Assembly (NCBI GenBank): GCA_964017065.1
Contig: OZ024783.1
Span: forward strand, 6,490,093-6,554,092
Source of the DNA: Haliclona indistincta
Lineage: Eukaryota; Porifera; Demospongiae; Haplosclerida; Chalinidae
DNA length: 64,000 bases
Reading direction: 5' to 3'
The notes beneath the pieces are model-generated. The model did not search any database and was not told where the DNA came from. It saw nothing but the letters and a program-made list of their open reading frames with translations. The position numbers and the translations under genes were made by a program. How positions within the stretch are numbered: position 1 is the first letter of the stretch; each line of letters opens with the position of its first letter. Shown piece by piece: positions 1 to 64,000 of the stretch.

Positions 1-1829
1 TGCTATCAATGAGGGAGTGAGGAGAGAGCTGAGAGAGATGAAGTCCAACGTTAAGATAACGGTAAGCACTAGATCAGCAACATTTTTTCAATGCATGGAA
101 TATTATAGCAAATGAATACTAATAATAAAATGTGAATGATTTGAGTCAGATGGACTTGAGTGATTTGATTGGAGAGGGGAGGGAGTTACATATCTTGATG
201 GCAGAGGAATGGAAAGAGTTATAGAGGGTAGAAGTTCTGCAGAAGATAGGCTGAAAATTTAAAGGCGAGAAATGACGAGTGAAGCGGGGAGGTTGGTGAA
301 TGTCCCAGAAGTTAATTTTATTAGGGCCCATCTCCTAGTTCACGCGGAAGTAAATTTGCAGTAAAATTTTGCTATAAAGGCAAATTTTGCAATAACAGTA
401 AATGCAAATTTGGTAGAGTTAATTTTTTCCACCAAAATTACCTGTTAGACGATATACTGCCGACCATTTAGTAGTTCTATTGGGTAATAAAATTAACCTG
501 AGCATTTGAATCTTTTGTTATTCGTTTTGTAAATAATCGTTGATGACCACAATTGCATGTGTGTTGTCAGTGACCAAATACAAAATTTTATAGAAGAAAT
601 TTATAATCTCAGGAAGTTCTTTTAACTCTTGCAGTCAATATCTCCTGGTCTGGTGAAAACTGAGTTTCAAGCTAGACGTAAGAAACGTGATGATATTGAA
701 GCGTCTAAACTGGAGTATGACACAATGAACTCATATGGACCAGTAAGTACATTGTTCAGTACTGTGTGGTGATTGCTCTTCTTCACTGCAGTCGCTGGAG
801 GCTGATGACATCGCTAGTGCTGTAATTTATGCACTCTCTACTCCACCAAGAATGGAGGTACGTGTACCTGTTATACATTGCTGGTAAAGCTAGGTCGTAG
901 CCTGGAATTTAGAGAAGGGGTTATTTTTGTTGCGGCGCAAAGCACCACCAAAATTTTACTGAATTAATTATTCATGATGGGCATGTCAATTGATTTTTGC
1001 TGTCAAAATTCGTGAACTGTTGCGAAGGACTACCCAGACCAGCCTAGACATGCTATATTCACTGCAATATTTTCGAGAAAGCAAGATGCTTCAATTTTGG
1101 GTAAGAAGGTGGACCTTTGCTCAGAAAAAGTGGACCTATCAGGAGACTGGGTGGTTGAGTCGGACCGTTCCTAGAACTCTCCTGTCTACTGGCTTGTAGA
1201 GCTACTATGACGCACAAACATTTTCGGTTTACATGTATTTTCTATGTTCCTCTATCATGTGATACAACATGACAGCAATGGATGAGCGTGCACTGATGAC
1301 GTACTAGACAGTAGTGGATCATGACATTGACATTGACATTGTGGGTCGTACATGATTTTAGCTTCAGATTTGGATTTGCTACACACGGAAACCGTTTCCT
1401 AACTTGTTAACTTGCACTTGTCACACTCTGTACCATAGAACAGTTTAGACATGCAGCAATTCACACTGAATTGTCTTGTAAGACTTCATCTGGTGTTTTA
1501 CTATGATCTTTGCGGTGACATCAAAGGCATGTATCCTTATACATGTATAGGCTTAAGTCAATTAAGTCAATGATGTAATAATTTGGGCTAGTTAACCACT
1601 TTTGAGAGTGCTCATAGAGTATGTCTACATGCACACACTTTTGTCCTTAAAATGATTCACCCAGAGGAACCTCCACCAACGAATGTTCCATGTATTTTTG
1701 TCCCTTTTTCGGTATCCGGTGGATTAGTGAGCTTCTACTATGTAGAACACATTTTGGTCTTTCTGATGATTGTTCTCTTCTTTGCAGGTGAATGATGTGA
1801 TGATCAGGCCTATTGGAGCCACGTACTGA
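1..1829 (+). CDS. SDR oxidoreductase, DHRS11-like, 3' part (5' end outside window)
   Basis: This is the 3' end of an NAD(P)-dependent short-chain dehydrogenase/reductase like animal DHRS11, a cytosolic ketosteroid/carbonyl reductase. I read exons 1-60 (partial), 635-742, 792-857 and 1788-1829 (stop TGA), joined by GT-AG introns in consistent frame. They encode AINEGVRRELREMKSNVK, then ISPGLVKTEF, the helical EYDTMNSYGP piece, EADDIASAVIYALSTPPR and the end VNDVMIRPIGATY. The order and spacing match the DHRS11 C-terminal half (..LRQELRE..CISPGVVETQF..EDVAEAVIYVLSTP..QMRP). The Rossmann glycine motif and catalytic Ser/Tyr/Lys exons lie upstream of the window. The gene is the first of three SDR paralogues in tandem. 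It is the most diverged (ATY at the end, versus GQTK/GQAK in the others) and its last intron is long, about 930 bases. Substrate is not deducible. Alternative: another classical SDR subfamily. Confidence 0.85.
146..331 (-). mobile_element. non-LTR retrotransposon C-terminal remnant in SDR intron
   Basis: The minus strand encodes a 61-residue open segment containing RTSTLYNSFHSSAIKICNSL followed by PSPIKSLKSI. This resembles the extreme C-terminus of LINE reverse-transcriptase ORFs (R..fy.SF.p..i..WNsLP..i......). It lies antisense inside an intron of the first SDR gene. No reverse transcriptase core is present, so it is a short 5'-truncated tail. The call rests on motif memory only. Confidence 0.5.
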
Positions 1830-1855
1830 CGTGTTTTATTTTTTACAATATTATT

Positions 1856-1861
1856 AATAAA
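1856..1861 (+). promoter_or_regulatory. polyadenylation signal AATAAA
   Basis: AATAAA occurs 27 bases after the TGA of the first SDR gene, a usual distance for cleavage and polyadenylation of a compact metazoan gene. Confidence 0.5.
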
Positions 1862-2045
1862 TTATGTCTTTTTGTATAAACGTACTTGAACTTGTTTACA
1901 AAAAATATATATATTTTCTCAGACGGCTCTCAGATTGCTCACTTGTTGATCTTCTGCGTCACTAGCTGCAATCTGCGATAATACGCACGTGCGTCATTAC
2001 TGATTGGTCAGGTCTGTGATGACGCAGGACGTGTCATCGGACAAC

Positions 2046-3972
2046 ATGGAACGCTGGGATGGGAAAGTTGCTGTAGTCACAGGAGCCTCAGTAGGTATTG
2101 GAGCTGCCATTGCAACTCAACTAGTCAAGAACGGACTAACGGTGATCGGGTGCTCCAGGAAGAACACAGATAAGATCGAGGTGAATACGAGCAAACACGA
2201 TTCGTTTATTTTACAGAAACTTGTCCCTCTCGTTCAGTCTTTGTCTCAAGAGCTGTCCTCTGAGAGTGGTAAACTGGTTGCTAGGAGGTGTGACGTGAGG
2301 CAAGAGCAGGAGGTGAAGGAGGTGTTCCAGTTTGCCAGGACCCAGTTTGGAGGTGTGGACGTGTGTGTCAACAATGCTGGACTGGCTCACTGGGCTCCAA
2401 TTCTTACTGGGAGCACTGAAGAGTGGAGAGAAATGCTTGAGGTCAGTGACCACCGATGCAAAATTTGAATTATAATTTGCAATTGCAAAGACAATTGTGA
2501 TTATATGTTATGACGGTAGGAAGGGTTTCTTTGACTGAACACATAATAGTTTTGTTCCTGCATGTCTGTATACTCAGGTGAATGTGTTGGGAGTGTGTGT
2601 GTTCACACGTGAGTTCATGACTCAACTGAAGGAAAGAGGAGTAGACCAGGGACACATTATCAATATTAACAGGTGTGTGATCAAAATATTACTACGATAC
2701 ATTACATGTATGTTTCACTTGTTGATCTGTTCATTTGATTTCAGCATGTCTGGACATCGACTCACTGATTCAATGCATTTTTATTCTGCCAGCAAACATG
2801 CCCTCACAGCTATCAATGAGGGAGTGAGGAGAGAACTGAGAGAGATGAAGTCCAATGTTAAAATGACAGTAAGAGAGAGAGAATTTATTGCTTATTTTAG
2901 TTAGTATTCTCACAAAACCTTTTCATCCACTGTAACATGCAGCTTTAGCAAAATTCAATTCCATAATAAATTTCTATATAGTCATAGACTTATAATAATA
3001 AGTCTATGATATAATAGTATGTGTTAATGTCACATGTATCTTGCAGTCCATTTCTCCTGGAGCAGTAAAAACTGAATTTATGGCTAGAAGTGACGGACGT
3101 GATGATATTGAAGCTTCTAAAAAGGAGTATGACACGATGAATCCATATGGACCAGTAAGTATAGTTAGAAGTTATTTTGTGGTTCTTATTTGTCTATTAT
3201 TGCATTACATTGGTAGTCATGCTGCTGTACATATCAATAGATATTGTTGCTATGCTTGTATTGCACCGCATAGCAACATGCATTTGTAGTGGCTTCTGGT
3301 TGAAACACAAGCAAGTGAGACTTATGCAGTAGTGAATTTTCATTCTTAAGAACTATTCTTCATCAATGATGTGTAACATGTATAGACCGGTTGAACAGCA
3401 CTGCAGCAATCGTAGATTGACAACACAATGGATCAGATCAGTAACGATTTTACAATGTAGATCACAATTTTCTCCAATGCTGATGTTTTGATCATTATAC
3501 TGTTATACTAGCCTATTCTTGTCTCTGTGGTCGTGATTGTATTTCCACTCAGTCACTAGAAGCTGATGACATAGCCAGTGCTGTACTATTTGCTCTGTCT
3601 ACCCCACCAAGAATGGAGGTAAGCAATAACTAGTAAGTAATTTACAAGTGTCAACATTGTGGTCGCAGCTGTAGAATGGTTTCTTGTGGTAAGCTAGCTG
3701 CAGGTGCATTTGTGGTGATCACTAGACCAGCGAATCTTGAGATTTGATCATTTTACAATTATTTCTTTAAAATTAGCAGTTTTCATGATTTTCTTGTATG
3801 TTGTATAAAAATTGCCTTAAACATCACCATTGCATGAATTGTGAGCACATGAATGGGACTCATTTTCAGTAAAATTCAATTGATAATAAAGTCATTCTAT
3901 TGGATGATAATTTATTTGTACTTTTTACAGGTGAACGAGATGTATGTGAGACCAATTGGACAAACTAAATGA
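2046..3972 (+). CDS. SDR oxidoreductase, DHRS11-like (copy 2)
   Basis: Complete classical SDR reductase, probably cytosolic and NADPH-dependent. Exons: 2046-2441, 2578-2672, 2745-2868, 3047-3154, 3553-3618, 3931-3972, all with GT-AG borders and continuous frame (276 residues if 2181-2216 is kept, 264 if spliced; human DHRS11 has 260). Visible motifs are TGASVGIG (cofactor loop), GCSR after beta-2 (basic residue, NADP preference), NNAG, and the catalytic serine exon (SMSGHR) with FYSASK (Tyr-x-x-x-Lys), then ISPGAVKTEF. The start was chosen at ATGGAACGCTGG because it aligns with MERW of DHRS11 and with the start of the third copy; an in-frame ATG lies at 2004. It is followed by an IgGFc-binding-like gene in the same orientation, an arrangement repeated at 13928-18346. 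Physiological substrate unknown. Confidence 0.9.
2181..2216 (+). other. putative 36-nt in-frame micro-intron
   Basis: After the codons for KIE the sequence reads GTGAAT...TTTTACAG and then AAACTTGTC. Removing these 36 bases restores the spacing expected for DHRS11-type proteins (KIE-KLVPLVQSL). Retaining them adds 12 residues with no open reading cost. The third SDR copy has 42 bases here and has lost the terminal CAG. It may be a very short intron or a small exonised insertion. Confidence 0.4.
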
Positions 3973-4390
3973 TGATAATAATATTTAGAGAACACTGTTA
4001 GCTAGAACTTCATGAATATAACTGTATTATACACTAAAATAATAATTATTAATGACAAGTCAGTTTTTGTGTTTGCATGTAAGTGTGTAATGTGTGTTTT
4101 AGTCTATCGAGCTAGACTCAATAGACTAACTTGATAGGCTACATGTATCTTAGCAAGAGCCTTCGTGACTCGGTTCTTTATTGAATACATGTCAAGTGTT
4201 ACGTGACTTTGTTGTGAATGTGGGCGAGTTATTAGTACTTCAAAGGCACTGTCAATATTTACATAGCTGCCAATTATCACCTAATAATGTAGTTGATCCA
4301 GTTGTTAAATACACATGTAAAGAGTTTGTTCCCTGGCAACCAGAAGTTCAAAGTGTTGATGATTCAATATTATTGAATTTTTGGCTAGTA
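3973..4390. other. intergenic spacer, duplicated at 15958-16371
   Basis: No coding potential was found. Long stretches, including GTCTATCGAGCTAGACTCAA and the segment around CCTGGCAACCAGAAGTTC, recur almost unchanged between the second SDR/IgGFc-like pair. This shows that the spacer was part of the segmental duplication. Confidence 0.7.
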
Positions 4391-5047
4391 TAGGCCTTTC
4401 CACCGTAAGGGAAAATATGCAAGGAATGTAGCGCAACGTAATTCTGCGCGTTATGACGTCATTTACTGGAGTACTTTGGCGATCACTACTACAGCGTTGT
4501 TTCTCTCGTTAGAAGCGCATTTTAGTTCCCTTTCATTGTTTTCCTAGACTTTCACCGAAGGCGAAGCTAGGACGATGATTTGCTGCTGAAACCGCAAGGT
4601 AGTAATGCCATACAGTCGAGTTTGTTTGCCGCCATTTGTCCAAAAACGTCCAAAAACGACTCTCACGAGGCTCCCGAGGAGTCCAGAACTGTAGTTCTAG
4701 CAAGACAGCTTCTTTTTCAACTGTTTTACCTTGGCATAACAACTATCGCTTTAACAATGAACTGCATGGCTCTCTACAGGACTTTCAAGACCGCTTCTGG
4801 GAGTCTTCTATGACCAAACTCAACACTCGTTGCTACTACCAACTCACAATATTACCATGTGCTTCTTCATAAATAGATATGGCTATTTTTAGACTAGTGG
4901 GAGATGTATACAGTCTTAGCGCAGTGCAGTACTTGTTTGTTTTTGGCGCCCATGTACTCCAGCAAATGACGTCGCTCGCCGTCACTGCTCATCATTTCTC
5001 GATGAATTTCATTAATTTTTAATCAACATTCCTTATGCCTTGGCCTA
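4391..5047. mobile_element. MITE-like DNA transposon insertion
   Basis: About 657 bases are absent from the otherwise collinear spacer at 16360. The ends are imperfect inverted repeats: TAGGCC...AAGGAATG on the left and CATTCC...GGCCTA on the right. A further inverted pair lies inside: TGACGTCATTTACTGGAGTA near 4454 and GTACTCCAGCAAATGACGTC near 4953. No transposase is seen; short ORFs at 4580-4872 resemble nothing I know. It sits directly upstream of the TATA-like box of the IgGFc-binding-like gene. Confidence 0.6.
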
Positions 5048-5054
5048 ATATAAG
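5048..5054 (+). promoter_or_regulatory. TATA-like box of IgGFc-binding-like gene 1
   Basis: ATATAAG lies about 65 bases before the ATG. The paralogue has TATATATAAG at the same relative place (16372-16381), and similarity between the copies resumes exactly here after the transposon insertion. Confidence 0.45.
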
Positions 5055-5116
5055 CTGCTGTGGTGCAAATTTATTTAGTCTACTTGTGCAGTAGCAAGGC
5101 AAGTCCACAGCTGATA

Positions 5117-7041
5117 ATGGCTCTACAATGGTTCCTGGCCGTATTTTGCACACTTGAGGTTCTCTCTACTGCTTCAACTGCTGACAGCAATATCAGTGAG
5201 TGCATGTATACAGATGTATGTTGCTTGAGACTAGCTATTATAGTTCCAAACTTATGCCGATAAATTTCGCAGGCTTTACATATGGGAGACGGTTTGTTGT
5301 AGGATTCATGAGCAATATCAATCCTAATATAACAATTGACTTTGCAAAAGCCTTCATAACCACAGATTCGGATACTCCAGTAAATATCACTATTTCAGCT
5401 TCAATAGAAGGAAATACAGCTTCAACAGAAGAAATTGTACCGAGTGCTAAGAATGACTTGGTTAAGGTGCCTTTTCCTCAAGAGCTGTTGGTGACTCAGA
5501 GTGACTTTGAAAATCGAGGGAAAGGCATACTTATCGAAGTGACCAGTGAAGGAACCATTTCTGTCTTAATGCAAAATTTCTTTGCGGATGGAAGCGTTGG
5601 GGAGTATCTTGCCTATCCTTGCATGGATCCTGTTCTTGATGACTACACCTACTATGCAATCTCAACTGATTCTCTCGAACAAGATGCACGTAGTGAAGTA
5701 CTTTTGGTAGCTTGTCATAATGATACGAATGTCACTATTACACCAACACAGCCAGTTGTGCTGCCATTGGATGCACAAGATCCAAACAGCACTAATGTGA
5801 CAGTTCCTGCTGGTTGCAACTACACTGTAATACTACACGTACAGCAAACATTGCTAATTGCTGTTACTGACATGCGTCACGACTTGACTGGTTCGAAAAT
5901 TGTCTCTTCCAAGCCACTTACAGTCATCTCCGGCCATGAATGTGGTGATTTCCCACAAGGTGTTGACTACTGTGAGCATCTTACTGTGCAGATACCTCCA
6001 ACAGTGACATGGGAGAGATCTTTTTTCCTACCGCCACTTGCACTTAGAAGAAGTCAAATTTACCGAGTCACTCCAAGCCATGACAACACCATCATAACTT
6101 ATACATGTGATTCTACTACCACCACTGCTACAATCCCAACTGCTGGTTTACCACACAGCTTTGAAACTGAAGGAGATATATTCTGTACTCTTGAGTCTAA
6201 CAAGCCAGTTTTTGTCACTAGATGGTCACTGGGTGGACACACTGATCAAGAAGGGGACCCCACAGTATCTCCTGTGGCAGCTATTACACAATACATCAAT
6301 TCAGTATCTTTTGTTAACCTCCCATCTGATGATTGGCGAAATACGTACGTCTCTGTGACGATGCTGGCTGAGTTTTTCACTGAAACGTCCATTCTCATTA
6401 ATGATGTAAATCCTTTTGATTGCATATGGCGACCATTTCGAAACAGCACTAACGATATAGTGGGATACGGTTGTAATACAAGAACACCTGAAGGCCCTTT
6501 CACTATGAGACACAATCGAACAGACGGTTTATTCTCAGTCATTCCCTATGGCTTTGAGCCTTGTGATACCTGCAGTGGATATGCTTACATCGCTGGTATG
6601 AAATTTGACTCTACAGGTATGCTCATATAGTAATCGCTAAACTTGATGTATTTTAAGAATGATAATTGGCATAATTAGTTAATTTCATTAAGCGCATGTT
6701 TGTAATTTTCAACGTCAGCAAAATGCTTCTAAGCATGACACCTGTTCCAGCTAGCTACGTATGCTAGTTGATTCAAAATTTCGTTTGCTTTTTCATGCCT
6801 TATTTATTATTCCTTCTTACATCATTGCACAGTTCCTGCTTTTGACGACACACCAGGTAAGAAATAACATATTTTCATACAATTTGAGCAGTATTCAATA
6901 TAATTTTTAGCCTGTCACGAGCGAGGAAGCAATGGATGTGATAGTCTTGTTATTCAAGCAGCTTGCCGTGCACTGGAGGAGACCGGAGCTATAATTCCTC
7001 AATATTGCAACAAAGACGATATTATGTGTGACTTTATATAA
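5117..7041 (+). CDS. secreted IgGFc-binding-protein-like protein (copy 1)
   Basis: Exons 5117-5195, 5273-6616, 6833-6856 and 6911-7041 join in frame to 525 residues. Residues 1-22 (MALQWFLAVFCTLEVLSTAS..) form a signal peptide. The body resembles the N-terminal IgGFc-binding domain of FCGBP-type proteins: an early GRRFVVGFMSN strand, DSTPV/SDTPVNITIS repeats, GKGILIEVTSEGTISVL, and a central SGHECGDFPQGVDYCEHLT segment. The last exon adds a small Cys-rich end (ACHERGSNGCDSL...ACRALEE...CNKDDIMC). Several NxT/S sites are present, there is no membrane segment, and the product should be extracellular. Relatives act in mucus or innate recognition, but ligand and role here are unknown. It is convergent with the decayed beta-helix gene copy at 7120. 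The start is well supported by its twin at 16447. Confidence 0.8.
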
Positions 7042-7710
7042 AGGACTAAAACAAAAATAACTATTTTTACAGCAAATAGAAAGTGAAGATATTGTTATTT
7101 ATTTTATGTTGTTATTTTGGTTGTCTACAATAGCTATGAGTGGTTCTCTTTCATTGTCAGCACCAACATCAGGAATTCATACTTCTTGGACTGATCAAAA
7201 TCTGATACGAAATTAAAAAAATAAAATAGCAACATCTTTTGATGAAGTACAGTTTTCTTTTCTGAATTGAGAGAAATGAAAACACAAATTTATCAGCACA
7301 TTTTCTACAGAGCTCACCTCCTCTTCCATTTAAACATTGTGTCCCGTTTAGCAAAAAGTAGTCGTTGCCATTCTGTATTCCAGGAGGACAAGGTGCATTG
7401 TTCATCTTGCACTCAGAATACTTGCATCGAGCGACTATGTATTCATTGTGTACTTGTCCATACCCAGTATCCATGTGACACACAAACAGCTCCTATAATA
7501 CAGTTGAACATACTGTGTGTATAGTTTCTATAGCACATTTTCACACATTTAACATGATCGAATCGTACTGGAAGCCTTCTGGGAAACTATTAATGTTGAG
7601 AGCTATGTATTAATTCCAACTTCTGTGTTTGAATTTTTGCACAATAAGTACAAAGAAATGTTTTGATCGCCAGTCTGATTAGGAGACTGCAGTCTCCTTA
7701 AATTTGTATC

Positions 7711-7997
7711 AACAAGTAATAAAAACATTTAACCAAAATGCAAGAGATTTAGGGTTGGTACATTTGTCGAAAAAGAATGGAAACAAGATTTTGAAATGAA
7801 AAGAATTGTAACAATAGCAGTGTAATGCTACCTCCCTAAATTAACCACAACTATCGAAAGCAGTTAATTTAGGGAGGTAGCATTACACTGCTATTGTTAC
7901 AATCCTTTTCATTTCAAAATCTTGTTTCCATTCTTTTTCGACAAATGTACCAACCCTAAATCTCTTGCATTTTGGTTAAATGTTTTTATTACTTGTT
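7711..7997. repeat. near-perfect 134-bp inverted repeat (foldback)
   Basis: The left arm 7711-7844 and right arm 7864-7997 are reverse complements with about one mismatch by eye (AGAATTG versus AGGATTG when aligned) and a 19-base loop. The outer ends are AACAAGTAAT and ATTACTTGTT. It sits at the edge of the insertion that interrupts the relic membrane-protein gene. It looks like a young foldback MITE, and its transcript would form a long hairpin. Confidence 0.85.
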
Positions 7998-8543
7998 TCT
8001 TTTCTTTTTTATTAATGAATTAGTTGGCACTTATGCTAGTACAGTGTAAAGAGCCTCTTGAACTATTTCAGCCGAGACCGCCGGGGCCGTATACGACGCC
8101 GGGTTGCACTGGCGATCGACTCTGCACTGCATGCATGCAACACGTACCATGCAACATTAGCTAAGCTTAATCTAGCATTCTTACAAGCCTGAACAGACAA
8201 ATCCAGTGTAACAGTGAAGATTTTGCACGTTGTCTGCTGTGAACAACACTGCTAGTGGCAGCAGCACTCGCGTTCCAAGGAATTTGTACTAACGTGCGCT
8301 TGTATTAGAATAATTACATACACGGGCGTGCGCGAGTAGGCGTAACCTAGTAACGGAGTTCAAACAGAATGATGGAATGGAGCCTTTTATGGACCAGAAA
8401 TCGCTGTTTTCTTGGAAATACTCGCTTCTGTTAGTGTTTTAGGCTTAAATAGATATCAGGTGCACTGCTCCCAACGACTAGTGTAGTTGCTGTGTAGGTT
8501 TTGTCTTGAATAGCTCACTCGCCACGGCGGTAGGCTGGCTGGA

Positions 8544-8606
8544 GAAGAAGAAGAAGAAGAAGAAGAAGAAGAAGAAGAAGAAGAAGAAGAAGAAGAAGAA
8601 GAAGAA
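8544..8606. repeat. (AAG)n microsatellite
   Basis: About 21 uninterrupted AAG units are followed by a degenerate copy. A poly-serine ORF read from the opposite strand is an artefact of this repeat. Confidence 0.95.
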
Positions 8607-9175
8607 AGAAGATGAACAAACGGGTGACCACGTGAACTCTGGTTTACCACCTTAGACCTGGTTTCTTTTGCTTCTGAAGGTCTCTTTATAATCGCACAAA
8701 TCGTGCAAAGAGCGTCAGAACGTTAGATTAGCTTGAAACGCCCGTATGGCGAAGATATGGCAGTGCCGTACTTAGTGCCTCCAGACGAGACGCCATCTTG
8801 ACATGCCCATAGCAACTGGCCTTATAGTCTTTATGAGTAGACTCCTTGTAAGCGCTTACCTCTTAGGATAGCCCCTAGGTAGTTAAAATACCCCTGATGT
8901 CGTCAACAGCCAAATATACGTGAATTATTGCGTTTAGCCTAAGTGTAGCCGCCATCTTGTTTTCCGCCCAACCCTAAATATGCCACGTCTACCGCGTGGC
9001 ATAATCATAGATGAGCTTGTGTTGGGAGGTTGAACTAGCACAACGTTACCTGGTCCGAGAAGTTTAATGTTTTTTATTAATAGGTCATATCGGCAATTAT
9101 CCCATTGCAGAGTGTACAGCAAAGGTTTATGATAGTAATCAGTGATTGAGATGTTGAGTAAGACATTCTGACCTG

Positions 9176-10324
9176 GGAATATTCATATCCAGTCGAACCG
9201 CAGGTGTCCCGAAATACGTACAAATCAAGAGTTATAATTTTCACTCTAATAAACGCACACCAAGACAAAATTTCCCGCAGGTTGTCTTCCAACAGCTTTA
9301 TCTTAGCACACGTATATAATTACACTTCAACGATTACAAATATCCAGAAGTAATGTTTTTCTACATAATATAAAGTTTGTCTCATTAAAATCAATGCAGT
9401 AATTCCTGAGTTCTAGTGTAAAAATACTAAACTTTAAAAACGTGGGACATTTCCGTTTTGACAGTCTGATTGTTAGTTTCTATAATTTATCAGTAAGATA
9501 AGCAACCTGTCAGTCATATTTGTGAAAATTAGTGTTGTCCTGTCATGTCTCGCTTAGTTATCGTATAATAATTAATAATGCATTGTTGATTATTGCTATT
9601 AAATAGATAATAGCAGTTCCCAGAGTCCTGAATGCAGTTGCAGCTGACTGGCCAAAGGTCTAGTCCTATCACTGTCCATAAAGGTCTTGTTCTTTGCAGT
9701 GTGTTCTTTGAAAAACTAAATATTGTATAGTATGATCTGTACTGCAGACACCGGTACTTTCAATAGTTTCATTGCTAATTCTGTCAGTAAACGACTTACC
9801 AACACATTTTAGAAGTCATGGCTAGTAACTATGTTAATTTTTACCATTCTTAGTAGCATTATACAACCTTTACATAGGAGGATCAAAGATGGCGCTGCCA
9901 AATAGCCATAGAAAACGGTGGGACACTTTCGTTTTGACATATTTACGCAGCCAAGTATATTACTAAATTGAAGCTAATACCCAGGCCTACAGAAATAGTA
10001 ACTTATTTGAGTTGTCTGCCTTACCGTCTGAGAGTATGCCACTCTAAAAGCTACTACTCGACCCAACCAATCCTGAGCTCGGCGAACTTGTAACTGTCGT
10101 ACATTTCTTCTGAAACACGCTACCAATCCCAGTTTTGATAGAACGAAAGAGCCAACATTTGTAAATTGAAATCCGTATTCTGAAGTAACAAGTCGGTGTA
10201 CAACTGATATAAAAACGACGTTTCCTGAGCTGACTAGCTTTCATGTTTTCTCCTCAAATGTCCAGGGCACCGCCTACTTCCTGTTAAAATAAAATTGGGC
10301 AATTTTCTACCCTGGCGGTTTGAC
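9176..10324. other. non-coding filler in relic gene with an internal 28-base repeat
   Basis: This DNA is unrelated to the receptor paralogues. Two copies of a motif around GTGGGACATTTCCGTTTTGA (9443) and GTGGGACACTTTCGTTTTGA (9918) lie in the same orientation about 475 bases apart and may be remains of element termini. No coding region is supported. Confidence 0.5.
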
Positions 10325-11028
10325 TGTATCAGATGAATAAAAATCACTGTTGCTCATCTTGCTCAAAATATATGCTAGCGTTTTACAAGCATTTTTCTCC
10401 TCTAGTATGCATGAAGAGTTATCTTTACCTGACTCACTCACTTGAATATTTATCTGGTCACAGATATTGACTGTCGCAGCAATTACCAGAACCAGTAGAG
10501 CTGAATGTGAAAATAATCAAGTTACCTTGATCGATGCTCAACTGTGATGACATGAGACTGCCGCAAAATTCACACTAATACACACATCAACTAACTGTTT
10601 ACCGGCAGCGTTGTTTTCTAAAAAATAATGTCAAAAATGTAGTTATGACTAAAAAAGAAATGAAAATAGCTACAGTTTTAACAACATTGCATTCACACTT
10701 GAATAAGTTACAAACAATTTCGTGAACCTGTTTTGCACACGTCTGAAGATTCTACGTAACTGTTTCATGTGGATTGTGTATATGTAATGGGAATGCATGT
10801 ATTATTCATGCTAGACGCTTGCTAAAGTGTACGCAGTCTTGATGTAACTGATCTAAGAAAAGAAATGTGTTTTAGGATAATGGCTAAATTTACATGAACA
10901 CAGACTGTTGTGCTGTTCGTATAATTAAAGACACACATGTGACTATAGAACGAATGATATTGATGCAACAGTACAGTTTGATAACTAATCAAGTACAAAT
11001 CATGAGTAATCGATTGTGATTAAGTTAT

Positions 11029-11290
11029 TGATTTTGAACAATAGCAACAAGCGGTTCCCTTTCATTATTAGTGCTGAATCAGGAAAGCGAACTTCTTGAA
11101 CAGGTAGCTACTTGTGGATGAGACATTCGCTCAACATCTTGTGGCTGCTGCAGTTCGTGGTCTCTCTGTTTTCTGCAAAAAATGCTTTTCACACTGTTGT
11201 ACAAGCTATATGTGACCCACAGTACAGCACATACAAATGTTACAATGATCAATGCATGTATAAGAACTGCCAGAAACTTGTAAGATGATT
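11029..11290 (-). pseudogene. C-terminal scrap of a beta-helix/multi-pass gene
   Basis: The minus strand matches the 3' end of the gene at 22672-26319 (tail, PVQEV region, last membrane helix). A short insertion near 11105 shifts the frame inside the tail motif. The flanking spacer 10546-11028 also matches 22160-22671. It marks the right border of the left segmental duplicate; similarity ends near 11290. Confidence 0.85.
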
Positions 11291-11997
11291 ACTATACAAA
11301 GACTGCTATAGTTCAGAGTACTGCTACACTTTTGTAGGACCATCAGATCCAGAGAGAAGTTAGCTCAGTTCAGTCAGTGTACTGCGCTCGCTCGGGCAGT
11401 GTAGTGCATGCAGCCTACAAGGCTGAGCTGCGCGGGCTACTGAGCTGCATGGTCTCAGGAGGACTGAGAAACTTAGGCTACACTGCATGCAACTGAGAGG
11501 AGGAACTAGCTCTGTATCATTCAGTGGCCGCTGCACCGAAGGTTGGGCTCGAATTTTCTGTCTTCTGAGTTGCCATTCTTCCGGCGGCAAATTTCAGTAC
11601 GGTTTCTGCAATGAAGCAACTAGCATGATAAGGGAGTTAGGCAGGCATTATACTGATTATAGGGCATTTCGACTCAAGTTATGTCTTTGGCAGCATCACA
11701 ATCGGTGTTTTTCTTGCTTTTAAAGGCTTGAACAGGCATGCGCGAGAGATACTCGACTAGGACTAAATCTGTCCAAGGCGGATCATTTTCGTTCCAACCG
11801 AAAAGTATCCTAGGATAATTTTCGTAGGCGGACAATTTTCGGCGTGTCTACTCTCCCTTGAGATGTTTCTGTATCTTCTGCACGTCCTGACATCATCATG
11901 CGTGAGGGTAATGTGATTAAGATCTCAGAATTGACAGTATGCTCCAATACTCAGAGAGGGTTTGACGAGGCGAGATCAAGGAAAAGAAATAAATGAA
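11291..11997. other. spacer without recognised features
   Basis: No gene is supported. Short ORFs on both strands at 11360-11723 overlap and have low-complexity, unrecognised products. Some self-complementary stretches (TGCATGCAG near 11407, CTGCATGC near 11481) are present. Confidence 0.5.
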
Positions 11998-12226
11998 GGG
12001 CTCCGGTGAAAACGGCAATTAAACGTTTTCCGTATATTGCGAGAAAACGAAGCTGGAAGTTCGGATTGTCACCGTGCCGATGCAATTCTATGCGTATGTG
12101 ACAAAGCGCTGATCGGTGAACACTATTAATTGTACTAGGGGTTCTTCAAGCATTGATGCAGTCTGCTAATGCATATAAACTGAAGATTGGTGAAAAACGT
12201 TTTAGTGCCGTTTTTTACCTGAGCCC
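11998..12226. mobile_element. 229-bp MITE with inverted ends
   Basis: The left end reads GGGCTCCGGTGAAAACGGCA. The reverse complement of the right end reads GGGCTCAGGTAAAAAACGGC, and both continue with similar AAACGTTTT sequence. There is no coding capacity. It abuts the retroelement fragment that follows. Confidence 0.65.
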
Positions 12227-12232
12227 TTAAAA

Positions 12233-12487
12233 TGTAATGCTTATATCCAACTGATCTCTGACTTAGAGGCTAAAGGTTTCAAAGTAAACTATTCAACCAT
12301 TGAAATTGGCTCGTTAGGTCATTATACATCTGGTGCCACCAATGCCATCTCTGGTCTCATGCCTACACTTTCTACCACCCGAGTGAGGCTCATGCTTGCA
12401 ACATTGGGGAAGGTATCCATTGCCTGTTCGTACTATATATTCAATGCCAGAGACTCAACGGTGTGGACAGAGAATAGACCTTACATG
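12233..12487 (+). pseudogene. retrotransposon ORF C-terminal fragment
   Basis: An open frame reads CNAYIQLISDLEAKGFKVNY, then STIEIGSLGHYTSGATNAIS and a basic stretch ending near the next transposon. The pattern (E/IEIGxLGHYT followed by R..L...K.s..CSY.IF..R....W) is typical of the region after the reverse transcriptase in non-LTR elements. Only about 85 codons remain, flanked by a MITE on the left and an inverted-repeat element on the right. Confidence 0.5.
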
Positions 12488-13401
12488 TATATGTTACGGA
12501 CCATTTTGCAACCCGGACAGTTATAAAACGGGCCGCCGGCTTTGAAATGGGCGGGCCCGTTTTAAATCCGGCTGGACCGGCCGATTTAAAACGACATTAG
12601 CGCGTCAGCCCGTTTTAAAACAGCGGCGTGATTCATAAGACAATCGTGCGTATATCCCTATAATGCATTACGTATTCCCTGTGAATGGTGCCACTGTATC
12701 CATGCAAGGAGTTTTGTATTCCAGTTTGAATGCTGTACATTATTAAAGTACTTATTTTTACAGAAGTGACATTCTAGTTCCGTGGGCTCTCTGGCACAAC
12801 TATGCTCTGCATGCATGCTTACTATTAACAGACCTACGTGTACATCTTTGCACAGCAGATAATAGTGCACCAACGTGCTTTCTTTGTCAACTTCATGTTA
12901 ATTGTTAACATATATTATGATGCATGCTAGGTACAGTAGATACAGTGCTTGTGAATTTGATCAAAAAAATGTTGAGATTCGTCCTCATTAGTGCTAGAAT
13001 CATCACCTGCAGTGCAAGAAAATGTTTGGTACAAAAGATTAGCACACGGATAATTCTTTCCAGCACGAATGACTCCGCTCGTTTGGCCCCCAGTTTGGCG
13101 CAAGGAAGAAAGCGTTTGGTCAAGAACGAGTTGAACGAATCTTCCACATGATCACAGATCGTCGCTAGCAGTGAGAACTCTATACTAGTCTAAGCTGCAT
13201 GTAACGATCTAACAGTACGTACTCATACAGCTGCATCAAGCAGGGCATATCTCAGTGATCGCCTATATCGCGCAGATACACTACTGCGTATACATCGCGC
13301 ACATAAATTGCTGGCCGGCTTAAAAACGGGCTAGCCGGCTTTGAAACAGGCCGGCCGGCTTTAAAACGGGCCAACGGTTGTAAATCGGTCCGTAACATAT
13401 A
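12488..13401. mobile_element. non-autonomous DNA transposon with GC-rich subterminal repeats
   Basis: Terminal inverted repeats TATATGTTACGGACC...CAACC (left) and the complement ending GGTCCGTAACATATA (right) bound 914 bases. Next to each end are repeated GC-rich words of the type GGCCGGCTTTGAAACGGGC (12525-12620 and 13310-13375), unlike the AT-rich surroundings. The middle holds only short overlapping ORFs. No transposase was recognised. Confidence 0.7.
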
Positions 13402-13927
13402 TATTACTTAGATTATTTATTTAAGAGTTCACTTATTTATTTTTGTTTTATTTTGCCTTGCCAAGCTCCATTGTTCAGATGGTTAACCTTGTGTCCTAGG
13501 CTAGTCAGCTCATTTCTCATTCATTATTACTTTATCACTGGTATTATATTGTGCATTCCTGATGAATGGTATTTCACACTTCAACTGCCCGGTTCGTGTA
13601 CCCTGTGTTTAGTGGAATATCAAGAGCAAATACAGAAGACCTTAGTTTGCATGAATGAAAGTAAAAGAACGGAAAATAAAAAAGTTACAGCCGGTTTAGC
13701 TCAGAGATAACCCACGAATAGGTGATTTACGCTGAAAGATAAATTTGTATGGGTTTGATTGGACATCCGGTCTGTTGGCCGGACGACTGAAAAGGAAAGA
13801 CTTGGCGCTTCTCTGTCTATCTGTTCTATGTCCGTACCAAGCAACTCTACACACTGAGTCGCCATCCCGCTGAATCTGTGACAGTCGATTTTTTTCATTG
13901 CGGACCGCGGACCGAGCATTGGACAGC
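13402..13927. other. upstream region of the third SDR gene
   Basis: No gene was found. Homology with the upstream region of copy 2 starts only about 20 bases before the ATG, so the duplication border lies near 13905 and the promoter DNA here is different. Confidence 0.5.
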
Positions 13928-15957
13928 ATGGAGCGCTGGAATGGTAAAGTTGCTGTAGTCACAGGAGCCTCAGTAGGTATTGGAGCTGCCATTGCAACTC
14001 AACTAGTCAAGAACGGACTAACAGTGATCGGATGCTCCAGAAACATAACCAAGATCGAGGTGAATACGAGCAAACCCATGAAATTTAGCTCATTTCATCG
14101 AAAACTTGTCTTTCTCGTTCAGTCTTTGTCTCAAGAGCTGTCCTCTGAGAGTGGTAAACTGGTTGCTAGGAGGTGTGACGTGAGGCAAGAGCAGGAGGTG
14201 AAGGAGGTGTTCCAGTTTGCCAGGACCCAGTTTGGAGGTGTGGACGTGTGTGTCAACAATGCTGGACTGGCTCATAAAGCATCCATACTGAGTGGAAACA
14301 CTGAAAAGTGGAGAGAAATACTTGAGGTCAGTGACCACTGATACAAAATTTGAGCAATTTCAAACAATTATTACTGTGTGTTATGATGGTATAATTATAG
14401 CAACAGTATTATAGCCACATATAATAATATATTGTAATGTGAGAGAGGAAGGGTTTCTTTGACTGAGTACATAATAATAGTTTTGTTCCTGCATGTATGT
14501 ATACCGGCTTAGGTCAATGTGTTGGGAGTGTGTGTGTTCACACGTGAGTTCATGACTCAACTGAAGGAAAGAGGAGTAGACCAGGGACACATCATCAATA
14601 TTAACGGGTGTGTGATCAAAATAATACCATAATGAATTATGCTCTACTTATTGATCTGTTCATTTGATTTCAGCATGTCTGGACATCGACTCATTGATTC
14701 GAAGCATTTTTATTTTTATTCTGCCAGCAAGTACGCCCTCACAGCTATCAATGAGGGAGTGAGGAGAGAACTGAGAGAGATGAAGTCCAACGTTAAAATG
14801 ACAGTAAGTGAGAGAGAGAATTTATTGCTTCTTTGGTTAGTATTCTCTTTTCATCAAAATTTTATCAGTAACATGACATGATTATGCAGCTTTAGCACAA
14901 TTGAAATACCATAATAAAATGTCTATACAGTGGTATGTGTTAGTGTCACATGTATCTTGCAGTCCATTTCTCCTGGAGCAGTAAAAACTGAGTTTATGGC
15001 TAGAAGTAACGGACGTGATGATATTGAAGCTTCTAAAAAGGAGTATGACACGATGAATCCATATGGACCAGTAAGTATAGTTTGAGGTTATTATTGTTTG
15101 TGCTTCTCATTTGTCTATTATTGCATTGCATTGGTAGTCATGCTGCTGTACATATCAATAGATATCGTTGCTATGCTCGTATTACACCGCATAACAACAT
15201 GTATTTGTATTGGTTTCTGGTTGAAACACAAGCAAGTGACAGTTATGCAGTAATGAATTTTCATTCTTAAGAACTATTCTTCATTAATGATGTGTAACAT
15301 GTATAGACCGGTTGAACAGCACTGTAGCAATCGTAGAATGACAACACAATGGATCCTTTAGTAGCGATTTTACAATGTAGATCACATTTTTGTCCAATGC
15401 TGATGTTTTGATCATTATACTGTTATAGTAGCCTATTCTTGTCTCTGTGGTCATGATTGTATTTTCACTCAGTCACTAGAAGCTGATGACATAGCCAGTG
15501 CTGTACTATTTGCTCTGTCTACCCCACCAAGAATGGAGGTAAGCAGCACCTAAGTGATGAGTGTCAACATTGTGGTTGCAGTAGAATGGTTGCTTGTGGT
15601 GAGCTGCAGGTGTACTTGTGGTGATCACTATAGACCAGCGAATCTTGAGATTTGATCTTTTACTTATTACAATAATTTATTACGATATTCATTACAATAA
15701 TTATTATTATTACGATTTTTACAATAATTATTATTATTCTTTAAAATTAGCAGTTTTCATGATTTTTTGCATGCTGTGTAAAAATCTTACACCCTTAAAC
15801 ATCACCATTGCATGAATTGTGAGCACATGAAGAAGACTCATTTTTCAGTAAAAATTCATTTAAGCAATAGTAATTGTAATTCACTACTGGATGATATTAT
15901 TTTGTACTTTTACAGGTGAACGAGATGTATGTGAGACCAATTGGACAAGCAAAATGA
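13928..15957 (+). CDS. SDR oxidoreductase, DHRS11-like (copy 3)
   Basis: Complete SDR gene, twin of 2046-3972. Exons 13928-14326, 14513-14607, 14674-14803, 14963-15070, 15473-15538 and 15916-15957 give 279 residues. TGASVGIG, GCSR, NNAG and the YSASK catalytic pair are intact. Differences from copy 2: the micro-intron site has become a read-through insertion (VNTSKPMKFSSFHR), the serine exon begins GMSGHR, and two extra residues (YF) precede the catalytic tyrosine (HFYFYSASKYA). The start at ATGGAGCGCTGG parallels copy 2. Introns, including their non-coding sequence, are largely conserved with copy 2, so the duplication is fairly recent. Likely a cytosolic NADP(H)-dependent reductase; substrate unknown. 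Confidence 0.9.
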
Positions 15958-16371
15958 TGATAATAATATTTGGAGAACCGTGACTGTTAGCTAGAACTTC
16001 ATAAGTATTATACACAAAATAATTAATTACAAGTCAGTTTTTGTGTTTGCATGTAAGTGTGTAATGTGTGTTTTAGTCTATCGAGCTAGACTCAATAGAC
16101 TAACTTGATAGACTACATGTATCTTAGCAAGAGCCTTCGTGACTCAGTTCATTATTGAATATATGTCAAGTGTTAAGTGACTTTGTTGTGCATGCAGCAT
16201 GTATATTAGTACTTCAAGGAACTGTCAATATTTACATAACTGCTAATGATCACCTATATAGTTGATCCAGTTATTACATGCACATGTAAAAAGTTTGTTC
16301 CCTGGCAACCAGAAGTTCAAAGTGTTCATGATTCAATTATTGAATTTTTGGCTAGTTCAAAATTACTCGAA
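15958..16371. other. intergenic spacer, duplicate of 3973-4390
   Basis: This segment is non-coding and collinear with the left copy. It lacks the 657-base transposon found there and so shows the pre-insertion state. Confidence 0.7.
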
Positions 16372-16381
16372 TATATATAAG
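16372..16381 (+). promoter_or_regulatory. TATA-like box of IgGFc-binding-like gene 2
   Basis: TATATATAAG lies 66 bases upstream of the ATG at 16447 and is conserved in position with 5048-5054. Confidence 0.5.
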
Positions 16382-16446
16382 CTTCTGAGGTGACAAATTT
16401 TTATTTAGTCTACTTGTGCAGTAGCAAGGCAAGTCCACAGCTGATA

Positions 16447-18346
16447 ATGGCTCTACATTGGTTCCTAGCCGTATTTTGCACACTTGAGGTTCTCTCTACT
16501 GCTTCAACTGCTGACAGCAATATCAGTAAGTGCGGCATGTATACAGATGTATGTTATATAGTTCCAAACTTATGCCAATAAATTTTCACAGCCTTTACAT
16601 ATGGGAGAAGGTTTGCTGTAGGATTCATGAGCAACATCAATCCGAAACAGGAAATTGACTTTGCAAAAGCCTTCATAACCACAGATTCAGATACTCCAGT
16701 AAATATCACTATTACAGCTTCTATAGGTACACTAGACGAAGTTGTACCCAGTGCTAAGAATGACTTGGTCAAGGTGCCTTTTCCTCAAGAGCTGTTGGTG
16801 ACTCAGAGTGACTTTGAAAATCGAGGAAAAGGCATACTTATCGAAGTGACCAGTGAAGGAACCATTTCTGTCTTAATGCAAAATTTCATTGCGGAAGGAA
16901 GCGTTGGGGAGTATCTTGCCTATCCTTGCATGGATCCTGTTCTTGATGACTACACCTACTATGCAATCTCAACTGATTCTCTCGATCAAGATGCACGTAG
17001 TGAAGTACTTTTGGTAGCTTGTCATAATGATACGAATGTCACTATTACACCAACACAGCCAGTTGTGCTGCCATTGGATGCTCAAGATCCAAACAGCACT
17101 AATGTGACAGTTCCTGCTGGTTGCAACTACACTGTAATACTACACACACAGCAAACATTGCTAATTGCTGTTACTGACATGCGTCATGACTTGACTGGTT
17201 CGAAAATTGTCTCTTCCAAGCCACTTACAGTAATCTCCGGCCATGAGTGTGGTGATTTTCCTCAAGGTGTTGACTACTGTGAGCATCTTACTGTGCAGAT
17301 ACCTCCAACAGTGACATGGGAGAGATCTTTTTTCCTACCGCCACTTGCACTTAGAAGAAGTCAAATTTACCGAGTCACTCCAAGCCATGACAACACCATC
17401 ATAACTTATACATGTGATTCTACTACCACCACTGCTACAATCCCAACTGCTGGTTTACCACACAGCTTTGAAACTGAAGGAGATATATTTTGTACTCTTG
17501 AGTCTAACAAGCCAGTTTTTGTCACTAGATGGTCACTGGGTGGACACACTGATCGAGAAGGGGACCCCACAGTATCTCCTGTGGCAGCTATTACACAATA
17601 CATCAATTCAGTATCTTTTGTTAACCTCCCATTTTATGATTGGCTAAATACATACGTCTCTGTGACGATGCTGGCTGAGTTTTTCACTGAAACATCCATT
17701 ATCATAAATGATGTAGGTATTTTTGATTGCCCATGGCAACCATTTCGAAACAGCACTAACGATATAGTAGGATATGGCTGTAATTCAAGAGCACCTGACG
17801 GCCCTTTCACTATGAGACACAATCGAACAGATGGTTTATTCTCAGTCATTCCCTATGGCTTCGAGCCTTGTAATACTTGCAGTGGATATGCTTACATTGC
17901 CGGTATGAAATTTGACTCTACAGGTATGCACATAAAGTAATTGCTAAACTTCATGGATTTTAATCATGTAATTAGCATAATTAGTTAATTTCCTTAAGCG
18001 CATGTTTGTTATTTTCAACGTCAACAAAATGCTTCTAAGAACGACACCTGTACCAGTTAGCTACACATGCTATTTGATTCACACTTTTGTTTGCTTTTTC
18101 ATGTCTTATTTATTGTTCCTTCTTACATCATTGCACAGTTCCTGCATTTGACGACACACCAGGTAAGAAATAGCATATTTTCATACAATTTGAGCAGTAT
18201 TGCAATATTTTTTAGCCTGTCACAAGCGAGGAAGCAATGGATGTGATAGTCTTGTTATTCAAGCAGCTTGCCGCGCACTGGAGGAGACTGGAAATACAAT
18301 TCCTCCATATTGCAATAAAGACGATATTATGTGTGACTTTATATAA
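16447..18346 (+). CDS. secreted IgGFc-binding-protein-like protein (copy 2)
   Basis: Exons 16447-16525, 16592-17923, 18139-18162 and 18216-18346 join in frame to 521 residues. The architecture is the same as copy 1: signal peptide (MALHWFLAVFCTLEV..), IgGFc-binding-like body, short linker exon (PAFDDTP) and Cys-rich last exon. Residue differences cluster near the N-terminus (a shorter NITITASIGTLDE segment) and near residues 360-410 (FYDWLNTY, IIINDVGIFDCPW), while the middle is almost identical to copy 1. The stop lies only 51 bases from the end of the convergent membrane-protein gene, so the 3' UTRs probably overlap. A secreted, glycosylated extracellular protein; ligand unknown. Confidence 0.8.
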
Positions 18347-18397
18347 AGGACCAAAACAAAATAACTATTTCACAGCAAATAGAAAGTGAAGATATTG

Positions 18398-21300
18398 TTA
18401 TATTTTTATGTTATTATTTTGGTTGTCTACAATAGCTATGAGTGGTTCTCTTTCATTGTCAGCACCAATGTCAGGAATGCGTACTTCTTGGACTGGAACT
18501 TGTGGATGAGGTACATGTAGGTCAGCATTTTGTGGCTGATGAATATTTTGTTCTCTCTTTCTTCCACAACCTCTTACACAGTCATAGATGCCACATTTGA
18601 TTAACAGTAAGCAAATGAGTGACAGTAAAAATTGATGAATAAAATTGATAAGATAAAGGATTATTGATTTTGTTGTACAAAAGAGCAATGAGAAAATTGA
18701 GATCAACTAAGAGTAGTGTATCAGTGATATTGAGTAACTTACTTTTGTATGGTTTGATCAGAAATTGAGCACACAACAAAATGAAAAATATAGTTTGAGT
18801 ATAAAGCAGAGAATCTGGTAAACCTTGTATGCCAACGATGGCTATCCATACTACAAAGTAGACTCCAGAGTACCAGCGATACTTGTCCTTGTAGCAAGAC
18901 TGAAACTCATCAAGAAATGGCTTGATTATGAACAGATTGATCACACGGTGTAGGAAAGGAGCTGATAGCAGTATGATCACTAATGGTAGAATCACCACCA
19001 GCAACACTAAGAGAGCAGGAATAGCTAATGGAAGGTGTTGTGGTGAAAAGTAGGTGATATCAGGTTGAATCGATACCATGTACATTGAATAGTGTTGAGT
19101 CTCAAGCACAGTAGGTGTCAGAATATTAATGCTAATATCAGCTAGAGACCAAAATGATAGCATCATCAGAATGCACATTGCTTTCAGCGGTGAAGCCAAC
19201 CAACGAGATGCATTACATTGTTCTAAAACATTTTGCGGTAGTACTCTCATGCGTATTTTCCCACAAATTGAACATTTTGGATGCCAACGAGCAATAGCAG
19301 TGATGCCCAGTAGAACCAAGAGCACTGTAAGAGGACCAAGTACATGAAAGAAATAGTTGTACAGCTTTGGAATGGATACAAAGAAACACCACGGTATCCT
19401 ACCGAACAGCTCAAGATTGAGCAAAGCTACTGAAGTAATGATGGACACAGCTGTACTCAAAGTGGAGTATTCTGAATAGTCATCAAGTGGTATGTGATTG
19501 ACCACTGCCAGGAATAACATTGGACCATAAAGAAAGCCACATCCAAGACTGTGCTTGAACCTGACTACCAAGACCAGAGATATTGTGATCAGTATCTGAA
19601 ACAAAATTGCAAAAAATAAGATTGCAATAGGTTTTGATGACGTACAGTTTTCTTCAGGAATGCAGTGAATTGAAAGAAACGAAAACACAAAATGCTCAGC
19701 ACATGTTCTACAGAGGACACCTCCTCTTCCTTTTGAGCACTGTGTCCCATTTAGCAAAAAGTAGTTGTTGCCACTCTGTATTCCAGAAGGACAAGGTGCA
19801 TTGTTCACCTTGCACTCAGAATACTTGCATCGAGCGACAATGTATTCATTGTGTACTTGTCCATACCAGTATCCATGTGACACACAAACAGCTCCCAATA
19901 CTGTTGAACACAATGTGTGTTTAGTTCCAATAGCACATGGACATGCATTTAGCATCAAATCGTACTGAAAGCCTACTGGGCAATTGGTAATGTTGAGAGC
20001 TATATTAATTCCAACTTCTGTGTTTGAATTTTTGCACGATAAGTACAGTGAAATGTTTTGATCGCCAGTCTGATTAGGAGACTGAAACCTTAAATTTGTA
20101 TCAATGATAGATGAGCTTGTGTTGGGAGGTTGAACTAGCACAACGTTATCTGGTCCGAGAAGTTTAATGTTTTTTATGAAAAGGTCGTATCGGCAATTAT
20201 ATGATGTGCCATTGCAGAGTATAGTAACATCAGCATTACAAAATGAAGGTTTACGATAGTAATCAGTGATTGAGATGTTGAGTAAGATATTCTGACCTGG
20301 GAAGATACTCAGGTAGTTGTTCTCATTCAGATTCAGTACAATGATATTTGATGCTGCTGATGCAATATCAATCTTGTTTAAATTTCTAGAGCATTCACTT
20401 AGAAACATGTATAGATCAGACGAAAATGATTGAATATATACAGCATCACCTAGAATCACAGCTCTGTTGTCATTAAACTCTAGTATTGTTTGACACACAC
20501 CTAAACTTGATTTCTGAAGGTTATCTACATACAAAGCTCCACCATAACGAGCAAAGTTATTTTTGAATTTTATTGTTGACTGACAGGAAATATTAATTGT
20601 TATGCTGTACAGTGACATGGCTCCTCCACGACCTGGTGCATTATTTGCAACAAATTCAAGATTACCCATAATGCACAAATCAACATTTGATTGATCATTT
20701 TCAAAAGCAAGAGAAGTTCCCAGATTTTTTCGAAAGATTGAATCTCGTATAGTAGACCGATTGGCATTTTTTATATGGACAATGACATTTTCAAGACTTT
20801 CAATGTCGTCTTTCTCATGTATATAAAGATCAGTATTGTTCTCTACTCTTAGTAATGCCAAATTCACCTGATCTTCAGCGAAGTGTTCACTGCTGATTAA
20901 CACCAACCCTGAAGTGCCAATATTGTTCAAAAGAGTTAATGCAGTTATATTAATCATGTTGTAGTTCAAGTTGTCTCTGTTTCCAATTACTGCTTGCACT
21001 AAGCGAGTATTTGTATTGTTCTCAAATATATTTTGAATGAAAAAAAATTAAATGGTGATGCAAAGTCACATTTACTAGTTTTTAGAAATGAATTGATGCT
21101 CACAAGAATTCCAGGTGGTTGCTTTTCAGTTAATATAAAGTTGTTGTTATAAAACACATTTTCTTGCATGATACACCAGGTACAAGGATCACCTATAAGA
21201 GCTTTGTACTCGATAGAAATTTCCATAAATATAAAACACATTGTATTATCAACAAATTTATTTCTTTGAATTAAAATTCCAGCTGGAGAACCAACTACTG

Positions 21301-22144
21301 AAATTGCTGATGTAGAAGAACTGGTGCATGATTTCAAATTTACAAACAAATTGTTCATAATTAGTATAGAGGAATTTTTTAACATAATCAATCTTGAATG
21401 TGATATGTTTCGTACGAAGTTCACTATTGAGTTAAGTGAGTGATGTTGACAATTTTCAAAGGTGTTATTTTCTATTTTGACAGTCACGGGATTTGGAGGA
21501 GGTGAAAGAATGAAGAATGTAAAGTCCATAGAAAGATTCACAGTGGGACAATAAGCACTGTTACCAAACACATTGTTAGTAAGTAACGTAGCTATTGCGA
21601 ACTCAAAATCCAATGAGACTGATTCAAGCTTGCAATCAATAACTTCAAGAAAATACATTCTCGACATCTTGATATACGGCATTTGATCATCAATGCCATA
21701 TTGACTGACCCAAGCAAATCCTAGCCCTTTCCATGACCAATAAAGAAAAATATCCCTCAGGCTTACACTGTTCACAGTTGGTGATACTCGAATAAAAGAT
21801 CTAGAATTTTCAAAGTTTATAAAGGCATTGTTGCACCCAACTACACCAACTTTTATTATGGATCTAACAGGTGGGAAAGTGAACTCGAGGACATTTTGAA
21901 TGGTTTGATTGTATGTTACATTGATAACGATTTGAGACATATCAGATGAATAAAAATCACTGTTGCTCATCTTGCTTAGCACATAATATGCTAGCGTTTT
22001 ACAAGCATTTTTCTCCTGTAGTACGCATGAAGAGTTATCTTGACCCGACTCACTCACTTGAATATTTATCCGGTCACAGATAATGACTGTCACAGCAAAT
22101 ACCAGAACCAGTAGAGCTGAATGTGAAAATAATTTAGTTTCCAT
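18398..22144 (-). pseudogene. beta-helix/Cys-rich/multi-pass surface protein, two frame breaks
   Basis: This is the first member of the array. From ATG 22144 the frame runs through a signal peptide (METKLFSHSALLVLVFAVTV..), the CKTLAYYVL motif and half of the repeat ectodomain. A run of eight A at 21040-21047 lacks one base relative to the expected frame. The frame then continues through the second ectodomain half, the Cys-rich module (CKYSECKVNNAPCPSG.., GRGGVLCRTCAEHF) and the membrane segments. Near 18630-18660 a deletion relative to the paralogues removes most of the last helix and shifts frame, so the main frame ends early (..VNQMWHL, stop near 18582). The usual PVQEVRIPD...EREPLIAIV tail remains readable in another frame down to 18398. 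It may be a young pseudogene, or one break may be an assembly error in the homopolymer. Confidence 0.8.
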
Positions 22145-22150
22145 GATCAA

Positions 22151-22671
22151 GGCTCAACTGTGATGAGATGAAACTGCAAACTTCACACTAATACACACGT
22201 TCAACTAACTGTTTAACTTTCTTTGCAACAGTATTTATTACCGACGGTGTTGTTTTCTAAAAATGTCAAAAATGTGGTTATGACTTAAAAGAAACTAACA
22301 TAGCTACAAGTTTCAACAACACTGCATTCACACTTGAATAAGTTACAAACAAGTGAGTAAACCTGTTTTGCAAACGTCTGAAGATTCTATGTAACTCTCT
22401 AGAACTTCATGCGAATTGTGTTTAATGGGAATACATTATTATTCATGCTACGTAGAAACTTGCTAGCATGCATGCATGCACGCAGTCTTGATGTAACTGA
22501 TCCATGAAAAAAAATTATTCATTATTATGGCTAAATTTACATGAACACAGACTGTTGTGCTATTCGTATAATTAAAGACACACATGTCACTACAAAACGA
22601 ATGATATTGATGCAACGCTACAGTTTGATAACTAATCAAGTACAAATCGTGAGTAATGAATTGTGGTTAAG
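22151..22671. other. intergenic spacer of the array
   Basis: Non-coding. The left segmental duplicate carries the same sequence at about 10546-11028. It should contain the promoter of the gene at 18398-22144 (minus strand); I see no convincing TATA box. Confidence 0.5.
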
Positions 22672-25600
22672 TTATTGATTTTGAACAATAGCAATAAGTG
22701 GTTCTCTTTCATTATTAGTGCTGAAATCAGGAAAGCGAACTTCTTGAACAGGTACTTGTGGACGAGATATTTGCTCAACATCTTGTGGCTGCTGCAATTC
22801 ATGGTCTCTCTGTTTTCTGCACAAAACGCCTTTCACACTGTTGTACAAGCTATATGTGACCCATAGTAGAGCACATACAAATGGTACAATGATCAATGCA
22901 TGAATAAGAACAGGCAGAATCGTGTAAGATGATGTAGTTATGCTCATTTTGTTGTACAGGAGAGCAATAAGAAAATTGAGATCAACTAAGAGTAGTGTAT
23001 CAGTGATATTGAGTAACTTACCTCTGTATGGTTTGAATAAAATCTGTATGCACAGCAAAATGAAAAATATAGTTTGAGTGTAAAGCAGAGAATCTGGTAA
23101 GCCTTGAATGCCAACGATGGCAATCCATACTACGAAGTACACTCCAGAGTACCAGCGATACTTGTCCTTGTAGCAAGACTGAAACTCATCAAGAAATGGC
23201 TTGATTTTGACGAGATTGATCACACGTTGTAGGAAAGGAGCTGATAGCAGTATGATCACTAATGGTAGAATCACCACCAGCAACACTAAGAGAGCAGGAA
23301 TAGCTAATGGAAGGTGTTGTGGTGAAAAGAAGGTGATATCAGGTTGAATTGATACCATGTACATTGAATAGTGTTGAGTCTCAAGCACAGTAGGTGTTAG
23401 AATATTGATGCTAATATCAGCTAGAGACCAAAATGATAGCATCATCAGAATGCACATTGCTTTCAGAGGCGATATATTGACTCGAAAATTAGAAGTGTGC
23501 CTAGCCCTTTGAGGTCGTACTCGCATGCGAATTTTCTCAAAGAGTGAACATTTTGGATGCCAACGAGAAAGAGCAGTAATGCCTAGTAGAACCACGAGCA
23601 CTGTAAGAGGACCAAGCATACGAAGAGAATAGTTGTACAGCTTTGGAATGGATTCAAAGAAACACCACGGTATCCTACCGAACAGCTCAAGATTGAGCAA
23701 AGCTACTGAAGTAATGATGGACACGATCCTACTCAAAGTGGAGTATTCTGAATAGTCATCAAGTGGTATGTGATTGACCACTGCCAGGAACAACATTGGA
23801 CCATAAAGAAAGCCACATCCAAGATGGTGCTTGAATCTGACCAAAAAGACGAGAAACACAGTGATCAGAATCTGAAACAAAATTGCAGAAAAGATTAGAG
23901 CAATGGCTTTAGACAAACTGCAGATCTCCTCAGAGATGCATTCAATTGAGAGAAAGGAAAACACAAAATGCTCAGCACATGTTCTACAGAGTATCCCACC
24001 TCTTCCACTTGAACACTGTGTTCCACTTAGTAAGAAGTATTTGTTACCACTCTGCATTCCAAGAGGACAAGGCTTGTTTCTAATCTTACAAGCAGAATAC
24101 TTGCATCGAGCTACTGTGTATTCATTGTGTACTTGTCCATACCAGTATCCACGTGACACACAAACAGCTCCCAATACTGTTGAACATAATGTGTGTTTAG
24201 TTTCAACAGCACATTTACATGCATTTAACATTGAGTCATATATAAAACCTTGTGGGCAACTGCGAATATTGAGCAAAAATGTAATGTTAGCATTTGAATT
24301 TTTGCAAGATAGATGCAGTGAAATGTTTTGAAAGTTGGTATTTATTGGAGACTGAATCCTCAAATTTGTGTCAATGATAGATGAGCCTGTGCTGGACTGT
24401 TGAACCAACACAACAGTATCTGGCCCATAAAGTTTGATGTTTTTGATAAAAAGATTATATCGGCATTTGTATATCGTGCCATTGCAGAATATAGCAATAT
24501 CAGCTGTGCACAATGAAGGCATGCCATAGTAGTCAGTGATTGAGATGTTGAGTAAGATATTCTGACCAGGAAAGATACTAAGGTAGTTGTTGTCTTTGAG
24601 GTTCAGTACAACGATATTAGCTGCAGCAGATGCAACTTCAGTTTTGGACAGATATCTAGAGCATTCACGAAGTATCATTTCGAGATCAGATGAATATGAT
24701 TGAACATATATGGCATCACCTGAAATCGCAGCCCTGTTGGCAATAAACTCTAGAGTTGTATTACACACACCTAAGCCAGATTTTAGGATATTATCTACAT
24801 ACAAGGCTCCGCCATATCGACCAAAGTTATCTTTAAAGGTTATTGTTGACTGACATGAAGTATTTATTCTTACATTGTACAGCGACATTGCTCCTCCATA
24901 TATGGCGTTATTTTGTTGAAATTGAAGATCACCAATAACACACAAAACAAGATGTGTACCATATAAGTTATCATTTTTAAAAACAAGAGGAGTTCCCAAA
25001 TTTGTTCGAAAAGTTGAATCTCGTATGATCGATTGGTTGACATTTTTCACAAGAACAATAAGACTTTGGGCAATGTCATTCTCATACTTATACCAAACAA
25101 TATTATTTTCTATTCTCAAGAAAGCCAAATTTATCAAAATATTTTGATACAGTAATCCATTGTGTTCGATCATTACCAACCATGATGTGCCAACATTGTT
25201 CAAAAGAGTTAATCCAGTTATATTAACAGTACTAGTATTGTACACATTGTTCTCGGTTCCAACTTTCATACTCAATAAATGGACATGAGTATTGTTTTCA
25301 AATATATTTTGATAGAAAGAAAGTTCCATTGGGCATATACTAGTGATAATCTCCGCACTTATTTCTACAAGAATTGGCTCTAGTGCAGTTGGTGGAAAAT
25401 GATTATTAAGAAAGCTATTCTTTTTTATAATGCACCAGGTACAAGAACTTCCAATCAATGCTTTGTAGTCTACAGTAGTATCTATGGCTATCAAACTCAC
25501 TGCATTACCAATAAATTGATTATTTTGTATTAGAATACTTAGCGGAACACCGATGATTGAAATAGCTGATGTATTAAATAACCTTTCGGCTTTTAAATTC

Positions 25601-26319
25601 AGGAATGAATTTTTCACAATTTTTACGGCACGGTTATGCATTTGAATATGAAGTAAAAAATTATGATGAACCAATTGGCAATTTTCAAAAGTGTTATTCT
25701 CTGCTATTGCAAGATAGTAGACTTCAGTAAGAGAAACACAAGGACAGATAGCGCTGTTACCGAAAACGTTATTTTTGATGATGAATGATAGCATTTTACC
25801 AGAGAAGGAAACTGAAATAAAAGTGCAATTCAAGACTAGTACTTCAGCGATTGCGTACATCGAGATTTGTGGAATATATTTTACTGTGAATTGACCAACC
25901 CAGGCAAATCCTAACCCAATCCATGACCAAGAAATGGAATGATCATAGATTAGTTGTGATATTTGAATTGAAGATCCCGCTTTTTCAAAGTTGATGAAGG
26001 CATTATTGAACCCAACCACACTTACGCTATATATGTATCGAAAATGCAAAGTGATCTCAAGCGTTTTCTGAGTAATGGTTTGGTTGTACATTACATTGAT
26101 GACCAATTGGGAAATCAGACCTGAATCGTAAGATGTTTTCATCTGGTTTAACACGTAAGCCAGTGTTTTACAAGTATGAGGCTCCCTAAGCCCACATTGT
26201 GGCTCATCATGAACAGATCCATGATCACTCACTTGAATAGTTAACTTTCGTGATCCCAAAACACAGCCAATGATCAGCAGAAGTAGAGATAAGTACCAAA
26301 GGAATCGAATTGATGCCAT
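22672..26319 (-). CDS. beta-helix/Cys-rich/multi-pass surface protein (intact, copy B)
   Basis: Single-exon ORF of 1,215 residues. Residues 1-22 (MASIRFLWYLSLLLLIIGCV..) form a signal peptide. About 25-685 is an ectodomain opening with a CKTLAYVLNQM motif and continuing as short strands rich in Asn (N-N-x-F, I-x-N-N) with many NxT/S sites, typical of a right-handed beta-helix. About 685-800 is a Cys-rich module (CKCAVETKH, CKYSACKIRNKPCP, GRGGILCRTC). About 805-1150 holds 8-10 hydrophobic segments, with FQSCYKDKYRWYSG near 1050. The cytoplasmic-type tail holds PVQEVRFPD and EREPLIAIV. The membrane half is almost identical in DNA to the other array members; the ectodomain is distinct. Likely a plasma-membrane recognition or adhesion receptor; ligand and signalling route are inference only. 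No named family can be assigned. Confidence 0.85.
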   Translation of the reverse strand: MASIRFLWYLSLLLLIIGCVLGSRKLTIQVSDHGSVHDEPQCGLREPHTCKTLAYVLNQMKTSYDSGLISQLVINVMYNQTITQKTLEITLHFRYIYSVSVVGFNNAFINFEKAGSSIQISQLIYDHSISWSWIGLGFAWVGQFTVKYIPQISMYAIAEVLVLNCTFISVSFSGKMLSFIIKNNVFGNSAICPCVSLTEVYYLAIAENNTFENCQLVHHNFLLHIQMHNRAVKIVKNSFLNLKAERLFNTSAISIIGVPLSILIQNNQFIGNAVSLIAIDTTVDYKALIGSSCTWCIIKKNSFLNNHFPPTALEPILVEISAEIITSICPMELSFYQNIFENNTHVHLLSMKVGTENNVYNTSTVNITGLTLLNNVGTSWLVMIEHNGLLYQNILINLAFLRIENNIVWYKYENDIAQSLIVLVKNVNQSIIRDSTFRTNLGTPLVFKNDNLYGTHLVLCVIGDLQFQQNNAIYGGAMSLYNVRINTSCQSTITFKDNFGRYGGALYVDNILKSGLGVCNTTLEFIANRAAISGDAIYVQSYSSDLEMILRECSRYLSKTEVASAAANIVVLNLKDNNYLSIFPGQNILLNISITDYYGMPSLCTADIAIFCNGTIYKCRYNLFIKNIKLYGPDTVVLVQQSSTGSSIIDTNLRIQSPINTNFQNISLHLSCKNSNANITFLLNIRSCPQGFIYDSMLNACKCAVETKHTLCSTVLGAVCVSRGYWYGQVHNEYTVARCKYSACKIRNKPCPLGMQSGNKYFLLSGTQCSSGRGGILCRTCAEHFVFSFLSIECISEEICSLSKAIALIFSAILFQILITVFLVFLVRFKHHLGCGFLYGPMLFLAVVNHIPLDDYSEYSTLSRIVSIITSVALLNLELFGRIPWCFFESIPKLYNYSLRMLGPLTVLVVLLGITALSRWHPKCSLFEKIRMRVRPQRARHTSNFRVNISPLKAMCILMMLSFWSLADISINILTPTVLETQHYSMYMVSIQPDITFFSPQHLPLAIPALLVLLVVILPLVIILLSAPFLQRVINLVKIKPFLDEFQSCYKDKYRWYSGVYFVVWIAIVGIQGLPDSLLYTQTIFFILLCIQILFKPYRGKLLNITDTLLLVDLNFLIALLYNKMSITTSSYTILPVLIHALIIVPFVCALLWVTYSLYNSVKGVLCRKQRDHELQQPQDVEQISRPQVPVQEVRFPDFSTNNEREPLIAIVQNQ

Positions 26320-26811
26320 CGCGTACTATGGATGTGTCTCCAACTTACAGAATTTAAATAAAAATTAATGATTGAAACTGCAAATCCAGCACAAATGTTT
26401 TCATCATGTAAAAGTACACTGCAGATATTGTTGCAACAGAAAATTTGCTTCCTAATGGGCTGCTGTGTAAATGTTACATTTGATGTAGGAAGTATTATAA
26501 TAATTATTGTAATTTCACTTTCACCTTTCTCACTATCATCTTCCTATTAGTGGAACATCACTGTGACTATTCCGCCTATCCCAAAGACCTTGACTTACTG
26601 AGTATCTGAACTATGAACTGATTTAGATCTTTCCTCTCTATAATATTATAGCTACTCTGTACTAACATCTTACATGTCTAACTGATTCTTGGCTAAAATT
26701 TTCTGAATCGTAATACTGGTTATTATTTAATAACAGGGAAATTTAGATATATTGAGACAATTTTGGTTGTATAAACCTTGTAAATTTGTTTCATGCATGC
26801 ATATAAAAATG
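26320..26811. other. intergenic spacer of the array
   Basis: Non-coding, AT-rich. It contains the 5' flank of copy B and the 3' flank of copy C. No repeat or RNA gene was recognised. Confidence 0.5.
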
Positions 26812-26817
26812 TTTATT
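26812..26817 (-). promoter_or_regulatory. polyadenylation signal of copy C
   Basis: TTTATT on the plus strand (AATAAA on the minus strand) lies 56 bases beyond the stop codon of the gene at 26873-30517. Confidence 0.4.
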
Positions 26818-26872
26818 AAATTACAGCTGCTATGATAAACTTTATAATTATTGTACAAATGTTTTTATCAAC

Positions 26873-29800
26873 TCAACGATAATCAACAATAGCAATGAGT
26901 GGTTCTCTAAGACCACTGCTGTCATCAGGAACATGTACTTCTTGGACTGGAACTTTTGGATAAGATACATGTTCAACTTCTTGTGGCTGCTGCAGCTCCA
27001 ATTCTCTCTTTCTTCTGCTCAAAAAGCCCTTTATACAGCCGTACACACCATATTTAACAAAAATCAAATAAATAAGGAACAGCACAGCGCATGCAAATGG
27101 TACAATGATCAATGCATGTATAAGAAGTGATGAAAATGTATGTGTGAGCAAGGGTTCATTGATTTTGTTGTACAAAAGAGCAATGAGAAAATTGAGATCA
27201 ACTAAGAGTAGCGTATCAGTGATATTGAGTAACTTACTTTTGTATGGTTTTATCAGAAATTGGGCACACAACAAAATGAAAAATAAGGTTTGGGTGTAAA
27301 GCATAGAATCTGGTAAACCTTGTATGCCAACGATGGCTATCCATACTACAAAGTACACTCCAGAGTACCAGCGATACTTGTCCTTGTAGCAAGACTGAAA
27401 CTCATCAAGAAATGGCTTGATTTTGATGAGATTGATCACACGTTGTAGGAAAGGAGCTGATAGCAGTATGATCACTAATGGTAGAATCACCACCAGCAAC
27501 ACTAAGAGAGCAGGAATTGCTAATGGAAGGTGTTCATTATGTGAAAAGTAGGTGACATCAGGTTGAATCGATACCATGTACATTGAATAGTGTTGAGTGT
27601 CAAGCACAGTAGGTGTTAGAATATTAATGCTAATATCAGCTAGTGACCAAAATGATAGCATCATCAGAATGCAAATTGCTTTTAGCGGTGAAGCCAACCA
27701 ATGAGATGCATGCCAACGTTGGAAAAAATTCTGAGGTAGTTGCAAACGCATTTTCTCAAAAACTGAACACTTTGGATACCAACGAACAAGAGCAGTGATG
27801 CCTAGTAGAACCAAGAGCACTGTAAGAGGACCAAGCACACGAAGAGAGTAGTTGTACAGCTTTGGAATGGATACGAAGAAACACCACGGTATCCTACCGA
27901 ACAACTCAAGATTGAGCAAAGCTACTGAACTAGTGATGGACACAGCTGAACTCAAAGTAGAATATTCTGAATAGTCATCAAGTGGTATGTGATTGACCAT
28001 TGCCAGGAACAACATTGGACCATAAAGAAAGCCACACCCTAGACTGTGCTTGAACCTGACTACAAAGATCAGAGATATTGTGATCAGTATTTGAAACAGA
28101 ATTGCAGAAAGTAAGATTGCAATAGCTTTTGATGAAGTACAGTTTTCTTCAGGAATGCAGTGAATTGAAAGAAATGAAAAGACAAAATGCTCAGCACATG
28201 TTCTACAGAGGACACCTCCTCTTCTTTTTGAGCACTGTGTCCCATTGAGCAAGAAGTAGTTGCTGCCACTCTGTATTCCAGAAGGACAAGGTGCATTGTC
28301 CATCTTGCACTCAGAATACTTGCATCGAGCTATTACGTACTCATTGCTTACTCGTCCATACCAGTATCCATGTGACACACAAGCAGCTCCCAATACAGTT
28401 GAACATACATATAATTTGTGTTTAGTTTTTATAGCACATTTACACACGTTTAAAGTCGAATTGTAGAAAAAACCTTGTGAACAGTTGCCATAAATTTTGA
28501 GGCCGATTTTAATGCTTGCATTTGAATTTTTGCATGCCAAATTCAACGATGTGTCTAGAGCATCATTGTGTTTGTAAGACTGAAGTCTTAAATTTGTGTC
28601 AATGACAGACGATTCTGTGTTTGGAAGTTGAACTAGCACAACACTATCTGGTCCAGATAGCTTGATATCTTGATCAAAGCATGTGTATAATTGTCCCTCA
28701 CAATATAGAGAAACATCAGTAGTACACAAAGAAGGTTGATCAAACTGATCTGTGATTGAGATATTGATTATAATATTCTGACCAGGAAAGATTCTAAGGT
28801 CACCAGAATGCAGAACGATGCTACTTGCAGCAGAGCCGACATCTTTCATGCTAAAATTTTGGCATTCAAACTGGGATGAGGATGCGAAATACACAGAATT
28901 ACCAGCAGTTGTGGCTCTATTGTCCAAAAATTCTAAAGTTGTCAAACACTTGCCTGGGCACACACATAAACTTGGACTATCCTTTAAATATAGAGCTCCT
29001 CCATAGACCGCATAATTCTTTTCAAATAGTATTTTTGACTTGCAGGAGCTGTTGAAGGTTACATTGTACAAAGACATTGCTCCTCCGTAAACTCCAGTGT
29101 TTGCTTTGAATGAAAGATTGCGCATTGCACACAGGTCATTGCGAAATTGTTCGTTTTCAAAAACAAGAGGTGTTCCCAAATTATTTTGAAAAGTTGAATC
29201 ACGTATGATTGACTGGTTGGCATTTTTTACATAAACAATGGTTCTTTCAAGACTTTCACTGTTGTCTTTCTTATATAAACCAATATTTCTTTCTACACTG
29301 AGTGATCCAAGAATAACCGATATGTTGCCTTCGTGTTTTTTTAACGTTACAAGCGGTGATGTGCCGCTATTGTTCAAAACTGCTAAGGAAGTAACTGTTA
29401 CGTATTGCATGTATTTGCTTTTAACTTCAGTGTGCAATAAACGAGTGCTTGTATTGTTCTCAAAAGAATTTTGATGAAGAAGAGTTTTCATCGGACAAGT
29501 GCTATTGACAATATCAACTACAACCTTCACAAGAATTGGTTCTTGTGCAGTTGGTGGGTAATGGTTGTGCTGATATTTGTTCTCTAGCACGCTGCACCAG
29601 GTACAAGGATTTCCAACGAGTGACAATTTGTATACATAAGTATCTATAACTATGAAACTCATTGTATTACCAATGAATTGATTCCCTTGGATTATAATAC
29701 CTGCTGAACCACCCCTGATTGAAATTGCTGGTCTGTAAAGTGAATCTGTTACATTGGAAAATAAATTGTTCGAAATTTCAATGGAGCAGTTTTGCACAAC

Positions 29801-30517
29801 AATATCAAGTACAGCATACTCAAAAACTGTTACAAAATTGTGTTGACAGTTTTCAAAAGTATTGTTTGCTATCACAGTTGAATTTATAAGGTCAAGATTC
29901 AATATAGGACAAAAGCCGTTTCCAAAAACATTACTATTTATGGCAACGCCTCGTGAGAGTTCACTAGACAAAGAAACTGAAACAAACTCACAATTGAAGA
30001 TTTTGAGATTGTAGGACACTTGCATATTTATTTCTGGAAGAAATAAATTATCGAGTTCATTGGGCTGATCAACAAAAGCAAATCCTAGACCGACCCATGA
30101 CCAACAGTAGCCATTACCAACTTCTTTGGCCTCTTGTTGAGTTATTCGAATTGAAATGCTAGCATTTTTGAAGTTGATAAAAGCTTTATCACTTCCAACT
30201 ATACTTATTTCTTTTATGCATTTAGATGGTGGTAAAGAAACCTGAAATGAATTTCCAATGGTTTGATTGTACGTTACATTTACAATAAGTTTTGCATTTC
30301 CCAATGTTTTCAAAATATCAGCCAAATTCTGGGTCATTAAATATTCAAGTGTCTTACAGGCCTGTCCTTGTGAGGACAAATAACAACCAGATTTATCAAG
30401 GGCTGATTCATTTACTTGGACAGTAAACTCCTTACTTTCACGATGACAGGTTGAAGCAGTTGTATTAGCCAGAAGTGCCAAAAGTACAAGTACTAGCAAA
30501 AAGAATTGGATTGCCAT
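26873..30517 (-). CDS. beta-helix/Cys-rich/multi-pass surface protein (intact, copy C)
   Basis: Single-exon ORF of 1,214 residues. It has a signal peptide (MAIQFFLLVLVLLALLANTT..), the family opener ACKTLEYLMTQN, an Asn-rich repeat ectodomain to about 678, then CSQGFFYNSTLNVCKC and the Cys-rich module (CKYSECKMDNAPCPSG, RRGGVLCRTCAEHF). The multi-pass region starts near 797 and carries FQSCYKDKYRWYSG. Its Cys-rich module has a small insertion (KLYVCSTVLGAACVSHG). The tail keeps PVQEVHVPD but the end reads SSGLREPLIAIVDYR, so the acidic residue four positions before LI is Leu here, unlike its paralogues. The ectodomain shares FYSAS-free, CVCPG-containing repeats with copies D-F more than with copy B. 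Function inferred as a surface receptor; unknown family. Confidence 0.85.
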   Translation of the reverse strand: MAIQFFLLVLVLLALLANTTASTCHRESKEFTVQVNESALDKSGCYLSSQGQACKTLEYLMTQNLADILKTLGNAKLIVNVTYNQTIGNSFQVSLPPSKCIKEISIVGSDKAFINFKNASISIRITQQEAKEVGNGYCWSWVGLGFAFVDQPNELDNLFLPEINMQVSYNLKIFNCEFVSVSLSSELSRGVAINSNVFGNGFCPILNLDLINSTVIANNTFENCQHNFVTVFEYAVLDIVVQNCSIEISNNLFSNVTDSLYRPAISIRGGSAGIIIQGNQFIGNTMSFIVIDTYVYKLSLVGNPCTWCSVLENKYQHNHYPPTAQEPILVKVVVDIVNSTCPMKTLLHQNSFENNTSTRLLHTEVKSKYMQYVTVTSLAVLNNSGTSPLVTLKKHEGNISVILGSLSVERNIGLYKKDNSESLERTIVYVKNANQSIIRDSTFQNNLGTPLVFENEQFRNDLCAMRNLSFKANTGVYGGAMSLYNVTFNSSCKSKILFEKNYAVYGGALYLKDSPSLCVCPGKCLTTLEFLDNRATTAGNSVYFASSSQFECQNFSMKDVGSAASSIVLHSGDLRIFPGQNIIINISITDQFDQPSLCTTDVSLYCEGQLYTCFDQDIKLSGPDSVVLVQLPNTESSVIDTNLRLQSYKHNDALDTSLNLACKNSNASIKIGLKIYGNCSQGFFYNSTLNVCKCAIKTKHKLYVCSTVLGAACVSHGYWYGRVSNEYVIARCKYSECKMDNAPCPSGIQSGSNYFLLNGTQCSKRRGGVLCRTCAEHFVFSFLSIHCIPEENCTSSKAIAILLSAILFQILITISLIFVVRFKHSLGCGFLYGPMLFLAMVNHIPLDDYSEYSTLSSAVSITSSVALLNLELFGRIPWCFFVSIPKLYNYSLRVLGPLTVLLVLLGITALVRWYPKCSVFEKMRLQLPQNFFQRWHASHWLASPLKAICILMMLSFWSLADISINILTPTVLDTQHYSMYMVSIQPDVTYFSHNEHLPLAIPALLVLLVVILPLVIILLSAPFLQRVINLIKIKPFLDEFQSCYKDKYRWYSGVYFVVWIAIVGIQGLPDSMLYTQTLFFILLCAQFLIKPYKSKLLNITDTLLLVDLNFLIALLYNKINEPLLTHTFSSLLIHALIIVPFACAVLFLIYLIFVKYGVYGCIKGFLSRRKRELELQQPQEVEHVSYPKVPVQEVHVPDDSSGLREPLIAIVDYR

Positions 30518-30780
30518 TGCAAGCTAGAGGTAGAAAAATAAATAGCTATTTGCATTCATTGTAGCGAATGACTTACCACGCAAAGATGACTTAAGTCAAA
30601 GTTTAAAGTGAAACAGCGAGACAACGGCAACTATAGCTCAATATGATGCTGTTTATCATGTGATATGTGATATCAATAGTCTGTTTTTAACATGTGATAT
30701 TAGTTGTCAAAACTAATCAAAATTTAAAGCAAAATTTAGAACTCTGATCAAAGTTTAGAGTTTTATAAAAGTAAATAAAA

Positions 30781-33700
30781 TTACTGATTGTCAACAATAG
30801 CAATGAGTGGTTCTCTTTCAGTATTACCACTGACATCAGGAACACGCACTTCTTGGACTGGAACATCAGGATGAGACAGCTCAAACACACGTTCAGCATC
30901 TTGTGGCTGCTGCAACTCCTGTCCTCTCTTTCTCTTGTTCCAAAATCCCTTTACACTGTCATACACACCATATTTGATCAAAAGCAAGCAAATAAGTGAC
31001 AGTACAGCACATACAAATGGAACAATGATCAATGCATGAATAAGAAGTGATGAAAACTTGTGGAAAGATAAAGGATTGTCAAAATTTTTATACAAAAGAG
31101 CAATAAGAAAATTGAGATCAACTAAGAGTAGTGTATCAGTGATATTGAGTAACTTACTTTTGTATGGTTTGATCAGAAATTGAGCACACAACAAAATGAA
31201 AAATATAGTTTGGGTATAAAGCAGAGAATCTGGTAAACCTTGTATGCCAACAATGGCAATCCATACTACAAAGTACACTCCAGAGTACCAGCGATACTTG
31301 TCCTTGTAGCAAGACTGAAACTCATCAAGAAATGGCTTGATTTTGAACAGATTGATCACACGTTGTAGGAAAGGAGCTGATAGCAGTATGATCACTAATG
31401 GTAGAATCACCACCAGCAACACTAAGAGAGCAGGAATAGCTAATGGAAGGTGTTGTGGTGAAAAGAAAGTAACATTTGGTTGAATCGATACCATGTACAT
31501 TGAATAGTGTTGAGTCTCAAGCACAGTGGGTGTTAGAATATTAATGCTAATATCAGCTAGAGACCAAAATGATAGCAACATTAGAATGCACATTGCTTTT
31601 AGCGGTGAAGCCAGCCAAGTTTGTAAATCACTGAGAGGAGATAATTGTAAGTATGAGGCTCTAAAACGAGATGCATGCCAACGTTGTGAAAGTCTCCGCG
31701 GTAAACACATTTTCTCAAAGTGTGAACATTTTGGATGCCAACGAGCAAGAGCAGTGATGACTAGTAGAACCAAGAGCACTGTAAGAGGACCAAGCACACG
31801 AAGTGAATAGTTGTACAGCTTTGGAATAGATTCAAAGAAACACAACGGTATCCTACCGAACAGCTCAAGATTGAGCAAAGCTACCGAAGTAATGATGGAC
31901 ACAGCTGTACTCAAAGTGGAGTATTCTGAATAGTCATCAAGTGGTATGTGATTGACCACTGCCAGGAACAACATTGGACCATAAAGAAAGCCACACCCTA
32001 GACTGTGCTTGAACCTGACCACTATAACAAGGAATATTGTAATCACAATCTGAAACAAAATTGCCCAAAATATGATAGCAACAGCTTTCGATGTACTACA
32101 CTTTTCGTCGGGAATGCAGTGAATTGCAAGAAATGAAAACACAAAATCCTCTGCACATGTTCTACAGAGTACACCTCCTCTTCCATTTGAACACTGTGTT
32201 CCGTTTAGCAAGAAGTGATTGTTATCACTCTGCATTCCAGAAGGACAAGGTGCATTGTTCATCTTGCACTCAGAATACTTGCATCGAGCGACTATGTATT
32301 CATTGTGTACTTGTCCATACCAGTATCCATGTGACACACAAACAGCTCCCAGTACTGTTGAACATATTGTGTGTTTAGCTTCTATAGCACATTTGCACAC
32401 ATTTAACTTTTTGTTGAATGAAAATCCTTGTGGACAGCTGCTAATATTGAGAGTGACTTCGATTTTTGCATCTGAATTTTTGCAGAATAAACTTAGCAAG
32501 ACATTTCGAGAGTCGTTGCTATTTGGTGACTTAAGGACTAAATTTGTGTCAATGACTGATGAGGTTGTGCTTGGAGGTTGAACCAGTACAACACTATCTG
32601 GTCCTGATAGTTTGATATGTTGATCAAAGCAAGTGTAAATCTGTCCATCGCAAGAGATAGAAACACCAGCAGTACAAAGAGATGATTGATTGAAGTGATC
32701 AGTTATTGATATGTTCACTATGATATTCTGACCAGGAAATACGTTGAGGCAGCAGCTATCAGGAGAATGCAGAACGATGCTACTTGCAGCTGAGCCAACA
32801 TCTTTCATGCTAAGATTTTTGCATTCGAAATTGAAATCAGTTGAAGATGCGAAATACACAGAATTGCCTGAGGTTGTGGCTCTATTGTCATTAAACTTTA
32901 AGTTTGTAAGAGGGCACGAACAGAGACTTGAACTGTTTTCTAAATATAGAGCTCCACCATAGACACCATAATTATTTTGAAATGAAATGATTGACTGGCA
33001 TGAGCTATTGATGGTCACACTGTACAAGGACATTGCTCCTCCATATATTCCACTGTTTGCCTCAAACAATAGATAGCCCATAGCACACAGATCAAGAATA
33101 TTATCATAAAATTGTTCATTTTCAAGTACGAGTGAAGTTCCAAGATTTTTTCGAAAGGTCGTATTACTAATATTCGAATGCTGAACATTTTGTACATAAA
33201 CAATAGTTGATTGAAGACTTTCGCTGGTATCTTCCATATACTGACCAGTATTGTTTTCTACTGAAAGTGATACCAGATGAACGAATGCTTCTCCATGAAG
33301 AGGGTCAGTGTTCATGATTGTAATAAGCCCTGATGGGCCATCATTATTCGTAACTGCGGATGAAATGACTTTTATAATGTTGTACACTGGGGTGGATTTG
33401 CTTTTGATTTCAATGCTCAATAGACTTGTGTTGGTATTGTTATCAAATGAGTTATGACTGAGATTAGTTTCCATTGCAGGACATCCATGGACGGTGAAAA
33501 TACTTGCTTTTATTCTCACAAGAATTGGCTGTTGTTTTTTAGTAGGTAGAAAGTAGTTGTTTTCGAAATTGTTCTTCTGTACAGTGCACCATGTACAATG
33601 ACTTTCTATTACTGATCTGTTTGATACAGTAGCATCTATTGCTATCAAATTCACTGCATTACCAATGAATTGATTGTACTGTATTAAAATACCTACTGTA

Positions 33701-34497
33701 GCGCCGTTGATGGAAATTGCCGCAGCTGTTGCGGACCCATTGGGTTTTAAATTAACAAAAGAATTGTTTAAAACTGTTATGGAATGGTTCTGCACTTGTA
33801 TGTCTAGTACAGAACTCCATACACGACAATTTTCAAAAGAATTGTTTGCTATTGTAAAAGAAGCATCAGTAATTTTCACAAATGAACAAAGAGCACTGTT
33901 ACCAAAGACATTATCACTGATAACAATCCCTGAGCTTAACTCATGAGTAGACATAGACAGTAGATCTAGAGAAACTGAAATAAAATTACAGTTACGAACT
34001 ACAAAGCTTAAGCCATAGTATGACGACACTCTGATTTTTGGGATTGCAAATTCATTGTCCAGTCGATCAGCGAACATGAATCCTAATCCAATCCATGAAA
34101 AATGGAATAGTCCAAGTTGTGTTATTTCAATTGAAGATCGAGCATGTAGAAAGATGATATAGACATTGTTGCTTCCAACTATGCTTATTGTATGTATGTG
34201 TTTAAAAGGAAATAAAGTAACTTGAATTTTCTTTTGAACAATTGTTTGATTATACGTTACATTGATGAACACATCTGAAGCCTCAAGCAAACGGAAAGTA
34301 TTTGTGTTCATGTGTGTCAACACATATTCCAGGGTTTTACAAGCGTGGGACCTTTGACTAATGCATGGAGTGCTATCATGACCTAACTCACTTACTTGAA
34401 TGGTCACTGTAGGGTATTGAGATTCACAGCCAAAGATTTGCATTGCAATTACTAGCACAAATAGAGCAGAGCACAAAAAGAATTGGATTGCTGCCAT
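30781..34497 (-). CDS. beta-helix/Cys-rich/multi-pass surface protein (intact, copy D)
   Basis: Single-exon ORF of 1,238 residues. Signal peptide MAAIQFFLCSALFVLVIAMQ.., opener ACKTLEYVLTHMNT, repeat ectodomain to about 685 with many N-glycosylation sites, Cys-rich module (NVCKCAIEAKHTICSTVLG, CKYSECKMNNAPCPSG, GRGGVLCRTCAEDF), multi-pass region from about 804. Between two membrane helices is a longer loop (RWHASRFRASYLQLSPLSDL) shared with copies E and F but absent from B and C. The tail shows KRKRGQELQQPQDAE, PVQEVRVPD and EREPLIAIVDNQ. The 5' flank is homologous to that of copy E, so D and E arose by duplication of a unit about 5 kb long. One helix has a local change (GRIPLCFFES instead of GRIPWCFF). 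Function inferred only from architecture. Confidence 0.85.
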   Translation of the reverse strand: MAAIQFFLCSALFVLVIAMQIFGCESQYPTVTIQVSELGHDSTPCISQRSHACKTLEYVLTHMNTNTFRLLEASDVFINVTYNQTIVQKKIQVTLFPFKHIHTISIVGSNNVYIIFLHARSSIEITQLGLFHFSWIGLGFMFADRLDNEFAIPKIRVSSYYGLSFVVRNCNFISVSLDLLSMSTHELSSGIVISDNVFGNSALCSFVKITDASFTIANNSFENCRVWSSVLDIQVQNHSITVLNNSFVNLKPNGSATAAAISINGATVGILIQYNQFIGNAVNLIAIDATVSNRSVIESHCTWCTVQKNNFENNYFLPTKKQQPILVRIKASIFTVHGCPAMETNLSHNSFDNNTNTSLLSIEIKSKSTPVYNIIKVISSAVTNNDGPSGLITIMNTDPLHGEAFVHLVSLSVENNTGQYMEDTSESLQSTIVYVQNVQHSNISNTTFRKNLGTSLVLENEQFYDNILDLCAMGYLLFEANSGIYGGAMSLYSVTINSSCQSIISFQNNYGVYGGALYLENSSSLCSCPLTNLKFNDNRATTSGNSVYFASSTDFNFECKNLSMKDVGSAASSIVLHSPDSCCLNVFPGQNIIVNISITDHFNQSSLCTAGVSISCDGQIYTCFDQHIKLSGPDSVVLVQPPSTTSSVIDTNLVLKSPNSNDSRNVLLSLFCKNSDAKIEVTLNISSCPQGFSFNKKLNVCKCAIEAKHTICSTVLGAVCVSHGYWYGQVHNEYIVARCKYSECKMNNAPCPSGMQSDNNHFLLNGTQCSNGRGGVLCRTCAEDFVFSFLAIHCIPDEKCSTSKAVAIIFWAILFQIVITIFLVIVVRFKHSLGCGFLYGPMLFLAVVNHIPLDDYSEYSTLSTAVSIITSVALLNLELFGRIPLCFFESIPKLYNYSLRVLGPLTVLLVLLVITALARWHPKCSHFEKMCLPRRLSQRWHASRFRASYLQLSPLSDLQTWLASPLKAMCILMLLSFWSLADISINILTPTVLETQHYSMYMVSIQPNVTFFSPQHLPLAIPALLVLLVVILPLVIILLSAPFLQRVINLFKIKPFLDEFQSCYKDKYRWYSGVYFVVWIAIVGIQGLPDSLLYTQTIFFILLCAQFLIKPYKSKLLNITDTLLLVDLNFLIALLYKNFDNPLSFHKFSSLLIHALIIVPFVCAVLSLICLLLIKYGVYDSVKGFWNKRKRGQELQQPQDAERVFELSHPDVPVQEVRVPDVSGNTEREPLIAIVDNQ

Positions 34498-35269
34498 GTT
34501 AGCAAGCTTAACAAATGGCTTTGAATTTTAGCTATTGTTTTAAAAGAAAGCTTTTATAACAACTAGATTTAGTTAGCTACCATACTTGGCATTGTGTGGG
34601 GATTACCTAATCCCAACTTTGACCTATATACCACCATCAGTTTACCTTATTCATGTCAAACAGAAAGACTCATGATCCATATTGAAACAATAATATTATT
34701 GTATAGCATGAACTGACAGTGAACATGTTTTCATTACTATGGATCAGTTCACAAAGAAGGATATGCGCACGTGAATTTTAGTAAAATCCCCAAACAAGGT
34801 AAGTTTCTAAAACATTACATGATCTCAATAGATGTCCTGCACAGAACATAACAGCTTCAAACAGATTCAATTCATATGCTAACAATGCAAGAGACACCAT
34901 AGTTATAGCAAACAATCAACAATTGCATTGACCAATGAGCACATGACTCTCAGTGAGCCTGCTACAGCACATCATCTCTTCCTCAGCTCGTGGAAAACCC
35001 CTTCATACAACCATGCACATGCACCATAACTCATTTGACAGAAAATGAGTTACAGTACACCACGTACGGTAATCAAAGAAGTGACAAAAATGTGTACAGC
35101 TAGAGGTGATTTTTGAAAATAAACAACTACTGTAACTGCACTAAAAGCTGATGTCCATAATGAATTTCTTGTTAACATAAAACTACATAACCTAGCTACA
35201 CTGATGTATGAAGTGAAGCATGCATGCATGGGTGGAAAGAGAAGTAAATAGCTTTTCAACCATTGTTTT
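34498..35269. other. intergenic spacer, partly duplicated at 39794-40190
   Basis: No gene. Blocks such as CAAACAGAAAGACTCATGAT and CCCCAAACAAGGTAA recur upstream of copy E in the same order, marking the shared promoter region of copies D and E. Confidence 0.6.
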
Positions 35270-35745
35270 AACTCAACAATAGCAATGAGTGATTCTCTTT
35301 CAGAATTACCACCAACGGTCAAAAACATGCACTTCTTGAACTAGAACTTGTGGATAAGATACATCTTCTGGATACTGCATGCAGTGCTTCCTCTCTCTTT
35401 CTTCTGCATCAAAAGCCTTTCACAAAGTCATACACAGCAGAAAACAAGCAAATAAGAAGCATTACAGCACATAAAAATGATGCTGTGATCAGCCCACGGT
35501 GCATGAATAAGAAGTGATGAATTGATAAAGGATTGTCAATATTTTATAGTACAAAAGAGCAATAAGAAAATCGAGATCAACTAAGAGTAGTGTAGCAGTG
35601 ATATTGAGTAACTTACTTCTGTATGGCTTGATCAGAAATTAAGTACACAAAATATAGTTTGAGTGTAAAGTAGAGAATCTGGTAAACATTGTATGCCAAC
35701 GATGACCATCCATACTACAAAGTACACTCCAGCGATACATACTTC
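35270..35745 (-). pseudogene. C-terminal relic of an array gene
   Basis: The minus strand retains the tail (CAATAGCAATGAGTGATTCT region, EREPLI-like end changed to SERESLIAIV), the last helix and the IPY/SKLLNITDTLLLVD region, with many small deletions up to the WYSG region near 35730. The rest of the gene is missing. It lies between copies D and E and shows that another full unit once stood here. Confidence 0.8.
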
Positions 35746-36064
35746 TCCTTACATGTACATCCTTTTGATTTAGTTAGGAATAATTTTACAGGTAACTTGA
35801 GTGTATTGTAATTCTGCTATCCTCAAGAAACTTTGTTTTTCAAGAAACGTAGTCAATTATAATACAATTGGTTCAAAAATCGCTTCTAAAAGCAGTTACA
35901 TGTAGTATATGTATAGTTGACTATAGAACAATTAATAGGAGTTCTTACAACTGATTTGAGTAGTATCTATTCTGTGTGTACACACTTGACAAATAATTAA
36001 TAAAACACTATTGTACAAAATTAATAAAGTATATGCAGATTTTAGTTAAATTTTTAACACAGTA
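35746..36064. other. 3' spacer shared by copies E and F
   Basis: Non-coding; 35750-35870 matches 40650-40760 (ACATGTACATCCTTTTGA and following), so the 3' flanks of copies E and F are also duplicated. Confidence 0.6.
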
Positions 36065-39000
36065 TTATTGATTGTCAACAATAGCAATGAGTGGTTCTCT
36101 TTCAGTACTACCACTGACATCAGGAACACGCACTTCTTGAACCGGAACTTCAGGATGAGACAATTCAAACACACGTCGAGCATCTTGTGGCTGCTGCAAC
36201 TCCTGTCCTCTCTTTCTTTTGTTCCACAATCCCTTTACACTGTCATACATGCCACATTTGATCAAAAGCAAGGAAATAAGTGACAGAATAGCACATACAA
36301 ATGGTACAATGATCAATGCATGAATAAGAAGTGATGAAAACTTGCGAGATGATAAAGGATCGTTGATTTTGTTGTACAAAAGAGCAATAAGAAAATTGAG
36401 ATCAACTAAGAGAAGTGTATCAGTGATATTGAGTAACTTACTTTTGTATGGTCTGATCAGAAATTGAGTACACAACAAAATGAAAAATATAGTTTGAGTG
36501 TAAAGCAGAGAATCTGGTAAACCTTGTATACCAACGATGGCTATCCATACTACAAAGTACACTCCAGAGTACCAACGATACTTGTCCTTGTAGCAAGACT
36601 GAAACTCATCAAGAAATGGCTTGATTTTGAACAGATTGATCACACGTTGTAGGAAAGGAGCTGATAGCAGTATGATCACTAATGGTAGAATCACCACCAG
36701 CAACACTAAGAGAGCAGGAATAGCTAATGGAAGGTGTTGTGGTGAAAAAAAGGTAATATCAGGTTGAATCGATACCATGTACATTGAATAGTGTTGAGTC
36801 TCAAGCACAGTAGGTGTTAGAATATTAATGCTAATATCAGCTAGTGACCAAAATGATAGCATCATCAGAATACATATTGCTTTCAGTGGAGAGGCCAGCC
36901 AACTTTGTAAAACACTGAGAGGAGATAATTGCAAGTAAGTTGTTCTAAAACGAGATGCATGCCAACATTGTAAAACTCGTTGAGGTAGTACTCGCATGCA
37001 TATTTTCTCAAAAAATGAACACTTTGGATGCCAACGAGCAAGAGCAGTGATGCCTAGTAGAACCAAGAGCACTGTAAGAGGACCAAGTACACGAAGTGAA
37101 TAGTTGTACATCTTTGGAATAGATACGAAGAAACACCACGGTATCCTACCGAATAGCTCAAGATTGAGCAAAGCTACTGAAGTAATGATGGACACAACTG
37201 TACTCAAAGTGGAGTATTCTGAATAGTCGTCAAGTGGTACGTGATTGACCACTGCCAGGAACAACATTGGTCCATAAAGAAAGCCACACCCAAGACTGTG
37301 CTTGAACCTGACTACCAAGACCAGAGATATTGTGATCAGTATCTGAAACAAAATTGCAAAAAATAATATTGCAACAGCTTTCGATGTACTACACTTTTCG
37401 TCGGTAATGCAGTGAATTGCAAGAAATGAAAACACAAAATTCTCTGCACATGTTCTACAGAGCACACCTCCTCTTCCATATGAGCACTGTGTTCCATTTA
37501 ACAAGAAGCGATTGTTATCACTCTGCATTCCAGGAGGGCAAGGTGCATTGTTCATCTTGCACTCAGAATACTTGCATCGAGTGACTATGTATTCATTGTG
37601 TACTTTTCCATACCAGTATCCATGTGACACACAAACAGCTCCCAGTACAGTTGAACATATTGTGTGTTTAGCTTCTATAGCACATTTGCACACATTTAAC
37701 TTTTTGTTGAATGAAAATCCTTGTGGACAGCTGCTAATATTGAGAGTGATGTCAATTTTTGCTATTGAATTTTTGCAAAATAGACGTAGCAAGACATTTT
37801 GAGAGTCATTGTTATTTGGTGACTTAAGGACTAAATTTGTGTCAACGACTGATGAGCTTGTGTTCGGAGGTTGAACCAGTACAACACTATCTGGTCCTGA
37901 TAGTTTGATATGTTGATCAAAGCAAGTGTAAATCTGTCCATCACAAGAGATAAAAACACCAGCGGTACAAAGAGAAGTTTGGTTGAAGTAGTCAGTTATT
38001 GATATGTTGACTTTAATATTCTGACCAGGAAAAATGCTTAAGCAGCAACTATCTTGAGAATGTAAAGTAATGCTACTTGCAGCAGAGCCGACGTCTTCCA
38101 TGCTGAAATTTTGGCATTTGAACTTTAAATTCGATGAAGATGCAAAATACACAGAATTTCCTGAAGTTGTAGCTCTATTATCATTAAACTTTAAGTTCGT
38201 AAGACACAGGTTCGGGCACAAACAGAGACTTGAACTGTTTTCTAAATATAGAGCTCCACCATAGATACCATAATTATTTTGAAATGAAATGATTGACTGG
38301 CATGAGCTATTGATGGTCACACTGTACAAAGACATTGCTCCTCCATATATTCCACTGTTTGCCTCAAACAATAGATTGCCCATAGCACACAGATCGAGAC
38401 CTTCATCATACATTTGTTCGTTTTCAAATACGAGTGAAGTTCCAAGATTTTTTCGAAAGGTCAAATTGCTAATAGTTGAATGTTGAGCATTTTTTACATA
38501 AAAAATAGTTGATTCAAGACTTTCAGTGCGGGCATCTTCTCTATACTGACCAGTATTGTTTTCTACTGAAAGTGATACCAGATGAACGAAAGTTTCTCCA
38601 TGAAGAGGGTCAGTGTTCATGATTGTAATAAGCCCTGATGGGCCATCATTATTCGTAACTGCAAATGAAGAGACTCTTATAACGTTGCTGGATTTGCTTC
38701 TAATTTCAGTGTTCAATAGACTTGTGTTGGTATTGTTATCAAATGAGTTATGACTGAGAGAAGTTTCCATTGCAGGACATCCACTGATGGTGAAAATACT
38801 TGCTTGTATTCTCATAAGAATTGGCTGTTGTTTTTTATTTGTTAGTAAGCAGTTGTTTTTGAAATTGTTCTTCTGTACAATGCACCATGTACAAGCATTT
38901 TCTATTAATGCACTGTTTGATACAGTAGCATCTATTGCTATCAAATTCACTGCATTACCAATGAATTGATTGTTCTGTATTAAGATACCTGCTGTATCAC

Positions 39001-39793
39001 CGTTGATGGAAATTGCCGAAGCTGTTAACGTTGCAGACTCATTGAGTTTTAAATTAACAAAAGAATTGTTTAGAACTGTTATGGAATGGTTCTGCACTTG
39101 TATGTCTAGTACAGAACTCCATACATGACAATTTTCAAAAGAATTGTTTGCTATCATTGTATAAAAAGCATCAGTAATTTTCACAACAGAACAAAGAGCA
39201 CTGTTACCAAAGACATTATCACTGATAAGAATCCCTGAGCCTAGCCCTTGAGTAAACATAGACTGTAAAGAAACTGAAATAAAATTACAATTACGAACTG
39301 CAAAGTCATATAACAACACTTTGATTTGCGGGATTTCAAATTCATTGTTCACTGGTATGGGTTGATTAGCGAACACGAATCCCAATCCTATCCATGACAA
39401 ACGTAGGGCATCACCAGGAAATTGTGTTATTTGAATTGAAGATCGAGCATGTTGAAAGATGATATAGACATTGTTGCCTCCAACTATGCTTATTTCATGT
39501 ATGTAGTCAAATTGAATTAAAGTAACTTGAAGTTTCTTTTGAGCAATTGTTTGATTATATGTAACGTTGATGAACACATCTGAAGTCTCAAGCGATAGGA
39601 AGGTACTTGTGTTCATGTTGTTCAACACATATTCCAGAGTTTTACAAGCGTGGGACCTGTGACTGATGCATGGAATGCTATCACGACCTAACTCGCTTAC
39701 TTGAATGGTCACTTGAGATTCACAGCCAAAGATCTGCATTGCAATTACTAGCACAAATAGAGCAGAGCACAAAGAGAATTGGGTCGCTGCCAT
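36065..39793 (-). CDS. beta-helix/Cys-rich/multi-pass surface protein (intact, copy E)
   Basis: Single-exon gene; ATG chosen at 39793 (MAATQFSLCSALFVLVIAMQ..) because it matches copy D, while the longer open frame would need a non-ATG start. The product is 1,242 residues. It has a signal peptide, ACKTLEYVLNNMNT opener, repeat ectodomain to about 690, Cys-rich module (CKYSECKMNNAPCPPG, GRGGVLCRTCAENF), multi-pass region with the extra RTTYLQLSPLSVLQ loop, FQSCYKDKYRWYSG, and a tail with PVQEVRVPD and EREPLIAIVDNQ. It is the closest relative of copy D in ectodomain and flanks. A glycosylated plasma-membrane protein is expected; a role in recognition or adhesion is inference. Confidence 0.85.
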   Translation of the reverse strand: MAATQFSLCSALFVLVIAMQIFGCESQVTIQVSELGRDSIPCISHRSHACKTLEYVLNNMNTSTFLSLETSDVFINVTYNQTIAQKKLQVTLIQFDYIHEISIVGGNNVYIIFQHARSSIQITQFPGDALRLSWIGLGFVFANQPIPVNNEFEIPQIKVLLYDFAVRNCNFISVSLQSMFTQGLGSGILISDNVFGNSALCSVVKITDAFYTMIANNSFENCHVWSSVLDIQVQNHSITVLNNSFVNLKLNESATLTASAISINGDTAGILIQNNQFIGNAVNLIAIDATVSNSALIENACTWCIVQKNNFKNNCLLTNKKQQPILMRIQASIFTISGCPAMETSLSHNSFDNNTNTSLLNTEIRSKSSNVIRVSSFAVTNNDGPSGLITIMNTDPLHGETFVHLVSLSVENNTGQYREDARTESLESTIFYVKNAQHSTISNLTFRKNLGTSLVFENEQMYDEGLDLCAMGNLLFEANSGIYGGAMSLYSVTINSSCQSIISFQNNYGIYGGALYLENSSSLCLCPNLCLTNLKFNDNRATTSGNSVYFASSSNLKFKCQNFSMEDVGSAASSITLHSQDSCCLSIFPGQNIKVNISITDYFNQTSLCTAGVFISCDGQIYTCFDQHIKLSGPDSVVLVQPPNTSSSVVDTNLVLKSPNNNDSQNVLLRLFCKNSIAKIDITLNISSCPQGFSFNKKLNVCKCAIEAKHTICSTVLGAVCVSHGYWYGKVHNEYIVTRCKYSECKMNNAPCPPGMQSDNNRFLLNGTQCSYGRGGVLCRTCAENFVFSFLAIHCITDEKCSTSKAVAILFFAILFQILITISLVLVVRFKHSLGCGFLYGPMLFLAVVNHVPLDDYSEYSTLSTVVSIITSVALLNLELFGRIPWCFFVSIPKMYNYSLRVLGPLTVLLVLLGITALARWHPKCSFFEKICMRVLPQRVLQCWHASRFRTTYLQLSPLSVLQSWLASPLKAICILMMLSFWSLADISINILTPTVLETQHYSMYMVSIQPDITFFSPQHLPLAIPALLVLLVVILPLVIILLSAPFLQRVINLFKIKPFLDEFQSCYKDKYRWYSGVYFVVWIAIVGIQGLPDSLLYTQTIFFILLCTQFLIRPYKSKLLNITDTLLLVDLNFLIALLYNKINDPLSSRKFSSLLIHALIIVPFVCAILSLISLLLIKCGMYDSVKGLWNKRKRGQELQQPQDARRVFELSHPEVPVQEVRVPDVSGSTEREPLIAIVDNQ

Positions 39794-40300
39794 GTTAGCA
39801 AGCTTAAGGACAAATGGCTTTGAAGTCAAAAGTGACACAATTTTAGCTATTGTCTATTTAAAAGAAAGCTATCATAACAAATTTAGTGTTCATGTATTAT
39901 AGTCAGCATACACTATAGATTTGGCATTGTGTGGGTATTACCAAATCCCATATACACATGCACCACTATTAGTTGCTTACCTTATTCATGTCAAACAGAA
40001 AGACTCATGATCCATATCGAAACAATAATATTTTGTATAACATGGAACATGTTTTCATTATTATGGATCAGTTCACAAAGAAAGATATTATAACAGTTTA
40101 AATGTGCACGTGCAGTTTCAGTAAAATCCCCAAACAAGGTAAATTTCAAAGACACTACTTGATCTCAATAGATGTCATGCACAACAATCATGAATGGATT
40201 CATACAGATTTGAAGAGTTTCATTCATATGCTGCTAACAATGTAAGAGAGCAAACAATCAACAGTTGAAGTGAAAATTGAGTTCGTGACTCAGTGAGTGA
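39794..40300. other. intergenic spacer, duplicate of 34498-34900
   Basis: No gene. It is collinear with the 5' flank of copy D and probably contains the promoter of copy E. Confidence 0.6.
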
Positions 40301-40304
40301 TGAA

Positions 40305-40612
40305 AGAAATTGTCACTGTCACTCAAAACTGTCACTTCCACTGTCATTCATCACCATTACTTTCACCGTCATTCATCACCGTTACTTCCACTGTCGTTCA
40401 TCACCGTCACTTCAACTGTCATTTATCACTGTCACTTCCACTGTCATTCATCACCGTTACTTTCACTGTCATTCATCACCGTTACTTTCACTGTCATTCA
40501 TCACCGTTACTTTCACTGTCACTGATCACTGTAGCAGATCATTGTCACTATTAAAGTCATTGTCACTGCATGGTCACTGTCAGTGAGTGACTGTGATCAG
40601 TGACAGTGACTT
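40305..40612. repeat. 25-bp minisatellite with inverted tail
   Basis: About ten units of period 25, built on CACTGTCATTCATCACCG plus TTACTTT, run to about 40530. They are followed at 40575-40612 by the complementary words CAGTGAGTGACTGTGATCAG, which can pair with the array. All three plus-strand frames stay open only because 25 is not a multiple of three; no protein is implied. Confidence 0.85.
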
Positions 40613-41039
40613 TAACAGATAGTGACCAGTGACCTTCATTGCTATCCTACATGTACATCCTTTTGACTTCGTTAGGTATAATTTTACATGTGTATTGCAA
40701 TTTTTTATCGTCAAGAAAAGTTTGTTTCTCAAGAAACCTACTTAATTATAATTATCATTGCCGATCAGCAATGATATGTAGGGATGATGACGGCAAATTA
40801 AGATGGCGGTTACCGATGTGTGAAAAATAAGTTTTTGATAAATTATTACAATTGGGTCAAAAATTGCTTCTAAAATCCATTAGAGGTAGTTGATCTTAAG
40901 ATGAGTGTAAAACAATTAATTAATCAAAGTTCTTGCAACTGATATGAGCCATATTTATTTCATGTGTACACTTGACACACACTATTGTCAAACAGTATGA
41001 TACAGATATTAGTTAAATTTTTAACACAGTATTTGCTAC
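40613..41039. other. 3' spacer of copy F
   Basis: Non-coding and homologous to 35746-36064. No RNA gene or element was recognised. Confidence 0.55.
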
Positions 41040-44000
41040 TCATTGATTATCAACAATAGCAATGAGTGGTTCTCTTTCAGCATTAAAACTGATGTCAGGA
41101 ACACGCACTTCTTGGACTGGAACTTCAGGATGAGATAGTTCAAACACACGTTGAGGACCTTGTGGCTGCTGCAGCTCCTGTCCTCTCTTTCTTTTGTTCC
41201 AAAATCCCTTTACACTGTCATACACACCGCATTTGATCAAAAGCAAGGAAAGGAGTGACAGTATGGCACATACAAATGGTACAATGATCAATGCATGAAT
41301 TAAAAGTAATGAAAACTTATGGAAAGATAAAGGATTGTCGATATTTTTATACAAAAGAGCAATAAGAAAATTGAGATCAACTAAGAGTAGTGTATCAGTG
41401 ATATTGAGTAACTTACTTTTGTATGGCTTGATCAGGAATTGAGCACACAACAAAATGAAAAATATAGTTTGAGTGTAAAGCAGAGAATCTGGTAAACCTT
41501 GTATGCCAACGATGGCTATCCATACTACAAAGTACACTCCAGAGTACCAGCGATACTTGTCCTTGTAGCAAGACTGAAACTCATCAAGAAATGGCTTGAT
41601 TTTGAACAGATTGATCACACGTTGTAGGAAAGGAGCTGATAGCAGTATGATCACTAATGGTAGAATCACCACCAGCAACACTAAGAGAGCAGGAATAGCT
41701 AATGGAAGGTGTTGTGGTGAAAAGAAGGTGATATCAGGTTGAATTGATACCATGTACATTGAATAGTGTTGAGTCTCAAGCACAGTAGGTGTTAGAATAT
41801 TAATGCTAATATCAGCTAGAGACCAAAATGATAGCATCATCAGAATGCACATTGCTTTTAGCGGTGAACTCTGTAAAATACTGAGAGGAGAAAATCGCAA
41901 ATAATTGGTCTTAAAATGAGATGCATGCCAACGTTGTGAAAGTCTTTGTGGTAAACGTATTTTCTCAAAGAGTGAACATTTTGGATGCCAACGAGCAAGA
42001 GCAGTAATGCCTAGTAGAACCAAGAGCACTGTAAGAGGACCAAGCACACGAAGTGAATAGTTGTACAGTTTTGGAAAGGATTCAAAGAAACACCACGGTA
42101 TCCTACCGAATAGCTCTAGATTGAGCAAAGCTACTGAAGTAATGATGGACACGGCTGTACTCAAAGCAGAATATTCTGAATAGTCATCAAGTGGTATGTG
42201 ATTGACCACTGCCAGGAATAACATTGGACCATAAAGAAAGCCACACCCTAGACTGTGCTTGAACCTGACTACCAAGACCAGAAATAGTGTGATCAAAATC
42301 TGAAACAAAATTGCAGAAAATAAGATTGCAACAGCTTTTGATGAAGTACAGTTGTCTTCAGGAATGCAGTGAATTGAAAGAAATGAAAACACAAAATCCT
42401 CTGCACATGTTCTACAGAGCACGCCTCCTCTTCCATTTGAACACTGTGTTCCATTTAGCAAGAAGTAATTGTTATCACTCTGCATTCCAGGAGGACAAGG
42501 TGCATCAGGCTTGCACTCAGAATACTTGCATCGAGCGACTATGTTCTCATCATGGACTATGCCATACCAGTATCCATGTGACACACAATGTCTTTTCAGT
42601 CTTCGTAGCACATTTGCACATATTCAACTTTGAATCATAAGTGAAACCTAATGGACAGCTGCTTATATTGAGGATGATTGTAATGTTAGCATTTGAATTA
42701 CTACATGACAGACGCAGCGAAATGTTTCGAGAATTGTTGTTATTTGGTGTCTGAAGGACTAAATTTGTATCGATGACTGAAGATCTAGTGTTAGGGGATT
42801 GAACCAGTACAACTCTATCTGGCCCTGATAGTTTGATATGTTGATCAAAGCATGTGTAAATCTGTCCATCACAAGAGATAGAAACACCAGCAGTACAAAG
42901 AGATGATTGATTGAAGTGATCAGTTATTGATACGTTCACTATGATATTCTGACCAGGAAATATGTTGAGGCAGCAGCTATCAGGAGAATGCAGAACGATG
43001 CTACTTGCAGCTGAGCCAATGCCTTTCATTTTAAGATTTTTGCATTCGAAATTGAAATCAGTTGAAGATGCGAAATACACAGAATTGCCTGAAGTTGTGG
43101 CTCTATTGTCATAAAAATTTGTTGAACACATCCCTGGGCACACACATAAACCAGAACTGTTTTCTAAGTACAAAGCTCCACCATAGACACCATAGTTATT
43201 TTCAAATGAAACATTTGAATGACATGAGACGTCAATGTTTACACTGTACAATGACATCGCTCCTCCATATATGCCACTGTTAGCATCAAATTGAAGATTT
43301 CCCATTACACACAAATCAAGGCCTTTGCTTTGAATTTGTTCATTTTCTAGCACAAGTGAAGTTCCCAAATTTTTTTGAAAAAATGAACCATCAATTGTCA
43401 TTCGTTGTACATTTTTCACATAAACAATGGCTGCTTCGAGACTTTCACTAGTACCTTCTCTATACTGACCAGTATTGTATTTTACTGTAAGTGATGTCAT
43501 ATTGACCAAAATGTTTCCTTGAAGAGGGCTATTGTTTATGATAGCTACAAGCCCTGATGTGCCGGTATCATTTAAAACTGTTAGCGCAGTGATGTTTTGA
43601 ATGATCTCGAATTTGCTCTTGCTTTCAATTTCAGTGCTCAATAGGCGAGTGTTTGTATTGTTCTCAAATGAGTTGTGAATGAAAAAAGACTCCATCTGAT
43701 ATACTGCAATAGTAGCCTTTACACTCACAAGAATTGGGTCTGGCTTCTCAGTGAGTTCAAAGCAATTGTTTTGAAAATTATTGTTTTCAATATCATACAA
43801 GGTGCAAACATCTCCTATTAGTGCACATTTTGATGCTATGACATCTATTGCTATTGAACTCATTGTATTACCAATAAATCGATTGTTTTGAATTGAAATA
43901 CCTGCTGTAGCACCAATGATGGAAATTGCAGACGAAGAAATCTTGGCATTTAAATTGGTAAAAGAATTGTTCAAAATTTGAATGGAGTTGTTTGTTGCTT

Positions 44001-44692
44001 GAATACGTAGTAACTGACTTTCATAAACGCGACAATTTTCGAAACTATTATTTGCTACTAAAGCAGGATTAGTCAGGACGAGATCCACTATAGGACAAAA
44101 GGCACTGTTGCCGAAAAGATTTTGACTGATGACAACGCTTGGGCCTTCAGCAGTGTGCTGAATAGAATACAAAGAAACTGACATAAAATTACACTTGAAA
44201 ACTTCAAGGGTTGAGCCACATCATCCTGATTTGCGGAATATTGGATTCGTTGCGTACTTTGGATTGATCAGCAAATGTAAAACCTAACCCAATCCATGAC
44301 CATTGAAGAGCAAAATCAGAGAGCTGTGAAATATTCAGTGAAGACTCAGCGTATTCGAAATTGATGAAGGCAGCATTGCACCCAACCACACGAACTTTTA
44401 GAAAGTATTGAAAATGCAAATTGACTTCAAGCGACTTTTGAGTAATAGTTTGGTTGTATGTTACATTGATGAACAGTTCTGCGGATGTCTCGAATGGATT
44501 GACAATACTGTTGTTCATCTGGTTCAACACATATACCAGTGTTTTACAAGCATGCTGAGGCTCTTGAAGGCATGAAAGCTTATCATGACCTGATTCACTC
44601 ACTTGGAAAATGATCGATTGAGAATCACAGCCAATGGTCAACACAATCAGAAGAAACAGAGTTGAATGCAAGAGAAACCGGATTGCTGCCAT
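41040..44692 (-). pseudogene. beta-helix/Cys-rich/multi-pass surface protein, frameshifted (copy F)
   Basis: From ATG 44692 the frame gives a signal peptide (MAAIRFLLHSTLFLLIVLTI..), ACKTLVYVLNQMNN and the first ectodomain strands, then a single-base shift near 44200-44205 ends it (..RMMWLNP). The second frame covers the rest of the ectodomain and enters the Cys-rich module, where a 26-base deletion near 42590 relative to the paralogues (between short TTGTGT/TTGTGTG repeats) shifts frame again. The third frame encodes the rest of the module, all membrane helices and an intact PVQEVRVPD...EREPLIAIVDNQ tail. The membrane half is as well preserved as in intact copies, so inactivation is recent or the copy still donates sequence by conversion. 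It is grouped with copies D and E by the extra membrane-loop sequence. Confidence 0.85.
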
Positions 44693-44929
44693 CACGTATT
44701 GTGAAGTGTACCGAGACTACAACTTGAATCAAAGTGAAACTGCAAACACTTATGATGACATTATTGTTTTATCATGTGATTGCAAAGTATAGTAATAGTA
44801 GATTTTATCATACATAAAACAAAAACATTATGTTTAGCCCACACAATATAAACAATAAAAATCTCAAACCAAGCCGAACAGGCTAATCTGTGCTAGCTAT
44901 AGAATACTATATACATGGGCTGGAACTTG

Positions 44930-45210
44930 AGAACCGTATATATATGCTCAGCATCTTGTGGCTGAAGCAGTTCAAGATCTCCCGTTTTTCTGCTTAAAAA
45001 GCCTTTCACACTGTCATACACAAATAAGAATTATTAAAACAGATACAAATGGTATACTGATCAATGTATGAATAATAAATAATGAAAATGTATGGCATGC
45101 TGAGATGATTGGGGATCATTGATTTTGTTACACAAAAGAGCAACTGGTGTTAAAAAATTGATCGATCAACTAAGAGTAGTGTATCAGTGATCGATATGGA
45201 TAGTGACTGA
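44930..45210 (-). pseudogene. C-terminal relic at the edge of the array
   Basis: The minus strand shows remains of the tail (PVQ region, LQQ-type stretch), last helix and the LLVD region, with small deletions. It ends the array; beyond it begins the ACTR10 gene on the other strand. Confidence 0.7.
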
Positions 45211-45442
45211 CAGCAACATAGATGTTTTTTCTACATCACATGTACACTGACAGAAATCATTCATTTACACCTGAAAACATTAGAAACAAGTTAGGGATTC
45301 AGTATAGGAAAAGTCTCTCTTGGTATCGTTCCAATTTTTGGTGATTTTGTCAAAATTTTTAATCATCTCTTACTCCTCCCACTTTTGTTGTGGTCACATA
45401 TCCAAACATCCGTCACATGCACGGTTCGTGTGCTATAGGAAG

Positions 45443-47601
45443 ATGACTGCGCCAGGGGCAAGCTCTCCGAGTAGGTCACGCTCCTCACTAGCCTCCCTCG
45501 ACAAAGGAGCGGTTGTACTGGACATTGGTCGAGTCTACACAAAGTAAGTAAGCGTTGAAAGCAAAAAAAAATTGAAAATACCTACCTTTAAAAACACGTG
45601 CTCCCTTTGACCTATCAAAAAAATTATCTTTCCTCCCTGTTGTGGCGCTCAGATGTGGTATGTCAGGCGAAGCGGCCCCTAGACACATCATTCGCAGTCA
45701 AGTGATGATGAAACCGTACGGCGAGGTAAGCGCCAGCCAACGATACAATGAGTATGTTCCGCCCCCATTTCAAATTTAGGTGATGGACGTTTGGAACCCA
45801 AAGTATGTGAACAAAGAAGAGCTTTATCTTATTCTCTGTCGCTTTCTTTCTGATGTTTATCTCACGTGAGTAACTGAACTTTTCCTACAGTCAAAATTTT
45901 ATCTGCTTTGCTCAATTTTTATAGGCATCTGATGGTGAACCCTCGCGACCACCGTGTGGTAGTGATTGAGTCTATTCTGTGTCCTAGCAACTTCAGAAAC
46001 ACACTGGCTCGAGCACTTTTCATTAACTTCAGTGTAAGCTTGTCTTGGTATTCCAATTGGTGCACACCATTACCTATTCTCTTTCTCTCTCTCTCTAGGT
46101 TCCAAACATCTGTTTCCTACCACTCCATCTCTCTTGTCTCTTCACTCTTGGTAGACTCACTGCTCTGGTTGTAGACATTGGTTTCAAGGAGACCACAGCT
46201 CTCCCAGTAAGTCACAATGAACTAGCTGAACAATGAATCAATGTGTGTGTGTTGTAACAAGGGAGTTGTTGGCTTTCAGGATGGGCCCTGAGTTTTTACT
46301 GTTGTTATTTCTTGTGGTACATGTTGTGATGATTTGTATTTGGTTTTAATTTCAGCTGCAGACATTTTGTTTAGGTTTGTTAATGGTTTGTTATTGCATT
46401 GGTGGTTATGTAGTATATTGAGTGTGCGGTTGTTGCACACTCGTAGCAAATCGTGCATGCTCAGTTTGCTTACAGCACGGTTTGCGTTTACATTATGCAC
46501 GCTGCCCGTGTCGACACGAGTCAGCCTGGTTGTGCAAAGCAAGCTGGGCCTGCACGGTTCGGCTCACATCGGATAGTGTTCACACTAGGGATAGTGCGAA
46601 TCAACCCGGGTTGAGAAGGCAAGTGTGAACGGGTATTTGTGTGAACGTGCTGTGACAGCTTAGTGCTAGCTTTGTGATGGCTGTGTTCTTGTGTAGGTGT
46701 ATGAAGGTATTCCCATCATGAAGGCATGGCAAGTCACTGAATGTGCTACAACTGAACTACACAGGTCAGCTTTATACTACAAACACACACACACACACAC
46801 CACACACACACACACACACACACCACGCACACGAAAACAAACATTCATGAAAGTGATCACATAACTGTGCTATATGAAACAGCATCAGCAAGTTTTATAA
46901 ATTCCATGATGCTTCAAACCTTGTCGATATTTTGTGCAATCGTAGCATGACATCATAAAAAAAGCCTGCTACTCAAGTCCTCATAACCAGCATAATAATG
47001 TACATGTACGCTTTGCATTATGATTGTGTTTCTATTTGTAGGTCACTAAAGGAACTACTTTTAGAGAGAGCTACTGTTGTTGTCAAGGAGACACAGGAGA
47101 CAAAGCCACTGGCTGCTGTTACAGGAGGTATAAAGCTGATAATTTAGTTCAAATTAGTTGTATGACTGTGTATAACAAGAGTGACACCACAGCAAAGCGA
47201 TGTTGACCAATCCGGTTGCATAGCTGCGGTCTCCCACCACTGCAGCGACCTCATGTGGTGCAGATTACGGTTCTGTGCGTGGAGTTCTGAATAATTTTAC
47301 AGCGCTCGCATGTCCTTGCTCGTGATTTGCGTCTTTTCTGTTTGCTGTCGCTTTGGTCTAAATCAGCTAGGCAGCGCATTCAATCGGATCTACGCGGTTT
47401 GGAAACCCTCGCACCATTACCATAGCGCCCTCACTACGCTTGGACGCTATATAGCAACGGCTCTCAGGCTCCCAAGTAGATCCTTGGATGCGCTGTCTAA
47501 CTATTATTGAGAGCAAGTGTACCATAAGAACAGTTATACTCTCAGTGTACTCTTTTTTGTTACAGATATAAATGTGGATTCTATTCTTGAGGACATCATT
47601 G
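45443..47601 (+). CDS. ACTR10: actin-related protein 10 (Arp11), N-terminal exons
   Basis: Eight exons in consistent phase: 45443-45543, 45653-45725, 45780-45865, 45925-46033, 46099-46206, 46697-46764, 47042-47127, 47566-47601, about 222 codons. The translation follows ACTR10 closely: [20 protein letters not shown] (actin phosphate-1-like loop), [79 protein letters not shown] and ILEDIIG. Arp11 is part of the pointed-end complex of dynactin, working with cytoplasmic dynein. The last recognised exon is followed by a donor GTGAGT and then a GT microsatellite. The expected C-terminal half (about 190 residues) was not found in the next 16 kb, so the gene is truncated, rearranged, or continues through exons I failed to see. 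Start ATG is the first in frame with the conserved region. Confidence 0.85.
46783..46826. repeat. (CA)n microsatellite in ACTR10 intron
   Basis: CA dinucleotides with single interruptions lie within the intron after the exon ending at 46764. Confidence 0.9.
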
Positions 47602-47602
47602 G

Positions 47603-47712
47603 TGAGTGTGTGTGTGTATGCGTGTGTGCGTGTGTGTGTGTGCGTGCGTGCGTGTGTGTGTGTGTGTGTGTATGTGTGTGTGCGTGCGCGCATATGTGTG
47701 CGTGTGTGTGTG
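47603..47712. repeat. (GT)n/(GTGC) microsatellite
   Basis: GTGTGTGT with GCGT variants begins at the splice donor of the last recognised ACTR10 exon. Valine/cysteine-rich ORFs here are artefacts. Confidence 0.95.
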
Positions 47713-48730
47713 TATACCATGATAAAGTACGAACTTTGTTTTGTTAATAAAAGTATTTTGCCAACGCAGTAATCATGCCATAACCGTGAAATTTAAATAG
47801 TCGATCTCTACAAGTATGCGAGATGGAGAGTTTCTAAATTTCTTTGATAAAAAAACCAGGGACACACATGTCCGACTGGTTTAGGTTACAGCTGTGTTAA
47901 AGCGGCGGTACTAATGCAAAAATTTATGTGTACTTTCTTGCAAGATTGTGGGCACATCTTGCTGTGTACATGCTCAAATTTTATGTATGATTGTGATATC
48001 GTGCACAGTTAAGAGTGTTTCTCCCATGAATAAAAGTACATTCAGTTTATCTCACCCTGATAAGTCGAATCATGAATCACATGCTGAACAGACGCACTGC
48101 AAAATTAATGTTTTGACTCGTGAAACAGGTTTGAAACAACAATATTAGTGAAAGTAAAAGATGATGTGTACAGTTTATTTCAGTGTAAACAAGAGCACCA
48201 TACATGTGGCTAGAGAGAACTTGTGCTTAGTTAGAGACCTTTGTTGGTGGGTACTGAAATGCACCACGTCTTTGTGGATGCAGTACATTGCACAAAAAGT
48301 TTGCAAATGCTCGTGAACACCTCTCGAATGTTCGTCAAACATTCTTAGTAACATGTATTGTTCTTCATGAACTGCTCCCTAGTTCAGTATTGTGGTTTTG
48401 TACAGTACATTGTTCGTGACACTAGAAGTTAATTGTAGTATTGTACAATGTAAACTAATTTTGTGTTTTGGTCCTGAACTTTTTGGGTTGTATTCGCGAA
48501 CTTCACGAAGCCAGCATGGCTATAAAAAGGATCTCACTGTTGCCCTCACACTTTTGGTAGCGAACTGGTTTTCTGGTTCAGTTGTTACTTTTCAAGTTAT
48601 TGCGATTACAAAAATCAGTTGTTTTGTTGTCAGATGCTTTATTCTTGGTAAGGCTGCATGCTGTTTGCCATCAATTATGGTACTTAGCACAATGTATTTC
48701 ATCTTTTTAGCAATAGTTATGACTAATTAC
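47713..48730. other. stretch with no supported gene
   Basis: ORFs at 47948-48148 and 48392-48838 have no recognised product except at the end of the latter, which enters a transposase fragment. The missing ACTR10 exons would be expected here but no convincing match is seen. Confidence 0.5.
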
Positions 48731-48928
48731 ATACAGCTACGGATTCTTCGTTTGCATTGGAAAGGCCTTAAGGTATCTGCAATTGCTGAATGCCTAGTTC
48801 ATCAGAGTTTCAAAGCAAGGAATTCGAATGTTTCTTGAACGTTTTGCAACTCGAAAATCGATTGGACGAAAACCTGGTTCTGGTCATTGTGCTAAGGTCT
48901 CTACTAAAATTCACCAATTCATTTGAAA
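48731..48928 (+). mobile_element. Tc1-like transposase N-terminal fragment
   Basis: The plus strand reads IQLRILRLHWKGLKVSAIAE CLV..., then after a one-base shift MFLERFATRKSIGRKPGSGH followed by a stop. This is the helix-turn-helix region and GRKPGSG linker typical of Tc1/mariner-type transposases. No catalytic DDE part follows. Its right border coincides with the point where the BEN-domain gene on the other strand becomes recognisable. Confidence 0.65.
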
Positions 48929-50737
48929 AGGTGTATTCAAACTCGATGTTTGACATCTGAGGAACTCTGCAGCGGATCAGTGCCTTAATGTAATTCAGCT
49001 TAGTATCGTCCAGAGTCCCTGTTCCCTTACGCCCACTTAGCGAACACCTTGCCAGCTCCTTCGAAGATACTGTTTTGGGCAAGATTCATCGTGAGATTCC
49101 TCAATGAACTGACACCGATGCCAGTGCACTTACAAAGTATCTCGTCTACTGGGCGAAGTTTTGGTGGTGTAGCAAACGGTGGGGGTGGAGGTTGGGTGCC
49201 AACAGAATAAGGATTTAATGACGGAGAAGATAATGTGGAGGATGGTGGTTTGAATGATGACTGTGCAGAGAATGATTGTTGATTTGCGTCATCATCTGTT
49301 GTAAGTCCCTCCCAGAAGCTCTGATCTGATATAATCTCTTCTATCGCGTTGTCTAGGTTACATGTAGATCCACTTGGATCAGTCAAGTTCATGATTGGTG
49401 GACGATGATCAGATGACGGACCCGGAAGGCTATTGTAGCTTGATGGTGGATGAGAGTAGCTAGCGGAATGACGGTAGCTAGCGAATCGCTGGTGACTTGG
49501 TGGTGGATAGCTCTGAGTAGATGGTGGTGGTTGAGGAGGATAGCTCTGAGTAGATGGTGGTGGTTGAGGAGGATAGCTCTGAGTAGATGGTGGTGGTTGA
49601 GGAGGATAGCTCTGAGTAGATGGTGGTGGTTGAGGAGGATAGCTCTGAGTAGATGGTGGTGGTTGAGGAGGATAGCTAACGTGGGATGGTGGTGGCTGCT
49701 AGGATAGCTAGTAGATGGTGCAGAAGATGAGTTAGTGGCTAGAAGGTGGCCTTTGCTAGCAGTTGGAAGTGGAGAAATGGGTGACTCAGCGATGATGTCC
49801 TGCAGCAATTGAATCATTCTCAGCTGGTTGCTGATGATGGTGTTGGCTGGAAAATAAAAAGAAAGAATGGTTGTCTGTGAATATCATTTCCATTGTGAGA
49901 ATTTTGGTTTTTACAATACAAATCATTTAAGTAGGTGGTCTGAGATATGCAAACTAGAACATACCAGCTGTATCAGAAATCAGTTTCACAGCCTCCTCTG
50001 TGGTAGTCTGCACCAGGTCAGTCTGTGAGTCTTCATCAGCTTATAAAAAAGAAACAGTTCCCATATTATTTTCATGGCTCAATGTACTTGGAATGAGCTA
50101 TTCTACATGTATACATGTGTACAAGTAGACTAACATTGCAAGTACTCACTATAGCCAGTCTGTATAATCTGAGTTTCTCCGTCCTTTTTCCCTCCAGAAG
50201 GCTTGCCAGCCATCGACTGCTTGACACTGCTTGCCACTGCTTGACTTCTTGCCAGCCGATTGCTTGGCACTGGACTGTTGCGTGTCTGCTGCAAGTAGTA
50301 AATACACATGTAAATACAGTGTGTAAATGAATGAAAAAATCACACAGTACATGTACATGTATAATTGTAGATCAGCTTACTTTCCTTCTTTTGCTTGCTG
50401 AAGCATCCACTGGCAGATAGTCATCGCTGACTATCACTCCCTTCCATATTGCTGTTTTACCTCCTTTGCCTCTCCAAGGCATATCCACTGCAGCACCAAC
50501 CAGCAGGTCCTGGCTGCCGCAAACATCCTCCAGCCAAGCGCGATCCATTTTCACTATCTTGCCATCCCACTGCTTACTCCTATTCCCTTCGTAACGCACG
50601 CTTACTGAGGCTGCAGGAGGAGTAGATTCAGAACCTGTGGCTGGTACTGCAGTGGTATGGATAGTCTCTTCTTGCTGCATTCTGAATGGTACTACTATAC
50701 TGCAGCTGCTCCACGTGGACGCTCTTTTATTTTGCAT
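48929..50737 (-). pseudogene. BEN-domain protein gene, frameshifted and 3'-truncated
   Basis: Minus-strand exons: 50381-50737 (ATG at 50737 or 50680), 50150-50288, 49965-50039, and a last exon from 49846. The phases agree across all three introns. The first exon encodes SVRYEGNRSKQWDGKIVKMD...MPWRGKGGKTAIWKGVIV and a basic KRRK end. The third gives DEDSQTDLVQTTTEEAVKLI. The last begins ANTIISNQLRMIQLLQDIIA, passes a proline-rich repeat and enters a BEN domain (VDEILCKCTGIGVSSLRNLT; SLSGRKGTGTLDDTKLNYIK; VPQMSNIEFEYTF). Two one-base shifts break it, near 49700 (before the repeat) and near 49055 (inside the BEN domain). The end of the domain is replaced by Tc1-like sequence. BEN domains bind DNA and chromatin proteins. 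It is either a pseudogene or an allele with assembly indels, though the truncation argues for the former. Confidence 0.7.
49505..49680. repeat. 33-bp tandem repeat coding PPQPPPSTQSY
   Basis: Five or so nearly identical 33-base units. On the minus strand, in the frame of the BEN domain, each codes for the 11 residues PPQPPPSTQSY; other frames give His- or Trp-rich artefacts. Unit number probably varies between alleles. Confidence 0.9.
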
Positions 50738-50740
50738 CAA

Positions 50741-51239
50741 CGAATTCGCGAGGGTCGCGTCGTCGCGCGCGATTGCGTCGACGCAAGACGTACATGTAGC
50801 GCGCGCGTGCGTGCGCTACATTCTCACGGAACTTGTTTTCAAACACATCCTTGATGCCATTGATAAGTGCTTTTCGCAAGTTACTTCTTAGATACATGGC
50901 ACATGGATTCTCAACTTACTCATTTGACTATTCACTCGACACATCAAACTATTCCTCTTCTTTGTTCTTCAGTAGAGAGTTTAGAATAATCACCTGGTTA
51001 GTCCTCGACCTCCCAGAATCGTTGGAGTAGTTCATCTCCAGTGCGTGATGGCACAGACCAATTGCAGAAGAAAGCACCCGGTTGAGTACGGCCTTTTGAC
51101 GTATTTATCAAGCAACGAGTGTTGTATATATCACTGTCATATAGCAAATGCAAAGCTGGTCAACATGGCGATTAAACTTTTTCTGGGTAAGGATAACAAT
51201 CGTTGTCACATAATCGACTTTAATCAAGCGGTGCAGGAA
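50741..51239. other. stretch with no supported gene
   Basis: It includes the 5' flank of the BEN-domain gene, with a CpG-rich patch (GTCGTCGCGCGCGATTGCG region, 50758-50815) that could be its promoter. Nothing else was recognised. Confidence 0.4.
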
Positions 51240-51740
51240 TCTTTTGGAGATAAATTCGCCTGACAGCCGTAAAATAGTACCGTAACCAACTCAGGTGATG
51301 GTAGCACTCTAAACAAATGCATGTCTGGGTTTGTTGATAGACGTTTGTCTACTATCGTTGTTGTATCAAGTGCTGTGTAAATATGTGTGATAGCAATTGG
51401 TAGCGAGTCAGCCCAGGTAGAAGGGTTCTGTAATGCTTTAGAGATGCCTTGAGTTGTCGGTGAAACGCTCCACCATTCCGTTTGCTTGTGAGTGGTAAGC
51501 TGTTGTTGGTTCGTGTGTATAGACGTATCCAAGCAGCAAATATGTCCTTCCTTCGTTCTTCAGAAACCTGCATCTTGATTTTTTGATGTAAATACTGGTG
51601 TGTAATACAACTGTTGCTAGTTGCATTACTACCATCCAATTCTTACCATTCTGTTGTCTCTGAGCTTCTTGCAAGTGTTGTAACTCCTCTGCCGCTACCC
51701 TGCGGACTTCGTCAATGACTTCAGGAATGATTTCTCTCAC
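51240..51740 (-). mobile_element. Ty3/gypsy-type integrase remnant
   Basis: Minus-strand fragments in two or three frames read THEPTTAYHSQANGMVERF, then FHRQLKASLKHYR and QNPSTWADSLPIAI. This matches the end of the integrase catalytic core of LTR retrotransposons (TTAYHPQANGMVERFHRQLK...W...LP). Frames are broken and LTRs were not recognised. Confidence 0.7.
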
Positions 51741-51794
51741 CGAAGAGCAAACTGTCTATCTATAAATTGTACTACTACTGTCCATTTTTACTTT

Positions 51795-52065
51795 TTTGAA
51801 GGCGTTTGAGTGCCTGTTTGAAAACCAAGTTCTTCATCTTCTTCTGAAGGCTTCAATTCACATGCACGATTCTGGTGCAAGGAGCAGTAGCGACTCTTGA
51901 ACATCAGTGAAGCATGGCAGCTTGTTTGATTGAGCCAGAAAGACCCTCAAATTGAACGAAGCCAGCACCTTTGTCATAGCAGACCTCTCTTCTATTCTTC
52001 TTATTTCCGTCTAGTACAATGACACTACGACATCCAGGAAAACTACAGGAGCACACCCTGTAGCT
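51795..52065 (-). mobile_element. KDZ-type transposon protein fragment
   Basis: The minus strand reads CRSVIVLDGNKKNRREVCYD, then GAGFVQFEGLSGSIK and, in another frame, FKSRYCSLHQNRACELKPSE. The order resembles the Cys/His module of KDZ (Kyakuja-Dileera-Zisupton) transposases and their sponge or cnidarian relatives (C.SV.VLDGN.KN.RDVC...G.....LPG..KTGC....KSRYC..H). Only this module remains. Confidence 0.5.
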
Positions 52066-52810
52066 TGTAGTGAGGACTGTAGTTACAGTGGAGCTCCGCA
52101 CACACTGTAGCTGCTGATGCACACTCCTGTAGTGATGCTGTGATGTGCTCACACTACAGGTGCATCAGTATGGGTCAGCTATATGGTTGATCCTATATCA
52201 CACGAGTGTCTGATGGTGTACTCTAACTCATTCAGAGAAGAAGCTGCAGCTAGTGATGATAATAGGAAATGGATAACACAGCACATGGCTACATCACTAC
52301 ATGACACTTCACCTGGTGTGCTCAATTTTTATGTGTCTATCTGTCTTTCTATCTCCGCCTCCAAAAACGCCTGACCTTCCATAATCTTATTATTTTGTCT
52401 TTCTGAATTCTGTCTTATGCAAACACACGTTGAGACAAAGTCAGACGAAGTCTCTTGCAGAGTAACTGTGGAAACAGGTCTGGTTGCAACTTTTTGCACA
52501 TTTTCTTCCAGAGACAATAGCATCGCTTTTACATCCACCTGTTCTGTCGAATCGAGGCATTTCTTCACAACTTCAGCTACAACACAGACTCGGGCATAGC
52601 TGAGCCCAGTGAGAGAGAAATTGCATCGCATGGGACCTCAACTGAAAACTCGCCCTCGACTTTTATTCTGTGGCTGAGGAGTGTAACCATCTGAGCACTG
52701 CACAGATTTAACTTGTTCAGTGCTCAGAGTGGCACTTGATCTGAAGATCTGTGCCCCACTTACTGCACTTTTTCCAGAAAATATTATTTTTGGGGAAGAT
52801 TAACCCTAAA
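52066..52810. other. unresolved stretch with short ORFs
   Basis: A plus-strand segment (YMVDPISHECLMVYSNSFRE, about 52170-52320) and a minus-strand ORF (52329-52631) look protein-like in composition but match nothing I know. They may be further transposon pieces. Confidence 0.3.
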
Positions 52811-55800
52811 AATTTAATTGTTGCTAGAAGCTAGTTCAACTCACGTCCTACATGTACATACTAATATAATTTCTCGTGGTCCTACCTTCATTTATTCAAT
52901 TGCTTAACAAATATATTTAATGAAGACACTTCTCATGCTAAGTGTGATACACTTGCCTGCACAATGAATGCTTGTTGCGATAAATCCATTTGATGTACAG
53001 ATACATCTGGTACAGGTGAAAGTTTGATGAAAACAGTTATTTTAGTCGTGTGTCGGTTCCATGAGCAACTAGTAGCTTCACGCACCTCCACGATAGTTGA
53101 AATCTAAAAACTAAAAAGAGATTAGAGCCTGACTAAATGCTTACATTTGCAGTGCCCTCCTTGGAGACAGCTCACCTGAACTCCGTTGATCATGACGACG
53201 ATCATGCACGTGCTAGTAGACCACACCTCCAGCTACCACGCCCCCAACGACACGTCCCCTAGAAGCTTACTTTGGCTTGGAGATTACCCAACTGTGCTAA
53301 AATTAATGATGCCCTCTACTAAGAAGCTGGAACTGAAAGCGACGCCTATGAAGAAACTTAAGTTAAGCTGTTGTAGGGCAGAGGCCTGCCTGATCATTGC
53401 TTTCAAGATGTTTTCATTGATGAACTAGAAGTAGTGGGTGAACGTTATTCTTGAGTAATCTTACTGAGAGCTCCATATTATTATCTTAAATTCTTTAATA
53501 ACATAATATTAACCGGAACATTAACCCTAAAAGTTTATAGTTGCTAGAAGCTAGTTCAACTCGCGTCCTACATGTACATACTGATATAATTTATCTGGCT
53601 CCTACCTTTCATTTATTCAATGCGAAAATTGCTTAACAAATATCGATAATGAAGACACTTCACATGCTAAGTGTGATACACTATAGCCAGTACAATGAAT
53701 GCTTGTTATGATAGGTCAATCTGATGTACAGATACATCTGTTACAGGTGAAAGTTTGATGAAAACGCTGTTATTTAGTCGTGTGTCGATTCCATGAGCTA
53801 CTAGTAGCTTCATTACCTTCACGATAGTTGAAATCTAAAAACTCAGAAGAGCTTAGAGCCTGACCAAATAGCACACGATAGTTGCAGTGCCCTCCTCGGG
53901 ATAGTTCTCCTGAACTCCGTGAACTGGAAGTACCGTAGGGCGGTATTTTTCCGTGGCGTACAATTTTCGCGACAGCAATAATTCGCGAAATTTATTTTCG
54001 TTTTGACGACTCGAGGGAGAGGCCACACCCAGACCACACCCGTTAATTATTGAACTGGCAGTATAGCGCTATAGCTGAAGCAGGCATAAGATCAGATAAT
54101 GGACCGTCCGGATTTGGGAGAACAGAACTCTTCTTCTCGCTCTTCTTAAAATACTTCAACAGCGCCATTATCTAATCAATTTGAATGCGCTGCGCACGCG
54201 TACGCTCAGTAAATGACCACACCCATCACCCGCCCATTAATTTCGCGATTTTAATTTTCGGGATTTGGCCTCAAATTCGCGAAATTCGCGAAAATTGTAC
54301 GCCACGGAAAAATACCGCCCTACGGTAGTGTGCGTACGTTATTCTCAAGTAACTTACTGAGAGCGCCATTTTATTATCTTAAATTCTTTTAGACAATCTT
54401 TAATGAAGACACTTCACTTGCCAAGTGTGTAGCACTAGCCAGTACAATGAATGCTTGTTTTGAAAGATCCATTTGATGTACAGATACATCTGGTACAGAT
54501 GAAAGTTTGATGAAAACAGTTATTTAGTCGTGTGTCGGTTCCATGAGCTACTAGTAGTTTCACGTACCTCCACGATATTTGAAATCTAAATACTCAGAAG
54601 AGCTTAGATCCTGACCAAATAGCACACGATAGTTGCAGTGCCCTCCTCGGGATAGCTCTCCTGAACTCCGTTGATCACGATGACAATCATGCACATGGTA
54701 GTAGACCACACCTCCAGCTACCACGCCCCCAACGACACGTCCCCTAGAAGCTTACTTTGGCTTGGAGATTGCCAACTGTGCTGAACTTAATGATGCCCTC
54801 TTCTAAGAAGCTGGAACTGAAAGAGACGCTTAGGAAGAAACTTAAGTTATGTTAAGTTAACCTATGATCCCTTATTATAGGTTGACTCTCTGGATTTGAC
54901 TCCAAGGGTTTGTCTTGATTCTTATTTTGCTAATGCAGTCGAATCTTGTAGTCACATAGCTGAAAGGATTAAAGATAAACAATCTCTCAAACTGTATAAA
55001 AATAGTTTTGATGTTGCAAGTCATTCGCAATAGACAATTGGTTTTGTCTGTTTTCATTGATGAACTGGAATGAGTGGGCATACGTTATTCTCGAGTAATC
55101 TTACTGAGAGCACCATTTTATTATCTTAAATTCTTTTAGACAATCTTTAATGAAGACACTTCACTTGCCAAGTGTGTAGCACTAGCCAGTACAATGAATG
55201 CTTGTTTTGAAAGATCCATCTGATATACAAATACATCTGGTACAGGTGAAAGTTTGATGAAAACGCTGTTATTTTAGTCGTGTGTCGATTCCATGAGCTA
55301 CTAGTAGCTTCACGTACCTCCACGATAGTTGAAATCTAAAAACTCAGAAGAGCTTAGAGCCTGACCGAATAGCACATGATAGTTGCAGTGCCCTCCTCGG
55401 GATAGCTCACCTGAACTCCGTTGATCACCACGACGATCATGCACATGCTAGTAGACCACACCTCTAGCTACCACGCCCCCAACGACACGTCCCTTGAAGC
55501 TTACTTTGGCTTGGAGATTACCATCTGTGCTGAAATTAATGATGCCCTCTACTAAGAAGCTGGGACTGAAAGAGACGCTTATGAAGAAACTTAAGTTATG
55601 CTGTTGTAAGGCAGAGGCCTACCTGTTCTCGACATTTTTATTGATTGTGACATTTTAGCTCATCCTTTACAAATTTCTAAATATACTGCAATCCAATGAC
55701 TTTACATAAATATATGTAATGTCATCTTTTTAAGACAATAATGCAGATTTTTTCGTTGCAAATTTAGAAGGAACATTCTGTTCTCTTGGTAGACAGAGAA

Positions 55801-57110
55801 GCCTGCGAAGCAGTGCCAACATTCCACAAGGCATAGTGGACACTTCCTTAATCTTTAAACACGTAGTAATCTTGGTATTCAATATTGTGACTTCCATTTT
55901 GAGGACCATCACAAGAGATATAGCTCTTCAGTGTCTCTGTATCCACCCCATATGTACACGTTACTACAAACAGCTAATTTCTGACTAAACCCTTTCATGA
56001 ACTACTAATAAACAGTTGCTGTAGCATGCCATAAGTTGCTGTAGCATGCCAATTGCGACATACATTTACTCAGTTCTTCTCAGGTGATGTGCTAAGTGAT
56101 CAGCATCATAACATAATAATCATAATAGTAATTTTATTATTACCTTTTATATTTTGACCGTGGCATACACAGTTTTGTCATGACTAGGAGGAGGTTTTGG
56201 TCCTTTTGTAAACTTTATGTCAGCATATGGACTGTCAGTCTGTTGCCTTTGGTGTGGTTTTCTTCACATGAAGCATGTGATCAAGTATTGGGGATCCTCT
56301 AGTACAAAATAAATAGCGTCATTTTTAGCCTGCAAAAGGTTTAGACCCTCTCTTGATATTTTCCAGACCCACATGTGAATCTGCAGATACAGCTAAAAAT
56401 CTTATTTTTATCTGCAGATAAAAATTTAATTGCTTGAATAGTTGCTAGAAGCTAGTTCAACTCGCGTCCTACATGCTGATCTAATCTCTCGGGGTCCTAC
56501 CATCATTTATTCAATGCGAAGAATTACTTAACAAAATTTAATATCTTTAATGAAGACACTTCACGTGCTAAGTGTGATACACTATAGCCAGTACAATGAA
56601 TGCTTGTTGTGAAATGTCCATCTGATGTACAGATACATCTGGTACAGGTGAAAGTTTGATGAAAACACTGTTATTTTTGCGCTGTGTTGGTTCCATGAGC
56701 TACTAGTATGATACACAATGAATGCTTGTTGCGACAAGTCCATTTGATGTACAGATACATCTGGTACAGGTTAAAGTTTGATGAAAACGCTGTTATTTTT
56801 GCACTCTGTTGGTTCCATGAGCTACAAGTAGCTTCCGTACCTTCACAATAATTGAAATCTAAAAGCAAAAAAGAGCTTAGAGCCTGACCAAATAGCACAC
56901 GATATGTGCAGTACCCTCCTTGGAGATAGCTCACCTGACCTCAGTTGATCACGACACGTCCCCTACTTTGGCTTGGAGATTACCAACTGTGCTGAACTTC
57001 TAAGAAGCTGGGACCGAAGGAGACCCTTATGAAGAAACTTAAGTTATGCTGTTGTAGGGCAGAGGCCTGCCTGATCTCGACATTTTTATTGATTGGGACA
57101 TTTTAGCTGA
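52811..57110. repeat. family of about 0.5-0.7 kb tandem repeats (five copies)
   Basis: Copies begin near 52811, 53525, 54400, 55140 and 56440. Each contains, in order, TTGCTAGAAGCTAGTTCAAC (not in all), GAAGACACTTC, CAATGAATGCTTGTT, GATGTACAGATACATCTG, CGTGTGTCGGTTCCATGAGC, TAGAGCCTGACCAAATAGCA, ACACGTCCCCTAGAAGCTTA and a terminal GAAACTTAAGTTATGCTGTT. Copies differ by small deletions and insertions (for example 54860-55070, and the MITE at 53933). Short ORFs inside are not conserved between copies. Origin is unknown. Confidence 0.8.
53933..54325. mobile_element. 393-bp MITE with TA target duplication
   Basis: The ends are inverted repeats of about 39 bases: CCGTAGGGCGGTATTTTTCC onward at the left and the exact complement at the right. 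TA dinucleotides flank both sides (53931-53932, 54326-54327). The uninterrupted site survives in a neighbouring repeat copy as GAACTAGAAGTAGTGGGTG (53424). Internal sequence is rich in TTCGCGAAA-type words. TA duplication suggests mobilisation by a Tc1/mariner-type transposase. Confidence 0.85.
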
Positions 57111-58290
57111 TCTCGACATTCTTGGGTACATTCTGGCAAACTTGTCTATTGCCTTTTCTAGGTCTTGTTGTACAACAAATAAACTGAGGAAGATCATACA
57201 TGTCATACATGCTATGGTCTCTATGTCCTTCTGCTTACTGTAGACAAGCCACGGGAAATTTTCGATGTTGAAATGATCGACCAGTAGAAGAGCACTTGGA
57301 TAAGTGTGATCTGCAGGTGGCTGAAAATGTTTGCTTAGCAAGTTGTGTCTTGTGTTAGTGCTGGGAGAATCAGTTGATGAACTGTTGATGACTTGGGAAA
57401 CAGATGGTTGCTAGGCGGCAAGACGCTTGGCAGAAGCTGCTCTACTGTCATCTTTTTAAGACAATAGAGCAGATTTAAAGTAGATGTCACATCTCAATTT
57501 TTGAAAACATTGTATGGACATGGACAACTTTTGACATAAAAACGTCTCAAGAGTGGGTTTGAACCTTGTTGCAAATTTAAAAAGGAACATTCTGTTGTCT
57601 TAAAAGACGCCGCTCCAAGAAGTCTGAGGGGATAAGAACGGCTGAGGAGATAGGTACCCTCCTTGGAGATAGCTCACCTGACCTAAGTTGATCACGACAC
57701 GTCCCCTACTTTGGCTTGGAGATTACCAACTGTGCTGAACTTCTAAGAAGCTGGGACTGAAGGAGACCCTTATGAAGAAACTTAAGTTATGCTGTTGTAG
57801 GGCAGAGGCCTGCCTGATCTCGACATTTTTATTGATTGGGACATTTTAGCTGATCTCGACATTCTTGGGTACATTCTGGCAAACTTGTCTATTGCCTTTT
57901 CTAGGTCTTGTTGTACAACAAATAAACTGAGGAAGATCATACATGTCATACATGCTGTGGTCTCTATGTCCTTCTGCTTACTGTAGACAAGCCACGGGAA
58001 ATTTTCGATGTTGAAATGATTGACCAGTAGAAGAGCACTTGGATAAGTGTGATCTGCAGGTGGCTGAAAATGTTTGCTTAGCAAGTTGTGTCTTGTGTTA
58101 GTGCTGGGAGAAGTAGATGCCACATCTCAATTTTTGAGAAGATTGTATGGACAACTTTTGACACAAAAATGTCTCAAGAGTGGGTTTGAACCTTGTTGCA
58201 AATTTAAAAAGGAACATTCTGTTGTCTTAAAAGACGCCGCTCCAAGAAGTCTGAGGGGATAAGAACGGCTGAGGAGATAGGAGGACCTAC
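56935..58290. repeat. direct duplication of a 0.6-0.7 kb segment
   Basis: 56935-57360 is repeated at 57675-58110 almost without change, and 57480-57655 at 58110-58280. The paired minus-strand ORFs 57039-57341 and 57782-58123 (NLLSKHFQPPADHTYPSALL ...) are therefore copies of each other. Their product is not recognised, and a hydrophobic stretch (TCMIFLSLFVV) is present. I do not annotate them as genes. Confidence 0.8.
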
Positions 58291-59571
58291 ATCGGCAAAA
58301 AACCAGACTAGACAGTGGTGCAGTTAGCTGCCTAGATAAGCGTATAGTTCCCTCGCCACAATCGGGGTGGGGCCTGGTGAGGAAGCTACATAACACTTGC
58401 ATGTAGACAGGGAAGCCTACGAAACAGTGTCAACATTCCGCAAGGCATAGTGGAGTAAGTGTACACTTCTTTCATCTTTAAACACGTAGTAATCTTGGTA
58501 TTCAATTGTGAGTTTCATTTTGAGGACCACCATAAGAGATATAGCTCTTCAGTGTCTCTGTATCCATCCCATATGTACAGGTTACTACGAACAGCTATTT
58601 TCTGACTAAACTCTTTCATGAACTACTAATAAACGAAAGCAACTAAGTATGCTCTATTTTCAACGAGTATACTCTACTCTACCTTTTTACATTTATCAAG
58701 ATATATAGCTCTTCAGTGTCTCTTATCCACCCCATAAGTAGAGTTTTTTGTCAGCAACGATCGGATCAAACAATAGTCTTGTAGCAAGTAGTGTCTTTAG
58801 TTGTAAGATCTGTTCATTTATTATCAGATCTTAAACTAGCAAATATGTACAGTTACTTTGTGTGGTGAATTAAGCCTGCCTCACCAAAACCACCGACAGT
58901 CCTGATAGCTCGATAACGAAACCAACAGAGTTCGATTGGTTGTTGAGTTCGATTGGTGTTATGTAACTTCAACCAGATGACTGACCATTAGAAGAGTGAC
59001 ATCTGCAGATGAAAATTGTTGTCTTTGTTTCTTGCGATGTCTCTAAGACCAACATCAGGACCTGCGCAGCTACCTCAGAGAATGGAGAATATCAGATACA
59101 GGATAACTCACTCTCTTCAGTGAAAGAACCAAAGTATTTCGACAACCTTTCATCCAATTTAGTCCCCTAGTGATCGAAAAATGATAAAAATAACAGGCAC
59201 CTGTTGAGGTAATAATACTGGTAATAATATGACTAAGTCAAGTCAACAATAAAAGCTGTTGACGGATGACTTTCCTTCTCTCAGTGATCTAACTTTCCCT
59301 GCAAGCAAGCACATAATCAGATTTGATAAAAAAGTGAACTAAACAAATAATGCATGTAACTTCATTTAAAAACTAGACAACGATCTCCACTTTGTATTCT
59401 CCAAGACTTGCTCGTGACTCTTTGATCTCATCCATCACTTCTTTATAGTGCTCTCAATTTTGCATCTGCAAGGTATTTTTTACGATGGAGATTTTTACAG
59501 AGGATCGAACCAAGAAATGGACCAGCGTGTTATGATGCCGTTGCCATGGTCTGATCCCTTGATACTATTGA
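58291..59571. other. stretch of dispersed repeat fragments
   Basis: 58400-58640 resembles 55780-56020, and the words GAGATATAGCTCTTCAGTGT recur at 55914, 58539, 58700, 61333 and 61498. No gene is supported. Confidence 0.5.
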
Positions 59572-61016
59572 TATCTTCCCAGACCCACATGTGAATCTGC
59601 CGGTTGTTATGTTCGATGCTGTACAATCGTCTTCGTATGCTCCAGATCAGCGTTTTATAAACAACGAAATTTTTCAACGAGCATTTGATCCCTTGATACT
59701 ATTGATATCTTCCCAGACCCCAGTGTGGATTATAATTTTTGAGCCTGACCTGACAAATGTCAGACCAGTGAGACAGTTGCTCAGACACCAACTGCCACTG
59801 ATCGGACAAATTTTAAAGTTGTTATAAAATAGTTTTGGCAGTAAAGATTATGATAATAATTGCATGAAACAGTAACCAAACATGTAATCATGTAGTATTC
59901 ATGTCTAGTCGGCAAATTCAGAAAACCAATTGTCCCATTCCTCTAGCGCAAACAAGCTTTCTTTTTCTTGGGAGCAGCCACTACCATCAGAATTCTTGCG
60001 TGGTCGATACTCTTTCCTTGGCTCCTGGTTGACTCTTCTTGTAGTGTTGCAGTCGGTCCACCACAAATTGACAGCTTGTACAGGGGAGAAATTAGAGAGA
60101 GTGGGTCCCTGGGTTTGGATTTCCAACAGATCTCCAAGTGTACTTTTATGCAGTCTAGTCCTCCTGTCTGTCTTGACCAGTTTCAAAGTAGAGAAGATCC
60201 TTTCAACACACGTGTACGTGTAATCGCATTCATGTTAACCATAATAACAAGAGGCAAGGCCTGGGTAAGCCTTATAATAATTGATCAGACATTCTGTCTG
60301 ACCACTATAAAAACGTTCGGTTAATAGCTACAGTTGCTCGGCAAATGACCGATGACCGGCCGTTATAATCCACACTGGACCCACATGTGAATCTGCAGGT
60401 TGTTATGTTCGATGTTGTACAATCTTCTTAGTATGCTCCAGATCAGCGTTTTTTATAAACAACGAAATTTTTCAACGAGCATTTGATCCCTTGATACTAT
60501 TGATATCTTCCCAGACCCACATGTGAATCTGCAGGTTATGTTCGATGTTGTACAATCTTCTTAGTATGCTCCAGATCAGCGTTTTTTATAAACAACGAAA
60601 TTTTCAACGAGCATTTGATCCCTTGATACTATTGATATCTTCCCAGACCCACATGTGAATCTGCAGGTTGTTATGTTCGATGTTGTACAATCTTCTTAGT
60701 ATGCTCCAGATCAGCGTTTTTTATAAACAACGAAATTTTTCAACGAGCATTTGATCCCTTGATACTATTGATATCTTCCCAGACCCACATGTGAATCTGC
60801 CGGTTGTTATGTTCGGTGTTGTACAATCTTCTTAGTATGCTCCAGATCAGCGTTTTTTATAAACAACGAAATTTTTCAACGAGCATTTGATCCCTTGATA
60901 CTATTGATATCTTCCCAGACCCACATGTGAATCTGCAGGTTATGTTCGATGTTGTACAATCATCTTCGTATGCTCCAGATCAGCGTTTTATAAACAACGA
61001 AATTTTTCAACGAGCA
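59572..61016. repeat. 132-136 bp satellite, about five tandem copies plus dispersed copies
   Basis: The unit starts CAGACCCACATGTGAATCTG and continues through TATGCTCCAGATCAGCGTTT, AACGAAATTTTTCAACGAGC and TTGATCCCTTGATACTATTG. The array runs from about 60378 to 61016, with starts near 60512, 60644, 60780 and 60916. A single copy lies at 59579-59715 and a partial one near 59716. Some units lack five bases (TTGTT) near their start. Confidence 0.85.
59905..60233 (-). mobile_element. hAT-type transposase C-terminal fragment
   Basis: The minus strand encodes CVERIFSTLKLVKTDRRTRL, then LGDLLEIQTQGPTLSNFSPV and QAVNLWWTD followed by a basic tail. This resembles the dimerisation end of hAT/ZNF862-type transposases (..ER.FS..k.iKt..R..L....L..Ll.i.......f.......W). 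A stop precedes the fragment near 60236. It lies between satellite copies. Confidence 0.65.
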
Positions 61017-62018
61017 ATCAAATGTTACGATGTATGGACAAGATCAGGGAATCCATACACTACTGGATCAGTTTCTTTGAGTATGCCTCCAGCTTAGCCC
61101 AGGGATCATCACACGTTATCATTGTTAGCAGTCATGCTGATCTATCGTGAGCTAAAGAAAAGAAATTCAACTCTTCGATCACTGTGTGTATCAGCCATTG
61201 CTCTCTCCTCTTTCTCGTTCAATTTTACTTTTCGAGTTCAATTTGGCGTTTTTGCACGAATAAAGTAGTCCAGTTCATCCATAAGGTCAATCTCATAATA
61301 TTCTGCTCTAGTTTTATACATTGATTTTATCAAGAGATATAGCTCTTCAGTGTCTCTGTATCCATCCCATATGTACAGGTTACTACCAGCAGCTAATGTC
61401 TTACTAAACTCTTTCATGAACTACTAATAAACATAAGCAACGAAGTATACTCTATTTTCAACAAGTATACTCTACTCTACCTTTATACATTTATCAAGAG
61501 ATATAGCTCTTCAGTGTCTCTGTACCCACCCCATAGGTACAGGTTACTGCCAGCAGCTGTCACTTGTTGCTTTGTTCAGTAGTTGATCCACGGTAGATAG
61601 CAGCTTGTAACTGAAGCAAGATATCCAGATCACTTTGGGTTGTACTTATCTTTGCTTCTATGGTTGCTAAGCGATGGCAATTACCCCAGTTTGGCTCCAA
61701 TATGCAACATGATTTCAAGTATTTTACACTCCTTATAATTATAAGTAGATCTCCCCTACTGCAAAGGGACATGCTTCTCCCAAGTTTCTTTAAATTAAGA
61801 ACAATGCAACTCTGGCGGAGTTCCTTTCAAGAATTCTCTTAAAGAGTCCCATCAGAGCATCTGCATTAGCTTTCCGCTTCTTCCGTGTACGTTTGGTAGC
61901 CGTGATGGTCATAGCAGGAGAGATTGATGTGGCAAAGGCAGCACTAGACAAAGTGACTCCGAAAATCTTTCAAATAAGAGAGATTTCACATTGTTGAGAT
62001 TTACTTTTATATGTTGTA
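61017..62018. other. stretch with dispersed repeats, no supported gene
   Basis: 61325-61560 contains two tandem copies of a repeat also seen at 55910 and 58540. ORFs at 61560-61842 overlap on both strands and are unrecognised. Confidence 0.5.
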
Positions 62019-62598
62019 CTACTCCTGAGGGTCGTCTACTTCAACCTCATTTGCAGGTTCCCCTGGCCTGTAATGAGAGTGTCCTGCACCGAAAGTATGT
62101 TTGTAAATAGAGAGCCATGTAGCCCATACAAACACGGGACACGTGAAAAAATTGACGTAGCCCTTATTTGCACCATTACTGATGGATAGTATTGATGGGT
62201 AACGTAGCTTGTTGTTCAAACGAATGAAGGAGATCTAATCGACTGCTCACAAATTCACGAACTGTAAGGATTGGACGATTTTCAGGAGTACATGTAGCAA
62301 TGTCATTTGGTGAAGTCAGGACAACAAGTTTTGATCGCAAAGAAACATAATCAGGTTTCGAATTTGTGAAGCAGTCGAAAACATACAATGTAGTTGATTC
62401 AGAAAGTAGAGGGCGTATTACTTGCCGAAACTCACTTGAGCTCTTATGACTTGTTACGACCACTTTCATTGAATCAAGTAGGAAGCAATAGTAGTCTCCT
62501 TCCAAACACATGACAAGTGTTCCGGTCACATGATCATATTCTTTGATGAAGAGGATCCAGCATGACTTGCTGACCTGCTTAGCAAGGAGCAGCGACAA
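62019..62598 (-). CDS. unrecognised ORF pair, possible gene remnant
   Basis: Two overlapping minus-strand frames, 62176-62598 (140 residues) and 62019-62219 (66 residues), look protein-like: WILFIKEYDHVTGTLVMCLE, LSESTTLYVFDCFTNSKPDY, LVVLTSPNDIATCTPENRPI, then NKLRYPSILSISNGANKGYV and an acidic end (NEVEVDDPQE). The second could follow the first by a frameshift or a short intron. Upstream on the same strand (62700-62822) is a proline-rich piece (RPIQAPVLVGPPNVQQPIRA) ending in a stop. The LYVFD...LVVLTSP pattern recalls the sensor part of Crinkler/RHS-type effectors, but this is weak. Product and function unknown. Confidence 0.3.
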
Positions 62599-62822
62599 GA
62601 CAAATTGACTCTTGTTAATAGTTTAGTTCAGAGAAGAGAAAAGAGACAAGAGTTCATTGGATTTGCTAATGTAGATTGTCGCAAGAACAGGAGCTTGCAG
62701 TTATTGAGCGTTTGGTGGTCCACCTGAAGGAGCTCGAATAGGTTGTTGAACGTTGGGCGGACCTACAAGAACAGGAGCTTGAATAGGTCGTTGTTGAAGG
62801 ATGAGTGGTCCATCACCGGAGC

Positions 62823-64000
62823 TCCATCACCCATCATTACTCCAAAATATCATAGCAGTAGCACCAATAACAAGAATTATGACATAAACAAGATAACGCC
62901 AAAAATATTCCTTCAGAATAACTTTTCCAATACTGACGATACGACTTTGAATGACCATTATAAAATAAATACTATTCTGACATTGGAAGCGATATAGAAC
63001 ATTTTTTCACGACATGATTGTGAAGACCATCAAATTTCTCTCTTCTTACCATGGGAAAATTGTAGATTTGCTTCGCCACACGTTGTAGTGCTTGAGAAGA
63101 GGAAATGTTAATCGGTCGACCTTCAGATCGATGTTACTCATTTCCCTCCATCTAATCGTCTCCTTGATTCCTTTTGATTTTCTGGAACTTATCTACCATG
63201 AGATGACTGAGAAGGAAGATAAGGCAGTTTTCAAGCACAATCTCATCATTCTCTTCGCTGACGGCATACGAACAAACAAGAACTGAGTGTCTTCTTATCA
63301 CAAGATCAGGCGATCCAACAAATAAGAATACTTTCCTATAACAATTCGGTAGTTCCAGACCAAAATTTAAAAAGTTAGTCAATAAGGAAAAATTAAAAGT
63401 TGGAAGAATATTGGACTTCAAACATGGCTTATGTAGCTCCTTCTGTGATTCAGTTTGTGAAATAAATTCAAACCAGTTGTGTTTACAATCTAATAGTGTT
63501 TGACCTCAAAACGATCAATGAAGGAAAAGGAACATGGGGAATTCTTTCTTCGATTGTTCACTTACATGTTTCACTTGCTTGTTGCAATGTGTTTATCTCC
63601 TTGACATTTATCTTGGGAAAAAAATTTAAACTTGAACACACAGTACCATAGTATGCTCCAGATTGGGCTGTTGTGATGATTTCTGCTTGAAAATGTGTTT
63701 AACAAGCTCTTCGCAGGATGGTTCAGACATTGGTCTTTCAAATTAGGAAGCGTCTTGTGCTGGACACAAACTGTTGCTCTGTGTCAGGTTCTTATTAATA
63801 CACAGCATACTATAATGAGATTGAAAGAAGTGGGCAGCGTATGGTTTTTCAGTTGATGTAATCAGTGTATTTATCAACTGCATTAAGTAAACACTGTTGA
63901 TGATCTTCAAAAAGTGTAGTTGTGACAATTATTGTTTGAGTCAAGTGCTTAGCTGCACTAGTCATTTGAAAGATGTGAAGTGTATTATTGTCACCAAGAA
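62823..64000. other. terminal stretch without recognised features
   Basis: AT-rich sequence. The ORFs at 63092-63421 lie antisense to each other and those near 63743-63928 are short; none shows a family motif. No repeats shared with the upstream region were seen. Confidence 0.4.

What the first reader, a model, noticed from the sequence alone, without database searches (positions are those of the whole stretch)
18398..45210. Tandem array of a giant single-exon beta-helix/Cys-rich/multi-pass receptor family
Six near full-length copies (four intact) and at least four relics lie in about 38 kb; all are on the minus strand. Each product joins a secreted-type, N-glycan-rich repeat ectodomain to a Cys-rich neck, 8-10 membrane segments and a short tail. 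Seen: ORFs, motifs, copy relations. Inferred: a birth-and-death family of surface recognition receptors (allorecognition, symbiont or microbe sensing). I know no named metazoan receptor family with exactly this architecture.
Basis: partly seen in the sequence, partly recalled or inferred. Interest (0 to 1): 0.85.

Follow-up and report, generated by a model that had tools for sequence, protein, structure and literature searches.

The report
Sponge-type variable-head receptor gene array
A stretch of what is likely a sponge genome carries six near-complete tandem copies, four of them intact, of a giant protein whose variable head is predicted to be a beta-helix and whose membrane core has stayed nearly identical between the copies even at silent DNA positions, and it would likely act as a surface receptor that captures material and carries it into the cell.

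The parts
22672..26325 (-). Intact copy A (P0001; first ATG at 26319, stop at 22672-22674): signal-peptide-like start, beta-helix ectodomain, Cys neck, membrane domain, tail
24256..26256 (-). Copy A ectodomain, residues 24-690: predicted right-handed beta-helix plus a membrane-proximal part also rich in strands
   Evidence: POMP repeat above the NCBIfam cut-off in P0001
23917..24258 (-). Copy A Cys-rich neck, residues 690-803 (weakly DUF7630-like in some relatives)
   Evidence: invariant Cys
22846..23916 (-). Copy A membrane domain, residues 804-1160: ten predicted helices, read as nine crossings
23125..23427 (-). Most homogenised block in copy A, about residues 967-1067: mean DNA identity 0.96-0.98 among the six copies
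   Evidence: dS, fourfold sites
22693..22710 (-). Copy A EREPLI tail motif, residues 1206-1211
26873..30523 (-). Intact copy B (P0002; first ATG at 30517); tail reads LREPLI, without the acidic residue at -4
30781..34527 (-). Intact copy C (P0003; first ATG at 34497)
36065..39853 (-). Intact copy D (P0004; first ATG at 39793)
18398..22153 (-). Broken near-full-length copy E: reading frame changes near 21.03 kb and near 18.59 kb
41040..44716 (-). Broken near-full-length copy F: reading frame changes near 44.2 kb and near 42.6 kb
44938..45197 (-). Relic, C-terminal part only
35272..35733 (-). Relic, C-terminal part only, in two frames, between copies C and D
11028..11288 (-). Relic, C-terminal part (about residues 1132-1217 of copy A)
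10325..10537 (-). Relic, N-terminal part; 10327-11289 matches the E/A junction at 21940-22933 at 85% DNA identity
9003..9194 (-). Relic, about residues 580-651 of copy A
7117..7716 (-). Relic, about residues 650-822 plus the last 25 residues of copy A

Best explanation
The array encodes a family of giant membrane proteins that likely act as endocytic recognition receptors: the predicted beta-helix head would bind glycan-rich surfaces or particles, and the EREPLI motif of the predicted cytosolic tail would hand the bound receptor to clathrin adaptors for delivery to endosomes and lysosomes. Shown here: the ORFs, the copy relations, variability that falls from the membrane-distal head to the membrane core, the tail island, and the near-identity of the membrane core at silent sites. 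Predicted: the beta-helix and helix-bundle folds. Inferred: nine crossings with the head outside and the tail in the cytosol; that gene conversion or unequal exchange keeps the membrane core constant while heads diverge, so that each duplication is a new head on a common uptake machine; that the ligand is a glycan or microbial surface; and that the host is a sponge.
Against: No ligand, expression or localisation data. Copy B lacks the acidic residue at -4 of the motif, and none of the 46 readable tails that search 3 added has REPL, so endocytic sorting is not a property of the whole superfamily. Head variability is not concentrated in loops over strands (entropy 1.23 against 1.11, P 0.12), so no binding face is indicated. 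No dN/dS clearly above 1: one C-D block gave 1.37 on 195 codons, but C-D residues 25-400 together gave dN 0.110 and dS 0.123. Homogenisation is graded: outside residues 960-1060 the membrane domain has dS 0.25-0.66 in the non-C-D pairs. Mean K+R overlaps between loops assigned inside (0.9-5.4) and outside (0.1-1.8). Many beta-helix matches are not receptors; a shared fold shows no function.
Confidence: 0.4

Rival explanations
1. Self/non-self (allorecognition) receptors: the variable heads would bind heads or ligands on neighbouring cells of the same species, and tandem variation would make individuals differ, as the Tetrahymena MTA/MTB mating-type array does with a variable segment, a furin-like Cys-rich region and a shared membrane domain.
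For: Same layout of variable head, Cys-rich stretch and shared multi-pass part in a tandem array as MTA/MTB (PMC3608545, abstract and passages); relics and mosaic copies; close counterparts elsewhere differ by 8-13% in the head (P0004/P0011 92%, P0002/P0014 87% identical).
Against: No population data; P0011 and P0014 may be alleles or from a sister species. Here the copies are complete ORFs, not incomplete genes joined by DNA rearrangement. Sequence similarity to MTA/MTB was not tested.
Confidence: 0.17
2. Ligand- or force-gated channel: the membrane domain is TRP-like and the beta-helix head would be its extracellular sensor.
For: Best fold match of the membrane domain is a Megaviridae protein labelled 'Transient receptor potential ion channel' (Foldseek E 1.1e-4, probability 1.00, TM-score 0.41 on the query and 0.51 on the target, rmsd 12.4), followed by two uncharacterised Megaviridae proteins.
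Against: Target names are database labels; no ion-channel model appeared in the Pfam scans; no confident PDB match; pore residues were not identified; the conserved sorting motif fits cargo uptake better.
Confidence: 0.18
3. Constant endolysosomal membrane glycoprotein or transporter with no recognition role; head variation is drift.
For: LIMP-II-like tail motif and many N-glycosylation sequons; C-D head dN/dS near 0.9 is compatible with drift as well as with selection.
Against: Heads are only 44-51% identical in five of six window pairs; a tandem array with many relics is unusual for a housekeeping protein (general knowledge).
Confidence: 0.12
4. The constant membrane core reflects strong selection (including on silent sites) rather than gene conversion.
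For: The membrane domain is conserved across distant relatives; GC at third positions of copy A is somewhat higher in residues 956-1060 (0.42) than in the head (0.32); ratios of membrane to head divergence among seven distant pairs vary from 0.12 to 1.20; in C-D silent divergence is not uniformly lower in the head: dS 0.123 (25-400), 0.246 (400-690), 0.217 (membrane).
Against: Fourfold sites 8.5% against 37-39%, significant at P < 0.05 for 14 of 15 pairs, C-D being the exception. C and D, recent duplicates by their heads, are no closer at fourfold sites in the membrane domain (22 of 128, residues 806-1095) than in the head (20 of 206; P 0.06; 14 of 67 and P 0.03 for 806-955, a stretch chosen after seeing the table). 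The split C+D against the rest is 39 of 181 informative sites in residues 25-400 but 2 of 22 in 901-1095. The membrane/head ratio is 0.14-0.21 for five of six window pairs (C-D 0.50) against 0.57-0.60 for two close counterpart pairs.
Confidence: 0.15

Closest known systems
Uncharacterized protein of the sponge Dysidea avara (P0142, 1299 aa) and several hundred unnamed relatives
   Same: By its sequence the same layout: repeat head, Cys-rich neck, multi-pass domain; 24% identical to P0021 over 88% of the neck and membrane region; 594 hits to its own neck and membrane region, 120 of them listed
   Different: Its closest relatives lack the REPLI tail island (0 of 46 readable tails of the 118 new proteins listed)
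Chlamydial polymorphic membrane proteins (Pmp; PF02415, TIGR01376)
   Same: FxxN/GGA-type beta-helical rungs; P0001 passes the POMP_repeat cut-off; Pmp rungs carry exposed loops thought to serve adhesion (PMC10715098 passages)
   Different: No autotransporter barrel; helical membrane domain, Cys neck and tail instead
Tetrahymena MTA/MTB mating-type proteins
   Same: Tandem array, variable segment, furin-like Cys-rich region, membrane domain shared by all copies, recombination in the shared part (PMC3608545, abstract and passages)
   Different: There the germline genes are incomplete and are completed somatically; homology not tested; different lineage
TRP-labelled membrane protein of Megaviridae (A0A5J6VHI1)
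   Same: Predicted fold of the membrane domain
   Different: 12% identity; its model has 416 residues, too few for such a head
LIMP-II (SCARB2)
   Same: ERAPLI sorting signal in a cytosolic tail
   Different: Different fold and number of membrane segments (recalled); the resemblance is of the motif only

Membership tests
Right-handed beta-helix proteins (ectodomain) | Parallel beta-helix fold | tested here: met
Chlamydial Pmp / POMP | POMP repeat above the curated cut-off | tested here: met
   Two of the four intact copies were scanned: P0001 22.6 bits against 15, P0004 9.4 bits, below it
Chlamydial Pmp / POMP | C-terminal autotransporter beta-barrel | tested here: not met
   The C-terminal part is a predicted helix bundle; no autotransporter hit in four copies
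G protein-coupled receptor | Seven-helix bundle | tested here: not met
   Ten helices of 15 or more residues predicted, read as nine crossings
G protein-coupled receptor | GPCR fold match | tested here: inconclusive
   Best GPCR row E 0.55, probability 0.10; low Z
TRP / TRP-like channel | Fold of the membrane domain | tested here: inconclusive
   Megaviridae TRP-labelled protein E 1.1e-4, probability 1.00, rmsd 12.4; no confident PDB match
TRP / TRP-like channel | Pfam ion-channel profile | tested here: not met
   No such family in the scans
Adaptor-sorted endolysosomal cargo | [DE]XXXL[LI] in a cytosolic tail | tested here: met
   3 of 4 intact copies strictly; copy B has LREPLI; the cytosolic side rests on charge counts only
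Adaptor-sorted endolysosomal cargo | Binding to AP-1, AP-2 or AP-3 | not testable with these tools
   Needs a binding assay
Tetrahymena MTA/MTB-type self-recognition system | Incomplete germline genes joined to one membrane exon | tested here: not met
   Four complete single ORFs, each with its own membrane domain
Tetrahymena MTA/MTB-type self-recognition system | Sequence homology of the membrane domain | not tested
   MTA/MTB sequences were not at hand
Ig-superfamily allorecognition receptors (Alr type) | Ig-like domains | tested here: not met
   No Ig family

The most novel reading that the evidence does not exclude
An undescribed animal recognition system built like the ciliate mating-type array: a superfamily, several hundred members strong in sponge-type genomes, in which gene conversion maintains one constant cassette (TRP-like nine-pass domain with a lysosomal sorting tail) while beta-helix heads radiate, giving each individual its own set of endocytic self/microbe detectors.
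Probability: 0.2. Interest if true: 0.88.

Novelty: new variant of a known kind. Interest (0 to 1): 0.64.

Why it matters
How sponges tell self, symbiont and food bacteria apart at the molecular level is largely open (general knowledge). This family has marks expected of such receptors (variable head, constant membrane core, tandem turnover) together with a specific, cheaply testable prediction: that it is internalised and sent to lysosomes through one six-residue motif. It also shows a domain combination, a beta-helix head on a multi-pass domain with a TRP-labelled fold relative, that the family libraries searched here leave unnamed.

Tried and rejected

Variability on strands against loops: no significant difference. 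The 400 bases before the ORFs: mean pairwise identity 0.40-0.52; only C and D are alike there (0.81-0.97). Polyadenylation-like hexamers (AATAAA, ATTAAA) were not found in the spacers behind copies C and D, but behind A, B and F. A claim that C and D are closer at silent sites in the head than in the membrane part was weakened on recount: P 0.03 holds only for a stretch chosen after seeing the table, P 0.06 for the whole membrane domain, and dS does not show it uniformly.

Literature: the listings (terms on sponge, beta-helix, PMP/POMP, allorecognition, intronless, gene conversion) showed no title or abstract start describing this architecture; one search returned no paper; several searches were broad and only the top rows were seen; no preprints and few subscription papers are held. 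Eight papers were seen as passages found by term, none in full: PMC5297682, PMC11525306, PMC3608545, PMC11795689, PMC10715098, PMC12716839, PMC4302439, PMC8242945. In the last three the beta-helix and PMP terms gave no relevant passage.
Full report
Observation. The stop-to-stop ORF list shows four ORFs of 1216-1262 codons on the minus strand between 22.6 and 39.9 kb and two interrupted stretches on either side. Reading them gives proteins with a signal-peptide-like start, an N-glycan-rich head, a Cys-rich stretch at about residues 690-800, a hydrophobic multi-pass region and a tail of some 55 residues. tblastn with copies A and D finds the two broken copies (E 18.4-22.2 kb, F 41.0-44.7 kb) and relic pieces at six places from 7.1 to 45.2 kb.

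Relatives. A search with copy A found 59 proteins at E <= 0.001, three of them from this locus; only the 7985 candidates sharing most words were scored. A search with the neck and membrane region of P0021 found 124, of which 120 were listed. A search with the same region of P0142 found 594, of which 120 were listed. The only organism name given is Dysidea avara, a demosponge, so the window is likely from a sponge; no other evidence on the host was obtained.

Tail. The last helix runs into a tail that is variable except for EREPLI and a few residues around it. In an alignment of 13 close copies (four from the window) the six motif residues have mean entropy 0.07 against 0.73 for the tail before them. 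Over the retrieved sets, REPL[ILMV] occurs in 43 of 50 readable tails of one search (59 proteins), 50 of 68 of one search (81 new proteins) and 0 of 46 of one search (118 new proteins); tails that were missing or shorter than 15 residues by a simple rule were dropped. The form [DE]REPL[IL] is in 36, 44 and 0. Two of the 43 are copies of this locus. ERAPLI of LIMP-II and ERQPLL of tyrosinase bind adaptor subunits (PMC11525306 passages). One intact copy, B, lacks the acidic residue.

Constant core. Mean nucleotide identity among the six copies rises from about 0.6-0.75 in the head to 0.96-0.98 in the membrane core and falls to about 0.4 outside the gene. dS among the five intact pairs other than C-D is 0.64-1.51 in residues 3-690 but 0.06-0.12 in 960-1060; the neck and the rest of the membrane domain are intermediate, 0.25-0.66. 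Fourfold sites, counted in codons whose first two bases agree, differ in 345 of 890 and 386 of 1053 comparisons in the two head regions and 60 of 706 in the core; the contrast is significant for 14 of 15 pairs at P < 0.05, C-D being the exception. The 15 pairs share sequences, so pooled numbers are not independent. Informative sites are more compatible with their neighbours than after shuffling (0 of 500 permutations). The grouping C+D, the commonest split in residues 25-400 (39 of 181 sites), is 2 of 22 in 901-1095. C and D are no closer at silent sites in the membrane domain than in the head, with P between 0.03 and 0.06 for the reverse by the stretch chosen within it. Ratios of membrane to head divergence are 0.14-0.21 for five of six window pairs and 0.50 for C-D, against 0.57-0.60 for two close counterpart pairs; seven distant pairs range from 0.12 to 1.20, so this last measure is weak. 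Gene conversion or unequal exchange is the simplest account; selection on silent sites is not excluded.

Mechanism. The likeliest function is an uptake receptor: a variable head to bind, a common stem and membrane part, and a sorting signal to bring cargo to lysosomes. The ligand is inferred from the fold only. The best 'works like' parallels are LIMP-II for trafficking and the Tetrahymena mating-type array for genetics (PMC3608545 passages). Membership in neither is claimed.

Novelty. No paper in the listings seen describes this architecture. Tandem, diversifying receptor arrays are a known kind; this architecture and the split between a homogenised core and diverging heads make it a new variant. 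Interest is put at 0.64, since the family is large, unnamed and directly testable, while its function is unproven. On checking, the odds of the selection rival were raised from 0.13 to 0.15, because the C-D comparison was weaker than first written.

Noticed in passing
window 2035-7193 and 13917-18495: A segmental duplication beside the array, pieces 87-93% identical in DNA, each half with a short-chain dehydrogenase exon and an open IgGFc_binding ORF (Pfam E 2e-44 and 1e-44).
   Followed up: partly
window 7711-7997: A 287-base stretch that matches its own reverse complement at 95% lies at the edge of a relic copy, like a foldback element.
   Followed up: no
window 40314-40529: A 25-base minisatellite of 8.6 copies in the spacer between copies D and F; it could promote unequal exchange.
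   Followed up: no
window 52794-61016: Dense interspersed and tandem repeats, among them 136 bases x 4.8 at 60378-61016; the few ORFs tested there had no Pfam match.
   Followed up: no
window 49505-49677: A 33-base repeat of 5.2 copies inside the minus-strand ORF 49027-49698, which had no Pfam match.
   Followed up: no
relatives P0142 and P0147-P0264: A second branch, found with P0142, has no REPLI tail island in its 46 readable tails, and its proteins reach 2243 residues.
   Followed up: partly
membrane domain model of copy A (residues 680-1217): Three giant-virus proteins share its predicted fold with probability 1.00, which suggests that the domain also exists in protists or their viruses.
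   Followed up: no
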